Part shown: piece by piece, positions 1 through 64,000 of the stretch
Layout: each line of letters starts with the position of its first letter
How positions within the stretch are numbered: position 1 is the stretch's first letter
From: Sipunculus nudus
Taxonomy: Eukaryota > Annelida > Sipuncula > Golfingiida > Sipunculidae
DNA: 64,000 bases
Reading direction: 5' to 3'
NCBI GenBank assembly: GCA_026874595.1
Contig: CM049306.1
Span: 65,354,019 to 65,418,018 of the forward strand
The notes under the pieces: model-generated
The model's input: only the letters and a program-made list of their open reading frames with translations
Told to the model about the DNA's origin: nothing
The model's database searches: none
Made by a program: the position numbers and the translations under genes

Positions 1-685
1 TTAAAAGGACAAAAAGTAAGTTTCGAGATATTTTATTTTTTTATAATAAATATTTGATGTATAACTAAATTTAAACTTCTGCTGAATATGACAATGTCCC
101 CACGAGGAAAACGCATTAAATCTAGGTTCAGAAGCTGCAATCAATGTTGTGACACCGTCTATAGTTTTGGAGATATGGCACAATAATGATTACTGCAGCG
201 CCATCTGAAAGGAAAAAAAATAGTTTCAAGATATTTTATTTTTAATTATATATATTTTATGTATAATTAAACTTTAACCCCCGCGGAATACGACAGTCCC
301 CACGAGGTTAAACGCTTTAAATCTAGTTTCAGAAGCTGCAATCAATGTTGTGACACTGTCTATAGTTTTGGAGATATGGCACAATAATAATTGCTGCAGC
401 GCCATCTGAAAGGGAAAAAAAATAGTTTCGCGATATTTTAATTTTTATTATATATATTTTATGTATAATTAAAATTTAACCCCCACAGAATACGACAGAG
501 TCCAAACGAGGTTAAACGCATTAAATATAGTTTCAGAAGCTGCAATCAATGTTGTGACACTGTCTATAGTTTTGGAGATATGGCACAATAATGATTGCTG
601 CAGCGCCATCTGGGGGCTATTTTCTAAAAGGAAAAAAATAAATTTCCAGATATTTTATTTTAATATATATATTTGATGTATAATT
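1..685 (+). repeat. AT-unit tandem array (about 205 bp monomers)
   Basis: Three and a bit AT-rich monomers. Each runs through AAATCTAG, GCTGCAATCAATGTTGTGAC, TAGTTTTGGAGATATGGCA and then CAGCGCCATCTG. The last box recurs at about 191, 396 and 601, giving a period of 204-205 bp. The first two copies have lost the GGCGGC end of the CTCF-like core (they read CTGAAAGG), and the third reads CTGGGGGC. No coding potential is seen. Confidence 0.85.
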
Positions 686-1016
686 AAAATTTTACTCCTG
701 CCCCCAACTGCTTAACCAGGGATCAGCCCATATTTTGACACCCCCAACTACAAAATCGGGGATCCGTCCCTGGTTTCAAAGATTTGCCAGTGGTTCCTGG
801 CAACACAAGTGGCCGCACAAGGGGACACAATAAAAATCACAGGTGTGTTCCCTCCACATTTAGCGGCTTTTGTCCTCTATTCAATGCTGCTTTGTGAGAT
901 TCATGGACGACCGCGCACGCCAACATGCAACTGTAATAGCCTTGCCGGCACTTACCGGTCAACCCTGAAGCCACTTGTGCTCACGGCAATTGGATGTATT
1001 TTCATCATTTGATGAA
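686..1016 (+). repeat. S unit with a 67-codon ORF (809-1012)
   Basis: This is a dispersed module present four times in locus 1 (here, 10,886, 13,321, 18,275) and again in locus 2. It opens with an inverted repeat (AACCAGGGATC ... GATCCGTCCCTGGTT) and a small GCCAG/CTGGC hairpin. The ORF at 809-1012 uses an alternative start (GTG-type context, no ATG in the usual place because ATG has become ATA). The predicted peptide has a hydrophobic stretch followed by a Cys-containing segment (CEIHGRP, TCNCN). The reading frame is kept in three of four paralogues and broken in one. I recognise no family. It may be a chance ORF in a repeat, and no promoter, intron or polyadenylation context is evident. Confidence 0.6.
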
Positions 1017-2227
1017 AAACGAGGCAAGATTTGACGAGAATTGCAATAAAATCACTTGATGTGAATGAGAGTGTCAGACGCTGTCAAATGCTAAAAACTA
1101 TATGTCTGTAGGGTATAAAATGACAGCATAATAGGCATTTGTTTAAATGGTCCACTGTTCTCGTTTGACGAAAAATGGTGCGAGATATAACGAGATATTC
1201 ATTTCTATCACTTAACACTAATCAAATGATTTTTGAACAGTAGAAAAATAAAATCTCTAGCATAAAATTGAAAGAGATAAAGACATTTGTTGAATATTTT
1301 GTTCAAAATATCGAATATTCTCGTTTGGCGGTAGATGATGCGAGATTTTGCGAGATTTGCAGTTTTATCATGTTAAGCTTCCGAAAGGCTACCAGAGGCT
1401 GAAACCGTATACTCTTTAACCTAAAACGTGATCGAGTTATCAGCATTTCTGCGAAATCTCGTAATTTCTCGTTTGACGGAAAAACAGATCGAGATTCTAC
1501 GAGACTTCCAATTGACTGGATTGGAGCCAAAGGAATGCTACCTCATGCAGAAAACTAGACCCTTGAAGTATAAATATCAACAGAGATAGAAGCAAAAAAC
1601 TAATTATTTTCAGATTGTCAAGTTTTACCCCAAAATTTGGTTACCATGGTAACGGCAGCACAAAGCTACATGTACCCAGGAATAAGCCAATGATCCTAGT
1701 CTTAGATGCGACAAAAGAAATTGTTATATGCTTAATATTTTTTAAGATGTTGTGCAAAAATGATAAGTTGTAGTGTTACCAGTACCACGCCCCCTGGTGG
1801 CTTTTTTAAAAAAATGAAAAAACAATTTCGAGATATTTATAAATAACACAAAATACATTAATTTCAAAGCCATTGTTAATAAAATGCAACCTGCAGGTCA
1901 TATTTAATGAAATCTCGAAAACTCTCGTTTGACGAGAAATAGTGCGAGGTTTTGCGGGATTAACAATTCTATCATAAACAGCTCATGAAATACTACCTGA
2001 TGCAGAAAACTAGAACTCTCTAGCTTTAAAAATGAAAAATTTAGAAAGAAAATATCGAATTCTATCATTTCTTCCCAAAAATACGTTACTATGGTAACGA
2101 ATGATCAGAGATATTTGCTAGCATGTGGAAAGGTAACATGATGAGGAATAAAATGAGCTAAAGATTAAGCCGCTACGATTATTTTTTACAAAGATATGAA
2201 GGAAAATCCGTTTTAAGGTTTTTCAGG
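1017..2227 (+). repeat. X-unit series with X-box and CTCF-like core
   Basis: About 1.2 kb made of several dyad segments of the form CTCGTTTGACGA ... TGCGAGATTTGACGAG (around 1,160, 1,320, 1,450 and 1,925). A perfect palindrome GTTACCATGGTAAC lies at 1640-1653 and a CCACGCCCCCTGGTGGC core at 1785-1801. A second, weaker palindrome (GTTACTATGGTAAC) lies near 2,091. It ends at the tail beginning near 2,228. Short ORFs across it are not conserved between paralogues. Confidence 0.75.
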
Positions 2228-2232
2228 GACCC

Positions 2233-2250
2233 TGACCTTGACCTTGAACC
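2233..2250. promoter_or_regulatory. Nuclear-receptor half-site cluster
   Basis: Tandem TGACCT half-sites reading TGACCTTGACCTTGAACC. On the minus strand these are AGGTCA repeats containing TCAAGGTCA, the extended half-site of the SF-1/FTZ-F1/ERR type. The last half-site is degenerate (TGAACC). It is followed by an ACAATAGGCTCCGAGG box. Binding is not shown. Confidence 0.45.
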
Positions 2251-2354
2251 GATCATGACCCAAAACAATAGGCTCCGAGGAGAATTGATTTTACACTTAA
2301 TGTATAAGTTTCAGAGCGATTGGTGCAAAATTGTGGCCTGTAGAGTGGGGATAT

Positions 2355-2385
<31 letters not shown>

Positions 2386-2503
2386 AACATACGCGGGTGA
2401 TCAACATGCTTGCGAAAATCGAAGATTTCCGGCAAGCAACAAACAGACATCCGCGACTGACCAACCTGCTTGCAGAAATCGAAGATTTCCGGCAAGCAAT
2501 AAA
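2355..2503 (+). repeat. CAGA/CAAA microsatellite plus two hairpin minisatellite copies
   Basis: An (ACAG)n/(ACAA)n tract at 2355-2389 runs into two minisatellite copies. One is the ACGCGGGTGATCAACATG variant, the other the ATCCGCGACTGACCAACCTG variant. Each contains the hairpin CTTGC(A/C)GAAATC-GAA-GATTTCCGGCAAG. Translation of the tract on the minus strand gives a spurious SVCL-type periodic peptide. Confidence 0.85.
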
Positions 2504-2665
2504 GTTGTGACTGTGCCTCCCGGAGAGGCCGTCACGGACCGCTGCACACGCCGGCCGCCCACCGTAAGGACCCTGCCGCCACTTGCGGCGACTGCACGTG
2601 TCTTCGTGGTATGGCGAAAAACGGCGCGAGATTTGACGAGACTAACAATGTGACCCCTGAATGTG
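2504..2665 (+). repeat. G unit (GC-rich, CpG-rich, about 150 bp)
   Basis: Starts at CCCGGAGAGGCCGTCACGG and contains the short hairpin GCCGC-CACTT-GCGGC near 2,576. Compared with other G units it lacks about 25 bp (the ATGATCATAGATGGGG stretch) between GTGCCTCC and CGGAGAGG. Other G units lie at about 5,925, 22,147, 23,407 and 27,006, and their locus 2 equivalents at 31,566, 45,437 and 63,570. Confidence 0.75.
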
Positions 2666-3115
2666 ACTGCGAGTGTCAGCCGCTATCCAGCGCTGCAAAC
2701 CATGTGTCTTTAGCGTGAAAAATGACAGAATTATAGGCATTTCTTTGAATGGTCACGTGTTCTCGTTTGACAAGAAACGGTGCGAGATAAATTATGACAC
2801 TTGCGATTGAATGGCTTAGAACTAGAGGGATGCTGTCTAACGCCAAAAACCAGACCTTTCTATCGCAAATATCAACAGAGATAGAAGCTGGAAAACTCCG
2901 AATTTTCAGATTGTCAAGTTTTACCCCAAAATTTGGTAACCATGGTAACGGCAGCACAAAGCAACATGTGCGAAGGGATAAGCCAATGTTCCTAGTTTCA
3001 GATAAGACCCAAAAAATGGTGTCACGTTTAATATTTTTTGAGATATTGCAGAAAAATGATATGTTACGGTGTTTCATGTACCACGCCCCCTGGTGGCTAT
3101 TTCCAAAAAATGAAA
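2666..3115 (+). repeat. X unit following G unit
   Basis: Contains the stretch with CAACAGAGATAGAAGCTGGA, GGTAACCATGGTAACGG near 2,935 and the CTCF-like core CCACGCCCCCTGGTGGC at 3081-3097. A 113-codon ORF crosses it (2794-3135). Parallel ORFs exist in the paralogues near 6,216, 22,422, 23,722 and 27,271, but their starts, stops and lengths vary freely. I treat them as repeat ORFs. Confidence 0.7.
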
Positions 3116-3525
3116 AATCAGTTTCGGGATATTAGTGTAAGACATAAGATGTAATAGTTTTAAAAGATTCTTTCAAAACTGTGGCCTGTAGAATGCTATA
3201 TGTGAGACGCAAGAAACGGCAAGCAAGCGGATTTGAGGACAACTGAGAAACAGACGGACACACTGACAAAGTGACTCAAGATTGAGTCAAAATGATTCCA
3301 CCAGGATTTTGAAAAGACTCAGAGGAAGAAAATAAGCTATGGTTTATGTAATTGAGGCTTATAATTTTGGAGATATGGCCAAAACATGATATGTTGGAGA
3401 GGTTTGCACCCAGCGCCCCCTAGCGATCGAATTAAAAAAATGAAAAATTGATTTCGAGATAATAGTGTAGGACTTTCAATATGTCAGTTTCAAAAAGATT
3501 CCTGCAAAACTGTGGCCTCCAGGGC
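3116..3525 (+). repeat. R units (about 1.2 copies)
   Basis: A 330 bp R unit starting at TTTCGGGATATTAGTGTAAGAC, with GTGGCCTGTAGAATGCTATA and a degenerate CAGACGGACACACTGACA segment. It ends at a CAGCGCCCCCTAGCGATC core (3411-3428, slightly mutated from AGCGGCC). Confidence 0.7.
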
Positions 3526-3862
3526 AAGATTACTGAAATCTCGAAATATCTGGTTTGACGAGATATTGTACGAGATATCGCGAGAATTTTAATAAAATCT
3601 TGCAGTACTTGTTAAATGCTACCTGATGCAAAAAACTAGACCTCTCTAGCTTTAAAACTGACAAAGTTAGAAAAATAAGACCCCTTATTTCAGAATATCA
3701 TGACTTTTTCCCAAAAATTCGTAACCATGGTCACGGCAAATTTGAGTCAGCTACACACCAGATGACTGGCCTTGGAATGACGTTTAAAATGAGCTATGTT
3801 TGAAGAAGATCCGATTAATAGTGACAAAGATATGAAGAAAAAACCGTTTTGAGAACTTTTGA
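3526..3862 (+). repeat. X unit, short form
   Basis: Dyad ATCTGGTTTGACGAGATATTGTACGAG, the small palindrome CTAGACCTCTCTAG near 3,637, and AACCATGGTCACGG near 3,723 (a mutated X-box palindrome). It leads directly into the half-site cluster at 3,863. Confidence 0.65.
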
Positions 3863-4040
3863 TGACCTTGACCTTGACCTTTGACCTGTATTGCCCAAAA
3901 ACAATAGGCCCCGAGGACTTTTGCTTGTCTACCAGCTGTATAAGTTAAAAGGCAATTGCCTTAAAATTATGGCCTGTAGAGAGTACACAGACAGACAGAC
4001 AGACAGACAGACTAGATGACCTGAGGTCACACGCTTGCCG
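3863..4040 (+). repeat. Tail: half-site cluster, CAGA tract, hairpin end
   Basis: Four TGACC half-sites in 24 bp (3863-3886). The final pair TGACCTTTGACC is a DR1 arrangement (AGGTCA, one base, AGGTCA, on the minus strand). An AACAATAGGCCCCGAGGA box follows, then a CAGA tract at 3986-4012. The end is TGACCT-G-AGGTCA (4017-4029), an everted half-site pair where other tails have CGACC-AGA-GGTCG. Confidence 0.6.
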
Positions 4041-4171
4041 AAAATGATGTAAAGTTAAGTCAGATGAACGAGCAGTGTCAGAGTAAAGAAAATAATCCAT
4101 AGTTTGTGAAGAAAGAACCAATATTAACAAAGTTCTAAAGAGAATAAGATTTTGATATATTTTGATCACTT

Positions 4172-4188
4172 TGACCTTGACCTTTGAC
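4172..4188. promoter_or_regulatory. Half-site cluster without a CAGA tract
   Basis: TGACCTTGACCTTTGAC in an intermodule stretch (4,041-4,190). It directly precedes an R-unit array instead of an AACAATAGG box, so it looks like a tail whose downstream part was lost and fused to R DNA. Confidence 0.4.
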
Positions 4189-4189
4189 T

Positions 4190-5275
4190 TATTTGAATAA
4201 TAAACATAGGACTTCCAGATATCATCACGATATATGACAAGTGTAATTTACAAAACGATTCATGCAAAACTGTGGCCAGTAGAATGCTACATGTGAGACG
4301 CAAGAACCGGCAAGCTGGCGAAATTGAGGACAACTGACACACAGACAAACATACTGACTAACTGACCCACGATTGGGAACAGATGACTTAATCATGTTAT
4401 GAAGAAACCTCAGAGGAAGATAATAAGCTATAGTTTATGTAAATGAGGTTTATAGTTTTTGAGATATGGCCAAAAAATTATATGTTGTGCAAGTTTGAGT
4501 GCACCGCCCCCTAGCGGCCAATTCTGGAAAATGAAAATTCCGTTTCGAGATATTAGTGTAAGACATAAGATGTAATAGTTTTAAAAGGATTCTTTCAAAA
4601 CTGTGGCCTGTAGAATGCTATATGTGAGACGCAAGAACCGGCAAGCAAGCGGATTTGAGGACAACTGAGAAACAGACGGACACACAGACCAAGTGACTCA
4701 AGATTGAGACCAAATGAATACACCAGGTTTTTGGAAAGACCCAGAGGAAGAACATAAGCTATAGTTTATGTAAATGAGGTTTATAGTTTTAGAGATATGG
4801 CCAAAAAATGATATGTTGTGCAAGTTTGAGTGCACCGCCCCCTAGCGGCCAATTCTGGAAAATGAAAAATCGGTTTCGAGATATTAGTGTGAGACATAAG
4901 ATGTAATAGTTTTAAAAAGATTCTTTCAAAACTGTGTCCTGTAGAATGCTATATGTGAGACGCAAGAACCGGCAAGCAAGCGGATTTGAGGACAACTGAG
5001 AAACAGACGGACACACAGACAAAGTGACACAAGATTGAGACCAGATGACTAAACGAGTTCATGAAGAAGACTTAGATGAAAAAAATAAACTATAGTTTTT
5101 GTAATTGAGGCTTATAATTTTGGAGATATTGCCAAAACATGATATGTTGGAGAGGTTTGCACCCAGCGCCCCCTAGCGGCCGAATTAAAAAAATGAAAAA
5201 TTGATTTTGAGATAATGGTGTAGGACTTAAGATATGCCAGTTTCAAAAAGATTCCTGCAAAACTGTGGCCTCCAG
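4190..5275 (+). repeat. R-unit array (about 3.3 copies)
   Basis: Three tandem 330 bp units with CTCF-like cores at 4501-4519 (GCACCGCCCCCTAGCGGCC), 4832-4850 and 5164-5181, spaced 331-332 bp. In each, the phrase GAGATATGGCCAAAA or GAGATATTGCCAAAA precedes the core by about 40 bp, and GAAAAT plus a TTTCGAGATATTAGTG or close variant follows it. Confidence 0.85.
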
Positions 5276-5615
5276 GGCAAGATTACTGAAATCTCGAAAT
5301 ATCTCGTTTGACGAGATATTATACGAGATATTGCGAGACTCCTAATAGAATCTTGTAGTACTAGGTGAATGCTACCTGATGCAAAAAACTAGACCTCTCT
5401 AGCTGTAAAACTGCCAAAGTTAGAAAAATAAGGCCCCTTATTTTCGAATATCATGACTTTTTCCCAAAAATTCGTAACCATGGTTACGGCAAATTTGAGT
5501 CAGCTACACACCAGATGACTGGCCTTGGAATGATGTTTAAAATGAGCTTTGTTTGAAGAAGATACGACTAATAGTGACAAAGATATGAAGAAAAAACCGT
5601 TTTGAGAACTTTTGA
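5276..5615 (+). repeat. X unit, short form
   Basis: Contains the dyad ATCTCGTTTGACGAGATATT, the CTAGACCTCTCTAG palindrome and GTAACCATGGTTACGG near 5,475. It ends at the half-site cluster 5616-5639. Confidence 0.65.
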
Positions 5616-5886
5616 TGACCTTGACCTTGACCTTTGACCTGTATTGCCCAAAAACAATAGGCCCCGAGGACTTTTGCTTGTCTACCAGCTGTATAAGTTT
5701 AAAGACAATTGCTGCAAAATTGTGGCCTGTAGAGAGTACACAGACAGACAGACAAACAGACAAACAAACAGACATCCGCGACTGACCAACCTGCTTGCCG
5801 AAATCGAAGATTTCCGGCAAGCAACAAACAGACATCCGCGACTGACCAACCTGCTTGCAGAAATCGAAGATTTCCGGCAAGCAATA
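5616..5886 (+). repeat. Tail holding the D1/D2 junction
   Basis: Half-sites lie at 5616-5639, the CAGA/CAAA tract at 5739-5773 and two minisatellite copies at 5768-5884. Up to 5,760 the sequence follows 34,815. From 5,761 it follows 45,274. The junction therefore lies inside the tetranucleotide tract, with only about 2 bp (AC) shared by the two parental flanks. Confidence 0.85.
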
Positions 5887-5924
5887 AAGTATGGACTGTG
5901 CCTCCAACATGTATGATCATAGAT

Positions 5925-6070
5925 GGGGCCCGGAGAGGCCGTCACGGACCGCTGCACACGCCGGCCGCCCACCGTAAGGACCCTGCCGCCACTTGCGGCG
6001 ACGGCACGTGACTTCGTGGTTTGGTGAAACACGGCGCGAGATCTGACGAAACTTACATTGTGACCCCTGA
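5925..6070 (+). repeat. G unit
   Basis: Full-length form with ATGATCATAGATGGGG before CCCGGAGAGGCC, then the GCCGC-CACTT-GCGGC hairpin near 5,987. It abuts the minisatellite on its left and an X unit on its right, the same order as at 22,147, 23,407 and 27,006. Confidence 0.75.
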
Positions 6071-6914
6071 ATGTGACTGCGAGTGTCAGGCGCTACCCAG
6101 CGCTGCAAACCATGTGTCTGTAGCGTAAAAAAATGAATGGTCCCGTGTTCTCGTTTCACGAGAAACGGTGCGAGATATGACGCGACTTGCTATTGAATGA
6201 CCTAGAACTAAAGAAATGCTATCTAACGCCAAAAACCAGAGCGTTCTATCGCAAATATCGACAGAGATAGAAGCAGGAAAACTCCGTATTTTCAGATTGT
6301 CAAGTTTTACCCCAAAATTTGGTAACCATGGTAACGGCAGCACAAGGGTAAATGTACGAAGGAATAAGGCAATGATCCTAGTTTTAGATGCGACAAAAAA
6401 AATTGCTATATGCTTAATATTTTTTAAGATATTGCGGAAAAATGATAAGTTGTAGTGTTTCCAGTACCATGCCCCCTGGTGGCTATTTTCGAAAAATGAA
6501 AAAACAAGTTCGAGATAATACAGAACAACAGAAAATATGTCACTTTCAGAACCTCATCTGTAAAACTGCAACCTCTAAATCGTATTTAATGAAATCTCGA
6601 AAAAACTCATTTGACGACAAATGGCACGAGATTTTGCGAGACTTACATTAATTTCGCATAGAGCATATTAAATGCTACGCATTGCAAAAAACTAGACCTC
6701 TCTAACTTAAAAACTGAGAAATTTGCAGGGAAATTTTCGAATTTTCTGATTTTCCCCAAAAAATACGTTACCATGGTAACCATTGACCGGAAAAATTTGC
6801 CAGCACTTGGAAAGCTTACATAGTGAGGAATAAAATGAGCTACGGATTATGCGGCTACGCTTATTATTGACGAAGATATGAAGAAAATAAAGATTTTAGG
6901 TTTTTTGGTGACCC
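6071..6914 (+). repeat. X-unit pair
   Basis: The first part carries GGTAACCATGGTAACGG near 6,322 and a CTCF-like core CCATGCCCCCTGGTGGC (6467-6483). The second part carries the perfect GTTACCATGGTAAC palindrome (6767-6780). ORFs here are open by chance and shift between paralogues. Confidence 0.7.
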
Positions 6915-7171
6915 TGACCTTGACCTTTGACCGATCATGGCCAAAAACAATAGGCTCCGAGGAGAACAGATCTTACAGTTAATGTATAAGTTTCAGAGCG
7001 ATTGCTTAAAAACTGTGGCCTCTAGCGCGTGTACATACAGACAGACAGACAGACAAACAAACAAACAAACAAACAAACATACGCGGGTGATCAACATCCT
7101 TGCGAAAATCGAAGATTTCCGGCAAGCAACAAACAGACAAACTAGACGACCATAGGTCGAACGCTTGCCGG
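6915..7171 (+). repeat. Tail with long CAAA run and one minisatellite copy
   Basis: Half-sites TGACCTTGACCTTTGACC at 6915-6932. The microsatellite at 7037-7079 is mostly CAAA repeats. One hairpin minisatellite copy ends near 7,130, then the alternative end CGACC-ATA-GGTCG followed by AACGCTTGCCGGAA (to 7,171). Confidence 0.75.
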
Positions 7172-8580
7172 AAATCGGAAGTGAAACACAGACGGACAGA
7201 CAGAACATATTGTCGGTTTTCTATTAATGGAATGACTCTCAGGGACATTGCTGAGAATATGTGGCCCGTAGAATGACATATGAGACAAAAGAACAGGCAA
7301 GCAGACAAAGCTGACAACAAAAGACGAACAGACAGATATAGTGACTTAGTGAGACAAGATTGACACCAGATGACATAACCTAGTGATTGAGAAGATTCAA
7401 AGGAAGAAAATGAGTTATAATTTATGTAATTTAGATTTATAGTTTTGGAGGTATGGCGAATTAATGATATACTTGGGAGGCTCGACTGTAGCGCCCTCTA
7501 GCAGACATATTCCGAAGACGACAAATGCGTTTCGTATTATTAGTGTATGACATGAGATGTCCCAGTTTCAAAAGGATTCCGTCAAAGCTGTGGCCTGTAG
7601 AATGCTATATGTAAGGCGTAAGAACCAGCAAGCAGGCGACTTTGAGGATAACGGTCAAACAGATGGACACACTGACAAAGTGACAGAAGATTGAAACCAG
7701 ATGCCTTAATCAGGTTATGGAGAAGACTCAAAGGAAGAAAATAAGCAATAGTTTATGTAACTGAGGCTTTGGGTTTAGAGATATGGCCAATACAATGGTA
7801 TGTGTGTGAGGATCGTGTGCAGCGCCCACTAGTGGCCATATCCGGAAAATGAAAAATTTATTTCTAGATATTAGTGTAAGACATAAGATGTAATAGTTTC
7901 AAAAGGATTCCGTCAAAACTATGGCCTATAGAATGCTATATGTGAGACGCAAGAGCCAACAAGCAGGCGAATTTGAGGACAACTGACAAACAGACGAAAA
8001 CACTGACAAAGTGTCTCAAGATTGAGTCCAGATGACTACTCCAGGTTATGGAGAAGACTCAAAGGAAGAAAAACCTACAGTTTATGTAACTGAGGTTTAT
8101 AGTTTTGGAGATATTGCCAAAGCATGATATGTTGGGAGAGGTTCGGGTTCAGCGCCCCCTAGCGGCCATATCCGGAAAATGAACAATTGGTTTCGAGATA
8201 TTAGTGTAAGACTTAAGATGTAATAGTTTCAAAAGGATTCTTTCAAAACTGTGGCCTGTAGAATGCTATATGTGAGACTTAAGAGCAAGCAGGCGAATTT
8301 GAGGACAACTGACAAACAGACAGACACACTGACAAAGTGTCACAAAATTGTGACCAGATGACTACACTAGGTTATGGAGAAGACTCATAGGAAGAAAATA
8401 AGCTATAGTTTATGTAATTGAGGCTTATAATTTTTGAGATATGGCCAAAATATGATATGTTCGGGAGGTTCGCATCCAGGGCCCCCTAGCGGCCCTATTA
8501 AAAAAATGAAAAAACAATTTCGAGATACTAGTGTAGGACTTATAATATGTCAGTTTCAAAAAGATTCCTGCAATAATGTG
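7172..8580 (+). repeat. R-unit array (4 copies)
   Basis: Cores lie at 7489-7504 (TAGCGCCCTCTAGCAG), 7820-7837 (CAGCGCCCACTAGTGGCC), 8150-8167 (CAGCGCCCCCTAGCGGCC) and 8477-8494 (CAGGGCCCCCTAGCGGCC), spacing 327-331 bp. The same order of core variants (CCTCTAGCAG, CCACTAGTGG, CCCCTAGCGG, CCCCTAGCGG) recurs at 15,186-16,192, so it forms a higher-order unit of about 1.3-1.6 kb. Confidence 0.85.
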
Positions 8581-8787
8581 GCCTTTGGCGCAAGATGAAT
8601 GAAATCTCGAAATATCTCTATTCACGAGATATTTTACGAGATACTGCAAGACTTGTAATAAAATCTTGTAGTACTAGTTGAATGCTTCCTGATGCAAAAA
8701 ACTAGATCACTCTAGCTATAAAACTGACAAAGTTACAAAAATTAGGCCTTTTATTTTCGAAAATCATGAGTTTTCCCCAAAAATGTG
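8581..8787 (+). repeat. Truncated X unit
   Basis: Starts normally (ATCTCGAAATATCTCTATTCACGAG, ACTAGATCACTCTAG) but stops after CCCCAAAAATGTG at 8,787, where it is fused to GACAAACGGACAGACAG of the next R array. The X-box, half-sites and tail present in the intact paralogue at 10,040-10,334 are missing. Confidence 0.7.
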
Positions 8788-9845
8788 GACAAACGGACAG
8801 ACAGAACATATTGTCGGTTTTCTATTAATGGAATGACTCTCAGGGACATTGCTGAGAATATGTGGCCCGTAGAATGACATATGAGACAAAAGAACAGGCA
8901 AGCAGACAAAGCTGACAACAAAAGACGAACAGACAGACATACTGACTTTGTGAGACAAGATTGACACCAGATGACATAACCTGGTGATTGAGAAGATTCA
9001 AAGGAAGAAAATGATTTATGTAATTTAGATTTATAGTTTTGGAGGTATGGCGAATTAATGATATACTTGGGAGGCTCGACTGTAGCGCCCTCTAGCAGAC
9101 ATGTTCCCAAGACGACAAATGCGTTTCGTATTATTAGTGTATGACAAGAGATGTCCCAGTTTCAAAAGGATTCCGTCAAAGCTGTGGCCTGTAGAATGCT
9201 ATATGTAAGGCGTAAGAACCAGCAAGCAGGCGACTTTGAGGATAACGGACAAACAGATGGACACACTGACAAAGTGACAGAAGATTGAAACCATATGCTT
9301 TAATCAGGTTATGGAGAAGACTCAAAGGAAGAAAATAAGCGATAGCTTATGTAACTGAGGCTTTGGGTGTAGAGATATGGCCAATACAATGGTATGTGTG
9401 TGAGGGTCGTGTGCAGCGCCCACTAGTGGCCATATCAGGAAAATGAAAAATTCATTTTTAGAAATTAGTGTCAGACATAAGATGTAAAAGTTTCAAAAGG
9501 ATTCCGTCAAAACTGTGGCCTATAGAATGCTATATGTGAGACGCAAGAACCAACAAGCAGGCGAATTTGAGGCATTGACAAACAGACGAAAACACTGACA
9601 AAGTGACTCAAGATTGAGTCCAGATGACTACTCCAGGTTATGGAGAAGACCCAAAGGAAGAAAAAAGCTACAGTTTATGTAACTGAGGTTTATAATTTTG
9701 GAGATATGGCCAAAATATGATATGTTCGGGAGGTTCGCATCCAGCGCCCCCTAGCGGCCCTATTCAAAAAATGAAAAAACAATTTCGAGATACTAGTGTA
9801 GGACTTATAATATGTCAGTTTCAAAAAGATTCCTGCAATTATTTG
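8788..9845 (+). repeat. R-unit array (3 copies) with recombination window
   Basis: Cores at 9083-9098, 9414-9431 and 9742-9759. Between the second and third cores lies the switch at 9578-9606: left of it the sequence matches the diagnostic GAGGCATTGAC of 49,085, and right of it GTGACTCAAGATTGAGTCCAGATG of 51,031. Compared with locus 2 exactly 1,916 bp are absent here. Confidence 0.85.
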
Positions 9846-10192
9846 GCCTTATGCGCAAGATGAATGAAATCTCGAAATATCTCTATTCACGAGAAATTTT
9901 ACGAGATACTGCAAGACTTGTAATAAAATCTTGTAGTACTAGTTAAATGCCCCTTATGCAAAAAACTAGATCACTCTAGCTATAAAACTGACAAAGTTAC
10001 AAGAATTAGGCCTTTTATTTTCGAAAATCATGAGTTTTCCCCAAAAATGTGTAACCATAGAAACAGCAGATTTCAGCAACATATATATCAGAAGAAAGGC
10101 CTTGGAATGCCGATTAAAATGAGCCATGTTTGAAGTGGCTATGACAAATAGTAATGGAGATATGAAGAAAAGAGCACTTTAGGAACTTTTGA
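9846..10192 (+). repeat. X unit, short form
   Basis: ATCTCGAAATATCTCTATTCACGAG dyad, ACTAGATCACTCTAG, then GTAACCATAGAAACAGC (a degenerate X-box) near 10,051. It leads to the tail at 10,193. Confidence 0.6.
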
Positions 10193-10334
10193 TGACCTTG
10201 ACCTTGACCTTTGACCTATATTGCCCAAAAACAATAGGCTTCTTGCATTTTTGATTTTACACAAACTGTTAAAGTTTGAAAGCGATGGGATCAAAATTGC
10301 GACCTTTAGAGACTGGACAGACAAACAAACAGAC
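10193..10334 (+). repeat. Tail with short CAAA tract
   Basis: Four half-sites at 10193-10216, then AACAATAGGCTTCTTGCA in place of the usual GGCTCCGAGG, and a short GACAAACAAACAGAC tract (10317-10334) entering the CGACC/TTCGAACGCTTGCCGG end. Confidence 0.7.
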
Positions 10335-10665
10335 TAGACGACCAGAGTTCGAACGCTTGCCGGAAGCGGAAATAAGAAATTCAAACTAGGAGACAACATA
10401 CAGCAGGCAGGCAGTTTACATTTGGAACTGGTCAAATGAAGTACCCGAATAATGGCGTAAACAGAAGCACAATTTTGTGTAGTTATGCTGATTTTCAAAA
10501 GTCGCAGATGAGTAGACAGACAGACAGACAAGAAAAAACTCCATGTGAAGGCCATGTACTCCTGTCATAGAGAATGGAAAACAGTCTATTAGAATAAAAC
10601 TCCATATTTTGAATTTCAAGAATAAGAAGAATTTAATTGTAACGTATATTAGGTCACCATGGCAA
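10333..10665 (+). repeat. L unit (linker after tail)
   Basis: About 330 bp: CTAGACGACC, CGCTTGCCGGAAGCGG, GCTGATTTTCAAAAGTCGCA, a second CAGA tract (10,512-10,530), then CTCCATG ... CATAGAG, a broken version of the CTCCATG/CATGGAG hairpin seen at 12,770. It always joins a tail to an AT unit; other copies lie at 12,557, 16,780, 28,593 and, truncated, 34,816. Confidence 0.7.
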
Positions 10666-10885
10666 TGGAATAATATGAAAGAGTCCCCAGGAGGATAAAC
10701 GCAATAAATCTAGTATCAGATGCTGCAATCAATGTTGTGACAGTGTGTGTAGTTTTGGAGATATGGCACAATAATGATTGCTGCAGCGCCATCTGGCGGC
10801 TTATTTCTAAACGGAAAAAAATAAGTTTCGAAATATTTTATTTTTTATTATAAATATTTAATGTATAATTAAAATTAAACCCCTG
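10666..10885 (+). repeat. AT unit (single)
   Basis: One AT monomer with an intact CTCF-like core CAGCGCCATCTGGCGGC at 10784-10800. On the minus strand this reads GCCGCCAGATGGCGCTG, close to the AGRTGGCGC form described for insect CTCF. Confidence 0.75.
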
Positions 10886-11198
10886 CCCCCCAACTGCTAA
10901 ACCAGGGATCCGCCCATATTTTGACAAACGCATCTATAAAATCGGGGATCCGTCCCTGGTTTGAAAGATTTGCCAGTGGTTCCTGGCAACACAAGTGGCC
11001 CCACAAAGGGGACACAATGAAAATAACAGGTGTGTTCAATTCAAATTTAGCGGCTTTTGTCCTCTTTTCAATGCTGCTTTGTGAAATTCATGGATGACCG
11101 TGCACGCCAACTTGCAACTGTAATGGCCTTGCTGGCACTTATCGGTCAACCCTGAAGCCACTTGTGCTCACGGCATTTGGATTTATCTTCATCATTTG
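10886..11198 (+). pseudogene. S unit with broken ORF (ATG 11017, stop 11095-11097)
   Basis: Same S unit as at 13,321, but the ORF starting at 11017 ends after 26 codons because the CGA arginine codon following Cys-Glu-Ile-His-Gly has become TGA. A C-to-T change in a CpG is the simplest explanation. The rest of the frame is still recognisable downstream. This break argues against strict selection on every copy of the ORF. Confidence 0.6.
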
Positions 11199-12403
11199 AT
11201 AAAAAACGAGGCCAGATTTGACGGGAATTGCTATATAATCACATTATATGAATGAGAGTGTCAGACGCTGTCACATGCTTAAAACTATATGTCTGTAGTG
11301 TAAAAAATGACAGCATTATAGGCATTTTTTAAAATGGTCCTCTGTTTTCGTTTGACGACAAATGGTGCGAGATTTTACGAGATATTCACTTGTGTCACTT
11401 TAATCTACTAAAAAATCCTAGAACAATAAAAACTAGACCCTTGTAGCATAAAAATAGCCGAGATACAGATACTTCTTTAAAATCTCGAATTTCTCGTTTG
11501 GTGGGAGATGATGCGAGATTGGGCGAGATTTGCAATTCCTTCATATTAAGCTCCAAAAAAGCTACCAAATGCTGAAAACAACTGCTCTTTAGCTTAAAAG
11601 GTGGTCAGGTTATAAGCATTTCTGTGAAATCTCGTAATTTCTCGTTTGACGAAAAACCGAGCGAGATTTGACGAGATTTGCAACTGAATGACTTAGAACA
11701 AAGGGAATGCTGCCTTATGCAAAAAATTAGACCCTTGTAGCATAAATATTAACAGAGATAAAAGCCAAAAACCTCATGTTTTCCGATGGTCAAGTTTTAC
11801 CCCAAAATTTGGTAACCATGGTTACCGCAGCACAAGGCTATATATACGAAGGAATAAGGCGATGATACTAGTTTTAGATGCGACAAGAAAAATTGTTATA
11901 TGCTTAATATTTTTTTAGATATTGCAGAAAAATGATAAGTTGTAGTGTTTCCAGTACCACGCTCCCTGGTGGCTTTTTTCGAAAAATGAAAAAGCAAGTT
12001 CGAGATAATACAGAAAAACAGAAAATATGTCACTTTCAGAACCTTAGCTGTAAAACTGCAACCTCTAAATCGTATTTTATGAAATCTCGAAAAGTCTCAT
12101 TTGACGACAAATGGCACGAGATTTTGCGAGACTTCTATTAATTTTCCATAGAGCATATTAAATGCTACACAATGCAAAAAACTAGACCTCTCTAACTTAA
12201 AAAATGAGAAATTTGGAGGGAAATTTTCGAATTTTCTGATTTCCCCCCATAATACGTTACCATGGTAACCATTGACCGGAAAAATTTGCTAGCACTTGGA
12301 ATGCTAACATAAAGAGGAATAAAATGAGCTACAGATTATGCGGCTACGATTATTATTGACGAAGATATGAAGAAAATAAAAATTTAAGGTTTTTTGGTGA
12401 CAA
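11199..12403 (+). repeat. X-unit series
   Basis: Long form with dyads near 11,350, 11,495, 11,640 and 12,090, GGTAACCATGGTTACCG near 11,812, core CCACGCTCCCTGGTGGC (11957-11973, one C-to-T change), and perfect GTTACCATGGTAAC at 12256-12269. Confidence 0.7.
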
Positions 12404-12559
12404 TGACCTTGACCTTTGACCGATCATGACCAAAAACAATAGGCTCCGAGGAGAACCGATCTTACACTATATCTATAAGTTTCAGAGCGATTGGTGAAAA
12501 ATTGTGGCCTGTAGAGCACAGACAGACAGACAGACAAACAAACAAACAGACAAACAGAC
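12404..12559 (+). repeat. Tail
   Basis: TGACCTTGACCTTTGACC at 12404-12421, AACAATAGGCTCCGAGG, GTGGCCTGTAGAG and a CAGA/CAAA tract at 12518-12559. No hairpin minisatellite. It ends in CGACC-AGA-GGTCG. Confidence 0.75.
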
Positions 12560-12885
12560 TAGACGACCAGAGGTCGAACACTTGCCGGAAGCGGAAATAA
12601 GAAAGTCAGACTAGGAGAAACATTCAGCAGGCAGTTTACATTTGGAACTAGTCAAATGAAGTACCCGAATAATGGCGTAAACAGAAGCACAATTTTGTGT
12701 GGTTATGCTGATTTTTAAAAGTCGCAAAAGAGTAGAAAGACAAACAGACAGACAGACGGGAAAAAAACTCCATGTGAAGGCCATGTACTCCTGTCATGGA
12801 GAATGGAAAACAGTCTATTAGAATAAAACTCCATATTTTGAATTTCAAGAATAAGAAGAATTTAATTGTAACGTATATTAGGTCA
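12557..12885 (+). repeat. L unit
   Basis: Second L copy, with an intact hairpin CTCCATG (12,769) ... CATGGAG (12,797) and a short CAGA tract at about 12,738-12,757. Confidence 0.7.
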
Positions 12886-13320
12886 CCAAGGTAATGGAAG
12901 AATATGACAGAGTCCCCACGAGAGTAATCGTATTAAATCTAGCTTCAGATGCTGCAATCAATGTTGTGACACTGTCTATAGTTTTGGAGATATGGCACAA
13001 TAATGATTGCTGCAGCGCCATCTGGCGGCTATTTTCTAAAAGGAAAAAAAATAAGTTCCCTGATATTTTTTTTATTATATATATTTGATGTATAATTAAT
13101 CTAACCCGTGCAGAATGTGTCAGAGTCCCCAGATGGATAAACGCAATAAATCTAGTATCAGATGCTGCAATCAATGTTGTGACAGTGTGTATAGTTTTGG
13201 TGATATGGCACAATAATGATTGCTGCAGCGCCATCTGGCGGCTTATTTCTAAACGGAAAAAAATAAGTTTCGAAATATTTTATTTTTTATTATAAATATT
13301 AAATGTATAATTAAAATTAA
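12886..13320 (+). repeat. AT-unit dimer
   Basis: Two monomers with intact cores CAGCGCCATCTGGCGGC at 13013-13029 and 13226-13242, period 213 bp. Confidence 0.8.
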
Positions 13321-13645
13321 ACCCCTGCCCCCCAACTGCTAAACCAGGGATCCGCCCCTATTTTGACACACCCAACTACAAAATCTGGGATCCGTCCCTG
13401 GTTTGAAAGATTTGCCAGTGGTTCCTGGCAACACAAGTGGCCGCACAAGGGGACACAATGAAAATAACAGGTGTGTTCAATTCAAATTTAGCGGCTTTTG
13501 TCCTCTGTTCAATGCTGCTTTGTGAAATTCATGGACGACCGCGCACGCAAACTTGCAACTGTAATGGCCTTGCCGGCACTTACCGGTCAACCCTGAAGCC
13601 ACTTGTGCTCACGGCAATTGGATTTATCTTCATCATTTGATAAAA
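13321..13645 (+). repeat. S unit with intact ORF (13437-13640)
   Basis: The ORF can start at GTG 13437 or ATG 13458, the same ATG as in the copy at 18,427, giving about 60 codons. Its hydrophobic start (LAAFVL) and Cys segment are as in the first S unit. Differences from that unit are mostly replacements at scattered sites. Function unknown. Confidence 0.55.
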
Positions 13646-14698
13646 AACGAGGCGAGATTTGACGGGAATTGCTATATAATCACATTATATGACTGAGAGT
13701 GTCAGACGCTGTCACATGCTGAAAACTATATGTCTGTAGTGTAAAAAATGACAGCATTATAGGCATTTGTTTAAATGGTCCTCTGATTTCGTTTGACGAC
13801 AAATGGTGCGAGATTTGACGAGATATTCACTTGTGTCACTTTAATCTCCTAAAAAATCCTAGAACAATAAAAACTAGACCCTTGTAGCATTAAAATAGCC
13901 GAGATACAGATATTTGTTTAAAATCTCGTAATTTTTCGTTTGACGATAAACTGAGCGAGATTTGACGAGATTTGCAATTGAATGACTTAGAACAAAGGGA
14001 ATGCTGCCTTATGCAAAAAACTTCACCCTTGTAGCATAAATATTAACAGAGATAAAAACCAAAAACATCATGTTTTCAGATTGTCAAGTTTTACCCTAAA
14101 ATTTGGTAACCATGGTAACGGCGGCACAAGCCTATATGTACAAAGGAATAAGGCAATGATCCTAGTTTAAGATGCGACAAAAAAATTTGTTATATGCTTA
14201 ATATTTTTTTAGATATTGCGGAAAAATGAAAAGTTGTAGTGTTCCCGGTACCACGCCCCCTGGTGGCTATTTTCGAAAAATGAAAAAATAAGTTCGAGAT
14301 AATACAGAATAACAGAAAATAAGTCACTTTCAGAACCTTAGCTGTAAAACTGCAACCTCTAAATCGTATTTAATGAAATCTTGAAAAGTCTCATTTGACG
14401 ACAAATGGCACGAGATTTTGCGAGACTTCCATTAATTTTCCATAGAGCATATTAAATGCTACACAATGCAAAAAACTAGACCTCTCTAACTGAAAAAATG
14501 AGAAATTTGGAGTGAAATTTTCGAATTTTCTGATTTTCCCCCAAAAAAACGTTACCATGGTAACCATTGACCGGAAAAATTTGCTAGCACTTGGAAAGCT
14601 AACATAAAGAGGAATAAAATGAGCTACAGATTATGCGGCTACGATTATTATTGACGAAGATATAAAGAAAATAAAAATTTTAGGTTTTTCGGTGACAC
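13646..14698 (+). repeat. X-unit series
   Basis: Lacks the roughly 180 bp middle dyad found at 11,490-11,640. Core CCACGCCCCCTGGTGGC at 14251-14267 and perfect GTTACCATGGTAAC at 14551-14564. Much of this stretch (13,648-14,612) recurs in reverse orientation at 17,354-18,274. Confidence 0.75.
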
Positions 14699-14880
14699 TG
14701 ACCTTGACCTTTGACCGACCATGACAAAAAACAATAGGCTCCGAGGAGAACTGATCTTACACTATATCTATAAGTTTCAGAGCGATTGGTGAAAAATTGT
14801 GGCCTGTAGAGCACAGACAGACAGACAAACAGACAAACAGACAAACTAGACGACCATAGGTCGAACGCTTGCCGGAAATC
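14699..14880 (+). repeat. Tail
   Basis: Half-sites 14699-14716, CAGA/CAAA tract 14812-14846, CGACC-ATA-GGTCG end, then directly an R array instead of an L unit. Confidence 0.75.
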
Positions 14881-16285
14881 GGAAGTGAAACACAGACGGA
14901 CAGACAGAACATATTGTCGGTTTTCTATTAATGGAATGACTCTCAGGGACATTGCTGAGAATATGTGGCCCGTAGAATGACATATGAGTCAAAAGAACAG
15001 GCAAGCAGACAAAGCTGACAACAAAAGACGAACAGACAGACATACTGACTTTGTGAGACAAGATTGACACCAGATGACATAACCTGGTGATTGAGAAGAT
15101 TCAAAGGAAGAAAATAATTTATGTAATTTAGATTTATAGTTTTGGAGGTATGGCGAATTAATGATATACTTGGGAGGCTGGACTGTAGCGCCCTCTAGCA
15201 GACATATTCCGAAGACGACAAATGCGTTTCGTATATTTAGTGTATGACATGAGATGTCCCAGTTTCAAAAGGATTCCGTCAAAGCTGTGGCCTGTAGAAT
15301 GCTATATGTAAGGCGTAAGAACCAACAAGCAGGCGACTTTGAGGATAACGGACAAACAGATGGACACATTGACAAAGTGACAGAAGATTGAAACCATATG
15401 CCGTAATCAGGTTATGGAGAAGACTCAAAGGAAGAATATAAGCTATAGCTTATGTAACTGAGGCTTTGGGTGTAGAGATATGGCCAATACAATGGTATGT
15501 GTGTGAGGGTCATGTGCAGCGCCCACTAGTGGCCATATCAGGAAAATGAAAAATTGATTTCGAGATATTAGTGTAAGACTTAAGATGTTATAGTTTCAAA
15601 AGGATTCTTTCAAAACTGTGGCCTATAGAATGCTATATGTGAGACGCAAGAACCAACAAGCAGGCGAATTTGAGGACAACTGACAAACAGACGAAAACAC
15701 TGACAAAGTGATTCAAGATTGAGTCCAGATGACTACTCCAGGTTATGGAGAAGACCCAAAGGAAGAAAAAAGCTACAGTTTATGTTACCGAGGTTTATAG
15801 TTTTGGAGATATTGCCAAAGCATAATATGTTGGGAGAGGTTCGAGTTCAGCGCCCCCTAGCGGCCATATCCGGAAAATGAAAAATTGTTTTCGAGATATT
15901 AGTGTAAGACTTAAGATGTTATAGTTTCAAAAGGATTCTTTCAAAACAGTGGCCTGTAGAATGCTATATGTGAGACGCAAGAGCAAGCAGGTGAATTTGA
16001 GGACAACTGACAAACAGACAGACACACTGACAAAGTGTCACAAAAGTGTGACCAGATGACTACACTAGGTTATGGAGAAGACTCAGAGGAAGAAAATAAG
16101 CTATAGTTTATGTAATTGAGGCTTTTAATTTTGGAGATATGGCCAAAATATGATATGTTCGGGAGGTTCGCATCCAGCGCCCCCTAGCGGCCCTATTCAA
16201 AAAATGAAAAAATCATTTCTAGATATTAGTGTAGGACTTATGATATGTCAGTTTCAAAATGATTCCTGCAATAATGTGGCCTTTG
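14881..16285 (+). repeat. R-unit array (4 copies)
   Basis: Cores at 15186-15201, 15517-15534, 15848-15865 and 16175-16192, in the same variant order as 7,489-8,494. Spacing is 331, 331 and 327 bp. The last unit also holds GGTTCGCATCC, one base off an RNA polymerase III B box, without any tRNA-like context. Confidence 0.85.
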
Positions 16286-16626
16286 GCGCAAGATGAATGA
16301 AATCTCGAAATATCTCTATTCACGAGATATTTTACGAGATACTGCAAGACTTGTAATAAAATCTTGTAATACTAGTTGAATGCTACGTGATGCAAAAAAC
16401 TAGATCACTCTAGCTTTAAAACTGACAAAGTTAGAAAAATAAGACCCCTTATTTACGAATATCATGACTTTTCCCCCAAAATTTGTAACCATGGTTACGG
16501 CAAATTTGAGCCAGCTACACACCAGATGACAGGCCTTGGAATGACGATTAAAATGAGCTATTGTTGAAGTAGATACGACTATTAGTCACAAAGATATGAA
16601 GAAAAAACCGTTTTGAGAAGTTTTGA
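16286..16626 (+). repeat. X unit, short form
   Basis: Dyad with ATCTCTATTCACGAGATATT, ACTAGATCACTCTAG, GTAACCATGGTTACGG near 16,485. It ends at the half-site cluster. Confidence 0.6.
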
Positions 16627-16780
16627 TGACCTTGACCTTGACCTTTGACCTATTTTGACCAAAAACAATAGGGCACCTGGAAATTTATTTCTCCATAATC
16701 TCTGAAAATTTCAAGGTGATTGTGGCAAAATTGTGGCCAGGAGAGTGCAGACAAACAAACAAAAAGACAGACAAACAGAC
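16627..16780 (+). repeat. Tail
   Basis: Half-sites at 16627-16650, a fifth weak half-site in TATTTTGACC just after, AACAATAGGGCACCTGG, and a CAAA/CAGA tract at 16747-16780. Confidence 0.7.
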
Positions 16781-17110
16781 TAGACGACCAGAGGTCGAAC
16801 GCTTGCCGGAAGCGGAAATAAGAAAGTCAAACTAGTAGACAACATACAGCAGACAGTCAGGTTACATTTGGAACTGGTCAAATGAATTACCCCAATTATG
16901 GCGGAAACAGAAGCACAATTTTGTGTGGTTATGCTGATTTTCAAAAGTCGCAGATGAGTAGACAGACAAACAGACAGGCAGACGGGAAAAAAAAACTCCA
17001 TGTGAAGGCCATGTACTCCTGTCATGGAGAATAGAAAACAGTCTATTAGAATAAAACTCCATATTTTGAATTTCAAGAAAAAGAAGAATATAATTGTAAC
17101 GTATATTAAG
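16781..17110 (+). repeat. L unit
   Basis: Third L copy with CGACC-AGA-GGTCG, CAGA tract near 16,960-16,985 and the CTCCATG/CATGGAG hairpin. An A run (GGGAAAAAAAAA) near 16,985 varies in length between the two loci. Confidence 0.7.
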
Positions 17111-17353
17111 TCACCATTGTAATTGAAGAATATGACAGTGTCCCCACGAGGATAAACGCATTAATCTAGTTTCAGATGCTGCAATGAATGTTGTGACACT
17201 GTTTATGGTTTTAAAGATAACACATTATGGCACAATAATGATTGCTTCAGCCTCATCTAGCGGCTATTTTCTAAAAGGAAAAAAATAAGTTCCCAGATAT
17301 TTTTTTTATTATATGTATTTGATGTATAATTATATTTAACCCCTGCAGAATAT
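17111..17353 (+). repeat. AT unit with decayed CTCF-like core
   Basis: The core reads CAGCCTCATCTAGCGGC (17,249-17,265) and an extra ACACATT interrupts the GAGATATGGC phrase. At its right end the unit is cut after CCTGCAGAATATGA by the inverted segment. Confidence 0.65.
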
Positions 17354-18274
17354 GACTCTTTATGTTAGCTTTCCAAGTGCTAGCAAATTTTTCCGGTCAA
17401 TGGTTACCATGGTAACGTATTTTTGGGGGGAAATCAGAAAATTCGAAAAATTCCCTCCAAATTTCTCATTTTTTAAGTTAGAGAGGTTTAGTTTTTTGCA
17501 TTGTGTAGCATTTGATATGCTCTATGGAAAATTAATAGAAGTCTCGCAAAATCTCGTGCCATTTGTCGTCAAATGAGACTTTTCGAGATTTCATTAAATA
17601 CGATTTAGAGGTGGCACTTTTACAGCTAAGGTTCTGAAAGTGACATATTTTCTGTTTTTCTGTATTATCTCGAACTTGTTTTTTTCATTTTTCGAAAAAA
17701 GCCACCAGGGGGCGTGGTACAGGAAACACTACAACTTTTCATTTTTCCGCAATATCTAAAAAAATATTAAGCATATAACATTTTTTTTTGTCGCATCCTA
17801 AACTAGGATCATTGGCTTATTCCTTTGTACATATAGGCTTGTGCCGCTTGTTACCAAATCTTAGGGTTAAATTTGACAATCTGAAAACATGATGTTTTTG
17901 GCTTTTATCTCTGTTAATATTTATGCTACAAGGGTGAAGTTTTTTGTATAAGGCAGCATTCTCTTGGTTCCGTTTATCGTCAAACGAGAAATTACGAGAT
18001 TTTAAACAAATATCTGTATCTCAGCTATTTTAATGCTACAAGGGTCTAGTTTTTATTGTTCTAGGATTTTTTAGTAGATCAAAGTGACACAAGTGAATAT
18101 CTCGTCAAATCTCGCACCATTTGTCGTCAAACGAGAACAGAGGATCATTTAAACAAATGCCTATAATGCTGTCATTTTTTACACTACAGACATATAGTTT
18201 TCAGCATGTGACAGCGTCTGACACTCTCAGTCATATAATGTGATTATATAGCAATTCCCGTCAAATCTCGCCTG
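17354..18274 (-). repeat. Inverted X-unit segment
   Basis: Reverse complement of X-series sequence such as 13,648-14,612 and 11,199-12,317. On the plus strand it contains GTTACCATGGTAAC (17403-17416) and GCCACCAGGGGGCGTGG (17701-17717), the only CTCF-like core in locus 1 in this orientation. Its left half resembles the 12.2 kb paralogue (CTCCAAATTTCTC) and its right half the 13.9 kb paralogue (no middle dyad), so it comes from a mosaic or unsampled member. Confidence 0.85.
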
Positions 18275-18612
18275 TATAATTAAAATTTAACCCCTGCCCC
18301 CAAACTGCTAAACCATGGATCCGCCCATATTTTGACACACCCAACTTCAAAATCGGGGATCCGTCCCTGGTTTGAAAGATTTGCCAGTGGTAACTGGTAA
18401 CACAAGTAGCCGCACAAGGGGACACAATGAAAATAACAGGTGTGTTCAATTCAAATGTAGCGGCTTTTGTCCTCTATTCAATGCTGCTTTGTGAAATTCA
18501 TGGACGACCGCCCACGCCAACTTGCAACTGTAATGGCCTTGCCGGCACTTACCGGTCAACCCTGAAGCCACTTCTGCTCACGGCAATTGGATGTATCTTC
18601 ATCATTTGATAA
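18275..18612 (+). repeat. S unit with intact ORF (18427-18609), interrupted on its right
   Basis: Left-joined at TGTATAATTAAAATTTAACCC to the inverted segment. The 60-codon ORF starts at ATG 18427. The unit is followed at GATAAA by the foreign element, whereas in the paralogue at 13,637 GATAAAAAACGAGG continues without break. Confidence 0.65.
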
Positions 18613-20500
18613 ACAAGGGACCTATGGGTCACTGTGCTCAGCTGACGTTAACCTTGAAGGTGAAAATCTAAAATAATATCTAATGGAGATAAAGTGTAAG
18701 AGGTAATAAAGGCCATGGTTGGTTTATATGATTGGTTTGTATTGATGAGCAAGAAATTGTTGCAAAAAATATTTTGTGACCTGACCATGTGTTTCCTAAT
18801 GTTGAAACTAAAGCATGTGAGCAGTTTGTGAACAAATGACCTGTACTATTACCATGATCATTAGTTGGTTTTTCAATTAACTGTTGACATTTCAGTAGTT
18901 TACACATTTGTTCAATTGAATCTATTTTTTTGTATAATATATATTATTGAATATATATGTATTTTATTTATGAAATGTATACAGTTGAAATATAGCTAAT
19001 TAACAACATAAAACAGGGCAAACAAAGCCTGATCTCAAATTCTGCTGAGGCAGGAAAATAATGAAGAAATGTTTGTATTAAATCCTAATTTTTTTATCAC
19101 ATCAATTATTTTCTAATTTAAGTTTATATTTCTATACATTTCCAATTTAACATATATATCTGAATATAAAAGTTGATTCATAATTCTCAATTGCATCATC
19201 ATAAATCTCGATCTTGTCAGATAACACCACATCATGCATACAAATGTTTATTTATTTTTTACCACAAAAATATATCTTTTAAATCTGCAAAACAATAAAT
19301 ATCTAAAAATAATACTTGATTTAGATTTCACAATTTTTAATTGTGTCTTTATTTATCCATAATGTACTTCATATTTTATAATAATTAAAGCATACTGATG
19401 GGTTCCTTTATATTTGTTAAAATCATTTAAAAGAAAATTGATTTCTTTAAAAATGCTACATTACACAACATTGCATCTTCTGGATTACACCTTGAATTAT
19501 TTTTTCAAGGAAAGTTTTTGCATATCGGAGTGGAAACAGCATTACAATTAAGGAGATACAGTGAAAACAATAACAATTACTGCATAACACTTGGTGGGTT
19601 GGGTTTTCTGGGGGGGGGGGGGTGATTGGGGTGTCGATATGAGAATAACTGTACACCTGTAACAGCACAGCAGGGGATCTCCCCCAGTGACTGTAACAAA
19701 TCAGAAACCCTGGCATAGCTGACTTCCAGTGACCTGGAGTGGGACCCTGCATCTGTAATCAAAGCAAGTGACTACAGAAAAAAAATCAATAACTATCTTA
19801 ATTTTCAAGCTTTTATTTCCAAATTTCAGATTTAGACAAACTAAATATTTATGTTAACATGCTGTGAAAATTAAATCAATGGTGCTTACAGGAAAAAAAC
19901 GTGCCATGGTCAAAGTTGGGCAAAATTTAAGGTACTGATTTTTTTTTATGCTAATAACTTAAAAAATTTACAAAATTCAGATCTAATTTTGGGTAAACAA
20001 TTGAATCTTAATTAAACATAGTTATATACTTGAAAAAGTAGACTCTAGTTTCAAAATTTTTTATGTTAAGTGAGTTATTATTTTTCCTGATTTTTTACAA
20101 AGTCCAATATGTTTGGGCCCACAACTTAAAGAATTTATACTTTAGAGACTTAATTTCTGGCATGTACATAGGAACTATATAGAGGAATATTTATGGTAAA
20201 TATGAGGAAAAATAGATGAGTGGTTTTGATATGAGGCAGTCCTGAAGTGTGAAAATAGGATTTTAATAAAAAATTGAGGTTTTTCCTTAATTTCTCAAAG
20301 GAACGAAGTCCCAAAGACCCAGTTTTCGGCTTGGTAGGAGATCTTGGGGACATCTAACATTATGGTGAATTTTGGATTCCTAGGTCTTACGGTTTCAAAA
20401 CGTGCCACATCTACGGACGGACGGACGGACGGACAGACGGACGGACGACGGACAATGGACCACGACTATAGCTCAGATGACTTATAGTCAGCTGAGCTAA
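18613..20500 (+). mobile_element. Non-autonomous element, about 1.89 kb
   Basis: AT-rich DNA unrelated to the surrounding modules, precisely interrupting GATA(A6)CGAGG of the paralogue at 13,637. Subterminal inverted repeats GCTCAGCTGAC (18636-18646) and GTCAGCTGAGC (20487-20497) are 11 bp and perfect. The right end has an ACGG tract (20,414-20,452) and a 31 bp near-palindrome at 20469-20499 (TAGCTCAG, A, TGACT, TAT, AGTCA, G, CTGAGCTA). The insertion lies in an A run, so a target duplication of A bases cannot be told from none. ACGG repeats beside a 3-prime hairpin recall the pearl/Helitron-like elements of bivalves; the family is not proven. No transposase ORF is present. Confidence 0.75.
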
Positions 20501-21702
20501 AAACGAGGCGATATTTGACGAGAAATGCTATATAAACACATAATGTGACTGAAAGTGTGAGACGCTGTCACATGCTGAAAACTATATGTCTGTAGTGTAA
20601 AATATGACAGCATTATAGGCATTTGTTTAAATGGTCCCCTGTTCTCGTTTGACGACAGATGGTGCGAGATTTGACGAAATATTCACTTGTGTCACTTTAA
20701 TCTACTTAAACATCCTGGAACAATAACAGACTAGACTCTTGTAGCATATAAATAGCCGAGATACAGATATTCGTTTAAAATCTCGAATTTCTCGTTTGGT
20801 GGGAGATGATGCGAGATTGGGCGAGATTTGCAATTCATTCATATTAAGCTCTAAAATAGCTACCAAATGCAGAAAACAACTGCTCTTTAGCTTAAAAGGT
20901 GATCAGGTTATAAGCATTTCTGTGAAATCTCGTAATTTCTCGTTTGACGAAAAACCGAGCGAGATTTGACGAGATTTGCAACTGAATGACTTAGAACCAA
21001 GGGAATGTTGCCTTATGCAAAACACTTGACCCTTGTAGCATAAATATTTACAGAGATAAAAGCCAAAAACATCATGTTTTCAGATTGTCAAGTTTTACCC
21101 CAAAATTTGGTAACCATGGTAACCGCAGCACAAGGCTATATGTACGAAGGAATAAGGCAATGATCCTAGTTTAAGATGCGACCAAAAAAATTGTTATATG
21201 CTTAATATTTTTTTAGATATTGCGGGAAAATGATAAGTTCTGGTGTTTCCAGTACCACGCCCCCTGGTGGCTTTTTTCGAAAAATGAAAAAACAAGTTTG
21301 AGATAATACAGAAAAACAGAAAATATGTCACTTTCAGAATCTTAGCTGTAAAACTGCCACCTCTAAATCGTATTTAATAAAATCTCGAAAAGTCTCATTT
21401 GACGACAAATGGCACGAGATTTTGCGAGACTTGCATTAATTTTGCATAGAACCTATAAAACGCTACACAATGCAGAAAACTAGACCTCTCTATCTTAATA
21501 AATGAGAAATTTGGAAGGAAATTTTCGAATTTTCTGATTTTCCCCAAAAAATACGTTACCATGGTAACCATTGACGGGGAAAATGTGCTAGCACTTGGAA
21601 AGCTAACATTAAGAGGAATAAAATGAGCTACAGATTATGCGGCTGCGATTATTATTGACGAAGATATGAAGAAAATAAAGATTTTAGGTTTTTTGGTGAC
21701 AC
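20501..21702 (+). repeat. X-unit series
   Basis: Long form continuing the S unit interrupted at 18,612. Dyads near 20,645, 20,790 and 20,935; GGTAACCATGGTAACCG near 21,110; core CCACGCCCCCTGGTGGC at 21255-21271; perfect GTTACCATGGTAAC at 21555-21568. Confidence 0.7.
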
Positions 21703-22140
21703 TGACCTTGACCTTTGACCGATCATGACCAAAAACAATAGGCTCCGAGGAGAAAAGATCTTACACTTAGTGCATAAGTTTCAGAGCGATTGCTTAAAAA
21801 CTGTGGCCTGTAGCGCGTGTACATACAGACAAACAAACAGACAGACAGACAGACAAACAAACAAACAAACAAACATACGCGGGTGATCAACATGCTTGCG
21901 AAAATCGAAGATTTCCGGCAAGCAACAAACAAACAAACATACGGAACTGACCAACATACTTGCCGAAATCTTTGATTCCGGCAAGTAACAAACAAACATA
22001 CGGAACTGACCAACATACTTGCGAAAATCGAAGATTTCCGGCAAGTAACAAACAGACATCCGCGACTGACCAACCAGCTTGCGAAAATCGAACATTCCGG
22101 CAAGCAATAAAGTTGTGACTGTGCCTCCAACATGTATGAT
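21703..22140 (+). repeat. Tail with four minisatellite copies
   Basis: Half-sites 21703-21720, CAGA/CAAA tract 21825-21876, then four hairpin minisatellite copies to 22,108: one GCGGGTGATC type, two CGGAACTGACC types (one with a shortened hairpin, ATCTTTGATTCCGGCAAG) and one CCGCGACTGACC type with a damaged hairpin (ATCGAACATTCCGG). This is the longest minisatellite in locus 1. Confidence 0.8.
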
Positions 22141-23401
22141 CATAGATGGGGCCCGGAGAGGCCGTCACGCACCGCTGCACACGCCGGCCGCCCACCGTAA
22201 GGACCCTGCCGGCACTTGCGGCGACGGCACGTGACTTCGCGGTTTGGTGAAACACGGCGCGAGATTTGACGAGACTTACAATGCGACCCCTGAATGTGAC
22301 TGCGAGTGTCAGCCGCTATCCGGCGCTGCAAGCCATGTGTCTGTAGCGTAAAAAATGACAGAATTATAGGCATTTCTTTGAATGGTCACGTGTTCTCGTT
22401 TCACGAGAAACGGCGCGAGATATGACGAGACTTGCAATTGAACGGCTTAGAACTAGAGGGATGCTGTCTAACGCCAAAAACCCGACCTTTCTATCGCAAA
22501 TATCAACAGAGATAGAAGCTGGAAAACTCCGAATTTTCAGATTGTCAAGTTTTACCCCAAAATTTGGTAACCATGGTAACGGCAGCACAAAGCAACATGT
22601 GCGAAGGGATAAGCCAATGTTCCTAGTTTCAGATACGACCAAAAAAATGGTGTCACGTTTAATATTTTTTGAGATATTGCAGAAAAATGATATGTTACAG
22701 TGTTTCAGGTACCACGCCCCCTGGTGGCTATTTCCAAAAAATGAAAAATTGGTTTCGAGATATTTCTAGATAACACAAAATATGTCATTTTCAAAGTCAT
22801 AGTTTAAAAAATGTGACCTGTAAGCCATGTTAAATGAAATCTCGAAAATTCTCGTTTGACGAGAAATGGTGCGAGATTTTACGAGACTTTCACTTGTATA
22901 ATAAAAAGCTTATTTAGTACTATCTGATGCAAAAAACTAGAACTCTCTAGCTTTAAAAATTACAAAGTTAGAAAAATTAGGCCTTTTATTTTCGAAAATC
23001 ATGAGTTTTCCCCCAAAATGTGTAACCATAGAAACAGCAGATTTCAGCAACATATATATCAGAAGAAAGGCCTTGGAATGCCGATTAAAATGAGCCATGT
23101 TTGAAGTGGCTATGACAAATAGTAATGGAGATATGAAGAAAAGAGCACTTTAGGAACTTTTGATGACCTTGACCTTGACCTTTGACCTATATTGCCCAAA
23201 AACAATAGGCTTCTTGCATTTTTGATTTTACACAAACTGTGAAAGTTTGAAAGCGATGGGATCAAAATTGCGACCTGTAGAGACTGGACAGACAAACAAA
23301 CAAACAGACAAACAGACATCCGCGACTGACCAACCAGCTTGCGAAAATCGAAGATTTCCGGCAAGCAATAAAGTTGTGACTGTGCCTCCAACATGTATGA
23401 T
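22141..23401 (+). repeat. Higher-order unit 1 (1,261 bp: G, X, tail)
   Basis: G unit from 22,147, X unit with GGTAACCATGGTAACGG (22,567) and core CCACGCCCCCTGGTGGC (22712-22728), short X unit with degenerate X-box near 23,025, half-sites 23164-23187, CAAA/CAGA tract 23287-23316 and one minisatellite copy. The next unit starts exactly 1,261 bp later. Confidence 0.8.
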
Positions 23402-24640
23402 CATAGATGGGGCCCGGAGAGGCCGTCACGCACCGCTGCACACGCCGGCCGCCCACCGTAAGGACCCTGCCGCCACTTGCGGCGACGGCACGTGTCTTCG
23501 TGGTTTGGCGAAAAACGGCGCGAGATTTGACGAGACTAACAATGTGACCCCTGAATGTGACTGCGAGTGTCAGCCGCTATCCAGCGCTGCAAACCATGTG
23601 TCTGTAGCGTGAAAAATGACAGAATTATAGGCATTTCTTTGAATGGTCACGTGTTCTCGTTTCACGAGAAACGGTGCGAGATATGACGAGACTTGCGATT
23701 GAATGACTAAGAACTAGACGGATGCTGTCTAACGCCAAACACCAGACCTTTCTATCGCAAATATCAACAGAGATAGAAGCTGGAAAACTCCGAATTTTCA
23801 GATTGTCAAGTTTTACCCCAAAATTTGGTAACCATGGTAACGGCAGCACAAAGCAACGTGTGCGAAGGGATAAGCCAACGTTCCTAGTTTCAGATACGAC
23901 CAAAAAAATGGTGTCACGTTTAATATTTTTTGAGATATTGCAGAAAAATGATATGTTACAGTGTTTCATGTACCACGCCCCCTGGTGGCTATTTCCAAAA
24001 AATGAAAAATTGGTTTCGAGATATTTCTAAATAACACAAAATATGTCATTTTCAAAGTCATAGTTTAAAAAATGCGACCTGTAAGCCATATTTAATGAAA
24101 TCTCGAAAATTCTCGTTTGACGAGATATTATACGAGATATCGCGAGACTTTTAATAAAATCCTGCAGTACTTGTTAAATGCTACCTGATGCAAAAAACTA
24201 GAACTCTCTAGCTTTAAAAATGACAAAGTTAGAAAAAATTGTCCTTTGATTTTCGATTTACATCACTTTTACCCAAAAATACGTAACCATGGTGACAACC
24301 AATTTGAATCAGCTACACACCAGACGAAAGGCCTTGGAATGACGATTAAAATGAGCCATGTTTGAAGTGGCTATGACAAATAGTAATTGAGATATGAAGA
24401 AAAGAGCACTTTAGGAACTTTTGATGACCTTGACCTTGACCTTTGACCTATATTGCCCAAAAACAATAGGCTTCTTGCATTTTTGATTTTACACAAACTG
24501 TGAAAGTTTGAAAGCGATGGGATCAAAATTGTGACCTGTAGAGACTGGACAGACAAACAAACAAACAAACAAACAGACAAACAGACATCCGCAACTGACC
24601 AACATACTTGCGAAAATCGAAGATTTCCGGCAAGTAACAA
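23402..24640 (+). repeat. Higher-order unit 2 (G, X, tail)
   Basis: Tandem copy of the previous unit at offset 1,261, with core at 23973-23989. From about 24,124, inside the CGAG dyad, it switches to a different short X unit (CGAGATATTATACGAG) and returns to the shared sequence near 24,340. It ends with half-sites at 24425-24448 and two minisatellite copies (24,581-24,688). Confidence 0.8.
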
Positions 24641-25914
24641 ACGGAACTGATCAACATACTTGTCGAAATCTCTGATTCCGGCAAGCAATAAACTATAACG
24701 CGACAGAAATGGCAAACCGGCCGGCAAAGAGTGCCTGTGGTCACTTATTTTATACGGCGAACGCTATAATTTTTGCAGTCACGGGAAAGCGTGTCTGTCT
24801 TTCATACTAAAACGCGTGCATGCATGCGTGATGGCATATGTATTTGTGCATGCGGGTTTTAATTTTTACAAAGTTGCTAAAATTTGTGGGGACCGTGTAT
24901 GATTAAACAAAAGAGGTCATGGGCAGAAAGGCCATGAAACGCCCATTCATATGGTGTACAGTTTATGTACCTAACATGTGTAGTTTTGGAGATATGGTTA
25001 AACAATGATAGTAGGTACGGGGTTGCAGTGCAGCGCCCCCTAGCGGAAATTTTCCAAAAACTGAACAATTGCTTTCGAGATATTAGTGTATGACGTAACA
25101 TGTATCAGTTTCAAAAGGATGCCTGCATATCTGTGGCCTATAGGGCATGTCACCGTGAAATCGCGAAATCTCATTCGACGAGAAACGGTGCGAGATTTTG
25201 CAAGATTTTTGGTTGGATCACCGAGAACTCACCAAGCGCTACAAGATGCAAAAATTTTGACCTCTCTAGCATAAAAACTGACAGAGTTAGAAGCTGAAAA
25301 CTGCATATTTTCAAAATTGAAAGGTTTTACCCCAAAAATAGAGAAATCTGGCAATAGCGCACTTTGGCACCTATGCGCAAAAACAAGCCCATGGACCCTA
25401 GTTTAAGGTGCTGTGATGGAAATGGCCCAATGTTTAATAGTTCTGGAGGTATAGCACCAAAACAAATTTTCATGTTTTTTCATCTGCAACGCCCCCTGGC
25501 GGCCATTTCCAAAATCTGAAAAACCCGTTTCGAGATATTCTTATGTTACATAAAATATCTCAGAATCAGTAAAATTGCTGCAAATTTGAAAAATATCACG
25601 AAATTCCATGATTTCTCCCCAAAATTGCGTAACCATGGTAACAGCGAAATGAGGCAATTTTGCAGTGTTGGAAGTGGCCATTCAGTGGCAAATAAAACGG
25701 GCAACAGATTAGGTGCCTACGGCTATTTTTGACGAAGGTATGAAGAAAAAACCGTTTTTGAGCTTTTTGGTGACCCTGACCTTGACCCTTGACCGATCAT
25801 GACCAAAAACAATAGGCTCCGAGAAGAACCGATTATACACTCTATCTATAAGTTTCAGGACGATTGGTGCAAAATTGTGGCCTGTAGAGCGGGGACATAC
25901 AGACAAACAAACAA
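24641..25914 (+). repeat. H unit, copy 1 (1,274 bp)
   Basis: Begins at ACGGAACTGATC. It contains a stretch not found in the other modules (AACCGGCCGGCAAAGAGTGCC), a 19 bp strictly alternating purine-pyrimidine run at 24812-24830, cores CAGCGCCCCCTAGCGG (25031-25046) and AACGCCCCCTGGCGGCC (25488-25504), CGTAACCATGGTAACAGC near 25,630, half-sites at 25771-25794 (TGACCC variants) and a short CAAA tract. Relatives lie at 40,918 and 42,191. Confidence 0.85.
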
Positions 25915-26473
25915 ACGGAACTGATCAACATACTTGTCGAAATCTCTGATTCCGGCAAGCAATAAACTATAACGCGACAGAAATGGCAAACCGGCCGGCA
26001 AAGAGTGCCTGTGGTCACTTATTTTATACGGCGAACGCTATAATTTTTGCAGTCACGGGAAAGCGTGTCTGTCTTTCATACTAAAACGCGTGCATGCATG
26101 CGTGATGGCATATGTATTTGTGCATGCGGGTTTTAATTTTTACAAAGTTGCTAAAATTTGTGGGGACCGTGTATGATTAAACAAAAGAGGTCATGGGCAG
26201 AAAGGCCATGAAACGCCCATTCATATGGTGTACAGTTTATGTACCTAACATGTGTAGTTTTGGAGATATGGTTAAACAATGATAGTAGGTACGGGGTTGC
26301 AGTGCAGCGCCCCCTAGCGGAAATTTTCCAAAAACTGAACAATTGCTTTCGAGATATTAGTGTATGACGTAACATGTATCAGTTTCAAAAGGATGCCTGC
26401 ATATCTGTGGCCTATAGGGCATGTCACCGTGAAATCGCGAAATCTCATTCGACGAGAAACGGTGCGAGATTTT
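25915..26473 (+). repeat. H unit, partial tandem copy 2
   Basis: Identical by eye to the first 559 bp of copy 1 (offset 1,274). It stops at ACGGTGCGAGATTTT inside the CGAG dyad, where sequence switches to the X unit of the 22,870/27,735 type. Confidence 0.85.
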
Positions 26474-26967
26474 ACGAGACTTTCACTTGTATGATAAAAA
26501 GCTTATTTAGTACTATCTGATGCAAAAAACTAGAACTCTCTAGCTTTAAAAATGACAAAGTTAGAAAAATTAGGCCTTTTATTTTCGAAAATCATGAGTT
26601 TTCCCCAAAAATGTGTAACCATAGAAACAGCAGATTTCAGCAACATATATATCAGAAGAAAGGCCTTGGAATGCCGATTAAAATGAGCCATATTTGAAGT
26701 GGCTATGACAAATAGTAATGGAGATATGAAGAAAAGAGCACTTAAGGAACTTTTGATGACCTTGACCTTGACCTTTGACCTATATTGCCCAAAAACAATA
26801 GGCCTCCAGGACTTTTCCTTGTCTACCATCTGTGTAAGTTTAAAAGCAATTGCTGCAAAATTGTGGCCTGTAGAGAGTACACAGACAGACAGACAGACAA
26901 ACAGACAAACAGACATCCGCGACTGACCAACCTGCTTGCAGAAATCGAAGATTTCCGGCAAGCAATA
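26474..26967 (+). repeat. Short X unit and tail, duplicated at 27,739
   Basis: Sequence from about 26,461 to 26,964 recurs at 27,726-28,229 (offset 1,265). Degenerate X-box GTAACCATAGAAACAGC, half-sites at 26757-26780, CAGA/CAAA tract 26879-26912, one minisatellite copy. Confidence 0.8.
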
Positions 26968-27725
26968 AAGTTGTGACTGTGCCTCCAACATGTACGATAA
27001 TAGATGGGGCCCGGAGAGGCCGTCACGGACCGCTGCACACGCCGGCCGCCCACCGTAAGGACCCTGCCGCCACTTGCGGCGACGGCACGTGTCTTCGTGG
27101 TTTGGCGTAAAACGGCGCGAGATTTGACGAGACTAACAATGTAACCCCTGAATGTGACCGCGAGTGTCAGCCGCTATGCAGCGCTGCATACCATGTGTCT
27201 GTAGCGTCAAAAATGACAGAATTATAGGCATTTCTTTGAATGGTCACGTGTTCTCGTTTCACGAGAAACGGTGCGGGATATGACGAGACTTGCGATTGAA
27301 CGGCTTAGAACTAGAGGGATGCTGTCTAACGCCAAAAACCAGACCTTTCTATCGCAAATATCAACAGAGATAGAAGCTGGAAAACTCCGCATTTTCAGAT
27401 TGTCAAGTTTTACCCCAAAATTCGGTAACCATGGTAACGGCAGCACAAAGCTACATGTGCGAAGGGATAAGCCAATGTTCCTAGTGTCAGATACGACAAA
27501 AAAAATGGTGTCACGTTTAATATTTTTTGAGATATTGCAGAAAAATGAAATGTTACAGTGTTTCAGGTACCACGCCCCCTGGTGGCTATTTCCAAAAAAT
27601 GAAAAATTGGTTTCGAGATATTTCTTAATAACACAAAATATGTCATTTTCAAAGTCATAGTTTAAAAAATGCGACCTGTAAGCCATATTTAATGAAATCT
27701 CGAAAATTCTCGTTTGACGAGAAAT
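26968..27725 (+). repeat. G unit and X unit
   Basis: G unit at about 27,006-27,150 (ATGATCATAGATGGGG reads ACGATAATAGATGGGG here), then an X unit with GGTAACCATGGTAACGG near 27,424 and core CCACGCCCCCTGGTGG (27570-27585). The same arrangement occurs in the 1,261 bp units at 22,141 and 23,402. Confidence 0.75.
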
Positions 27726-28302
27726 GGTGCGAGATTTTACGAGACTTTCACTTGTATGATAAAAAGCTTATTTAGTACTATCTGATGCAAAAAACTAGAA
27801 CTCTCTAGCTTTAAAAATGACAAAGTTAGAAAAATTAGGCCTTTTATTTTCGAAAATCATGAGTTTTCCCCAAAAATGTGTAACCATAGAAACAGCAGAT
27901 TTCAGCAACATATATATCAGAAGAAAGGCCTTGGAATGCCGATTAAAATGAGCCATATTTGAAGTGGCTATGACAAATAGTAATGGAGATATGAAGAAAA
28001 GAGCACTTAAGGAACTTTTGATGACCTTGACCTTGACCTTTGACCTATATTGCCCAAAAACAATAGGCCTCCAGGACTTTTCCTTGTCTACCATCTGTGT
28101 AAGTTTAAAAGCAATTGCTGCAAAATTGTGGCCTGTAGAGAGTACACAGACAGACAGACAGACAAACAGACAAAAAGACATCCGCGACTGACCAACCTGC
28201 TTGCAGAAATCGAAGATTTCCGGCAAGCAACAAACAGACAAACAGACATCCGCGACTGACCAACCTGCTTGCAGAAATCGAAGATTTCCGGCAAGCAACA
28301 AA
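27726..28302 (+). repeat. Short X unit and tail with two minisatellite copies
   Basis: Copy of 26,461-26,964, then a second minisatellite repeat. Half-sites 28022-28045; tract 28143-28170, where one CAGA has become AAAG. It ends in CTAGACGACC-AGA-GGTC. Confidence 0.8.
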
Positions 28303-29055
28303 CTAGACGACCAGAGGTCAAACACTTGCCGGAAATGGCCGGTAATAAGACAGCGAAACAGACAGACAGTTATTAGGCAGACAGACAGGGAACGTATAAC
28401 ACTGTCTATAGTTTTGGAGATATGGCACAATGATGATTGCTGCAGCGCCATCTGGCGGCTATTTCTAAAAGGGCAAAAAATGTTTCGAGACATTTTATTT
28501 TTTTATTATATATATTTGATGTATAATTAAAATTTAACCCCCGCAGAATACGACAGAGTCCCCACGAGGTTAAAGGCATTAAATCTAGTTCCGGAAATGG
28601 CCGGAAATAAGACAGCAAAACAGACGGACAGTTACTAGTCAGGCAGACAGGGAACGTTTGGATTTGATCAAATGAACAACCGCTATCATGGTTAAAATGG
28701 AAGTACATTTTTATGTGATTTCGCTGATTTTCAATAGCCACAAATGAGTAGACAGACAGAGGGAAAATAACTCCATGTGTAGGCAATGTACTCCTGTCAT
28801 GGAGAATGGAAAGCATGAATAAAATAAGCGTCAGTCAATTAGAATAAATCTTCATATTTTGAATTTCGGGAAAAAGAAGAATTTAATTGTAACCTATATT
28901 AGGCCCCCATGGTAACGGAAGAATATGACAGAGTCTTCACGAGGATAAACCCATTAAATCTAGTTTCAGATGCTGCAATCAATGTTGTGACACTATCTCT
29001 AGTTTTATAGATATGGCAAAAAAATGATTGCTGCAGTGCCATCTGGCGGCTATTA
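28303..29055 (+). repeat. Scrambled L and AT fragments before the locus 2 boundary
   Basis: An L-unit start (to about 28,385) is broken by an AT monomer with an intact core at 28443-28459. After TTAAATCTAGTT (about 28,590) an L unit resumes at CCGGAAATGGCCGG and runs to about 28,900. A final AT monomer follows, with core CAGTGCCATCTGGCGGC near 29,034. The L unit is thus split, by insertion or recombination, by an AT monomer. Confidence 0.7.
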
Positions 29056-31409
29056 TTAAAAGGACAAAAAGTAAGTTTCGAGATATTTTATTTTTTTATA
29101 ATAAATATTTGATGTATAACTAAATTTAAACTTCTGCTGAATATGACAATGTCCCCACGAGGAAAACGCATTAAATCTAGGTTCAGAAGCTGCAATCAAT
29201 GTTGTGACACCGTCTATAGTTTTGGAGATATGGCACAATAATGATTACTGCAGCGCCATCTGAAAGGAAAAAAAATAGTTTCAAGATATTTTATTTTTAA
29301 TTATATATATTTTATGTATAATTAAACTTTAACCCCCGCGGAATACGACAGTCCCCACGAGGTTAAACGCTTTAAATCTAGTTTCAGAAGCTGCAATCAA
29401 TGTTGTGACACTGTCTATAGTTTTGGAGATATGGCACAATAATAATTGCTGCAGCGCCATCTGAAAGGGAAAAAAAATAGTTTCGCGATATTTTAATTTT
29501 TATTATATATATTTTATGTATAATTAAAATTTAACCCCCACAGAATACGACAGAGTCCAAACGAGGTTAAACGCATTAAATATAGTTTCAGAAGCTGCAA
29601 TCAATGTTGTGACACTGTCTATAGTTTTGGAGATATGGCACAATAATGATTGCTGCAGCGCCATCTGGGGGCTATTTTCTAAAAGGAAAAAAATAAATTT
29701 CCAGATATTTTATTTTAATATATATATTTGATGTATAATTAAAATTTTACTCCTGCCCCCAACTGCTTAACCAGGGATCAGCCCATATTTTGACACCCCC
29801 AACTACAAAATCGGGGATCCGTCCCTGGTTTCAAAGATTTGCCAGTGGTTCCTGGCAACACAAGTGGCCGCACAAGGGGACACAATAAAAATCACAGGTG
29901 TGTTCCCTCCACATTTAGCGGCTTTTGTCCTCTATTCAATGCTGCTTTGTGAGATTCATGGACGACCGCGCACGCCAACATGCAACTGTAATAGCCTTGC
30001 CGGCACTTACCGGTCAACCCTGAAGCCACTTGTGCTCACGGCAATTGGATGTATTTTCATCATTTGATGAAAAACGAGGCAAGATTTGACGAGAATTGCA
30101 ATAAAATCACTTGATGTGAATGAGAGTGTCAGACGCTGTCAAATGCTAAAAACTATATGTCTGTAGGGTATAAAATGACAGCATAATAGGCATTTGTTTA
30201 AATGGTCCACTGTTCTCGTTTGACGAAAAATGGTGCGAGATATAACGAAATATTCATTTCTATCACTTAACACTAATCAAATGATTTTTGAACAGTAGAA
30301 AAATAAAATCTCTAGCATAAAATTGAAAGAGATAAAGACATTTGTTGAATATTTTGTTCAAAATATCGAATATTCTCGTTTGGCGGTAGATGATGCGAGA
30401 TTTTGCGAGATTTGCAGTTTTATCATGTTAAGCTTCCGAAAGGCTACCAGAGGCTGAAACCGTATACTCTTTAACCTAAAACGTGATCGAGTTATCAGCA
30501 TTTCTGCGAAATCTCGTAATTTCTCGTTTGACGGAAAAACAGATCGAGATTCTACGAGACTTCCAATTGACTGGATTGGAGCCAAAGGAATGCTACCTCA
30601 TGCAGAAAACTAGACCCTTGAAGTATAAATATCAACAGAGATAGAAGCAAAAAACTAATTATTTTCAGATTGTCAAGTTTTACCCCAAAATTTGGTTACC
30701 ATGGTAACGGCAGCACAAAGCTACATGTACCCAGGAATAAGCCAATGATCCTAGTCTTAGATGCGACAAAAGAAATTGTTATATGCTTAATATTTTTTAA
30801 GATGTTGTGCAAAAATGATAAGTTGTAGTGTTACCAGTACCACGCCCCCTGGTGGCTTTTTTAAAAAAATGAAAAAACAATTTCGAGATATTTATAAATA
30901 ACACAAAATACATTAATTTCAAAGCCATTGTTAATAAAATGCAACCTGCAGGTCATATTTAATGAAATCTCGAAAACTCTCGTTTGACGAGAAATAGTGC
31001 GAGGTTTTGCGGGATTAACAATTCTATCATAAACAGCTCATGAAATACTACCTGATGCAGAAAACTAGAACTCTCTAGCTTTAAAAATGAAAAATTTAGA
31101 AAGAAAATATCGAATTCTATCATTTCTTCCCAAAAATACGTTACTATGGTAACGAATGATCAGAGATATTTGCTAGCATGTGGAAAGGTAACATGATGAG
31201 GAATAAAATGAGCTAAAGATTAAGCCGCTACGATTATTTTTTACAAAGATATGAAGGAAAATCCGTTTTAAGGTTTTTCAGGGACCCTGACCTTGACCTT
31301 GAACCGATCATGACCCAAAACAATAGGCTCCGAGGAGAATTGATTTTACACTAAATGTATAAGTTTCAGAGCGATTGGTGCAAAATTGTGGCCTGTAGAG
31401 TGGGGATAT

Positions 31410-31440
<31 letters not shown>

Positions 31441-34400
31441 AACATACGCGGGTGATCAACATGCTTGCGAAAATCGAAGATTTCCGGCAAGCAACAAACA
31501 GACATCCGCGACTGACCAACCTGCTTGCAGAAATCGAAGATTTCCGGCAAGCAATAAAGTTGTGACTGTGCCTCCCGGAGAGGCCGTCACGGACCGCTGC
31601 ACACGCCGGCCGCCCACCGTAAGGACCCTGCCGCCACTTGCGGCGACTGCACGTGTCTTCGTGGTATGGCGAAAAACGGCGCGAGATTTGACGAGACTAA
31701 CAATGTGACCCCTGAATGTGACTGCGAGTGTCAGCCGCTATCCAGCGCTGCAAACCATGTGTCTTTAGCGTGAAAAATGACAGAATTATAGGCATTTCTT
31801 TGAATGGTCACGTGTTCTCGTTTGACAAGAAACGGTGCGAGATAAATTATGACACTTGCGATTGAATGGCTTAGAACTAGAGGGATGCTGTCTAACGCCA
31901 AAAACCAGACCTTTCTATCGCAAATATCAACAGAGATAGAAGCTGGAAAACTCCGAATTTTCAGATTGTCAAGTTTTACCCCAAAATTTGGTAACCATGG
32001 TAACGGCAGCACAAAGCAACATGTGCGAAGGGATAAGCCAATGTTCCTAGTTTCAGATAAGACCCAAAAAATGGTGTCACGTTTAATTTTTTTTGAGATA
32101 TTGCAGAAAAATGATATGTTACGGTGTTTCATGTACCACGCCCCCTGGTGGCTATTTCCAAAAAATGAAAAATCAGTTTCGGGATATTAGTGTAAGACAT
32201 AAGATGTAATAGTTTTAAAAGATTCTTTCAAAACTGTGGCCTGTAGAATGCTATATGTGAGACGCAAGAAACGGCAAGCAAGCGGATTTGAGGACAACTG
32301 AGAAACAGACGGACACACTGACAAAGTGACTCAAGATTGAGTCAAAATGATTCCACCAGGATTTTGAAAAGACTCAGAGGAAGAAAATAAGCTATGGTTT
32401 ATGTAATTGAGGCTTATAATTTTGGAGATATGGCCAAAACATGATATGTTGGAGAGGTTTGCACCCAGCGCCCCCTAGCGATCGAATTAAAAAAATGAAA
32501 AATTGATTTCGAGATAATAGTGTAGGACTTTCAATATGTCAGTTTCAAAAAGATTCCTGCAAAACTGTGGCCTCCAGGGCAAGATTACTGAAATCTCGAA
32601 ATATCTGGTTTGACGAGATATTGTACGAGATATCGCGAGAAATTTAATAAAATCTTGCAGTACTTGTTAAATGCTACCTGATGCAAAAAACTAGACCTCT
32701 CTAGCTTTAAAACTGACAAAGTTAGAAAAATAAGACCCCTTATTTCAGAATATCATGACTTTTTCCCAAAAATTCGTAACCATGGTCACGGCAAATTTGA
32801 GTCAGCTACACACCAGATGACTGGCCTTGGAATGACGTTTAAAATGAGCTATGTTTGAAGAAGATCCGATTAATAGTGACAAAGATATGAAGAAAAAACC
32901 GTTTTGAGAACTTTTGATGACCTTGACCTTGACCTTTGACCTGTATTGCCCAAAAACAATAGGCCCCGAGGACTTTTGCTTGTCTACCAGCTGTATAAGT
33001 TAAAAGGCAATTGCCTTAAAATTATGGCCTGTAGAGAGTACACAGACAGACAGACAGACAGACAGACTAGATGACCTGAGGTCACACGCTTGCCGAAAAT
33101 GATGTAAAGTTAAGTCAGATGAACGAGCAGTGTCAGAGTAAAGAAAATAATCCATAGTTTGTGAAGAAAGAACCAATATTAACAAAGTTCTAAAGAGAAT
33201 AAGATTTTGATATATTTTGATCACTTTGACCTTGACCTTTGACTTATTTGAATAATAAACATAGGACTTCCAGATATCATCACGATATATGACAAGTGTA
33301 ATTTACAAAACGATTCATGCAAAACTGTGGCCAGTAGAATGCTACATGTGAGACGCAAGAACCGGCAAGCTGGCGAAATTGAGGACAACTGACACACAGA
33401 CAAACATACTGACTAACTGACCCACGATTGGGAACAGATGACTTAATCATGTTATGAAGAAACCTCAGAGGAAGATAATAAGCTATAGTTTATGTAAATG
33501 AGGTTTATAGTTTTTGAGATATGGCCAAAAAATGATATGTTGTGCAAGTTTGAGTGCACCGCCCCCTAGCGGCCAATTCTGGAAAATGAAAATTCCGTTT
33601 CGAGATATTAGTGTAAGACATAAGATGTAATAGTTTTAAAAGGATTCTTTCAAAACTGTGGCCTGTAGAATGCTATATGTGAGACGCAAGAACCGGCAAG
33701 CAAGCGGATTTGAGGACAACTGAGAAACAGACGGACACACAGACCAAGTGACTCAAGATTGAGACCAAATGAATACACCAGGTTTTTGGAAAGACCCAGA
33801 GGAAGAACATAAGCTATAGTTTATGTAAATGAGGTTTATAGTTTTAGAGATATGGCCAAAAAATGATATGTTGTGCAAGTTTGAGTGCACCGCCCCCTAG
33901 CGGCCAATTCTGGAAAATGAAAAATCGGTTTCGAGATATTAGTGTGAGACATAAGATGTAATAGTTTTAAAAAGATTCTTTCAAAACTGTGTCCTGTAGA
34001 ATGCTATATGTGAGACGCAAGAACCGGCAAGCAAGCGGATTTGAGGACAACTGAGAAACAGACGGACACACAGACAAAGTGACACAAGATTGAGACCAGA
34101 TGACTAAACGAGTTCATGAAGAAGACTTAGATGAAAAAAATAAACTATAGTTTTTGTAATTGAGGCTTATAATTTTGGAGATATTGCCAAAACATGATAT
34201 GTTGGAGAGGTTTGCACCCAGCGCCCCCTAGCGGCCGAATTAAAAAAATGAAAAATTGATTTTGAGATAATGGTGTAGGACTTAAGATATGCCAGTTTCA
34301 AAAAGATTCCTGCAAAACTGTGGCCTCCAGGGCAAGATTACTGAAATCTCGAAATATCTCGTTTGACGAGATATTATACGAGATATTGCGAGACTCCTAA

Positions 34401-34815
34401 TAGAATCTTGTAGTACTAGGTGAATGCTACCTGATGCAAAAAACTAGACCTCTCTAGCTGTAAAACTGCCAAAGTTAGAAAAATAAGGCCCCTTATTTTC
34501 GAATATCATGACTTTTTCCCAAAAATTCGTAACCATGGTTACGGCAAATTTGAGTCAGCTACACACCAGATGACTGGCCTTGGAATGATGTTTAAAATGA
34601 GCTTTGTTTGAAGAAGATACGACTAATAGTGACAAAGATATGAAGAAAAAACCGTTTTGAGAACTTTTGATGACCTTGACCTTGACCTTTGACCTGTATT
34701 GCCCAAAAACAATAGGCCCCGAGGACTTTTGCTTGTCTACCAGCTGTATAAGTTTAAAGACAATTGCTGCAAAATTGTGGCCTGTAGAGAGTACACAGAC
34801 AGACAGACAAACAGA
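29056..34815. repeat. Duplication block D1, right copy
   Basis: Near-identical copy of 1-5,760 with the same modules in the same order: AT array 29,056-29,740, S unit to 30,071, X series, tail with half-sites at 31288-31305, G unit, X unit, R units, tails at 32918-32941, 33227-33243 and 34671-34694, and R array with cores at 33,556, 33,887 and 34,219. It departs from locus 1 after ACAGACAGACAAACAGA. Confidence 0.95.
29741..30071 (+). repeat. S unit copy with ORF 29864-30067
   Basis: Copy of 686-1,016, ORF unchanged including the ATA in place of the internal ATG. Confidence 0.6.
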
Positions 34816-35060
34816 CTAGACGACCAGAGGTCGAACGCTTGCCGGAAGTGACCGGAAAAAAGACAGCGAAATAGATGGACAGTTACTAGGCAGACAGACA
34901 GGGAACATTTGGATCTGATCAAATGAAAAAAAACCTCTATCATGGGGAAAACAGTAGCACATATGAATAAGGTCTTGCTGATTTTCAAAAGTCAAAGAGG
35001 AGTAGACAGAGAGACAGACAGAGAGACAGACAGACAGACGGATAGAGAGACATTAATAGT
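34816..35060 (+). repeat. Truncated L unit with irregular CAGA/GAGA tract
   Basis: CGACC-AGA-GGTCG, CGCTTGCCGGAA, TGCTGATTTTCAAAAGTC as in other L units. The tetranucleotide tract (35,003-35,050) is interrupted by GAGAGACA steps and the CTCCATG hairpin part is missing, so the unit joins single-copy-like sequence here. Confidence 0.65.
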
Positions 35061-35158
35061 GTTATTATTAGTAGCCATCATATACAGGATAATCCATTTT
35101 TGGACAGAAATAAAAATAATTGAAGTCCAACTGAATCCTTGGCAGTTCTATTCTTGAG

Positions 35159-35302
35159 TGCTGGAAATAAGAAAAGCACTGAAAAAGAAACTTGAAGAGT
35201 TGAACGTCCAGAATGCCGAAATGCAAGCGAAGCCGCGTTCGTGTTAGACAGAGACCCGACCTCTGGGTAAGGGAGACGTGACCTTTCATTCCTGGACAAG
35301 CT
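35159..35302 (+). pseudogene. Possible degraded coding fragment
   Basis: One frame reads 28 residues rich in Lys, Glu and Leu with heptad-like spacing (RKALKKKLEELNVQNAEMQ), then TAG, then about 18 more residues in the same frame up to a second stop. That would fit the tail of a coiled-coil protein or a transposon ORF with a nonsense change. A pyrimidine stretch and TTGAG lie just upstream, but no clear splice acceptor is visible. It may be chance. Confidence 0.2.
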
Positions 35303-36065
35303 AGGTGCCTATCTAGACCATCCTTTAAGGTCTCGGCTTAAATAAGGGCTGTCCTTGAAGAAAAAAGGTTAGCCGGTCAGCCTGCGTCCGGGAATTATAA
35401 AATTCCAAGAAGTCCTGCCCATCACGGATTAACTGTAATGTCCCCTTGGTGTAAGTTATCTGTTATGTGAAATTTAATATATGTTAAAAAAATTGGAATT
35501 TTTGGTTAAAAAAGGAAAGCGGTGATTTTTAAGGAGTCTGAAGTGGTGAGTAATAAGATAAAAAATTGTGAGGCCCTAGTTCCGTGGTGGGTTTGGACTT
35601 TATATATAAAAATATATACTGGCATGAGAAAGGGGTGCTGTCAAATTTTTTGGCGCCTGCCGCACGTTTGTGAATAATATCGGTACACTTGACACGGGCG
35701 CGATGGAAATTTAACAGGAAAGGTGGTAACCCCAAGCCGTAGTTGAGTTGTTTTGACCCCAGAGTTTGCAGTCCTAGCTGAAATAGGCATGGGACGGGCT
35801 CTTTTTTAAACCCGGAACGCCAGCAGAGGCTGGAGATTGAATGAAGGATTGGGCCATTTTTTTATCCGAAAAACCTGGGAATTGACAATTAAAAAAAATG
35901 ACAGGGACCTTCTTAGCCCGTTCCAGCTCAGGGAACGGTCATTAGAATATTGTCGGGAATCCATATTATCCTACCTGTGGGCTGGGACGGTCCAGAAAAC
36001 CGCAATTATACGGGTATCCATAAAATTGTATGTCAATTTTTGTCATTAATAAATACATATACATC

Positions 36066-36480
36066 TATAACGCGGACAGCTGGAGAATTCGCGGAGAATT
36101 CATCATGATGATATCATTAAATGTGAGCAAAGGTACAATTTATGTTTTGTATAATATTTCCTTAAGAACCTGTAAATTTGATATCCTGCATGGTTTTGTT
36201 ACGGTTTGCACAGTAAACTGTTGAAAAAATATATAGTGTTTAGCGTTTTCGTCTGATGTAAGATCGGTAGTCAATGTTAGCTGGTGATCCAGATTGGTGT
36301 TAGTGGCAGTCCCACATTGTTTGCGCTGGTTATTATTTCGGTAATTTAACAGTGAATAAATGTCTTTAGAGTAATATAGTGGTAGATTTTAAATGATTTT
36401 AATGTGTAATTAAAAGTATCATTGCATATAAAATCTCTCCGTGAATTCTCCAGGAATTCCCCGCGTTTACATATAAACGC
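36066..36480. mobile_element. MITE-like inverted-repeat element (candidate)
   Basis: CTGGAGAATTCGCGGAGA (36080-36097) is the reverse complement of TCTCCGTGAATTCTCCAG (36436-36453) with one mismatch. Outside these, AACGCGG (36,069) pairs with CCGCGTT (36,461), extending the inverted repeat to roughly 30 bp with gaps. The right end also forms GCGTTTA-CATA-TAAACGC (36464-36480). No transposase and no certain target duplication. Confidence 0.45.
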
Positions 36481-36868
36481 ATTTACCAGCCGTATGAAAG
36501 TTTTTGTCCGCTTTCATAATGTTTGCCGTGCCCCGGACACAAATTTAAGACGAGATGGACTAAACCCCGCCCCGGTAGGATTGTTTGGACTCTGAAGAAA
36601 CGAACCCTCGCAGGAAATGCGGTGGGACGGGCTCTTTCTTATTCGATGAACGCTCGAAAAGAGTGGTGAATGATTGAAAAAATAGGGTCATTTTCACTGT
36701 CATCTTAAATAACGGAATAAATATTTTTTTTAAAATTCACAGAGACTTGGTCATCCAATAACAGCAGAAAAAAATGTTCTTTCAAATGTTGTGTGGTGTC
36801 CATTGTACCCTCGCCCACAGCCGGGATCCAAAGAGAAGCCTGGATTTCACTGCAAAAAAACACAACCA

Positions 36869-36902
36869 CCCCCCCCCCCCAAAAAAAAAAAAAAAAAAAA
36901 AA
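36869..36902 (+). repeat. C12-A22 homopolymer junction
   Basis: Twelve C (36,869-36,880) directly followed by 22 A. This is prone to slippage and sequencing error, so exact lengths are uncertain. Confidence 0.9.
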
Positions 36903-38550
36903 CTTTTATTCATTTTATTTTTATTTTTTATTACTGGATGTAGTTAAATATAATGGTTTATTTATTAAAAAAATAAGATGCAATTCATTGGATGAAAAGA
37001 GATTTTATTAAATATATTGATACATGTTTATAACAGTTTGATATTTGATTTTTTTTTTTAATTTATAGACAGACAATTTGTTACCTCAAATCTGTACTCA
37101 TGGTCCAACATGCATGTATTTGGTGTTCTCAGGCCCATTTTAGGGTGTTTATCCATGATAACAAGATAATATTACCTTGTTCCCACCAGCAAACATTTCA
37201 AGCCCCCAGAAAGCTGATTTCAGCTGAGGACTTATGGCTTATTATACACAGGCAAATAGTGTTTTGGCCCCCCTCATCTCCACCAGACTCATCACACACA
37301 CCTGGTTTGGCTATCATTGCAATCCATTTACACCCACTGGCTGGAATCTCAAAGCATTGGGTTCAAATCCCTCAGAAAAAAATTAGGGCCAGTTTGAATT
37401 TCCAAATCTGGACACAGTGGACATAGTGATATACAGAGAAAATCCATTTTTCCCCCTCAAATCTGTACTGATGGTCCCACAAACCTGGTTTTGGTGTCAT
37501 TAGGCCCAGTTTAGGGTGTATATACAGGGAAACAAGATAATATTACCCTGTTCCCACAAACAAAAATTTCATGCCCCCAGAAACCTGATTTCAGGCCAGT
37601 TTATGCTTATACACAGTCAAATAGGTTCTGGCCCCCCTCATCTCCACAAAACTCAACACACACTCCTGGTTTGGGTATCATTGCAATCCATTTACACCCA
37701 CTGGCTGGCATCACCAAGCATTTGGCTCAACTCCCTCAGAAAAAAAATTAGGACCAGTTTGAATTTCCAAATCTGGACACAGTGAACATAGTGATATACA
37801 GAGAAAATCCATTTTTCCCCCTCAAATCTGTACTGATGGTCCCACAAACCTGGTTTTGGTGTCATTAGGCACAGTTTAGGGTGTATATACAGGGAAACAA
37901 GATAATATTACCCTGTTCCCACAAACAAAAATTCCATGCCCCCAGAAACCTGATTTCAGGCCAGTTTATGCTAATACACAGTCAAAAAGGTTCTGGCCCC
38001 CTTCATATCCACAAAACTCAACACACACTCCTGGTTTGGGTATCATTGCAATCCATTTACACCCACTGGCTGGCATCACCAAGCATTTGGCTCAACTCCC
38101 TCAGAAAAAAAAATTAGGACCAGTTTGAATTTCCAAATCTGGACACAGTGAACATAGTGATACACAGATAAAATCCATTTTTTCCCCTCAAATCTGTACT
38201 GATGGTCCCACAAACCTGGTTTTGGTGTCATTAGGCACAGTTTAGGGTGTATATACAGGGAAACAAGATAATATTACCCTGCTGACACAAACAAGAATTT
38301 CAAGCCCCCAGAAACCTGATTTCAGGCCAGTTTATGCTTATACACAGTCAGATAGGTTCTGGCCCCCCTCATCTCCACAAAACTCAAGACACACACCTGG
38401 TTTGGTATCATTGCAATCCATTTACACCCACTGGCTGGTATCATCAAGCATTTGGCTCAACTCCCTCAGAAAAAAAATTAGGACCAGTTTGAATTTCCAA
38501 ATCTGGACACAGTGAACATAGTGATATACAGGGAAAATCCATTTTTTTAC

Positions 38551-39280
38551 CTCAAATCTGTAATGATGGTCCCTAAAACATGGTTTAGGTGTCATTAGGC
38601 CCAGTTTAGGGTGTATATACAGGGAAACAAGATAATATTACCCTGTTCCCACAAACAAAAATTCCATGCCCCCAGAAACCTGATTTCAGGCCAGTTTATG
38701 CTAATACACAGTCAAAAAGGTTCTGGCCCCCTTCATATCCACAAAACTCAACACACACTCCTGGTTTGGGTATCATTGCAATCCATTTACACCCACTGGC
38801 TGGCATCACCAAGCATTTGGCTCAACTCCCTCAGAAAAAAAAATTAGGACCAGTTTGAATTTCCAAATCTGGACACAGTGAACATAGTGATACACAGATA
38901 AAATCCATTTTTTCCCCTCAAATCTGTACTGATGGTCCCACAAACCTGGTTTTGGTGTCATTAGGCACAGTTTAGGGTGTATATACAGGGAAACAAGATA
39001 ATATTACCCTGCTGACACAAACAAGAATTTCAAGCCCCCAGAAACCTGATTTCAGGCCAGTTTATGCTTATACACAGTCAGATAGGTTCTGGCCCCCCTC
39101 ATCTCCACAAAACTCAAGACACACACCTGGTTTGGTATCATTGCAATCCATTTACACCCACTGGCTGGTATCATCAAGCATTTGGCTCAACTCCCTCAGA
39201 AAAAAAATTAGGACCAGTTTGAATTTCCAAATCTGGACACAGTGAACATAGTGATATACAGGGAAAATCCATTTTTTTAC
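38551..39280 (+). repeat. 730 bp higher-order unit of the satellite, copy 1
   Basis: Two monomer types alternate: one with GTAATGATGGTCCCTAAAAC and CTGTTCCCACAAAC, the other with GTACTGATGGTCCCACAAAC and CTGCTGACACAAAC. The pair repeats at 39,281. The pair at 37,821-38,550 is a variant whose first monomer carries the other start. Confidence 0.9.
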
Positions 39281-40010
39281 CTCAAATCTGTAATGATGGT
39301 CCCTAAAACATGGTTTAGGTGTCATTAGGCCCAGTTTAGGGTGTATATACAGGGAAACAAGATAATATTACCCTGTTCCCACAAACAAAAATTCCATGCC
39401 CCCAGAAACCTGATTTCAGGCCAGTTTATGCTAATACACAGTCAAAAAGGTTCTGGCCCCCTTCATATCCACAAAACTCAACACACACTCCTGGTTTGGG
39501 TATCATTGCAATCCATTTACACCCACTGGCTGGCATCACCAAGCATTTGGCTCAACTCCCTCAGAAAAAAAAATTAGGGCCAGTTTGAATTTCCAAATCT
39601 GGACACAGTGAACATAGTGATACACAGATAAAATCCATTTTTTCCCCTCAAATCTGTACTGATGGTCCCACAAACCTGGTTTTGGTGTCATTAGGCACAG
39701 TTTAGGGTGTATATACAGGGAAACAAGATAATATTACCCTGCTGACACAAACAAGAATTTCAAGCCCCCAGAAACCTGATTTCAGGCCAGTTTATGCTTA
39801 TACACAGTCAGATAGGTTCTGGCCCCCCTCATCTCCACAAAACTCAAGACACACACCTGGTTTGGTATCATTCCAATCCATTTACACCCACGGGCTGGTA
39901 TCTCAAAGCATTTGGCTCAACTCCATCAGAAAAAAAATTAGGACCAGTTTGAATTTCCAAATCTGGACACAGTGAACATAGTGATATACAGATAAAATCC
40001 ATTTTTTCCC
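39281..40010 (+). repeat. 730 bp higher-order unit, copy 2
   Basis: Nearly identical to 38,551-39,280. Differences sit mainly at the end (ATTCCAATCC, CCCACGGGCTGG, TATCTCAAAGC), which resemble outer monomers and suggest a conversion or exchange tract near 39,870-39,930. Confidence 0.9.
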
Positions 40011-40440
40011 CTCAAATCTGTACTGATGGTCCCACAAACCTGGTTTTGGTGTCATTAGGCCCAGTTTAGGGTGTATACACAGGGAAACAAGAAAATATTA
40101 CCCTGTTCCCACAAACAAAAATTTCATGCCCCCAGAAACCTGATTTCAGGCCAGTTTATGCTTATACACAGTCAAAGGGGTTTTGGCCCCCTTCATCTCC
40201 ACCAGACTCTTCACAAACACCTGGCTTGGGTTTCATTGCAATCCATTCACTCCCACTGGCTGGCATCTCCAAGCATATAGCTCAACTTCTTCAGAAAAAA
40301 ATATAGACCACTTTAAAGTTTATCAAATCTGGTCATACTGGTTTATGCAGAAATCAATTGTTCTGATCTCAAATCTGAAATAGTGGTCATAGAACATTGG
40401 TTGGTTCTTGTATGATTTTATTCAATTTACAATCAATATG

Positions 40441-40637
40441 CAGGAAAACCTGGCATTTTATTTTACTTCAATACACCAACAATAAACAATCTAAGGACAA
40501 GTTAACAGGCTACCATACATATCTTAGGGAAAGTAAACAGCAAAGGTTGTTTACATTGAGGACACATGGCAACCAGGTGGTTGGCGCTGGTCTGTGAAGC
40601 TTACGAAGCAGCAATCAAAGGAAGACGATAACAACAC
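40441..40637. other. Short unassigned stretch
   Basis: About 200 bp between the satellite and the modular repeats. I see no repeat match within the window and no gene. Confidence 0.5.
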
Positions 40638-40968
40638 AATAGAAGTCTTCTTCATGGGCCATCGCACACGCATAGAACACGGCTCCAACTGTCAAGTGTA
40701 ATGCCCCTGCCGACATTTACTATCACATACTGCCGCCACTTATGGTCACGGCAGACAAACAGACAGACAAACAAAAAATCAAACAAACAAACATACGCGG
40801 GTGATCAACATGCTTGCGAAAATCGAAGATTTCCGGCAAGCAACAAACAAACAAACAAACAAACATACGGAACTGACCAACATACTTGCCGAAATCTTTG
40901 AATCCGGCAAGTAACAAACGGAACTGATCAACATACTTGTCCAAATCTCTGATTCCGGCAAGCAATAA
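40638..40968 (+). repeat. Diverged G/S-like fragment, CAGA/CAAA tract and minisatellite
   Basis: CATCGCACACG ... CCAACTGTCAAGTGTAATG ... CCGCCACTTATGGTCACGGCA is alignable to both G and S units, hinting that these two share an origin. It runs straight into a CAGA/CAAA tract (about 40,752-40,795) and three minisatellite copies, two of them the CGGAACTGA type. Confidence 0.6.
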
Positions 40969-42190
40969 ACTATAACGCGACAGAAATGGCAAACCGGCCC
41001 GCAAAGAGTGCCTGTGGTCACTTATTTTATACGGCGAACGCTATAATTTTTGCAGTCACGGGAAAGCGTGTCTGTCTTTCATACTAAAACGCGTGCATGC
41101 ATGCGTGATGGCATATGTATTGGTGCATGCGGGTTTTAATTTTTACAAAGTTGCTAAAATTTGTGGGGACCGTGTATGATTAAACAAAAGGGGCCATGGG
41201 CAGAAAGGCCATGAAACGCCAATTCATATGGTGTACAGTTTATGTACCTAAAATGTGTAGTTTTGGAGATATGGTTAAACAATGATAGTAGGTACGGGGT
41301 TGCAGTGCAGCGCCCCCTAGCGGTAATTTTCCAAAAACTGAACAATTGCTTTCGAGATATTAGTGTATGACGTAACATGTATCATTTCAAAAGGATGCCT
41401 GCATATCTGTGGCCTATAGGGCATGTCACCGTGAAATCGCGAAATCTCATTCGACGAGAAACGGTGCGAGATTTTGCAAGATTTTTGGTTGGATCGCCGA
41501 GAACTCACCAAGGGCTACAAGATGCGAAAATTTTGACCTCTCTAGCATAAAAACTGACAGAGTTAGAAGCTGAAAACTGCATATTTTCAAAATTCAAAGG
41601 TTTTATCCCAAAAATAGAGAAATCTGGCAATAGCGCACTTTGGCGCCTATGCGCAAAAATAAGCCCATGGACCCTAGTTCAAGGTGCTGTGATGGAAATG
41701 GCCCAATGTTTAATAGTTCTGGAGGTATAGCACCAAAACAAATTTTCATGTTTTTTCATCTGCAACGCCCCCTGGCGGCCATTTCCAAAATCTGAAAAAC
41801 CCGTTTCGAGATATTCATATGTTACATAAAATATCTCAGAATCAGTAAAATTGCTGCAAATTTGAAAAATATCACGAAATTCCATGATTTCTCCCCAAAA
41901 TTGCGTAACCATGGTAACATCGAAATGAGGCAATTTTGCAGTGTTGGAAGTGGCCATGCAGTGGCAAATAAAACGGGCTACAGATTAGGTGCCTACGGCT
42001 ATTTTTGACGAAGGTATGAAGAAAAAACCGTTTTTGAGCTTTTTGCTGACCCTGACCTTGACCCTTGACCGATCATGAGCAAAAACAATAGGCTCCGAGA
42101 AGAACCGATTATACACTCTACCTATAAGTTTCAGGACGATTGGTGCAAAATTGTGGCCTGTAGAGCGGGGACATACAGACAAACAAACAA
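40918..42190 (+). repeat. H unit, locus 2 copy 1
   Basis: Paralogue of 24,641-25,914 with scattered differences (AACCGGCCCGC for AACCGGCCGGC, GGGGCCATGG for GAGGTCATGG). Alternating purine-pyrimidine run at 41089-41107, core CAGCGCCCCCTAGCGG near 41,308, AACGCCCCCTGGCGGCC near 41,764, half-sites 42047-42070. Confidence 0.85.
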
Positions 42191-43465
42191 ACGGAACTGA
42201 TCAACATACTTGTCGAAATCTCTGATTCCGGCAAGCAATAAACTATAACGCGACAGAAATGGCAAACCGGCCCGCAAAGAGTGCCTGTGGTTACTTATTT
42301 TATACGGCGAACGCTATAATTTTTGCAGTCACGGGAAAGCGTGTCTGTCTTTCATACTAAAACGCGTGCATGCATGCGTGATGGCATTTGTATATGTGCA
42401 TGTGGGTTTTAATTTTTTACAAAGTTGCTAAAACTTGTGGGGACGGTGTATGATTAAACAAAAGGGGCCATGGGCAGAAAGGCCATGAAAGGCCAATTCA
42501 TATGGTGTACAGTTTATGTACCTAAAATGTGTAGTTTTGGAGATATGGTTAAACAATGATAGTAGGTACGGGGTTGCAGTGCAGCGCCCCCTAGCGGTAA
42601 TTTTCCAAAAACTGAACAATTGCTTTCGAGATATTAGTGTATGACGTAACATGTATCAGTTTCAAAAGGATGCCTGCATATCTGTGGCCTATAGGGCATG
42701 TCACCGTGAAATCGCGAAATCTCATTCGACGAGAAACGGTGCGAGATTTTGCAAGATTTTTGGTTGGATCGCCGAGAACTCACCAAGGGCTACAAGATGC
42801 GAAAATTTTGACCTCTCTAGCATAAAAACTGACAGAGTTAGAAGCTGAAAACTGCATATTTTCAAAATTCAAAGGTTTTACCCCAAAAATAGAGAAATCT
42901 GGCAATAGCGCACTTTGGCGCCTATGCGCAAAAATAAGCCCATGGACCCTAGTTCAAGGTGCTGTGATGGAAATGGCCCAATGTTTAATAGTTCTGGAGG
43001 TATAGCACCAAAACAAATTTTCATGTTTTTTCATCTGCAACGCCCCCTGGCGGCCATTTCCAAAATCTGAAAAACCCGTTTCGAGATATTCATATGTTAC
43101 ATAAAATATCTCAGAATCAGTAAAATTGCTGCAAATTTGAAAAATATCACGAAATTCCATGATTTCTCCCCAAAATTGCGTAACCATGGTAACATCGAAA
43201 TGAGGCAATTTTGCAGTGTTGGAAGTGGCCATGCAGTGGCAAATAAAACGGGCTACAGATTAGGTGCCTACGGCTATTTTTGACGAAGGTATGAAGAAAA
43301 AACCGTTTTTGAGCTTTTTGCTGACCCTGACCTTGACCCTTGACCGATCATGAGCAAAAACAATAGGCTCCGAGAAGAACCGATTATACACTCTACCTAT
43401 AAGTTTCAGGACGATTGGTGCAAAATTGTGGCCTGTAGAGCGGGGACATACAGACAAACAAACAA
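42191..43465 (+). repeat. H unit, locus 2 copy 2
   Basis: Tandem copy at offset 1,273-1,275. Alternating run at 42362-42380, half-sites 43322-43345. A partial third copy starts at 43,466 and is cut by minisatellite repeats after about 44 bp. Confidence 0.9.
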
Positions 43466-43705
43466 ACGGAACTGATCAACATACTTGTCGAAATCTCTGA
43501 TTCCGGCAAGCAACAAACAGACATCCGCGACTGACCAACCTGCTTGCAGAAATCGAAGATTTCCGGCAAGCAACAAACAGACAAACAGACATCCGCGACT
43601 GACCAACCTGCTTGCAGAAATCGAAGATTTCCGGCAAGCAATAAACAGATATTTGCGACTGGCCAACCTGCCTGCAGAAATGGAAGATTTCCGGCGAGCA
43701 ATTAA
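43466..43705 (+). repeat. Minisatellite, four copies
   Basis: ACGGAACTGATC type, then two identical CCGCGACTGACC types, then a diverged copy (ATATTTGCGACTGGCC, GGAAGATTTCCGGCGAGC). Hairpins are intact in the two middle copies. Confidence 0.85.
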
Positions 43706-44104
43706 AAAAAAAAACCGTTCGGGTCCTTTCCTGAAGGACTCACCGACCGAAACTTTGGACAGCAATCACCTGCATGCGCACAGATGTGCAGGCACGCGTT
43801 TTAGGTCTGACCAGGTCTGACCAGGTCTGAGGGCACACTGGAATGGTGACATTCCTATGGCCCTGAGAAAATGGTCAGCCCGTCCGGTATATTTATTCCC
43901 AAGTTTTTACCAGGAAATGGCCGTGGTCCCCGCTACGCCAATTAATTCATCCCGTCGGCTGCGGGCCTGAATTGGCATTTGGCCCGATGGACCCTACACA
44001 AAACGAGCAAACTGCGCTGATTGTCGCTCATACCTACACGAGTCTTTGTCTTACTAAAACGCGTGTCATCGTGCATTCCTGCATGACTCTGTGCATTCAG
44101 GTTT
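43706..44104. other. GC-richer unassigned stretch with short direct and inverted repeats
   Basis: Contains AGGTCTGACC repeated 2.8 times (43803-43830) and a nested inverted repeat (GCCAATT 43937-43943, CCCG 43951-43954, CGGG 43962-43965, AATTGGC 43970-43976). It also has a stretch near 44,050 (TTACTAAAACGCGTG) that resembles the start of the H unit. No gene recognised. Confidence 0.5.
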
Positions 44105-45056
44105 CCCTCCGTTTATATGGACATACTGACAAAGTGACACAAGACCGAGACCAGATGACTTAACCAGGTTATGGAGAAGACTCAGACGAAGAACATAAGC
44201 TATGGTTTATGTAATTGAGTCTTTGGGTTTTAGAGATATGGCCAATATGATGATATGTGTGTGAGGGTCATGTGCAGCGCCCCCTAGCGGCCAATTCTGG
44301 AAAATGGAAAATCCGTTTCGAGATATTAGTGTAAGACATAAGATGTAATAGTTTTAAAAAGATTCTTTCAAAACTGTGGCCTGTAGAATGCTATATGTGA
44401 GACGCAAGAACCGGCAAGCAAGCGGATTTGAGGACAACTGAGAAACAGACGGACACACAGACAAAGTGACACAAGATTGAGACCAGATGACTAAATGAGT
44501 TCATGAAGAAGACTTAGCGGAAAAAAATACAATATAGTTTTTGTAATTGAGGCTTATAATTTTGGAGATATTGCCAAAACATGATATGTTGGAGAGGTTT
44601 GCACCCAGCGCCCCCTAGCGGCCGAATTAAAAAAATGAAAAATTGATTTCGAGATAATAGTGTAGGACTTAAGATATGCCAGTTTCAAAAAGATTCCTGC
44701 AAAACTGTGGCCTCCAGGGCAAGATTACTGAAATCTCGAAATATCTCGTTTGACGAGATATTGTACGAGATATCGCGAGACTTTTAATAAAATCTTGCAG
44801 TACTTGTTAAATGCTACCTGATGCAAAAAACTAGACCTCTCTAGCTTTAAAACTGACAAAGTTAGAAAAATAAGACCCCTTATTTCAGAATATCATGACT
44901 TTTCCCCAAAATGCGTAACCATGGTTACGGCAAATTTGAAAGAGCTACACACCAGAAGAAAGGCCTGGGAATGGCGTTTAAAATGAGCTATGTTTGAAGA
45001 AGATACCACTAACAGTTACAAAGATATGAAGAAAAAACCGTTTTGAGAAGTTTTGA
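44105..45056 (+). repeat. R units and short X unit
   Basis: R-type cores near 44,276 and 44,607, then a short X unit with GTAACCATGGTTACGG near 44,915. It parallels 4,530-5,615 but is clearly more diverged from it than D1 is from its copy, so it is an older paralogue. Confidence 0.75.
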
Positions 45057-45399
45057 TGACCTTGACCTTGACCTTGGACCTATGTCGCCCAATAACAATA
45101 GGCCTCGAGGACTTTTGCTTGTCTATCAGCTGTGTAAGTTTAAAAGCAATTGCTGCAAAATTGTGGCCTGTAGAGAGTACACAGACAGACAGACAGACAA
45201 ACAAACAAACAGACAAACAGACATCCGCGACTGACCAACCTGCTTGCAGAAATCGAAGATTTCCGGCAAGCAACAAACAAACAGACATCCGCGACTGACC
45301 AACCTGCTTGCCGAAATCGAAGATTTCCGGCAAGCAACAAACAGACATCCGCGACTGACCAACCTGCTTGCAGAAATCGAAGATTTCCGGCAAGCAATA
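45057..45399 (+). repeat. Tail containing the D2 boundary in locus 2
   Basis: Half-sites 45057-45080 (the last reads TGGACC, destroying the DR1 pair), CAGA/CAAA tract about 45,179-45,222, then three minisatellite copies. Identity with locus 1 begins at 45,274, inside CAACAAACAAACAGAC. Confidence 0.85.
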
Positions 45400-48300
45400 A
45401 AGTATGGACTGTGCCTCCAACATGTATGATCATAGATGGGGCCCGGAGAGGCCGTCACGGACCGCTGCACACGCCGGCCGCCCACCGTAAGGACCCTGCC
45501 GCCACTTGCGGCGACGGCACGTGACTTCGTGGTTTGGTGAAACACGGCGCGAGATCTGACGAAACTTACATTGTGACCCCTGAATGTGACTGCGAGTGTC
45601 AGGCGCTACCCAGCGCTGCAAACCATGTGTCTGTAGCGTAAAAAAATGAATGGTCCCGTGTTCTCGTTTCACGAGAAACGGTGCGAGATATGACGCGACT
45701 TGCTATTGAATGACCTAGAACTAAAGAAATGCTATCTAACGCCAAAAACCAGAGCGTTCTATCGCAAATATCGACAGAGATAGAAGCAGGAAAACTCCGT
45801 ATTTTCAGATTGTCAAGTTTTACCCCAAAATTTGGTAACCATGGTAACGGCAGCACAAGGGTAAATGTACGAAGGAATAAGGCAATGATCCTAGTTTTAG
45901 ATGCGACAAAAAAAATTGCTATATGCTTAATATTTTTTAAGATATTGCGGAAAAATGATAAGTTGTAGTGTTTCCAGTACCATGCCCCCTGGTGGCTATT
46001 TTCGAAAAATGAAAAAACAAGTTCGAGATAATACAGAACAACAGAAAATATGTCACTTTCAGAACCTCATCTGTAAAACTGCAACCTCTAAATCGTATTT
46101 AATGAAATCTCGAAAAAACTCATTTGACGACAAATGGCACGAGATTTTGCGAGACTTACATTAATTTCGCATAGAGCATATTAAATGCTACGCATTGCAA
46201 AAAACTAGACCTCTCTAACTTAAAAACTGAGAAATTTGCAGGGAAATTTTCGAATTTTCTGATTTTCCCCAAAAAATACGTTACCATGGTAACCATTGAC
46301 CGGAAAAATTTGCCAGCACTTGGAAAGCTTACATAGTGAGGAATAAAATGAGCTACGGATTATGCGGCTACGCTTATTATTGACGAAGATATGAAGAAAA
46401 TAAAGATTTTAGGTTTTTTGGTGACCCTGACCTTGACCTTTGACCGATCATGGCCAAAAACAATAGGCTCCGAGGAGAACAGATCTTACAGTTAATGTAT
46501 AAGTTTCAGAGCGATTGCTTAAAAACTGTGGCCTCTAGCGCGTGTACATACAGACAGACAGACAGACAAACAAACAAACAAACAAACAAACATACGCGGG
46601 TGATCAACATCCTTGCGAAAATCGAAGATTTCCGGCAAGCAACAAACAGACAAACTAGACGACCATAGGTCGAACGCTTGCCGGAAATCGGAAGTGAAAC
46701 ACAGACGGACAGACAGAACATATTGTCGGTTTTCTATTAATGGAATGACTCTCAGGGACATTGCTGAGAATATGTGGCCCGTAGAATGACATATGAGACA
46801 AAAGAACAGGCAAGCAGACAAAGCTGACAACAAAAGACGAACAGACAGATATAGTGACTTAGTGAGACAAGATTGACACCAGATGACATAACCTAGTGAT
46901 TGAGAAGATTCAAAGGAAGAAAATGAGTTATAATTTATGTAATTTAGATTTATAGTTTTGGAGGTATGGCGAATTAATGATATACTTGGGAGGCTCGACT
47001 GTAGCGCCCTCTAGCAGACATATTCCGAAGACGACAAATGCGTTTCGTATTATTAGTGTATGACATGAGATGTCCCAGTTTCAAAAGGATTCCGTCAAAG
47101 CTGTGGCCTGTAGAATGCTATATGTAAGGCGTAAGAACCAGCAAGCAGGCGACTTTGAGGATAACGGTCAAACAGATGGACACACTGACAAAGTGACAGA
47201 AGATTGAAACCAGATGCCTTAATCAGGTTATGGAGAAGACTCAAAGGAAGAAAATAAGCAATAGTTTATGTAACTGAGGCTTTGGGTTTAGAGATATGGC
47301 CAATACAATGGTATGTGTGTGAGGATCGTGTGCAGCGCCCACTAGTGGCCATATCCGGAAAATGAAAAATTTATTTCTAGATATTAGTGTAAGACATAAG
47401 ATGTAATAGTTTCAAAAGGATTCCGTCAAAACTATGGCCTATAGAATGCTATATGTGAGACGCAAGAGCCAACAAGCAGGCGAATTTGAGGACAACTGAC
47501 AAACAGACGAAAACACTGACAAAGTGACTCAAGATTGAGTCCAGATGACTACTCCAGGTTATGGAGAAGACTCAAAGGAAGAAAAACCTACAGTTTATGT
47601 AACTGAGGTTTATAGTTTTGGAGATATTGCCAAAGCATGATATGTTGGGAGAGGTTCGGGTTCAGCGCCCCCTAGCGGCCATATCCGGAAAATGAACAAT
47701 TGGTTTCGAGATATTAGTGTAAGACTTAAGATGTAATAGTTTCAAAAGGATTCTTTCAAAACTGTGGCCTGTAGAATGCTATATGTGAGACTTAAGAGCA
47801 AGCAGGCGAATTTGAGGACAACTGACAAACAGACAGACACACTGACAAAGTGTCACAAAATTGTGACCAGATGACTACACTAGGTTATGGAGAAGACTCA
47901 TAGGAAGAAAATAAGCTATAGTTTATGTAATTGAGGCTTATAATTTTTGAGATATGGCCAAAATATGATATGTTCGGGAGGTTCGCATCCAGGGCCCCCT
48001 AGCGGCCCTATTAAAAAAATGAAAAAACAATTTCGAGATACTAGTGTAGGACTTATAATATGTCAGTTTCAAAAAGATTCCTGCAATAATGTGGCCTTTG
48101 GCGCAAGATGAATGAAATCTCGAAATATCTCTATTCACGAGATATTTTACGAGATACTGCAAGACTTGTAATAAAATCTTGTAGTACTAGTTGAATGCTT
48201 CCTGATGCAAAAAACTAGATCACTCTAGCTATAAAACTGACAAAGTTACAAAAATTAGGCCTTTTATTTTCGAAAATCATGAGTTTTCCCCAAAAATGTG

Positions 48301-49105
48301 GACAAACGGACAGACAGAACATATTGTCGGTTTTCTATTAATGGAATGACTCTCAGGGACATTGCTGAGAATATGTGGCCCGTAGAATGACATATGAGAC
48401 AAAAGAACAGGCAAGCAGACAAAGCTGACAACAAAAGACGAACAGACAGACATACTGACTTTGTGAGACAAGATTGACACCAGATGACATAACCTGGTGA
48501 TTGAGAAGATTCAAAGGAAGAAAATGATTTATGTAATTTAGATTTATAGTTTTGGAGGTATGGCGAATTAATGATATACTTGGGAGGCTCGACTGTAGCG
48601 CCCTCTAGCAGACATGTTCCCAAGACGACAAATGCGTTTCGTATTATTAGTGTATGACAAGAGATGTCCCAGTTTCAAAAGGATTCCGTCAAAGCTGTGG
48701 CCTGTAGAATGCTATATGTAAGGCGTAAGAACCAGCAAGCAGGCGACTTTGAGGATAACGGACAAACAGATGGACACACTGACAAAGTGACAGAAGATTG
48801 AAACCATATGCTTTAATCAGGTTATGGAGAAGACTCAAAGGAAGAAAATAAGCGATAGCTTATGTAACTGAGGCTTTGGGTGTAGAGATATGGCCAATAC
48901 AATGGTATGTGTGTGAGGGTCGTGTGCAGCGCCCACTAGTGGCCATATCAGGAAAATGAAAAATTCATTTTTAGAAATTAGTGTCAGACATAAGATGTAA
49001 AAGTTTCAAAAGGATTCCGTCAAAACTGTGGCCTATAGAATGCTATATGTGAGACGCAAGAACCAACAAGCAGGCGAATTTGAGGCATTGACAAACAGAC
49101 GAAAA
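45274..49105. repeat. Duplication block D2, right copy
   Basis: Copy of 5,761-9,592: G unit 45,438, X units, tail with half-sites 46428-46445, R arrays with cores near 47,002, 47,333, 47,663, 47,990, 48,596 and 48,927. Confidence 0.93.
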
Positions 49106-51021
49106 CACTGACAAAGTGATTCAAGATTGAGTCCACATGACTACTCCAGGTTATGGAGAAGACCCAAAGGAAGAAAAAAGCTACAGTTTATGTTACTGAG
49201 GTTTATAGTTTTGGAGATATTGCCAAAGCATGATATGTTGGGAGAGGTTCGAGTTCAGCGCCCCCTAGCGGCCATATCCGGAAAATGAAAAATTTGTTTC
49301 GAGATATTAGTGTAAGACTTAAGATGTTATAGTTTCAAAAGGATTCTTTCAAAACTGTGGCCTATAGAATGCTATATGTGAGAAGCAAGAGCAAGCAGGC
49401 GAATTTGAGGACAACTGACAAACAGACAGACACACTGACAAAGTGTCACAAAAGTTTGACCAGATGACTACACTAGGTTATGGAGAAGACCCAGAGGAAG
49501 AAATTAAGCTAAAGTTTATGTAATTGAGGCTTATAATTTTGGAGATATGGCCAAAATATGATATGTTCGGGAGGTTCGCATCCAGCGCCCCCTAGCGGCC
49601 CTATTCAAAAAATGAAAAAACAATTTCGAGATACTAGTGTAGGACTTATTATATGTCAGTTTCAAAAAGATTCCTGCAATAATGTGGCCTTTGGCGCAAG
49701 ATGAATGAAATCTCGAAATATCTCTATTCACGAGATATTTTACGAGATACTGCAAGACTTGTAATAAAATCTTGTAGTACTAGTTGAATGCTTCTTGATG
49801 CAAAAAACTAGATCACTCTAGCTTTAAAACTGACAAAGTTAGAAAAATAAGACCCCTTATTTTCGAATATCTCGACTTTTCCCCCAAAATTTGTAACCAT
49901 GGTTACGGCAAATTTGAGTCAGCTACACACTAGATGACAGGCCTTGGAATGACGATTAAAATGAGCTATTGTTGAAGTAGATACGACTATTAGTCACAAA
50001 GATATGAAGAAAAAACCGTTTTGAGAAGTTTTGATGACCTTGACCTTGACCTATATTGCCCAAAAACAATAGGCTTCTTGCATTTTTGATTTTACACAAA
50101 CTGTGAAAGTTTGAAAGCGATGGGATCAAAATTGCGACCTGTAGAGACTGGACAGGCAAACAAACAAACTAGACGACCATTGATCGAACGCTTGCCGGAA
50201 ATCGGAAGTGAAACACAGACGGACAGACAGAACATATTGTCGGTTTTCTATTAATGGAATGACTCTCAGGGACATTGCTGAGAATATGTGGCCCGTTGAA
50301 TGACATATGAAACAAAAGAACAGGCAAGCAGACAAAGCTGACAACAAAAGACGAACAGACAGACATAGTGACTTAGTGAGACAAGATTGACACCAGATGA
50401 CATAACCTAGTGATTGAGAAGATTCAAAGGAAGAAAATGATTTATGTAATTTAGATTTATAGTTTTGGAGGTTTGGCGCATTAATGATATACTTGGGAGG
50501 CTCGACTGTAGCGCCCTCTAGCAGACATATTCCCAAGACGACAAATGCGTTTCGTATTATTAGTGTATGACATGAGATGTCCCAGTTTCAAAAGGATTCT
50601 GTCAAAGCTGTGGCCTGTAGAATGCTATATGTAAGGCGTAAGAACCAGCAAGCAGGCGACTTTGAGGATAACGGACAAACAGATGGACACACTGACAAAG
50701 TGACAGAAGATTGAAACCAGATGCCTTAATCAGGTTATGGAGAAGACTCAAAGGAAGAAAATAAGCTATAGTTTATGTAACTGAGGCTTTGGGTGTAGAG
50801 ATATGGCCAATACAATGGTATGTGTGTGAGGGTCGTGTGCAGCGCCCACTAGTGGCCATATCCGGAAAAAGAAAATTTTTTTTTCTAGATATTAGTGTAA
50901 GACATAAGATGTAATAGTTTCAAAAGGATTCCGTCAAAACTGTGGCCTATAGAATGCTATATGTGAGACGCAAGAGCCAACAAGCAGGCGAATTTGAGGA
51001 CAACTGACAAACAGACGAAAA
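49106..51021 (+). repeat. 1,916 bp R-array segment absent from locus 1
   Basis: Holds R units with cores near 49,256, 49,584, 50,508 and 50,840, a short X unit with GTAACCATGGTTACGG near 49,895 and a tail (50,035-50,180). It is flanked by homologous R-unit sequence, so loss by exchange between 49,091 and 51,007 restores a continuous array as in locus 1. Confidence 0.9.
50035..50051. promoter_or_regulatory. Half-site cluster lacking the DR1 pair
   Basis: Reads TGACCTTGACCTTGACC and then TATATTGCCC. The TTTGACC half-site present in sister tails (for example 51,622-51,645) is missing, leaving only the TCAAGGTCA-type sites. Confidence 0.4.
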
Positions 51022-52314
51022 CACTGACAAAGTGACTCAAGATTGAGTCCAGATGACTACTCCAGGTTATGGAGAAGACCCAAAGGAAGAAAAAAGCTAC
51101 AGTTTATGTAACTGAGGTTTATAATTTTGGAGATATGGCCAAAATATGATATGTTCGGGAGGTTCGCATCCAGCGCCCCCTAGCGGCCCTATTCAAAAAA
51201 TGAAAAAACAATTTCGAGATACTAGTGTAGGACTTATAATATGTCAGTTTCAAAAAGATTCCTGCAATTATGTGGCCTTTGGCGCAAGATGAATGAAATC
51301 TCGAAATATCTCTATTCACGAGAAATTTTACGAGATACTGCAAGACTTGTAATAAAATCTTGTAGTACTAGTTAAATGCCCCTTATGCAAAAAACTAGAT
51401 CACTCTAGCTATAAAACTGACAAAGTTACAAGAATTAGGCCTTTTATTTTCGAAAATCATGAGTTTTCCCCAAAAATGTGTAACCATAGAAACAGCAGAT
51501 TTCAGCAACATATATATCAGAAGAAAGGCCTTGGAATGCCGATTAAAATGAGCCATGTTTGAAGTGGCTATGACAAATAGTAATGGAGATATGAAGAAAA
51601 GAGCACTTTAGGAACTTTTGATGACCTTGACCTTGACCTTTGACCTATATTGCCCAAAAACAATAGGCTTCTTGCATTTTTGATTTTACACAAACTGTTA
51701 AAGTTTGAAAGCGATGGGATCAAAATTGCGACCTTTAGAGACTGGACAGACAAACAAACAGACTAGACGACCAGAGTTCGAACGCTTGCCGGAAGCGGAA
51801 ATAAGAAATTCAAACTAGGAGACAACATACAGCAGGCAGGCAGTTTACATTTGGAACTGGTCAAATGAAGTACCCGAATAATGGCGTAAACAGAAGCACA
51901 ATTTTGTGTAGTTATGCTGATTTTCAAAAGTCGCAGATGAGTAGACAGACAGACAGACAAGAAAAAACTCCATGTGAAGGCCATGTACTCCTGTCATAGA
52001 GAATGGAAAACAGTCTATTAGAATAAAACTCCATATTTTGAATTTCAAGAATAAGAAGAATTTAATTGTAACGTATATTAGGTCACCATGGCAATGGAAT
52101 AATATGAAAGAGTCCCCAGGAGGATAAACGCGATAAATCTAGTATCAGATGCTGCAATCAATGTTGTGACAGTGTGTGTAGTTTTGGAGATATGGCACAA
52201 TAATGATTGCTGCAGCGCCATCTGGCGGCTTATTTCTAAACGGAAAAAAATAAGTTTCGAAATATTTTATTTTTTATTATAAATATTTAATGTATAATTA
52301 AAATTAAACCCCTG

Positions 52315-52627
52315 CCCCCCAACTGCTAAACCAGGGATCCGCCCATATTTTGACAAACGCATCTATAAAATCGGGGATCCGTCCCTGGTTTGAAAGATTT
52401 GCCAGTGGTTCCTGGCAACACAAGTGGCCCCACAAAGGGGACACAATGAAAATAACAGGTGTGTTCAATTCAAATTTAGCGGCTTTTGTCCTCTTTTCAA
52501 TGCTGCTTTGTGAAATTCATGGATGACCGTGCACGCCAACTTGCAACTGTAATGGCCTTGCTGGCACTTATCGGTCAACCCTGAAGCCACTTGTGCTCAC
52601 GGCATTTGGATTTATCTTCATCATTTG
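52315..52627 (+). pseudogene. S unit copy with broken ORF (52446-52526)
   Basis: Copy of 10,886-11,198. The same CGA-to-TGA stop is present, so the break predates the large duplication. Confidence 0.6.
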
Positions 52628-54749
52628 ATAAAAAACGAGGCCAGATTTGACGGGAATTGCTATATAATCACATTATATGAATGAGAGTGTCAGACGCTGT
52701 CACATGCTGAAAACTATATGTCTGTAGTGTAAAAAATGACAGCATTATAGGCATTTTTTAAAATGGTCCTCTGTTTTCGTTTGACGACAAATGGTGCGAG
52801 ATTTTACGAGATATTCACTTGTGTCACTTTAATCTACTAAAAAATCCTAGAACAATAAAAACTAGACCCTTGTAGCATAAAAATAGCCGAGATACAGATA
52901 CTTCTTTAAAATCTCGAATTTCTCGTTTGGTGGGAGATGATGCGAGATTGGGCGAGATTTGCAATTCCTTCATATTAAGCTCCAAAAAAGCTACCAAATG
53001 CTGAAAACAACTGCTCTTTAGCTTAAAAGGTGGTCAGGTTATAAGCATTTCTGTGAAATCTCGTAATTTCTCGTTTGACGAAAAACCGAGCGAGATTTGA
53101 CGAGATTTGCAACTGAATGACTTAGAACAAAGGGAATGCTGCCTTATGCAAAAAATTAGACCCTTGTAGCATAAATATTAACAGAGATAAAAGCCAAAAA
53201 CCTCATGTTTTCCGATGGTCAAGTTTTACCCCAAAATTTGGTAACCATGGTTACCGCAGCACAAGGCTATATATACGAAGGAATAAGGCGATGATACTAG
53301 TTTTAGATGCGACAAGAAAAATTGTTATATGCTTAATATTTTTTTAGATATTGCAGAAAAATGATAAGTTGTAGTGTTTCCAGTACCACGCTCCCTGGTG
53401 GCTTTTTTCGAAAAATGAAAAAGCAAGTTCGAGATAATACAGAAAAACAGAAAATATGTCACTTTCAGAACCTTAGCTGTAAAACTGCAACCTCTAAATC
53501 GTATTTTATGAAATCTCGAAAAGTCTCATTTGACGACAAATGGCACGAGATTTTGCGAGACTTCTATTAATTTTCCATAGAGCATATTAAATGCTACACA
53601 ATGCAAAAAACTAGACCTCTCTAACTTAAAAAATGAGAAATTTGGAGGGAAATTTTCGAATTTTCTGATTTCCCCCCATAATACGTTACCATGGTAACCA
53701 TTGACCGGAAAAATTTGCTAGCACTTGGAATGCTAACATAAAGAGGAATAAAATGAGCTACAGATTATGCGGCTACGATTATTATTGACGAAGATATGAA
53801 GAAAATAAAAATTTAAGGTTTTTTGGTGACAATGACCTTGACCTTTGACCGATCATGACCAAAAACAATAGGCTCCGAGGAGAACCGATCTTACACTATA
53901 TCTATAAGTTTCAGAGCGATTGGTGAAAAATTGTGGCCTGTAGAGCACAGACAGACAGACAGACAAACAAACAAACAGACAAACAGACTAGACGACCAGA
54001 GGTCGAACACTTGCCGGAAGCGGAAATAAGAAAGTCAGACTAGGAGAAACATTCAGCAGGCAGTTTACATTTGGAACTAGTCAAATGAAGTACCCGAATA
54101 ATGGCGTAAACAGAAGCACAATTTTGTGTGGTTATGCTGATTTTTAAAAGTCGCAAAAGAGTAGAAAGACAAACAGACAGACAGACGGGAAAAAAACTCC
54201 ATGTGAAGGCCATGTACTCCTGTCATGGAGAATGGAAAACAGTCTATTAGAATAAAACTCCATATTTTGAATTTCAAGAATAAGAAGAATTTAATTGTAA
54301 CGTATATTAGGTCACCAAGGTAATGGAAGAATATGACAGAGTCCCCACGAGAGTAATCGTATTAAATCTAGCTTCAGATGCTGCAATCAATGTTGTGACA
54401 CTGTCTATAGTTTTGGAGATATGGCACAATAATGATTGCTGCAGCGCCATCTGGCGGCTATTTTCTAAAAGGAAAAAAAATAAGTTCCCTGATATTTTTT
54501 TTATTATATATATTTGATGTATAATTAATCTAACCCGTGCAGAATGTGTCAGAGTCCCCAGATGGATAAACGCAATAAATCTAGTATCAGATGCTGCAAT
54601 CAATGTTGTGACAGTGTGTATAGTTTTGGTGATATGGCACAATAATGATTGCTGCAGCGCCATCTGGCGGCTTATTTCTAAACGGAAAAAAATAAGTTTC
54701 GAAATATTTTATTTTTTATTATAAATATTAAATGTATAATTAAAATTAA

Positions 54750-55074
54750 ACCCCTGCCCCCCAACTGCTAAACCAGGGATCCGCCCCTATTTTGACACAC
54801 CCAACTACAAAATCTGGGATCCGTCCCTGGTTTGAAAGATTTGCCAGTGGTTCCTGGCAACACAAGTGGCCGCACAAGGGGACACAATGAAAATAACAGG
54901 TGTGTTCAATTCAAATTTAGCGGCTTTTGTCCTCTGTTCAATGCTGCTTTGTGAAATTCATGGACGACCGCGCACGCAAACTTGCAACTGTAATGGCCTT
55001 GCCGGCACTTACCGGTCAACCCTGAAGCCACTTGTGCTCACGGCAATTGGATTTATCTTCATCATTTGATAAAA
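54750..55074 (+). repeat. S unit copy with ORF 54866-55069
   Basis: Copy of 13,321-13,645, ORF unchanged. Confidence 0.55.
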
Positions 55075-58000
55075 AACGAGGCGAGATTTGACGGGAATTG
55101 CTATATAATCACATTATATGACTGAGAGTATCAGACGCTGTCACATGCTGAAAACTATATGTCTGTAGTGTAAAAAATGACAGCATTATAGGCATTTGTT
55201 TAAATGGTCCTCTGATTTCGTTTGACGACAAATGGTGCGAGATTTGACGAGATATTCACTTGTGTCACTTTAATCTCCTAAAAAATCCTAGAACAATAAA
55301 AACTAGACCCTTGTAGCATTAAAATAGCCGAGATACAGATATTTGTTTAAAATCTCGTAATTTTTCGTTTGACGATAAACTGAGCGAGATTTGACGAGAT
55401 TTGCAATTGAATGACTTAGAACAAAGGGAATGCTGCCTTATGCAAAAAACTTCACCCTTGTAGCATAAATATTAACAGAGATAAAAACCAAAAACATCAT
55501 GTTTTCAGATTGTCAAGTTTTACCCTAAAATTTGGTAACCATGGTAACGGCGGCACAAGCCTATATGTACAAAGGAATAAGGCAATGATCCTAGTTTAAG
55601 ATGCGACAAAAAAATTTGTTATATGCTTAATATTTTTTTAGATATTGCGGAAAAATGAAAAGTTGTAGTGTTCCCGGTACCACGCCCCCTGGTGGCTATT
55701 TTCGAAAAATGAAAAAATAAGTTCGAGATAATACAGAATAACAGAAAATAAGTCACTTTCAGAACCTTAGCTGTAAAACTGCAACCTCTAAATCGTATTT
55801 AATGAAATCTTGAAAAGTCTCATTTGACGACAAATGGCACGAGATTTTGCGAGACTTCCATTAATTTTCCATAGAGCATATTAAATGCTACACAATGCAA
55901 AAAACTAGACCTCTCTAACTGAAAAAATGAGAAATTTGGAGTGAAATTTTCGAATTTTCTGATTTTCCCCCAAAAAAAACGTTACCATGGTAACCATTGA
56001 CCGGAAAAATTTGCTAGCACTTGGAAAGCTAACATAAAGAGGAATAAAATGAGCTACAGATTATGCGGCTACGATTATTATTGACGAAGATATAAAGAAA
56101 ATAAAAATTTTAGGTTTTTCGGTGACACTGACCTTGACCTTTGACCGACCATGACAAAAAACAATAGGCTCCGAGGAGAACTGATCTTACACTATATCTA
56201 TAAGTTTCAGAGCGATTGGTGAAAAATTGTGGCCTGTAGAGCACAGACAGACAGACAAACAGACAAACAGACAAACTAGACGACCATAGGTCGAACGCTT
56301 GCCGGAAATCGGAAGTGAAACACAGACGGACAGACAGAACATATTGTCGGTTTTCTATTAATGGAATGACTCTCAGGGACATTGCTGAGAATATGTGGCC
56401 CGTAGAATGACATATGAGTCAAAAGAACAGGCAAGCAGACAAAGCTGACAACAAAAGACGAACAGACAGACATACTGACTTTGTGAGACAAGATTGACAC
56501 CAGATGACATAACCTGGTGATTGAGAAGATTCAAAGGAAGAAAATAATTTATGTAATTTAGATTTATAGTTTTGGAGGTATGGCGAATTAATGATATACT
56601 TGGGAGGCTGGACTGTAGCGCCCTCTAGCAGACATATTCCGAAGACGACAAATGCGTTTCGTATATTTAGTGTATGACATGAGATGTCCCAGTTTCAAAA
56701 GGATTCCGTCAAAGCTGTGGCCTGTAGAATGCTATATGTAAGGCGTAAGAACCAACAAGCAGGCGACTTTGAGGATAACGGACAAACAGATGGACACATT
56801 GACAAAGTGACAGAAGATTGAAACCATATGCCTTAATCAGGTTATGGAGAAGACTCAAAGGAAGAATATAAGCTATAGCTTATGTAACTGAGGCTTTGGG
56901 TGTAGAGATATGGCCAATACAATGGTATGTGTGTGAGGGTCATGTGCAGCGCCCACTAGTGGCCATATCAGGAAAATGAAAAATTGATTTCGAGATATTA
57001 GTGTAAGACTTAAGATGTTATAGTTTCAAAAGGATTCTTTCAAAACTGTGGCCTATAGAATGCTATATGTGAGACGCAAGAACCAACAAGCAGGCGAATT
57101 TGAGGACAACTGACAAACAGACGAAAACACTGACAAAGTGATTCAAGATTGAGTCCAGATGACTACTCCAGGTTATGGAGAAGACCCAAAGGAAGAAAAA
57201 AGCTACAGTTTATGTTACCGAGGTTTATAGTTTTGGAGATATTGCCAAAGCATAATATGTTGGGAGAGGTTCGAGTTCAGCGCCCCCTAGCGGCCATATC
57301 CGGAAAATGAAAAATTGTTTTCGAGATATTAGTGTAAGACTTAAGATGTTATAGTTTCAAAAGGATTCTTTCAAAACAGTGGCCTGTAGAATGCTATATG
57401 TGAGACGCAAGAGCAAGCAGGTGAATTTGAGGACAACTGACAAACAGACAGACACACTGACAAAGTGTCACAAAAGTGTGACCAGATGACTACACTAGGT
57501 TATGGAGAAGACTCAGAGGAAGAAAATAAGCTATAGTTTATGTAATTGAGGCTTTTAATTTTGGAGATATGGCCAAAATATGATATGTTCGGGAGGTTCG
57601 CATCCAGCGCCCCCTAGCGGCCCTATTCAAAAAATGAAAAAATCATTTCTAGATATTAGTGTAGGACTTATGATATGTCAGTTTCAAAATGATTCCTGCA
57701 ATAATGTGGCCTTTGGCGCAAGATGAATGAAATCTCGAAATATCTCTATTCACGAGATATTTTACGAGATACTGCAAGACTTGTAATAAAATCTTGTAAT
57801 ACTAGTTGAATGCTACGTGATGCAAAAAACTAGATCACTCTAGCTTTAAAACTGACAAAGTTAGAAAAATAAGACCCCTTATTTACGAATATCATGACTT
57901 TTCCCCCAAAATTTGTAACCATGGTTACGGCAAATTTGAGCCAGCTACACACCAGATGACAGGCCTTGGAATGACGATTAAAATGAGCTATTGTTGAAGT

Positions 58001-58782
58001 AGATACGACTATTAGTCACAAAGATATGAAGAAAAAACCGTTTTGAGAAGTTTTGATGACCTTGACCTTGACCTTTGACCTATTTTGACCAAAAACAATA
58101 GGGCACCTGGAAATTTATTTCTCCATAATCTCTGAAAATTTCAAGGTGATTGTGGCAAAATTGTGGCCAGGAGAGTGCAGACAAACAAACAAAAAGACAG
58201 ACAAACAGACTAGACGACCAGAGGTCGAACGCTTGCCGGAAGCGGAAATAAGAAAGTCAAACTAGTAGACAACATACAGCAGACAGTCAGGTTACATTTG
58301 GAACTGGTCAAATGAATTACCCCAATTATGGCTGAAACAGAAGCACAATTTTGTGTGGTTATGCTGATTTTCAAAAGTCGCAGATGAGTAGACAGACAAA
58401 CAGACAGGCAGACGGGAAAAAAAAATCCATGTGAAGGCCATGTACTCCTGTCATGGAGAATAGAAAACAGTCTATTAGAATAAAACTCCATATTTTGAAT
58501 TTCAAGAAAAAGAAGAATATAATTGTAACGTATATTAAGTCACCATTGTAATTGAAGAATATGACAGTGTCCCCACGAGGATAAACGCATTAATCTAGTT
58601 TCAGATGCTGCAATGAATGTTGTGACACTGTTTATGGTTTTAAAGATAACACATTATGGCACAATAATGATTGCTTCAGCCTCATCTAGCGGCTATTTTC
58701 TAAAAGGAAAAAAATAAGTTCCCAGATATTTTTTTTATTATATGTATTTGATGTATAATTATATTTAACCCCTGCAGAATAT

Positions 58783-59703
58783 GACTCTTTATGTTAGCTT
58801 TCCAAGTGCTAGCAAATTTTTCCGGTCAATGGTTACCATGGTAACGTATTTTTGGGGGGAAATCAGAAAATTCGAAAAATTCCCTCCAAATTTCTCATTT
58901 TTTAAGTTAGAGAGGTTTAGTTTTTTGCATTGTGTAGCATTTGATATGCTCTATGGAAAATTAATAGAAGTCTCGCAAAATCTCGTGCCATTTGTCGTCA
59001 AATGAGACTTTTCGAGATTTCATTAAATACGATTTAGAGGTGGCACTTTTACAGCTAAGGTTCTGAAAGTGACATATTTTCTGTTTTTCTGTATTATCTC
59101 GAACTTGTTTTTTTCATTTTTCGAAAAAAGCCACCAGGGGGCGTGGTACAGGAAACACTACAACTTTTCATTTTTCCGCAATATCTAAAAAAATATTAAG
59201 CATATAACATTTTTTTTTGTCGCATCCTAAACTAGGATCATTGGCTTATTCCTTTGTACATATAGGCTTGTGCCGCTTGTTACCAAATCTTAGGGTTAAA
59301 TTTGACAATCTGAAAACATGATGTTTTTGGCTTTTATCTCTGTTAATATTTATGCTACAAGGGTGAAGTTTTTTGTATAAGGCAGCATTCTCTTGGTTCC
59401 GTTTATCGTCAAACGAGAAATTACGAGATTTTAAACAAATATCTGTATCTCAGCTATTTTAATGCTACAAGGGTCTAGTTTTTATTGTTCTAGGATTTTT
59501 TAGTAGATCAAAGTGACACAAGTGAATATCTCGTCAAATCTCGCACCATTTGTCGTCAAACGAGAACAGAGGATCATTTAAACAAATGCCTATAATGCTG
59601 TCATTTTTTACACTACAGACATATAGTTTTCAGCATGTGACAGCGTCTGACACTCTCAGTCATATAATGTGATTATATAGCAATTCCCGTCAAATCTCGC
59701 CTG
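58783..59703 (-). repeat. Inverted X-unit segment, locus 2 copy
   Basis: Copy of 17,354-18,274, with GCCACCAGGGGGCGTGG at about 59,130. Its direct-orientation partner is 55,077-56,042. Confidence 0.85.
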
Positions 59704-60041
59704 TATAATTAAAATTTAACCCCTGCCCCCAAACTGCTAAACCATGGATCCGCCCATATTTTGACACACCCAACTTCAAAATCGGGGATCCGTCCCTGGT
59801 TTGAAAGATTTGCCAGTGGTAACTGGTAACACAAGTAGCCGCACAAGGGGACACAATGAAAATAACAGGTGTGTTCAATTCAAATGTAGCGGCTTTTGTC
59901 CTCTATTCAATGCTGCTTTGTGAAATTCATGGACGACCGCCCACGCCAACTTGCAACTGTAATGGCCTTGCCGGCACTTACCGGTCAACCCTGAAGCCAC
60001 TTCTGCTCACGGCAATTGGATGTATCTTCATCATTTGATAA
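59704..60041 (+). repeat. S unit copy with ORF 59856-60038
   Basis: Copy of 18,275-18,612, again interrupted by the foreign element. Confidence 0.6.
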
Positions 60042-61923
60042 ACAAGGGACCTATGGGTCACTGTGCTCAGCTGACGTTAACCTTGAAGGTGAAAATCTAA
60101 AATAATATCTAATGGAGATAAAGTGTAAGAGGTAATAAAGGCCATGGTTGGTTTATATGATTGGTTTGTATTGATGAGCAAGAAATTGTTGCAAAAAATA
60201 TTTTGTGACCTGACCATGTGTTTCCTAATGTTGAAACTAAAGCATGTGAGCAGTTTGTGAACAAATGACCTGTACTATTACCATGATCATTAGTTGGTTT
60301 TTCAATTAACTGTTGACATTTCAGTAGTTTACACATTTGTTCAATTGAATCTATTTTTTTGTATAATATATATTATTGAATATATATGTATTTTATTTAT
60401 GAAATGTATACAGTTGAAATATAGCTAATTAACAACATAAAACAGGGCAAACAAAGCCTGATCTCAAATTCTGCTGAGGCAGGAAAATAATGAAGAAATG
60501 TTTGTATTAAATCCTAATTTTTTTATCACATCAATTATTTTCTAATTTAAGTTTATATTTCTATACATTTCCAATTTAACATATATATCTGAATATAAAA
60601 GTTGATTCATAATTCTCAATTGCATCATCATAAATCTCGATCTTGTCAGATAACACCACATCATGCATACAAATGTTTATTTATTTTTTACCACAAAAAT
60701 ATATCTTTTAAATCTGCAAAACAATAAATATCTAAAAATAATACTTGATTTAGATTTCACAATTTTTAATTGTGTCTTTATTTATCCATAATGTACTTCA
60801 TATTTTATAATAATTAAAGCATACTGATGGGTTCCTTTATATTTGTTAAAATCATTTAAAAGAAAATTGATTTCTTTAAAAATGCTACATTACACAACAT
60901 TGCATCTTCTGGATTACACCTTGAATTATTTTTTCAAGGAAAGTTTTTGCATATCGGAGTGGAAACAGCATTACAATTAAGGAGATACAGTGAAAACAAT
61001 AACAATTACTGCATAACACTTGGTGGGTTGGGTTTTCTGGGGGGGGGGGTGATTGGGGTGTCGATATGAGAATAACTGTACACCTGTAACAGCACAGCAG
61101 GGGATCTCCCCCAGTGACTGTAACAAATCAGAAACCCTGGCATAGCTGACTTCCAGTGACCTGGAGTGGGACCCTGCATCTGTAATCAAAGCAAGTGACT
61201 ACAGAAAAAAAATCAATAACTATCTTAATTTTCAAGCTTTTATTTCCAAATTTCAGATTTAGACAAACTAAATATTTATGTTAACATGCTGTGAAAATTA
61301 AATCAATGGTGCTTACAGGAAAAAAACGTGCCATGGTCAAAGTTGGGCAAAATTTAAGGTACTGATTTTTTTTTATGCTAATAACTTAAAAAATTTACAA
61401 AATTCAGATCTAATTTTGGGTAAACAATTGAATCTTAATTAAACATAGTTATATACTTGAAAAAGTAGACTCTAGTTTCAAAATTTTTTATGTTAAGTGA
61501 GTTATTATTTTTCCTGATTTTTTACAAAGTCCAATATGTTTGGGCCCACAACTTAAAGAATTTATACTTTAGAGACTTAATTTCTGGCATGTACATAGGA
61601 ACTATATAGAGGAATATTTATGGTAAATATGAGGAAAAACAGATGAGTGGTTTTGATATGAGGCAGTCCTGAAGTGTGAAAATAGGATTTTAATAAAAAA
61701 TTGAGGTTTTTCCTTAATTTCTCAAAGGAACGAAGTCCCAAAGACCCAGTTTTCGGCTTGGTAGGAGATCTTGGGGACATCTAACATTATGGTGAATTTT
61801 GGATTCCTAGGTCTTACGGTTTCAAAACGTGCCACATCTACGGACGGACGGACGGACAGACGGACGGACGACGGACAATGGACCACGACTATAGCTCAGA
61901 TGACTTATAGTCAGCTGAGCTAA
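60042..61923 (+). mobile_element. Non-autonomous element, locus 2 copy
   Basis: Inverted repeats at 60065-60075 and 61910-61920. It differs from the locus 1 copy by two fewer G in the G run, one fewer ACGG unit and few substitutions (for example AAAAACAG versus AAAAATAG near 61,638). The insertion therefore predates the duplication. Confidence 0.75.
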
Positions 61924-63125
61924 AAACGAGGCGATATTTGACGAGAAATGCTATATAAACACATAATGTGACTGAAAGTGTGAGACGCTGTCACATGCTG
62001 AAAACTATATGTCTGTAGTGTAAAATATGACAGCATTATAGGCATTTGTTTAAATGGTCCCCTGTTCTCGTTTGACGACAGATGGTGCGAGATTTGACGA
62101 AATATTCACTTGTGTCACTTTAATCTACTTAAACATCCTGGAACAATAACAAACTAGACTCTTGTAGCATATAAATAGCCGAGATACAGATATTCGTTTA
62201 AAATCTCGAATTTCTCGTTTGGTGGGAGATGATGCGAGATTGGGCGAGATTTGCAATTCATTCATATTAAGCTCTAAAATAGCTACCAAATGCAGAAAAC
62301 AACTGCTCTTTAGCTTAAAAGGTGATCAGGTTATAAGCATTTCTGTGAAATCTCGTAATTTCTCGTTTGACGAAAAACCGAGCGAGATTTGACGAGATTT
62401 GCAACTGAATGACTTAGAACCAAGGGAATGTTGCCTTATGCAAAACACTTGACCCTTGTAGCATAAATATTTACAGAGATAAAAGCCAAAAACATCATGT
62501 TTTCAGATTGTCAAGTTTTACCCCAAAATTTGGTAACCATGGTAACCGCAGCACAAGGCTATATGTACGAAGGAATAAGGCAATGATCCTAGTTTAAGAT
62601 GCGACCAAAAAAATTGTTATATGCTTAATATTTTTTTAGATATTGCGGGAAAATGATAAGTTCTGGTGTTTCCAGTACCACGCCCCCTGGTGGCTTTTTT
62701 CGAAAAATGAAAAAACAAGTTTGAGATAATACAGAAAAACAGAAAATATGTCACTTTCAGAATCTTAGCTGTAAAACTGCCACCTCTAAATCGTATTTAA
62801 TAAAATCTCGAAAAGTCTCATTTGACGACAAATGGCACGAGATTTTGCGAGACTTGCATTAATTTTGCATAGAACCTATAAAACGCTACACAATGCAGAA
62901 AACTAGACCTCTCTATCTTAAAAAATGAGAAATTTGGAAGGAAATTTTCGAATTTTCTGATTTTCCCCCAAAAATACGTTACCATGGTAACCATTGACGG
63001 GGAAAATGTGCTAGCACTTGGAAAGCTAACATTAAGAGGAATAAAATGAGCTACAGATTATGCGGCTGCGATTATTATTGACGAAGATATGAAGAAAATA
63101 AAGATTTTAGGTTTTTTGGTGACAC

Positions 63126-63531
63126 TGACCTTGACCTTTGACCGATCATGACCAAAAACAATAGGCTCCGAGGAGAAAAGATCTTACACTTAGTGCATAA
63201 GTTTCAGAGCGATTGCTTAAAAACTGTGGCCTGTAGCGCGTGTACATACAGACAAACAAACAGACAGACAGACAGACAAACAAACAAACAAACAAACATA
63301 CGCGGGTGATCAACATGCTTGCGAAAATCGAAGATTTCCGGCAAGCAACAAACAAACAAACATACGGAACTGACCAACATACTTGCCGAAATCTTTGATT
63401 CCGGCAAGTAACAAACAAACATACGGAACTGACCAACATACTTGCGAAAATCGAAGATTTCCGGCAAGTAACAAACAGACATCCGCGACTGACCAACCAG
63501 CTTGCGAAAATCGAACATTCCGGCAAGCAAT
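63126..63531 (+). repeat. Tail with four minisatellite copies, locus 2
   Basis: Copy of 21,703-22,108 with no copy-number change, although such arrays are usually unstable. This supports a very recent duplication or allelic origin. Confidence 0.85.
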
Positions 63532-64000
63532 AAAGTTGTGACTGTGCCTCCAACATGTATGATCATAGATGGGGCCCGGAGAGGCCGTCACGCACCGCTG
63601 CACACGCCGGCCGCCCACCGTAAGGACCCTGCCGGCACTTGCGGCGACGGCACGTGACTTCGCGGTTTGGTGAAACACGGCGCGAGATTTGACGAGACTT
63701 ACAATGCGACCCCTGAATGTGACTGCGAGTGTCAGCCGCTATCCGGCGCTGCAAGCCATGTGTCTGTAGCGTAAAAAATGACAGAATTATAGGCATTTCT
63801 TTGAATGGTCACGTGTTCTCGTTTCACGAGAAACGGCGCGAGATATGACGAGACTTGCAATTGAACGGCTTAGAACTAGAGGGATGCTGTCTAACGCCAA
63901 AAACCCGACCTTTCTATCGCAAATATCAACAGAGATAGAAGCTGGAAAACTCCGAATTTTCAGATTGTCAAGTTTTACCCCAAAATTTGGTAACCATGGT

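Follow-up and report, generated by a model that had tools for sequence, protein, structure and literature searches.

Non-autonomous elements of the Helentron type (HINEs) are known from Drosophila, mites and bivalves. The DINE-1/HINE elements of Drosophila and mites are noncoding and combine subterminal inverted repeats (subTIRs), an IR, a 3' stem-loop, a microsatellite and central repeats with a TT target (PMC4067079). Cg_HINE of the Pacific oyster and Pearl of bivalves have a subTIR, a complementary IR and a GTCY-type tetranucleotide microsatellite at one end, satellite-like central repeats of fixed orientation, a subTIR and palindrome at the other end, and a preference for T-rich insertion sites (PMC7492417). 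The elements described here share this anatomy and probably the preference for T-rich targets. They differ from Cg_HINE and Pearl in that their central units, with periods of about 202-331 bp, carry a CTCF-type core; the main text of PMC7492417 has 0 occurrences of CTCF, and the portions of PMC4067079 drawn on here mention no CTCF-type sites in DINE-1/HINE. Same-strand nesting into the microsatellite, as proposed here, is not found for Cg_HINE or Pearl in the portions of PMC7492417 drawn on.

The window, the whole 64-kb stretch of DNA that was analysed (source: an invertebrate genome of 1.43 Gb), consists mostly of stacked related transposons, almost all in one orientation:

1..64000, minus strand: nested and duplicated HINEs (Helentron-type non-autonomous elements); the sense strand is minus and bears the CTCF-type cores
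29056..34816, minus strand: copy of 1-5761 (99.9%)
45273..49363, minus strand: copy of 5760-9849 (99.1%)
50215..64000, minus strand: copy of 8789-22577 (99.6%)
17356..18273, plus strand: inverted copy of 13,650-14,611 (91.4% over 963 columns), with the sole opposite-facing core of locus 1 at 17,699-17,717
37,084-40,332: a 364-bp satellite devoid of CpG, an example of a non-HINE stretch

CpG richness is also seen outside core-bearing DNA (0.68-1.25 in the core-free 35-37 kb).

Both kinds of element end are present in the window:

2410..2499, minus strand: two consecutive element 5' ends (subTIR GATTTCCGGCAAGC and complementary IR), after an ACAG microsatellite at 2355-2389
7142..7176, minus strand: element 3' end with CTAG terminus, palindrome with a 5-bp stem and 14-bp subTIR (CTAGACGACCATAGGTCG and AACGCTTGCCGGAAATC on the plus strand)
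14846..14880, minus strand: element 3' end adjoining the same-strand ACAR microsatellite of another element
16780..16814, minus strand: element 3' end adjoining the preceding element's microsatellite (HINE in HINE)
28267..28337, minus strand: junction of two elements, a right end (hairpin GCTTGCAGAAATCGAAGATTTCCGGCAAGC) and within a few bases a left end, CTAGACGACC, at 28303

The modules of the window are the central repeats of HINEs. The subterminal inverted repeats GCTTGCCGGAAATC and GATTTCCGGCAAGC pair over 14/14 bp, within the 11-15 bp of HINEs. As in HINEs, the 5' end has an IR complementary to the subTIR, forming the hairpin GCTTGCAGAAATCGAAGATTTCCGGCAAGC (-15.7 kcal/mol over 39 bases under RNA parameters), and an adjoining ACAG/ACAA microsatellite. 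Beyond the 3' subTIR lies the palindrome expected of HINEs, CGACC-ATA-GGTCG, which reads TGACC-TGA-GGTCA in a second subfamily. The 3' end seen at 7142..7176 is also the start of the sequence common to the dispersed copies L079-L084. One of these, L081, is a complete, solo element of 1,962 bp with four same-facing cores (22.0-26.0 bits) in units that lie between both ends; it is 96-97% identical to L082 and L083, and its central tandem repeats are fixed in orientation relative to the ends, again as in HINEs. The genome has 143 matches to the Helitron_like_N replication domain, some in open frames of >2,000 aa. A Helentron family with CTCF-type sites is a new form of known kinds of element.

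The first-pass annotation described three module types (AT, R and X), each ending in a variant of one core. The three types exist, but not as separate kinds: they are diverged members, or subfamilies, of one repeat family with homologous flanks. Each module does have its core, but internally, with homologous sequence on both sides. Flank-only models recovered 76 units in the window, every one with a core or core remnant. These models connect AT, R, X, D1 and D2, which rules out unrelated modules converging on one core; the AT downstream flank is linked weakly (best E 0.39 with the R model and 0.11 with the X model; reverse test, 0.011). Eleven downstream-flank matches (E <0.1) lacked an upstream counterpart; one belongs to a unit truncated at the window start, and others resemble the shared S module. 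Eight stop-to-stop frames gave no Pfam match over the cut-off (one fell below it, 15 bits against 22), and the window gave no Rfam family at the gathering score and no tRNA; a protein-coding or RNA nature of the modules was rejected on the absence of these matches. Exact unit patterns had no match in viral_contigs or genome_contigs (virus and prokaryote collections), nor had 4252-5271 in phages.

Examples of cores and core arrays, with matrix scores where given, are:

196..410, minus strand: two AT units, one core half lost (CAGCGCCATCTGAAAGG); repeated at 29251 and 29452
4502..5182, minus strand: R cores at 4502, 4833 and 5164 (25.3, 25.3 and 25.9 bits)
8150..8168, minus strand: R core with CCGCTAGGGGGC, as in the beta-globin 5'HS4 FII CTCF motif (25.9 bits)
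13013..13244, minus strand: AT cores at 13013 and 13226, spacing 213 bp (22.4 and 20.0 bits)
15027..16282, minus strand: R array, 331-bp period, 3.8 copies, with cores at 15186, 15517, 15848 and 16175
22712..22730, minus strand: X core with CCACCAGGGGGCG, shared with the human IgH CTCF consensus (21.8 bits)

A scan of the 64-kb window with a CTCF matrix after JASPAR MA0139.1 gave 61 sites of >16 bits, 59 on the minus and 2 on the plus strand. Forty shuffles of the window gave a mean of 0.275 such sites and a maximum of 1. The 61 sites are not independent events because three segments are 99.1-99.9% duplicates. Allowing <=3 mismatches, the three cores had 29, 36 and 20 matches, in sets that overlap, where 0.04, 0.01 and 0.04 were expected. 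The CTCF consensus given earlier matched 57 minus-strand and 2 plus-strand sites with <=1 mismatch; none of 200 column-permuted consensuses equalled this total of 59, the highest reaching 21. Most cores score 19-26 bits; R cores share 12 bases with the CTCF motif of the chicken beta-globin insulator, and X cores 13 bases with a CTCF consensus from human IgH. The YY1 motif would suit the AT cores only, neither R nor X. The three cores and their CTCF-like reading on the minus strand thus stand as first written, with a large matrix enrichment over shuffled sequence (61 against <=1). Where about 35 cores, mutated ones included, had been counted in locus 1 (1-28,500), our recount gives 36: 33 matrix matches >12 bits, one mutated core (17,248) and two half cores (196 and 397). 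The report that only one of them (17,701-17,717) faces the opposite way also holds; it sits in the inverted copy and has a duplicate at 59,130. The CTCF resemblance of the cores is strong and specific, and they are candidate sites only.

Comparisons between subfamilies point clearly to constraint on the core; in dispersed copies it is weak. In 36 units the core changed least among 210 windows of 18 columns (30 changes, against 32 in the A-box), and its changes tracked matrix information (rho -0.53, p 0.018). In neutral simulations at the flank rate, 0/500 runs for each of three ancestors retained as many good sites as observed, and at one-third of that rate the observed mean was reached in up to 7/500. 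When the number of changes was matched, the mean score was attained in 5/997, 0/966, 12/971 and 0/959 (these rate, simulation and matched-change tests omit two truncated AT units). Changes in the core were also graded as deep, shallow internal or terminal, with 10/112 units with gapped cores excluded. Deep changes (22) cost on average 0.58 bit against 3.84 for random changes, with 0/5,000 draws as mild; for the 10 shallow internal ones the cost was 2.0 bits (P 0.023). Terminal changes (37) cost on average 3.05 bits, near random (P 0.049); by manual count 16/37 replace C by T or G by A at the two consensus CpGs, a hint of methylation. The contrast between deep and terminal rates is not significant (Fisher p 0.22). 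For units elsewhere on C1, 83 were reduced to 76 distinct bystanders by dropping exact duplicates and 3 cut by locus ends. Here the core was second slowest (56 changes; B-box 55), with 3.1 changes per column against 4.7 in the flanks, and the link to matrix information was lost (rho -0.14, p 0.57). The claim that flanks vary faster than the core is true in part: a rate about as low as that of the core is seen in the A-box AGTTTTGGAGATATGGC and, among dispersed units, also in the B-box TTTCGAGATATT, showing that slowness is not peculiar to the CTCF core.

The nearly uniform core orientation is primarily a matter of how the transposons nest and duplicate. Across the genome 1,322 element ends adjoin a same-strand microsatellite and 0 an opposite-strand one; the count covers one end type (CTAGACGACC), and a reversed control pattern gave 1 match. 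The window holds 15 left ends if duplicates are counted; a further, weak one at 36,603 was set aside. A stricter pattern with duplicate contexts dropped gave 47 distinct left ends: 26 at a same-strand microsatellite, 6 at another element's end, 14 at A-rich DNA, 1 other and 0 opposite. By crude rules, in loci mostly chosen by their cores, 46/47 adjoin sequence that is T-rich in the sense direction (A-rich DNA, ACAR or an element end). Common orientation by itself is not evidence of a selected boundary.

We favour, at a probability of about 0.6, the reading that the window is a self-nested, duplicated HINE cluster that carries CTCF-type sites, one per unit, in arrays that grow one way, with candidate CTCF binding. 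Each central tandem repeat carries one CTCF-type site on the element's sense strand, and new copies would insert, in the same strand orientation, into the T-rich microsatellite (GTCT/GTTT) of earlier copies. Local duplication would then multiply the nested copies, and with same-strand nesting it would let arrays grow while all their sites keep one direction. Host CTCF may bind at least some sites. The source genome encodes a CTCF-like protein, an open frame with 11 C2H2 fingers (L069). By eye, helix residues are kept in fingers 4 and 5, largely in 7, and changed in 6 (finger numbers and the comparison for finger 3 being provisional); the changed finger 6 and an identity to human CTCF of only 54% over the compared fingers count against the favoured reading. 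Sites in active source lineages may be kept by selection, for example for holding chromatin open or shielding the element, while dispersed copies decay. Where unmethylated, dense arrays such as the window's might serve as one-sided cohesin barriers, and a boundary function is plausible. We regard as speculative the bolder proposal that the CTCF site was gained for the Helentron's own propagation, with one-way arrays of up to ~1 Mb organising themselves, because insertion into the element's own microsatellite is confined to one strand, into directional cohesin barriers that reshape folding.

The core could instead be a transposon-internal box, used with another factor in replication, recombination or the element's own transcription, its CTCF likeness inconsequential and the site unoccupied or methylated and silent. 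The equally slow A- and B-boxes, which lack CTCF likeness, and the near-random decay of dispersed copies, often at CpGs, agree with this, but scores of 19-26 bits in most cores, the 12-13 exact bases shared by R and X with published motifs and deep changes that avoid harm to the CTCF match make it unlikely, though it deserves to be kept in mind. The junction rule could partly stem from head-to-tail duplication rather than insertion. That it stems only from a few founder arrays being duplicated in tandem or segmentally, with no oriented insertion, is doubtful: the window has its 99% duplicates and junctions among the matches listed are dense in a few regions, but same-strand junctions are also scattered over C1 with differing microsatellite lengths and flanks, L081 is solo, and L080, L082 and L083 have unrelated A-rich DNA on their left.

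A selected macrosatellite like DXZ4, the C1 locus itself being kept as a one-sided boundary and its duplication favoured for CTCF sites, would fit the strict core density (328 per Mb in the window against 3.5 genome-wide) and the orientation blocks on C1 (among the matches listed, 32 strict ends in the longest block, of 1.15 Mb, followed by 23 reversed ones over 0.61 Mb, at C1:64.5-66.7 Mb). We consider it improbable, as nesting mechanics are enough to give the orientation and small one-way clusters occur elsewhere on C1: close neighbours agree in orientation in 48/50 cases among the first 100 strict cores listed there, and 24/24 fetched segments are of one orientation. Strict cores number 4,938 and strict element ends 1,420 across the genome, and among the matches listed 26 of 30 strict cores with loci lie in paired units (4 do not). 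The array of the window is one of many, and no unique locus. This transposon may have seeded an invertebrate genome with thousands of candidate loop-stop sites, each acting in one direction if bound.

The favoured reading, a self-nested HINE cluster, bears on the use of oriented CTCF sites for loop extrusion in invertebrates other than insects. In squid, motif directionality was described as unidentified, blocking inference of oriented CTCF use (2023 review, PMC10658182). Here one genome offers one-way CTCF-type arrays as a natural series that runs from 2 sites up to blocks over ~1 Mb, some reversed. Strand-locked nesting would explain in simple physical terms how same-facing arrays can arise without selection.

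Among known systems, mammalian retroelements likewise spread CTCF sites on mobile repeats in lineage-specific waves (PMC3368268); those are retrotransposons with proven binding, whereas the present element is a rolling-circle DNA transposon with one-way mini-arrays of candidate sites. The IgH V domains likewise hold >100 predicted CTCF motifs in one orientation, and their reference motif CCGCTAGGGGGCAG and human consensus ACCACCAGGGGGCG match the R and X cores; the IgH sites lie among V gene segments and 111/144 predicted sites are occupied in vivo (PMC6746451), whereas ours are candidates in transposons. DXZ4/Dxz4 is likewise a tandem repeat with CTCF motifs of common polarity, the motif being more conserved than the rest (PMC3491370, PMC6985041, PMC5899087). 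The common polarity of tandem motifs is found here as well; DXZ4 is one X-linked locus with proven CTCF binding, whereas the present candidate sites belong to thousands of dispersed units.

The three CTCF-like cores described in the first-pass annotation, those of the AT, R and X modules, were found at the places it implied, and beyond chance. A vertebrate CTCF matrix gave 59 minus-strand and 2 plus-strand sites above 16 bits, against a mean of 0.275 and a maximum of 1 in 40 dinucleotide-preserving shuffles. The CTCF consensus with at most one mismatch occurs 57 times on the minus strand and twice on the plus strand (maximum of 21 for 200 column-permuted consensuses). The window has 24 matches to 12 bases of the chicken beta-globin insulator CTCF motif and 13 matches to 13 bases of a human IgH CTCF consensus; 35 of these 37 matches are on the minus strand. 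The single reversed core reported in locus 1 (1-28,500) lies inside an inverted copy of 13,650-14,611. AT units with the same half of the core deleted, at 196, 397, 29251 and 29452 of the window and at 63.36 and 65.14 Mb of contig C1, are a natural loss-of-site control.

The window contains three recent duplications:
1-5761 = 29056-34816, 99.9%
5760-9849 = 45273-49363, 99.1%
8789-22577 = 50215-64000, 99.6%
The tests of evolution in the window were therefore restricted to 36 full units outside the copies. What had been described as several module types is better treated as one family, because core-less flank models link the types, the AT downstream flank weakly. These models, whose training on core-bearing units biases them towards such units, identified 76 units in the window, each with a core or a remnant (four half cores, and a mutated core at 17,248 with its mutated copy). 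The context common to the cores is an A-box, AGTTTTGGAGATATGGC, upstream and a B-box, TTTCGAGATATT, approximately 41 bases downstream. GAGATAT boxes, direct repeats flanking many cores at about -42 or -26 and +45, change about as slowly as the core.

The earlier statement that the core varies less than the rest of the module stood in the 36 units: out of 210 18-column windows the core has the fewest changes (30, against 32 in the A-box), and these track the CTCF matrix (rho -0.53, p 0.018). The statement did not fully stand in an independent sample of 104.6 kb of C1 loci with 132 paired units, 49 overlapping search matches and 83 bystanders. In 76 distinct bystanders only the B-box (55 changes) is slower than the core (56), and the correlation with the matrix disappears (rho -0.14, p 0.57). 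Among all 83, 64 reach 16 bits, 8 score 12-16 and 11 fall below, including 8 half-core AT types. The bystanders give weaker support for core constraint than the window units. In neutral simulations along the flank tree, run from three ancestors, 0 of 500 runs per ancestor matched the observed count of good sites or the observed mean score at the full or half rate; when the rate was cut to one-third, up to 7 of 500 attained the mean score. With matched numbers of changes the observed mean was reached in 5/997, 0/966, 12/971 and 0/959 runs. When changes in 102 units were split by branch, 22 deep changes cost a mean of 0.58 bit (random 3.84; as mild in 0 of 5,000 draws), 10 shallow internal changes 2.0 bits (P 0.023) and 37 terminal changes 3.05 bits (P 0.049). 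By hand count, 16 of the 37 terminal core changes fall at the two consensus CpGs as C-to-T or G-to-A. Relative to the flanks, the core changes at a rate of 0.56 on deep and 0.81 on terminal branches, a difference that is not significant (p 0.22). We infer that the core is constrained in propagating lineages and decays in copies.

The core-free upstream R flank has copies of at least 98% identity on contigs C1-C12 (40 scored of 1,259 candidates). In the six dispersed copies examined (L079-L084) the left boundary is sharp and common to all, CTAGACGACCATAGGTC(G or A)AACGCTTGCC. The other end of the family consists of an ACAG/ACAA microsatellite and then a hairpin with GATTTCCGGCAAGC, which in the window is the exact 14-base inverse of the opposite element end. 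One complete solo element, L081, is 1,962 bp long and has four cores, all in one orientation (22.0, 22.3, 26.0 and 24.1 bits), plus one weak opposite match (13.2 bits) outside the units. The CTCF motif is on the sense strand of the element. L081-L083 are 95.9-98.1% identical pairwise. The left flanks of L080-L083 are A-rich and unrelated to each other; the right flanks of L082 and L083 are alike (88%), and the flanks of L079 and L084 have repeats in common with others. Directly before the left end in L079, at 540-612, is a different hairpin, ATAGTCGCCAG...CTGGCGACTAT, possibly the end of another mobile element. At least 143 Helitron_like_N matches in the genome (150 of 195 candidates scored) make an autonomous Helentron partner plausible.

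The one-way orientation was examined at 47 distinct left ends from the window and fetched loci, mostly picked by their cores. These adjoin a same-strand ACAR microsatellite (26), another element's right end (6), A-rich DNA (14) or other sequence (1); in this mostly core-picked set an opposite-strand microsatellite adjoins 0 of 47. Across the genome there are 1,322 matches to the same-strand junction ACARACARACTAGACGACC and 0 to a gap-permissive pattern for the opposite-strand junction (its reversed control had 1). Solo copies such as L081 are without a microsatellite beyond the left end, so there the microsatellite does not belong to the element. We infer that the junctions arose by insertion rather than duplication. 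The target of new copies would be the microsatellite of older members of the family, on whichever strand presents T-rich DNA, and oriented insertion together with duplication could build one-way arrays.

Strict patterns matched 2,423 + 2,515 cores and 757 + 663 element ends across the genome, and there were 1,548 + 1,459 A-box plus core pairs (control 0 in each case), with the strands near balance overall. The density of strict cores is 328 per Mb in the window and 3.5 genome-wide. Of the first 100 strict cores in the list, 48 of 50 close neighbours share their orientation, as do 51 of 51 among the 67 listed AT cores on C1; across clusters the figures are 28 of 49 and 8 of 15. Around the window (C1:64.54-66.72 Mb) element orientation alternates in blocks of up to approximately 1 Mb:
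64.538-65.687 Mb, plus strand, 32 listed strict ends
65.971-66.582 Mb, minus strand, 23 listed strict ends
66.655-66.717 Mb, plus strand, 9 listed strict ends
The window lies inside the first block, which is broken by one end at 65.255 Mb in the list of same-strand junctions. One plus and one minus strict end lie between the second and third blocks.

Near cores (within 1 kb) the ratio of observed to expected CpG runs from 0.67 to 1.18, but the DNA at 35-37 kb, which has no cores, is rich in CpG as well (0.68-1.25). One satellite has CpG-rich stretches on either side:
37,084-40,332, 364-bp satellite, 8.9 copies
Its CpG observed/expected of 0.00-0.05 and TpG+CpA excess of 1.35-1.48 give it the look of DNA long methylated. 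An interval at 18.5-20.0 kb, with its copy at 60.0-61.5 kb, is without cores, CpG-poor and partly AT-rich.

With the human CTCF fingers as query, 150 of 1,998 candidates were scored. The best of these has 54% identity across residues 1-226 of the query, against 40% for the runner-up in the list:
C11:67,037,824-67,038,510, CTCF-like gene (L069), one 989-aa open frame
The part read encodes 11 C2H2 fingers. Compared by eye, fingers 4 and 5 retain their helix residues, finger 7 largely does, and finger 6 has changes; finger 3 looks conserved relative to human CTCF. The CTCF finger query matched at least 439 times, and many clustered C2H2 open frames lie on C16, C7, C11, C9 and C6; the zinc-finger family may have expanded.

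Among the top results of open-licence literature searches, as far as their text was available, no HINE (non-autonomous Helentron element) with CTCF-type sites in its central repeats was found. HINEs with satellite-like repeats are already known, as is the spread of CTCF sites by mobile elements. The oyster Cg_HINE has a 5' subterminal inverted repeat (subTIR), an IR and a microsatellite, then central repeats, then a 3' subTIR and a palindrome, with T-rich insertion (PMC7492417). Read on the minus strand, the present family has this same order of parts, with a probable preference for T-rich DNA; the layout is also that of DINE-1/HINE (PMC4067079).
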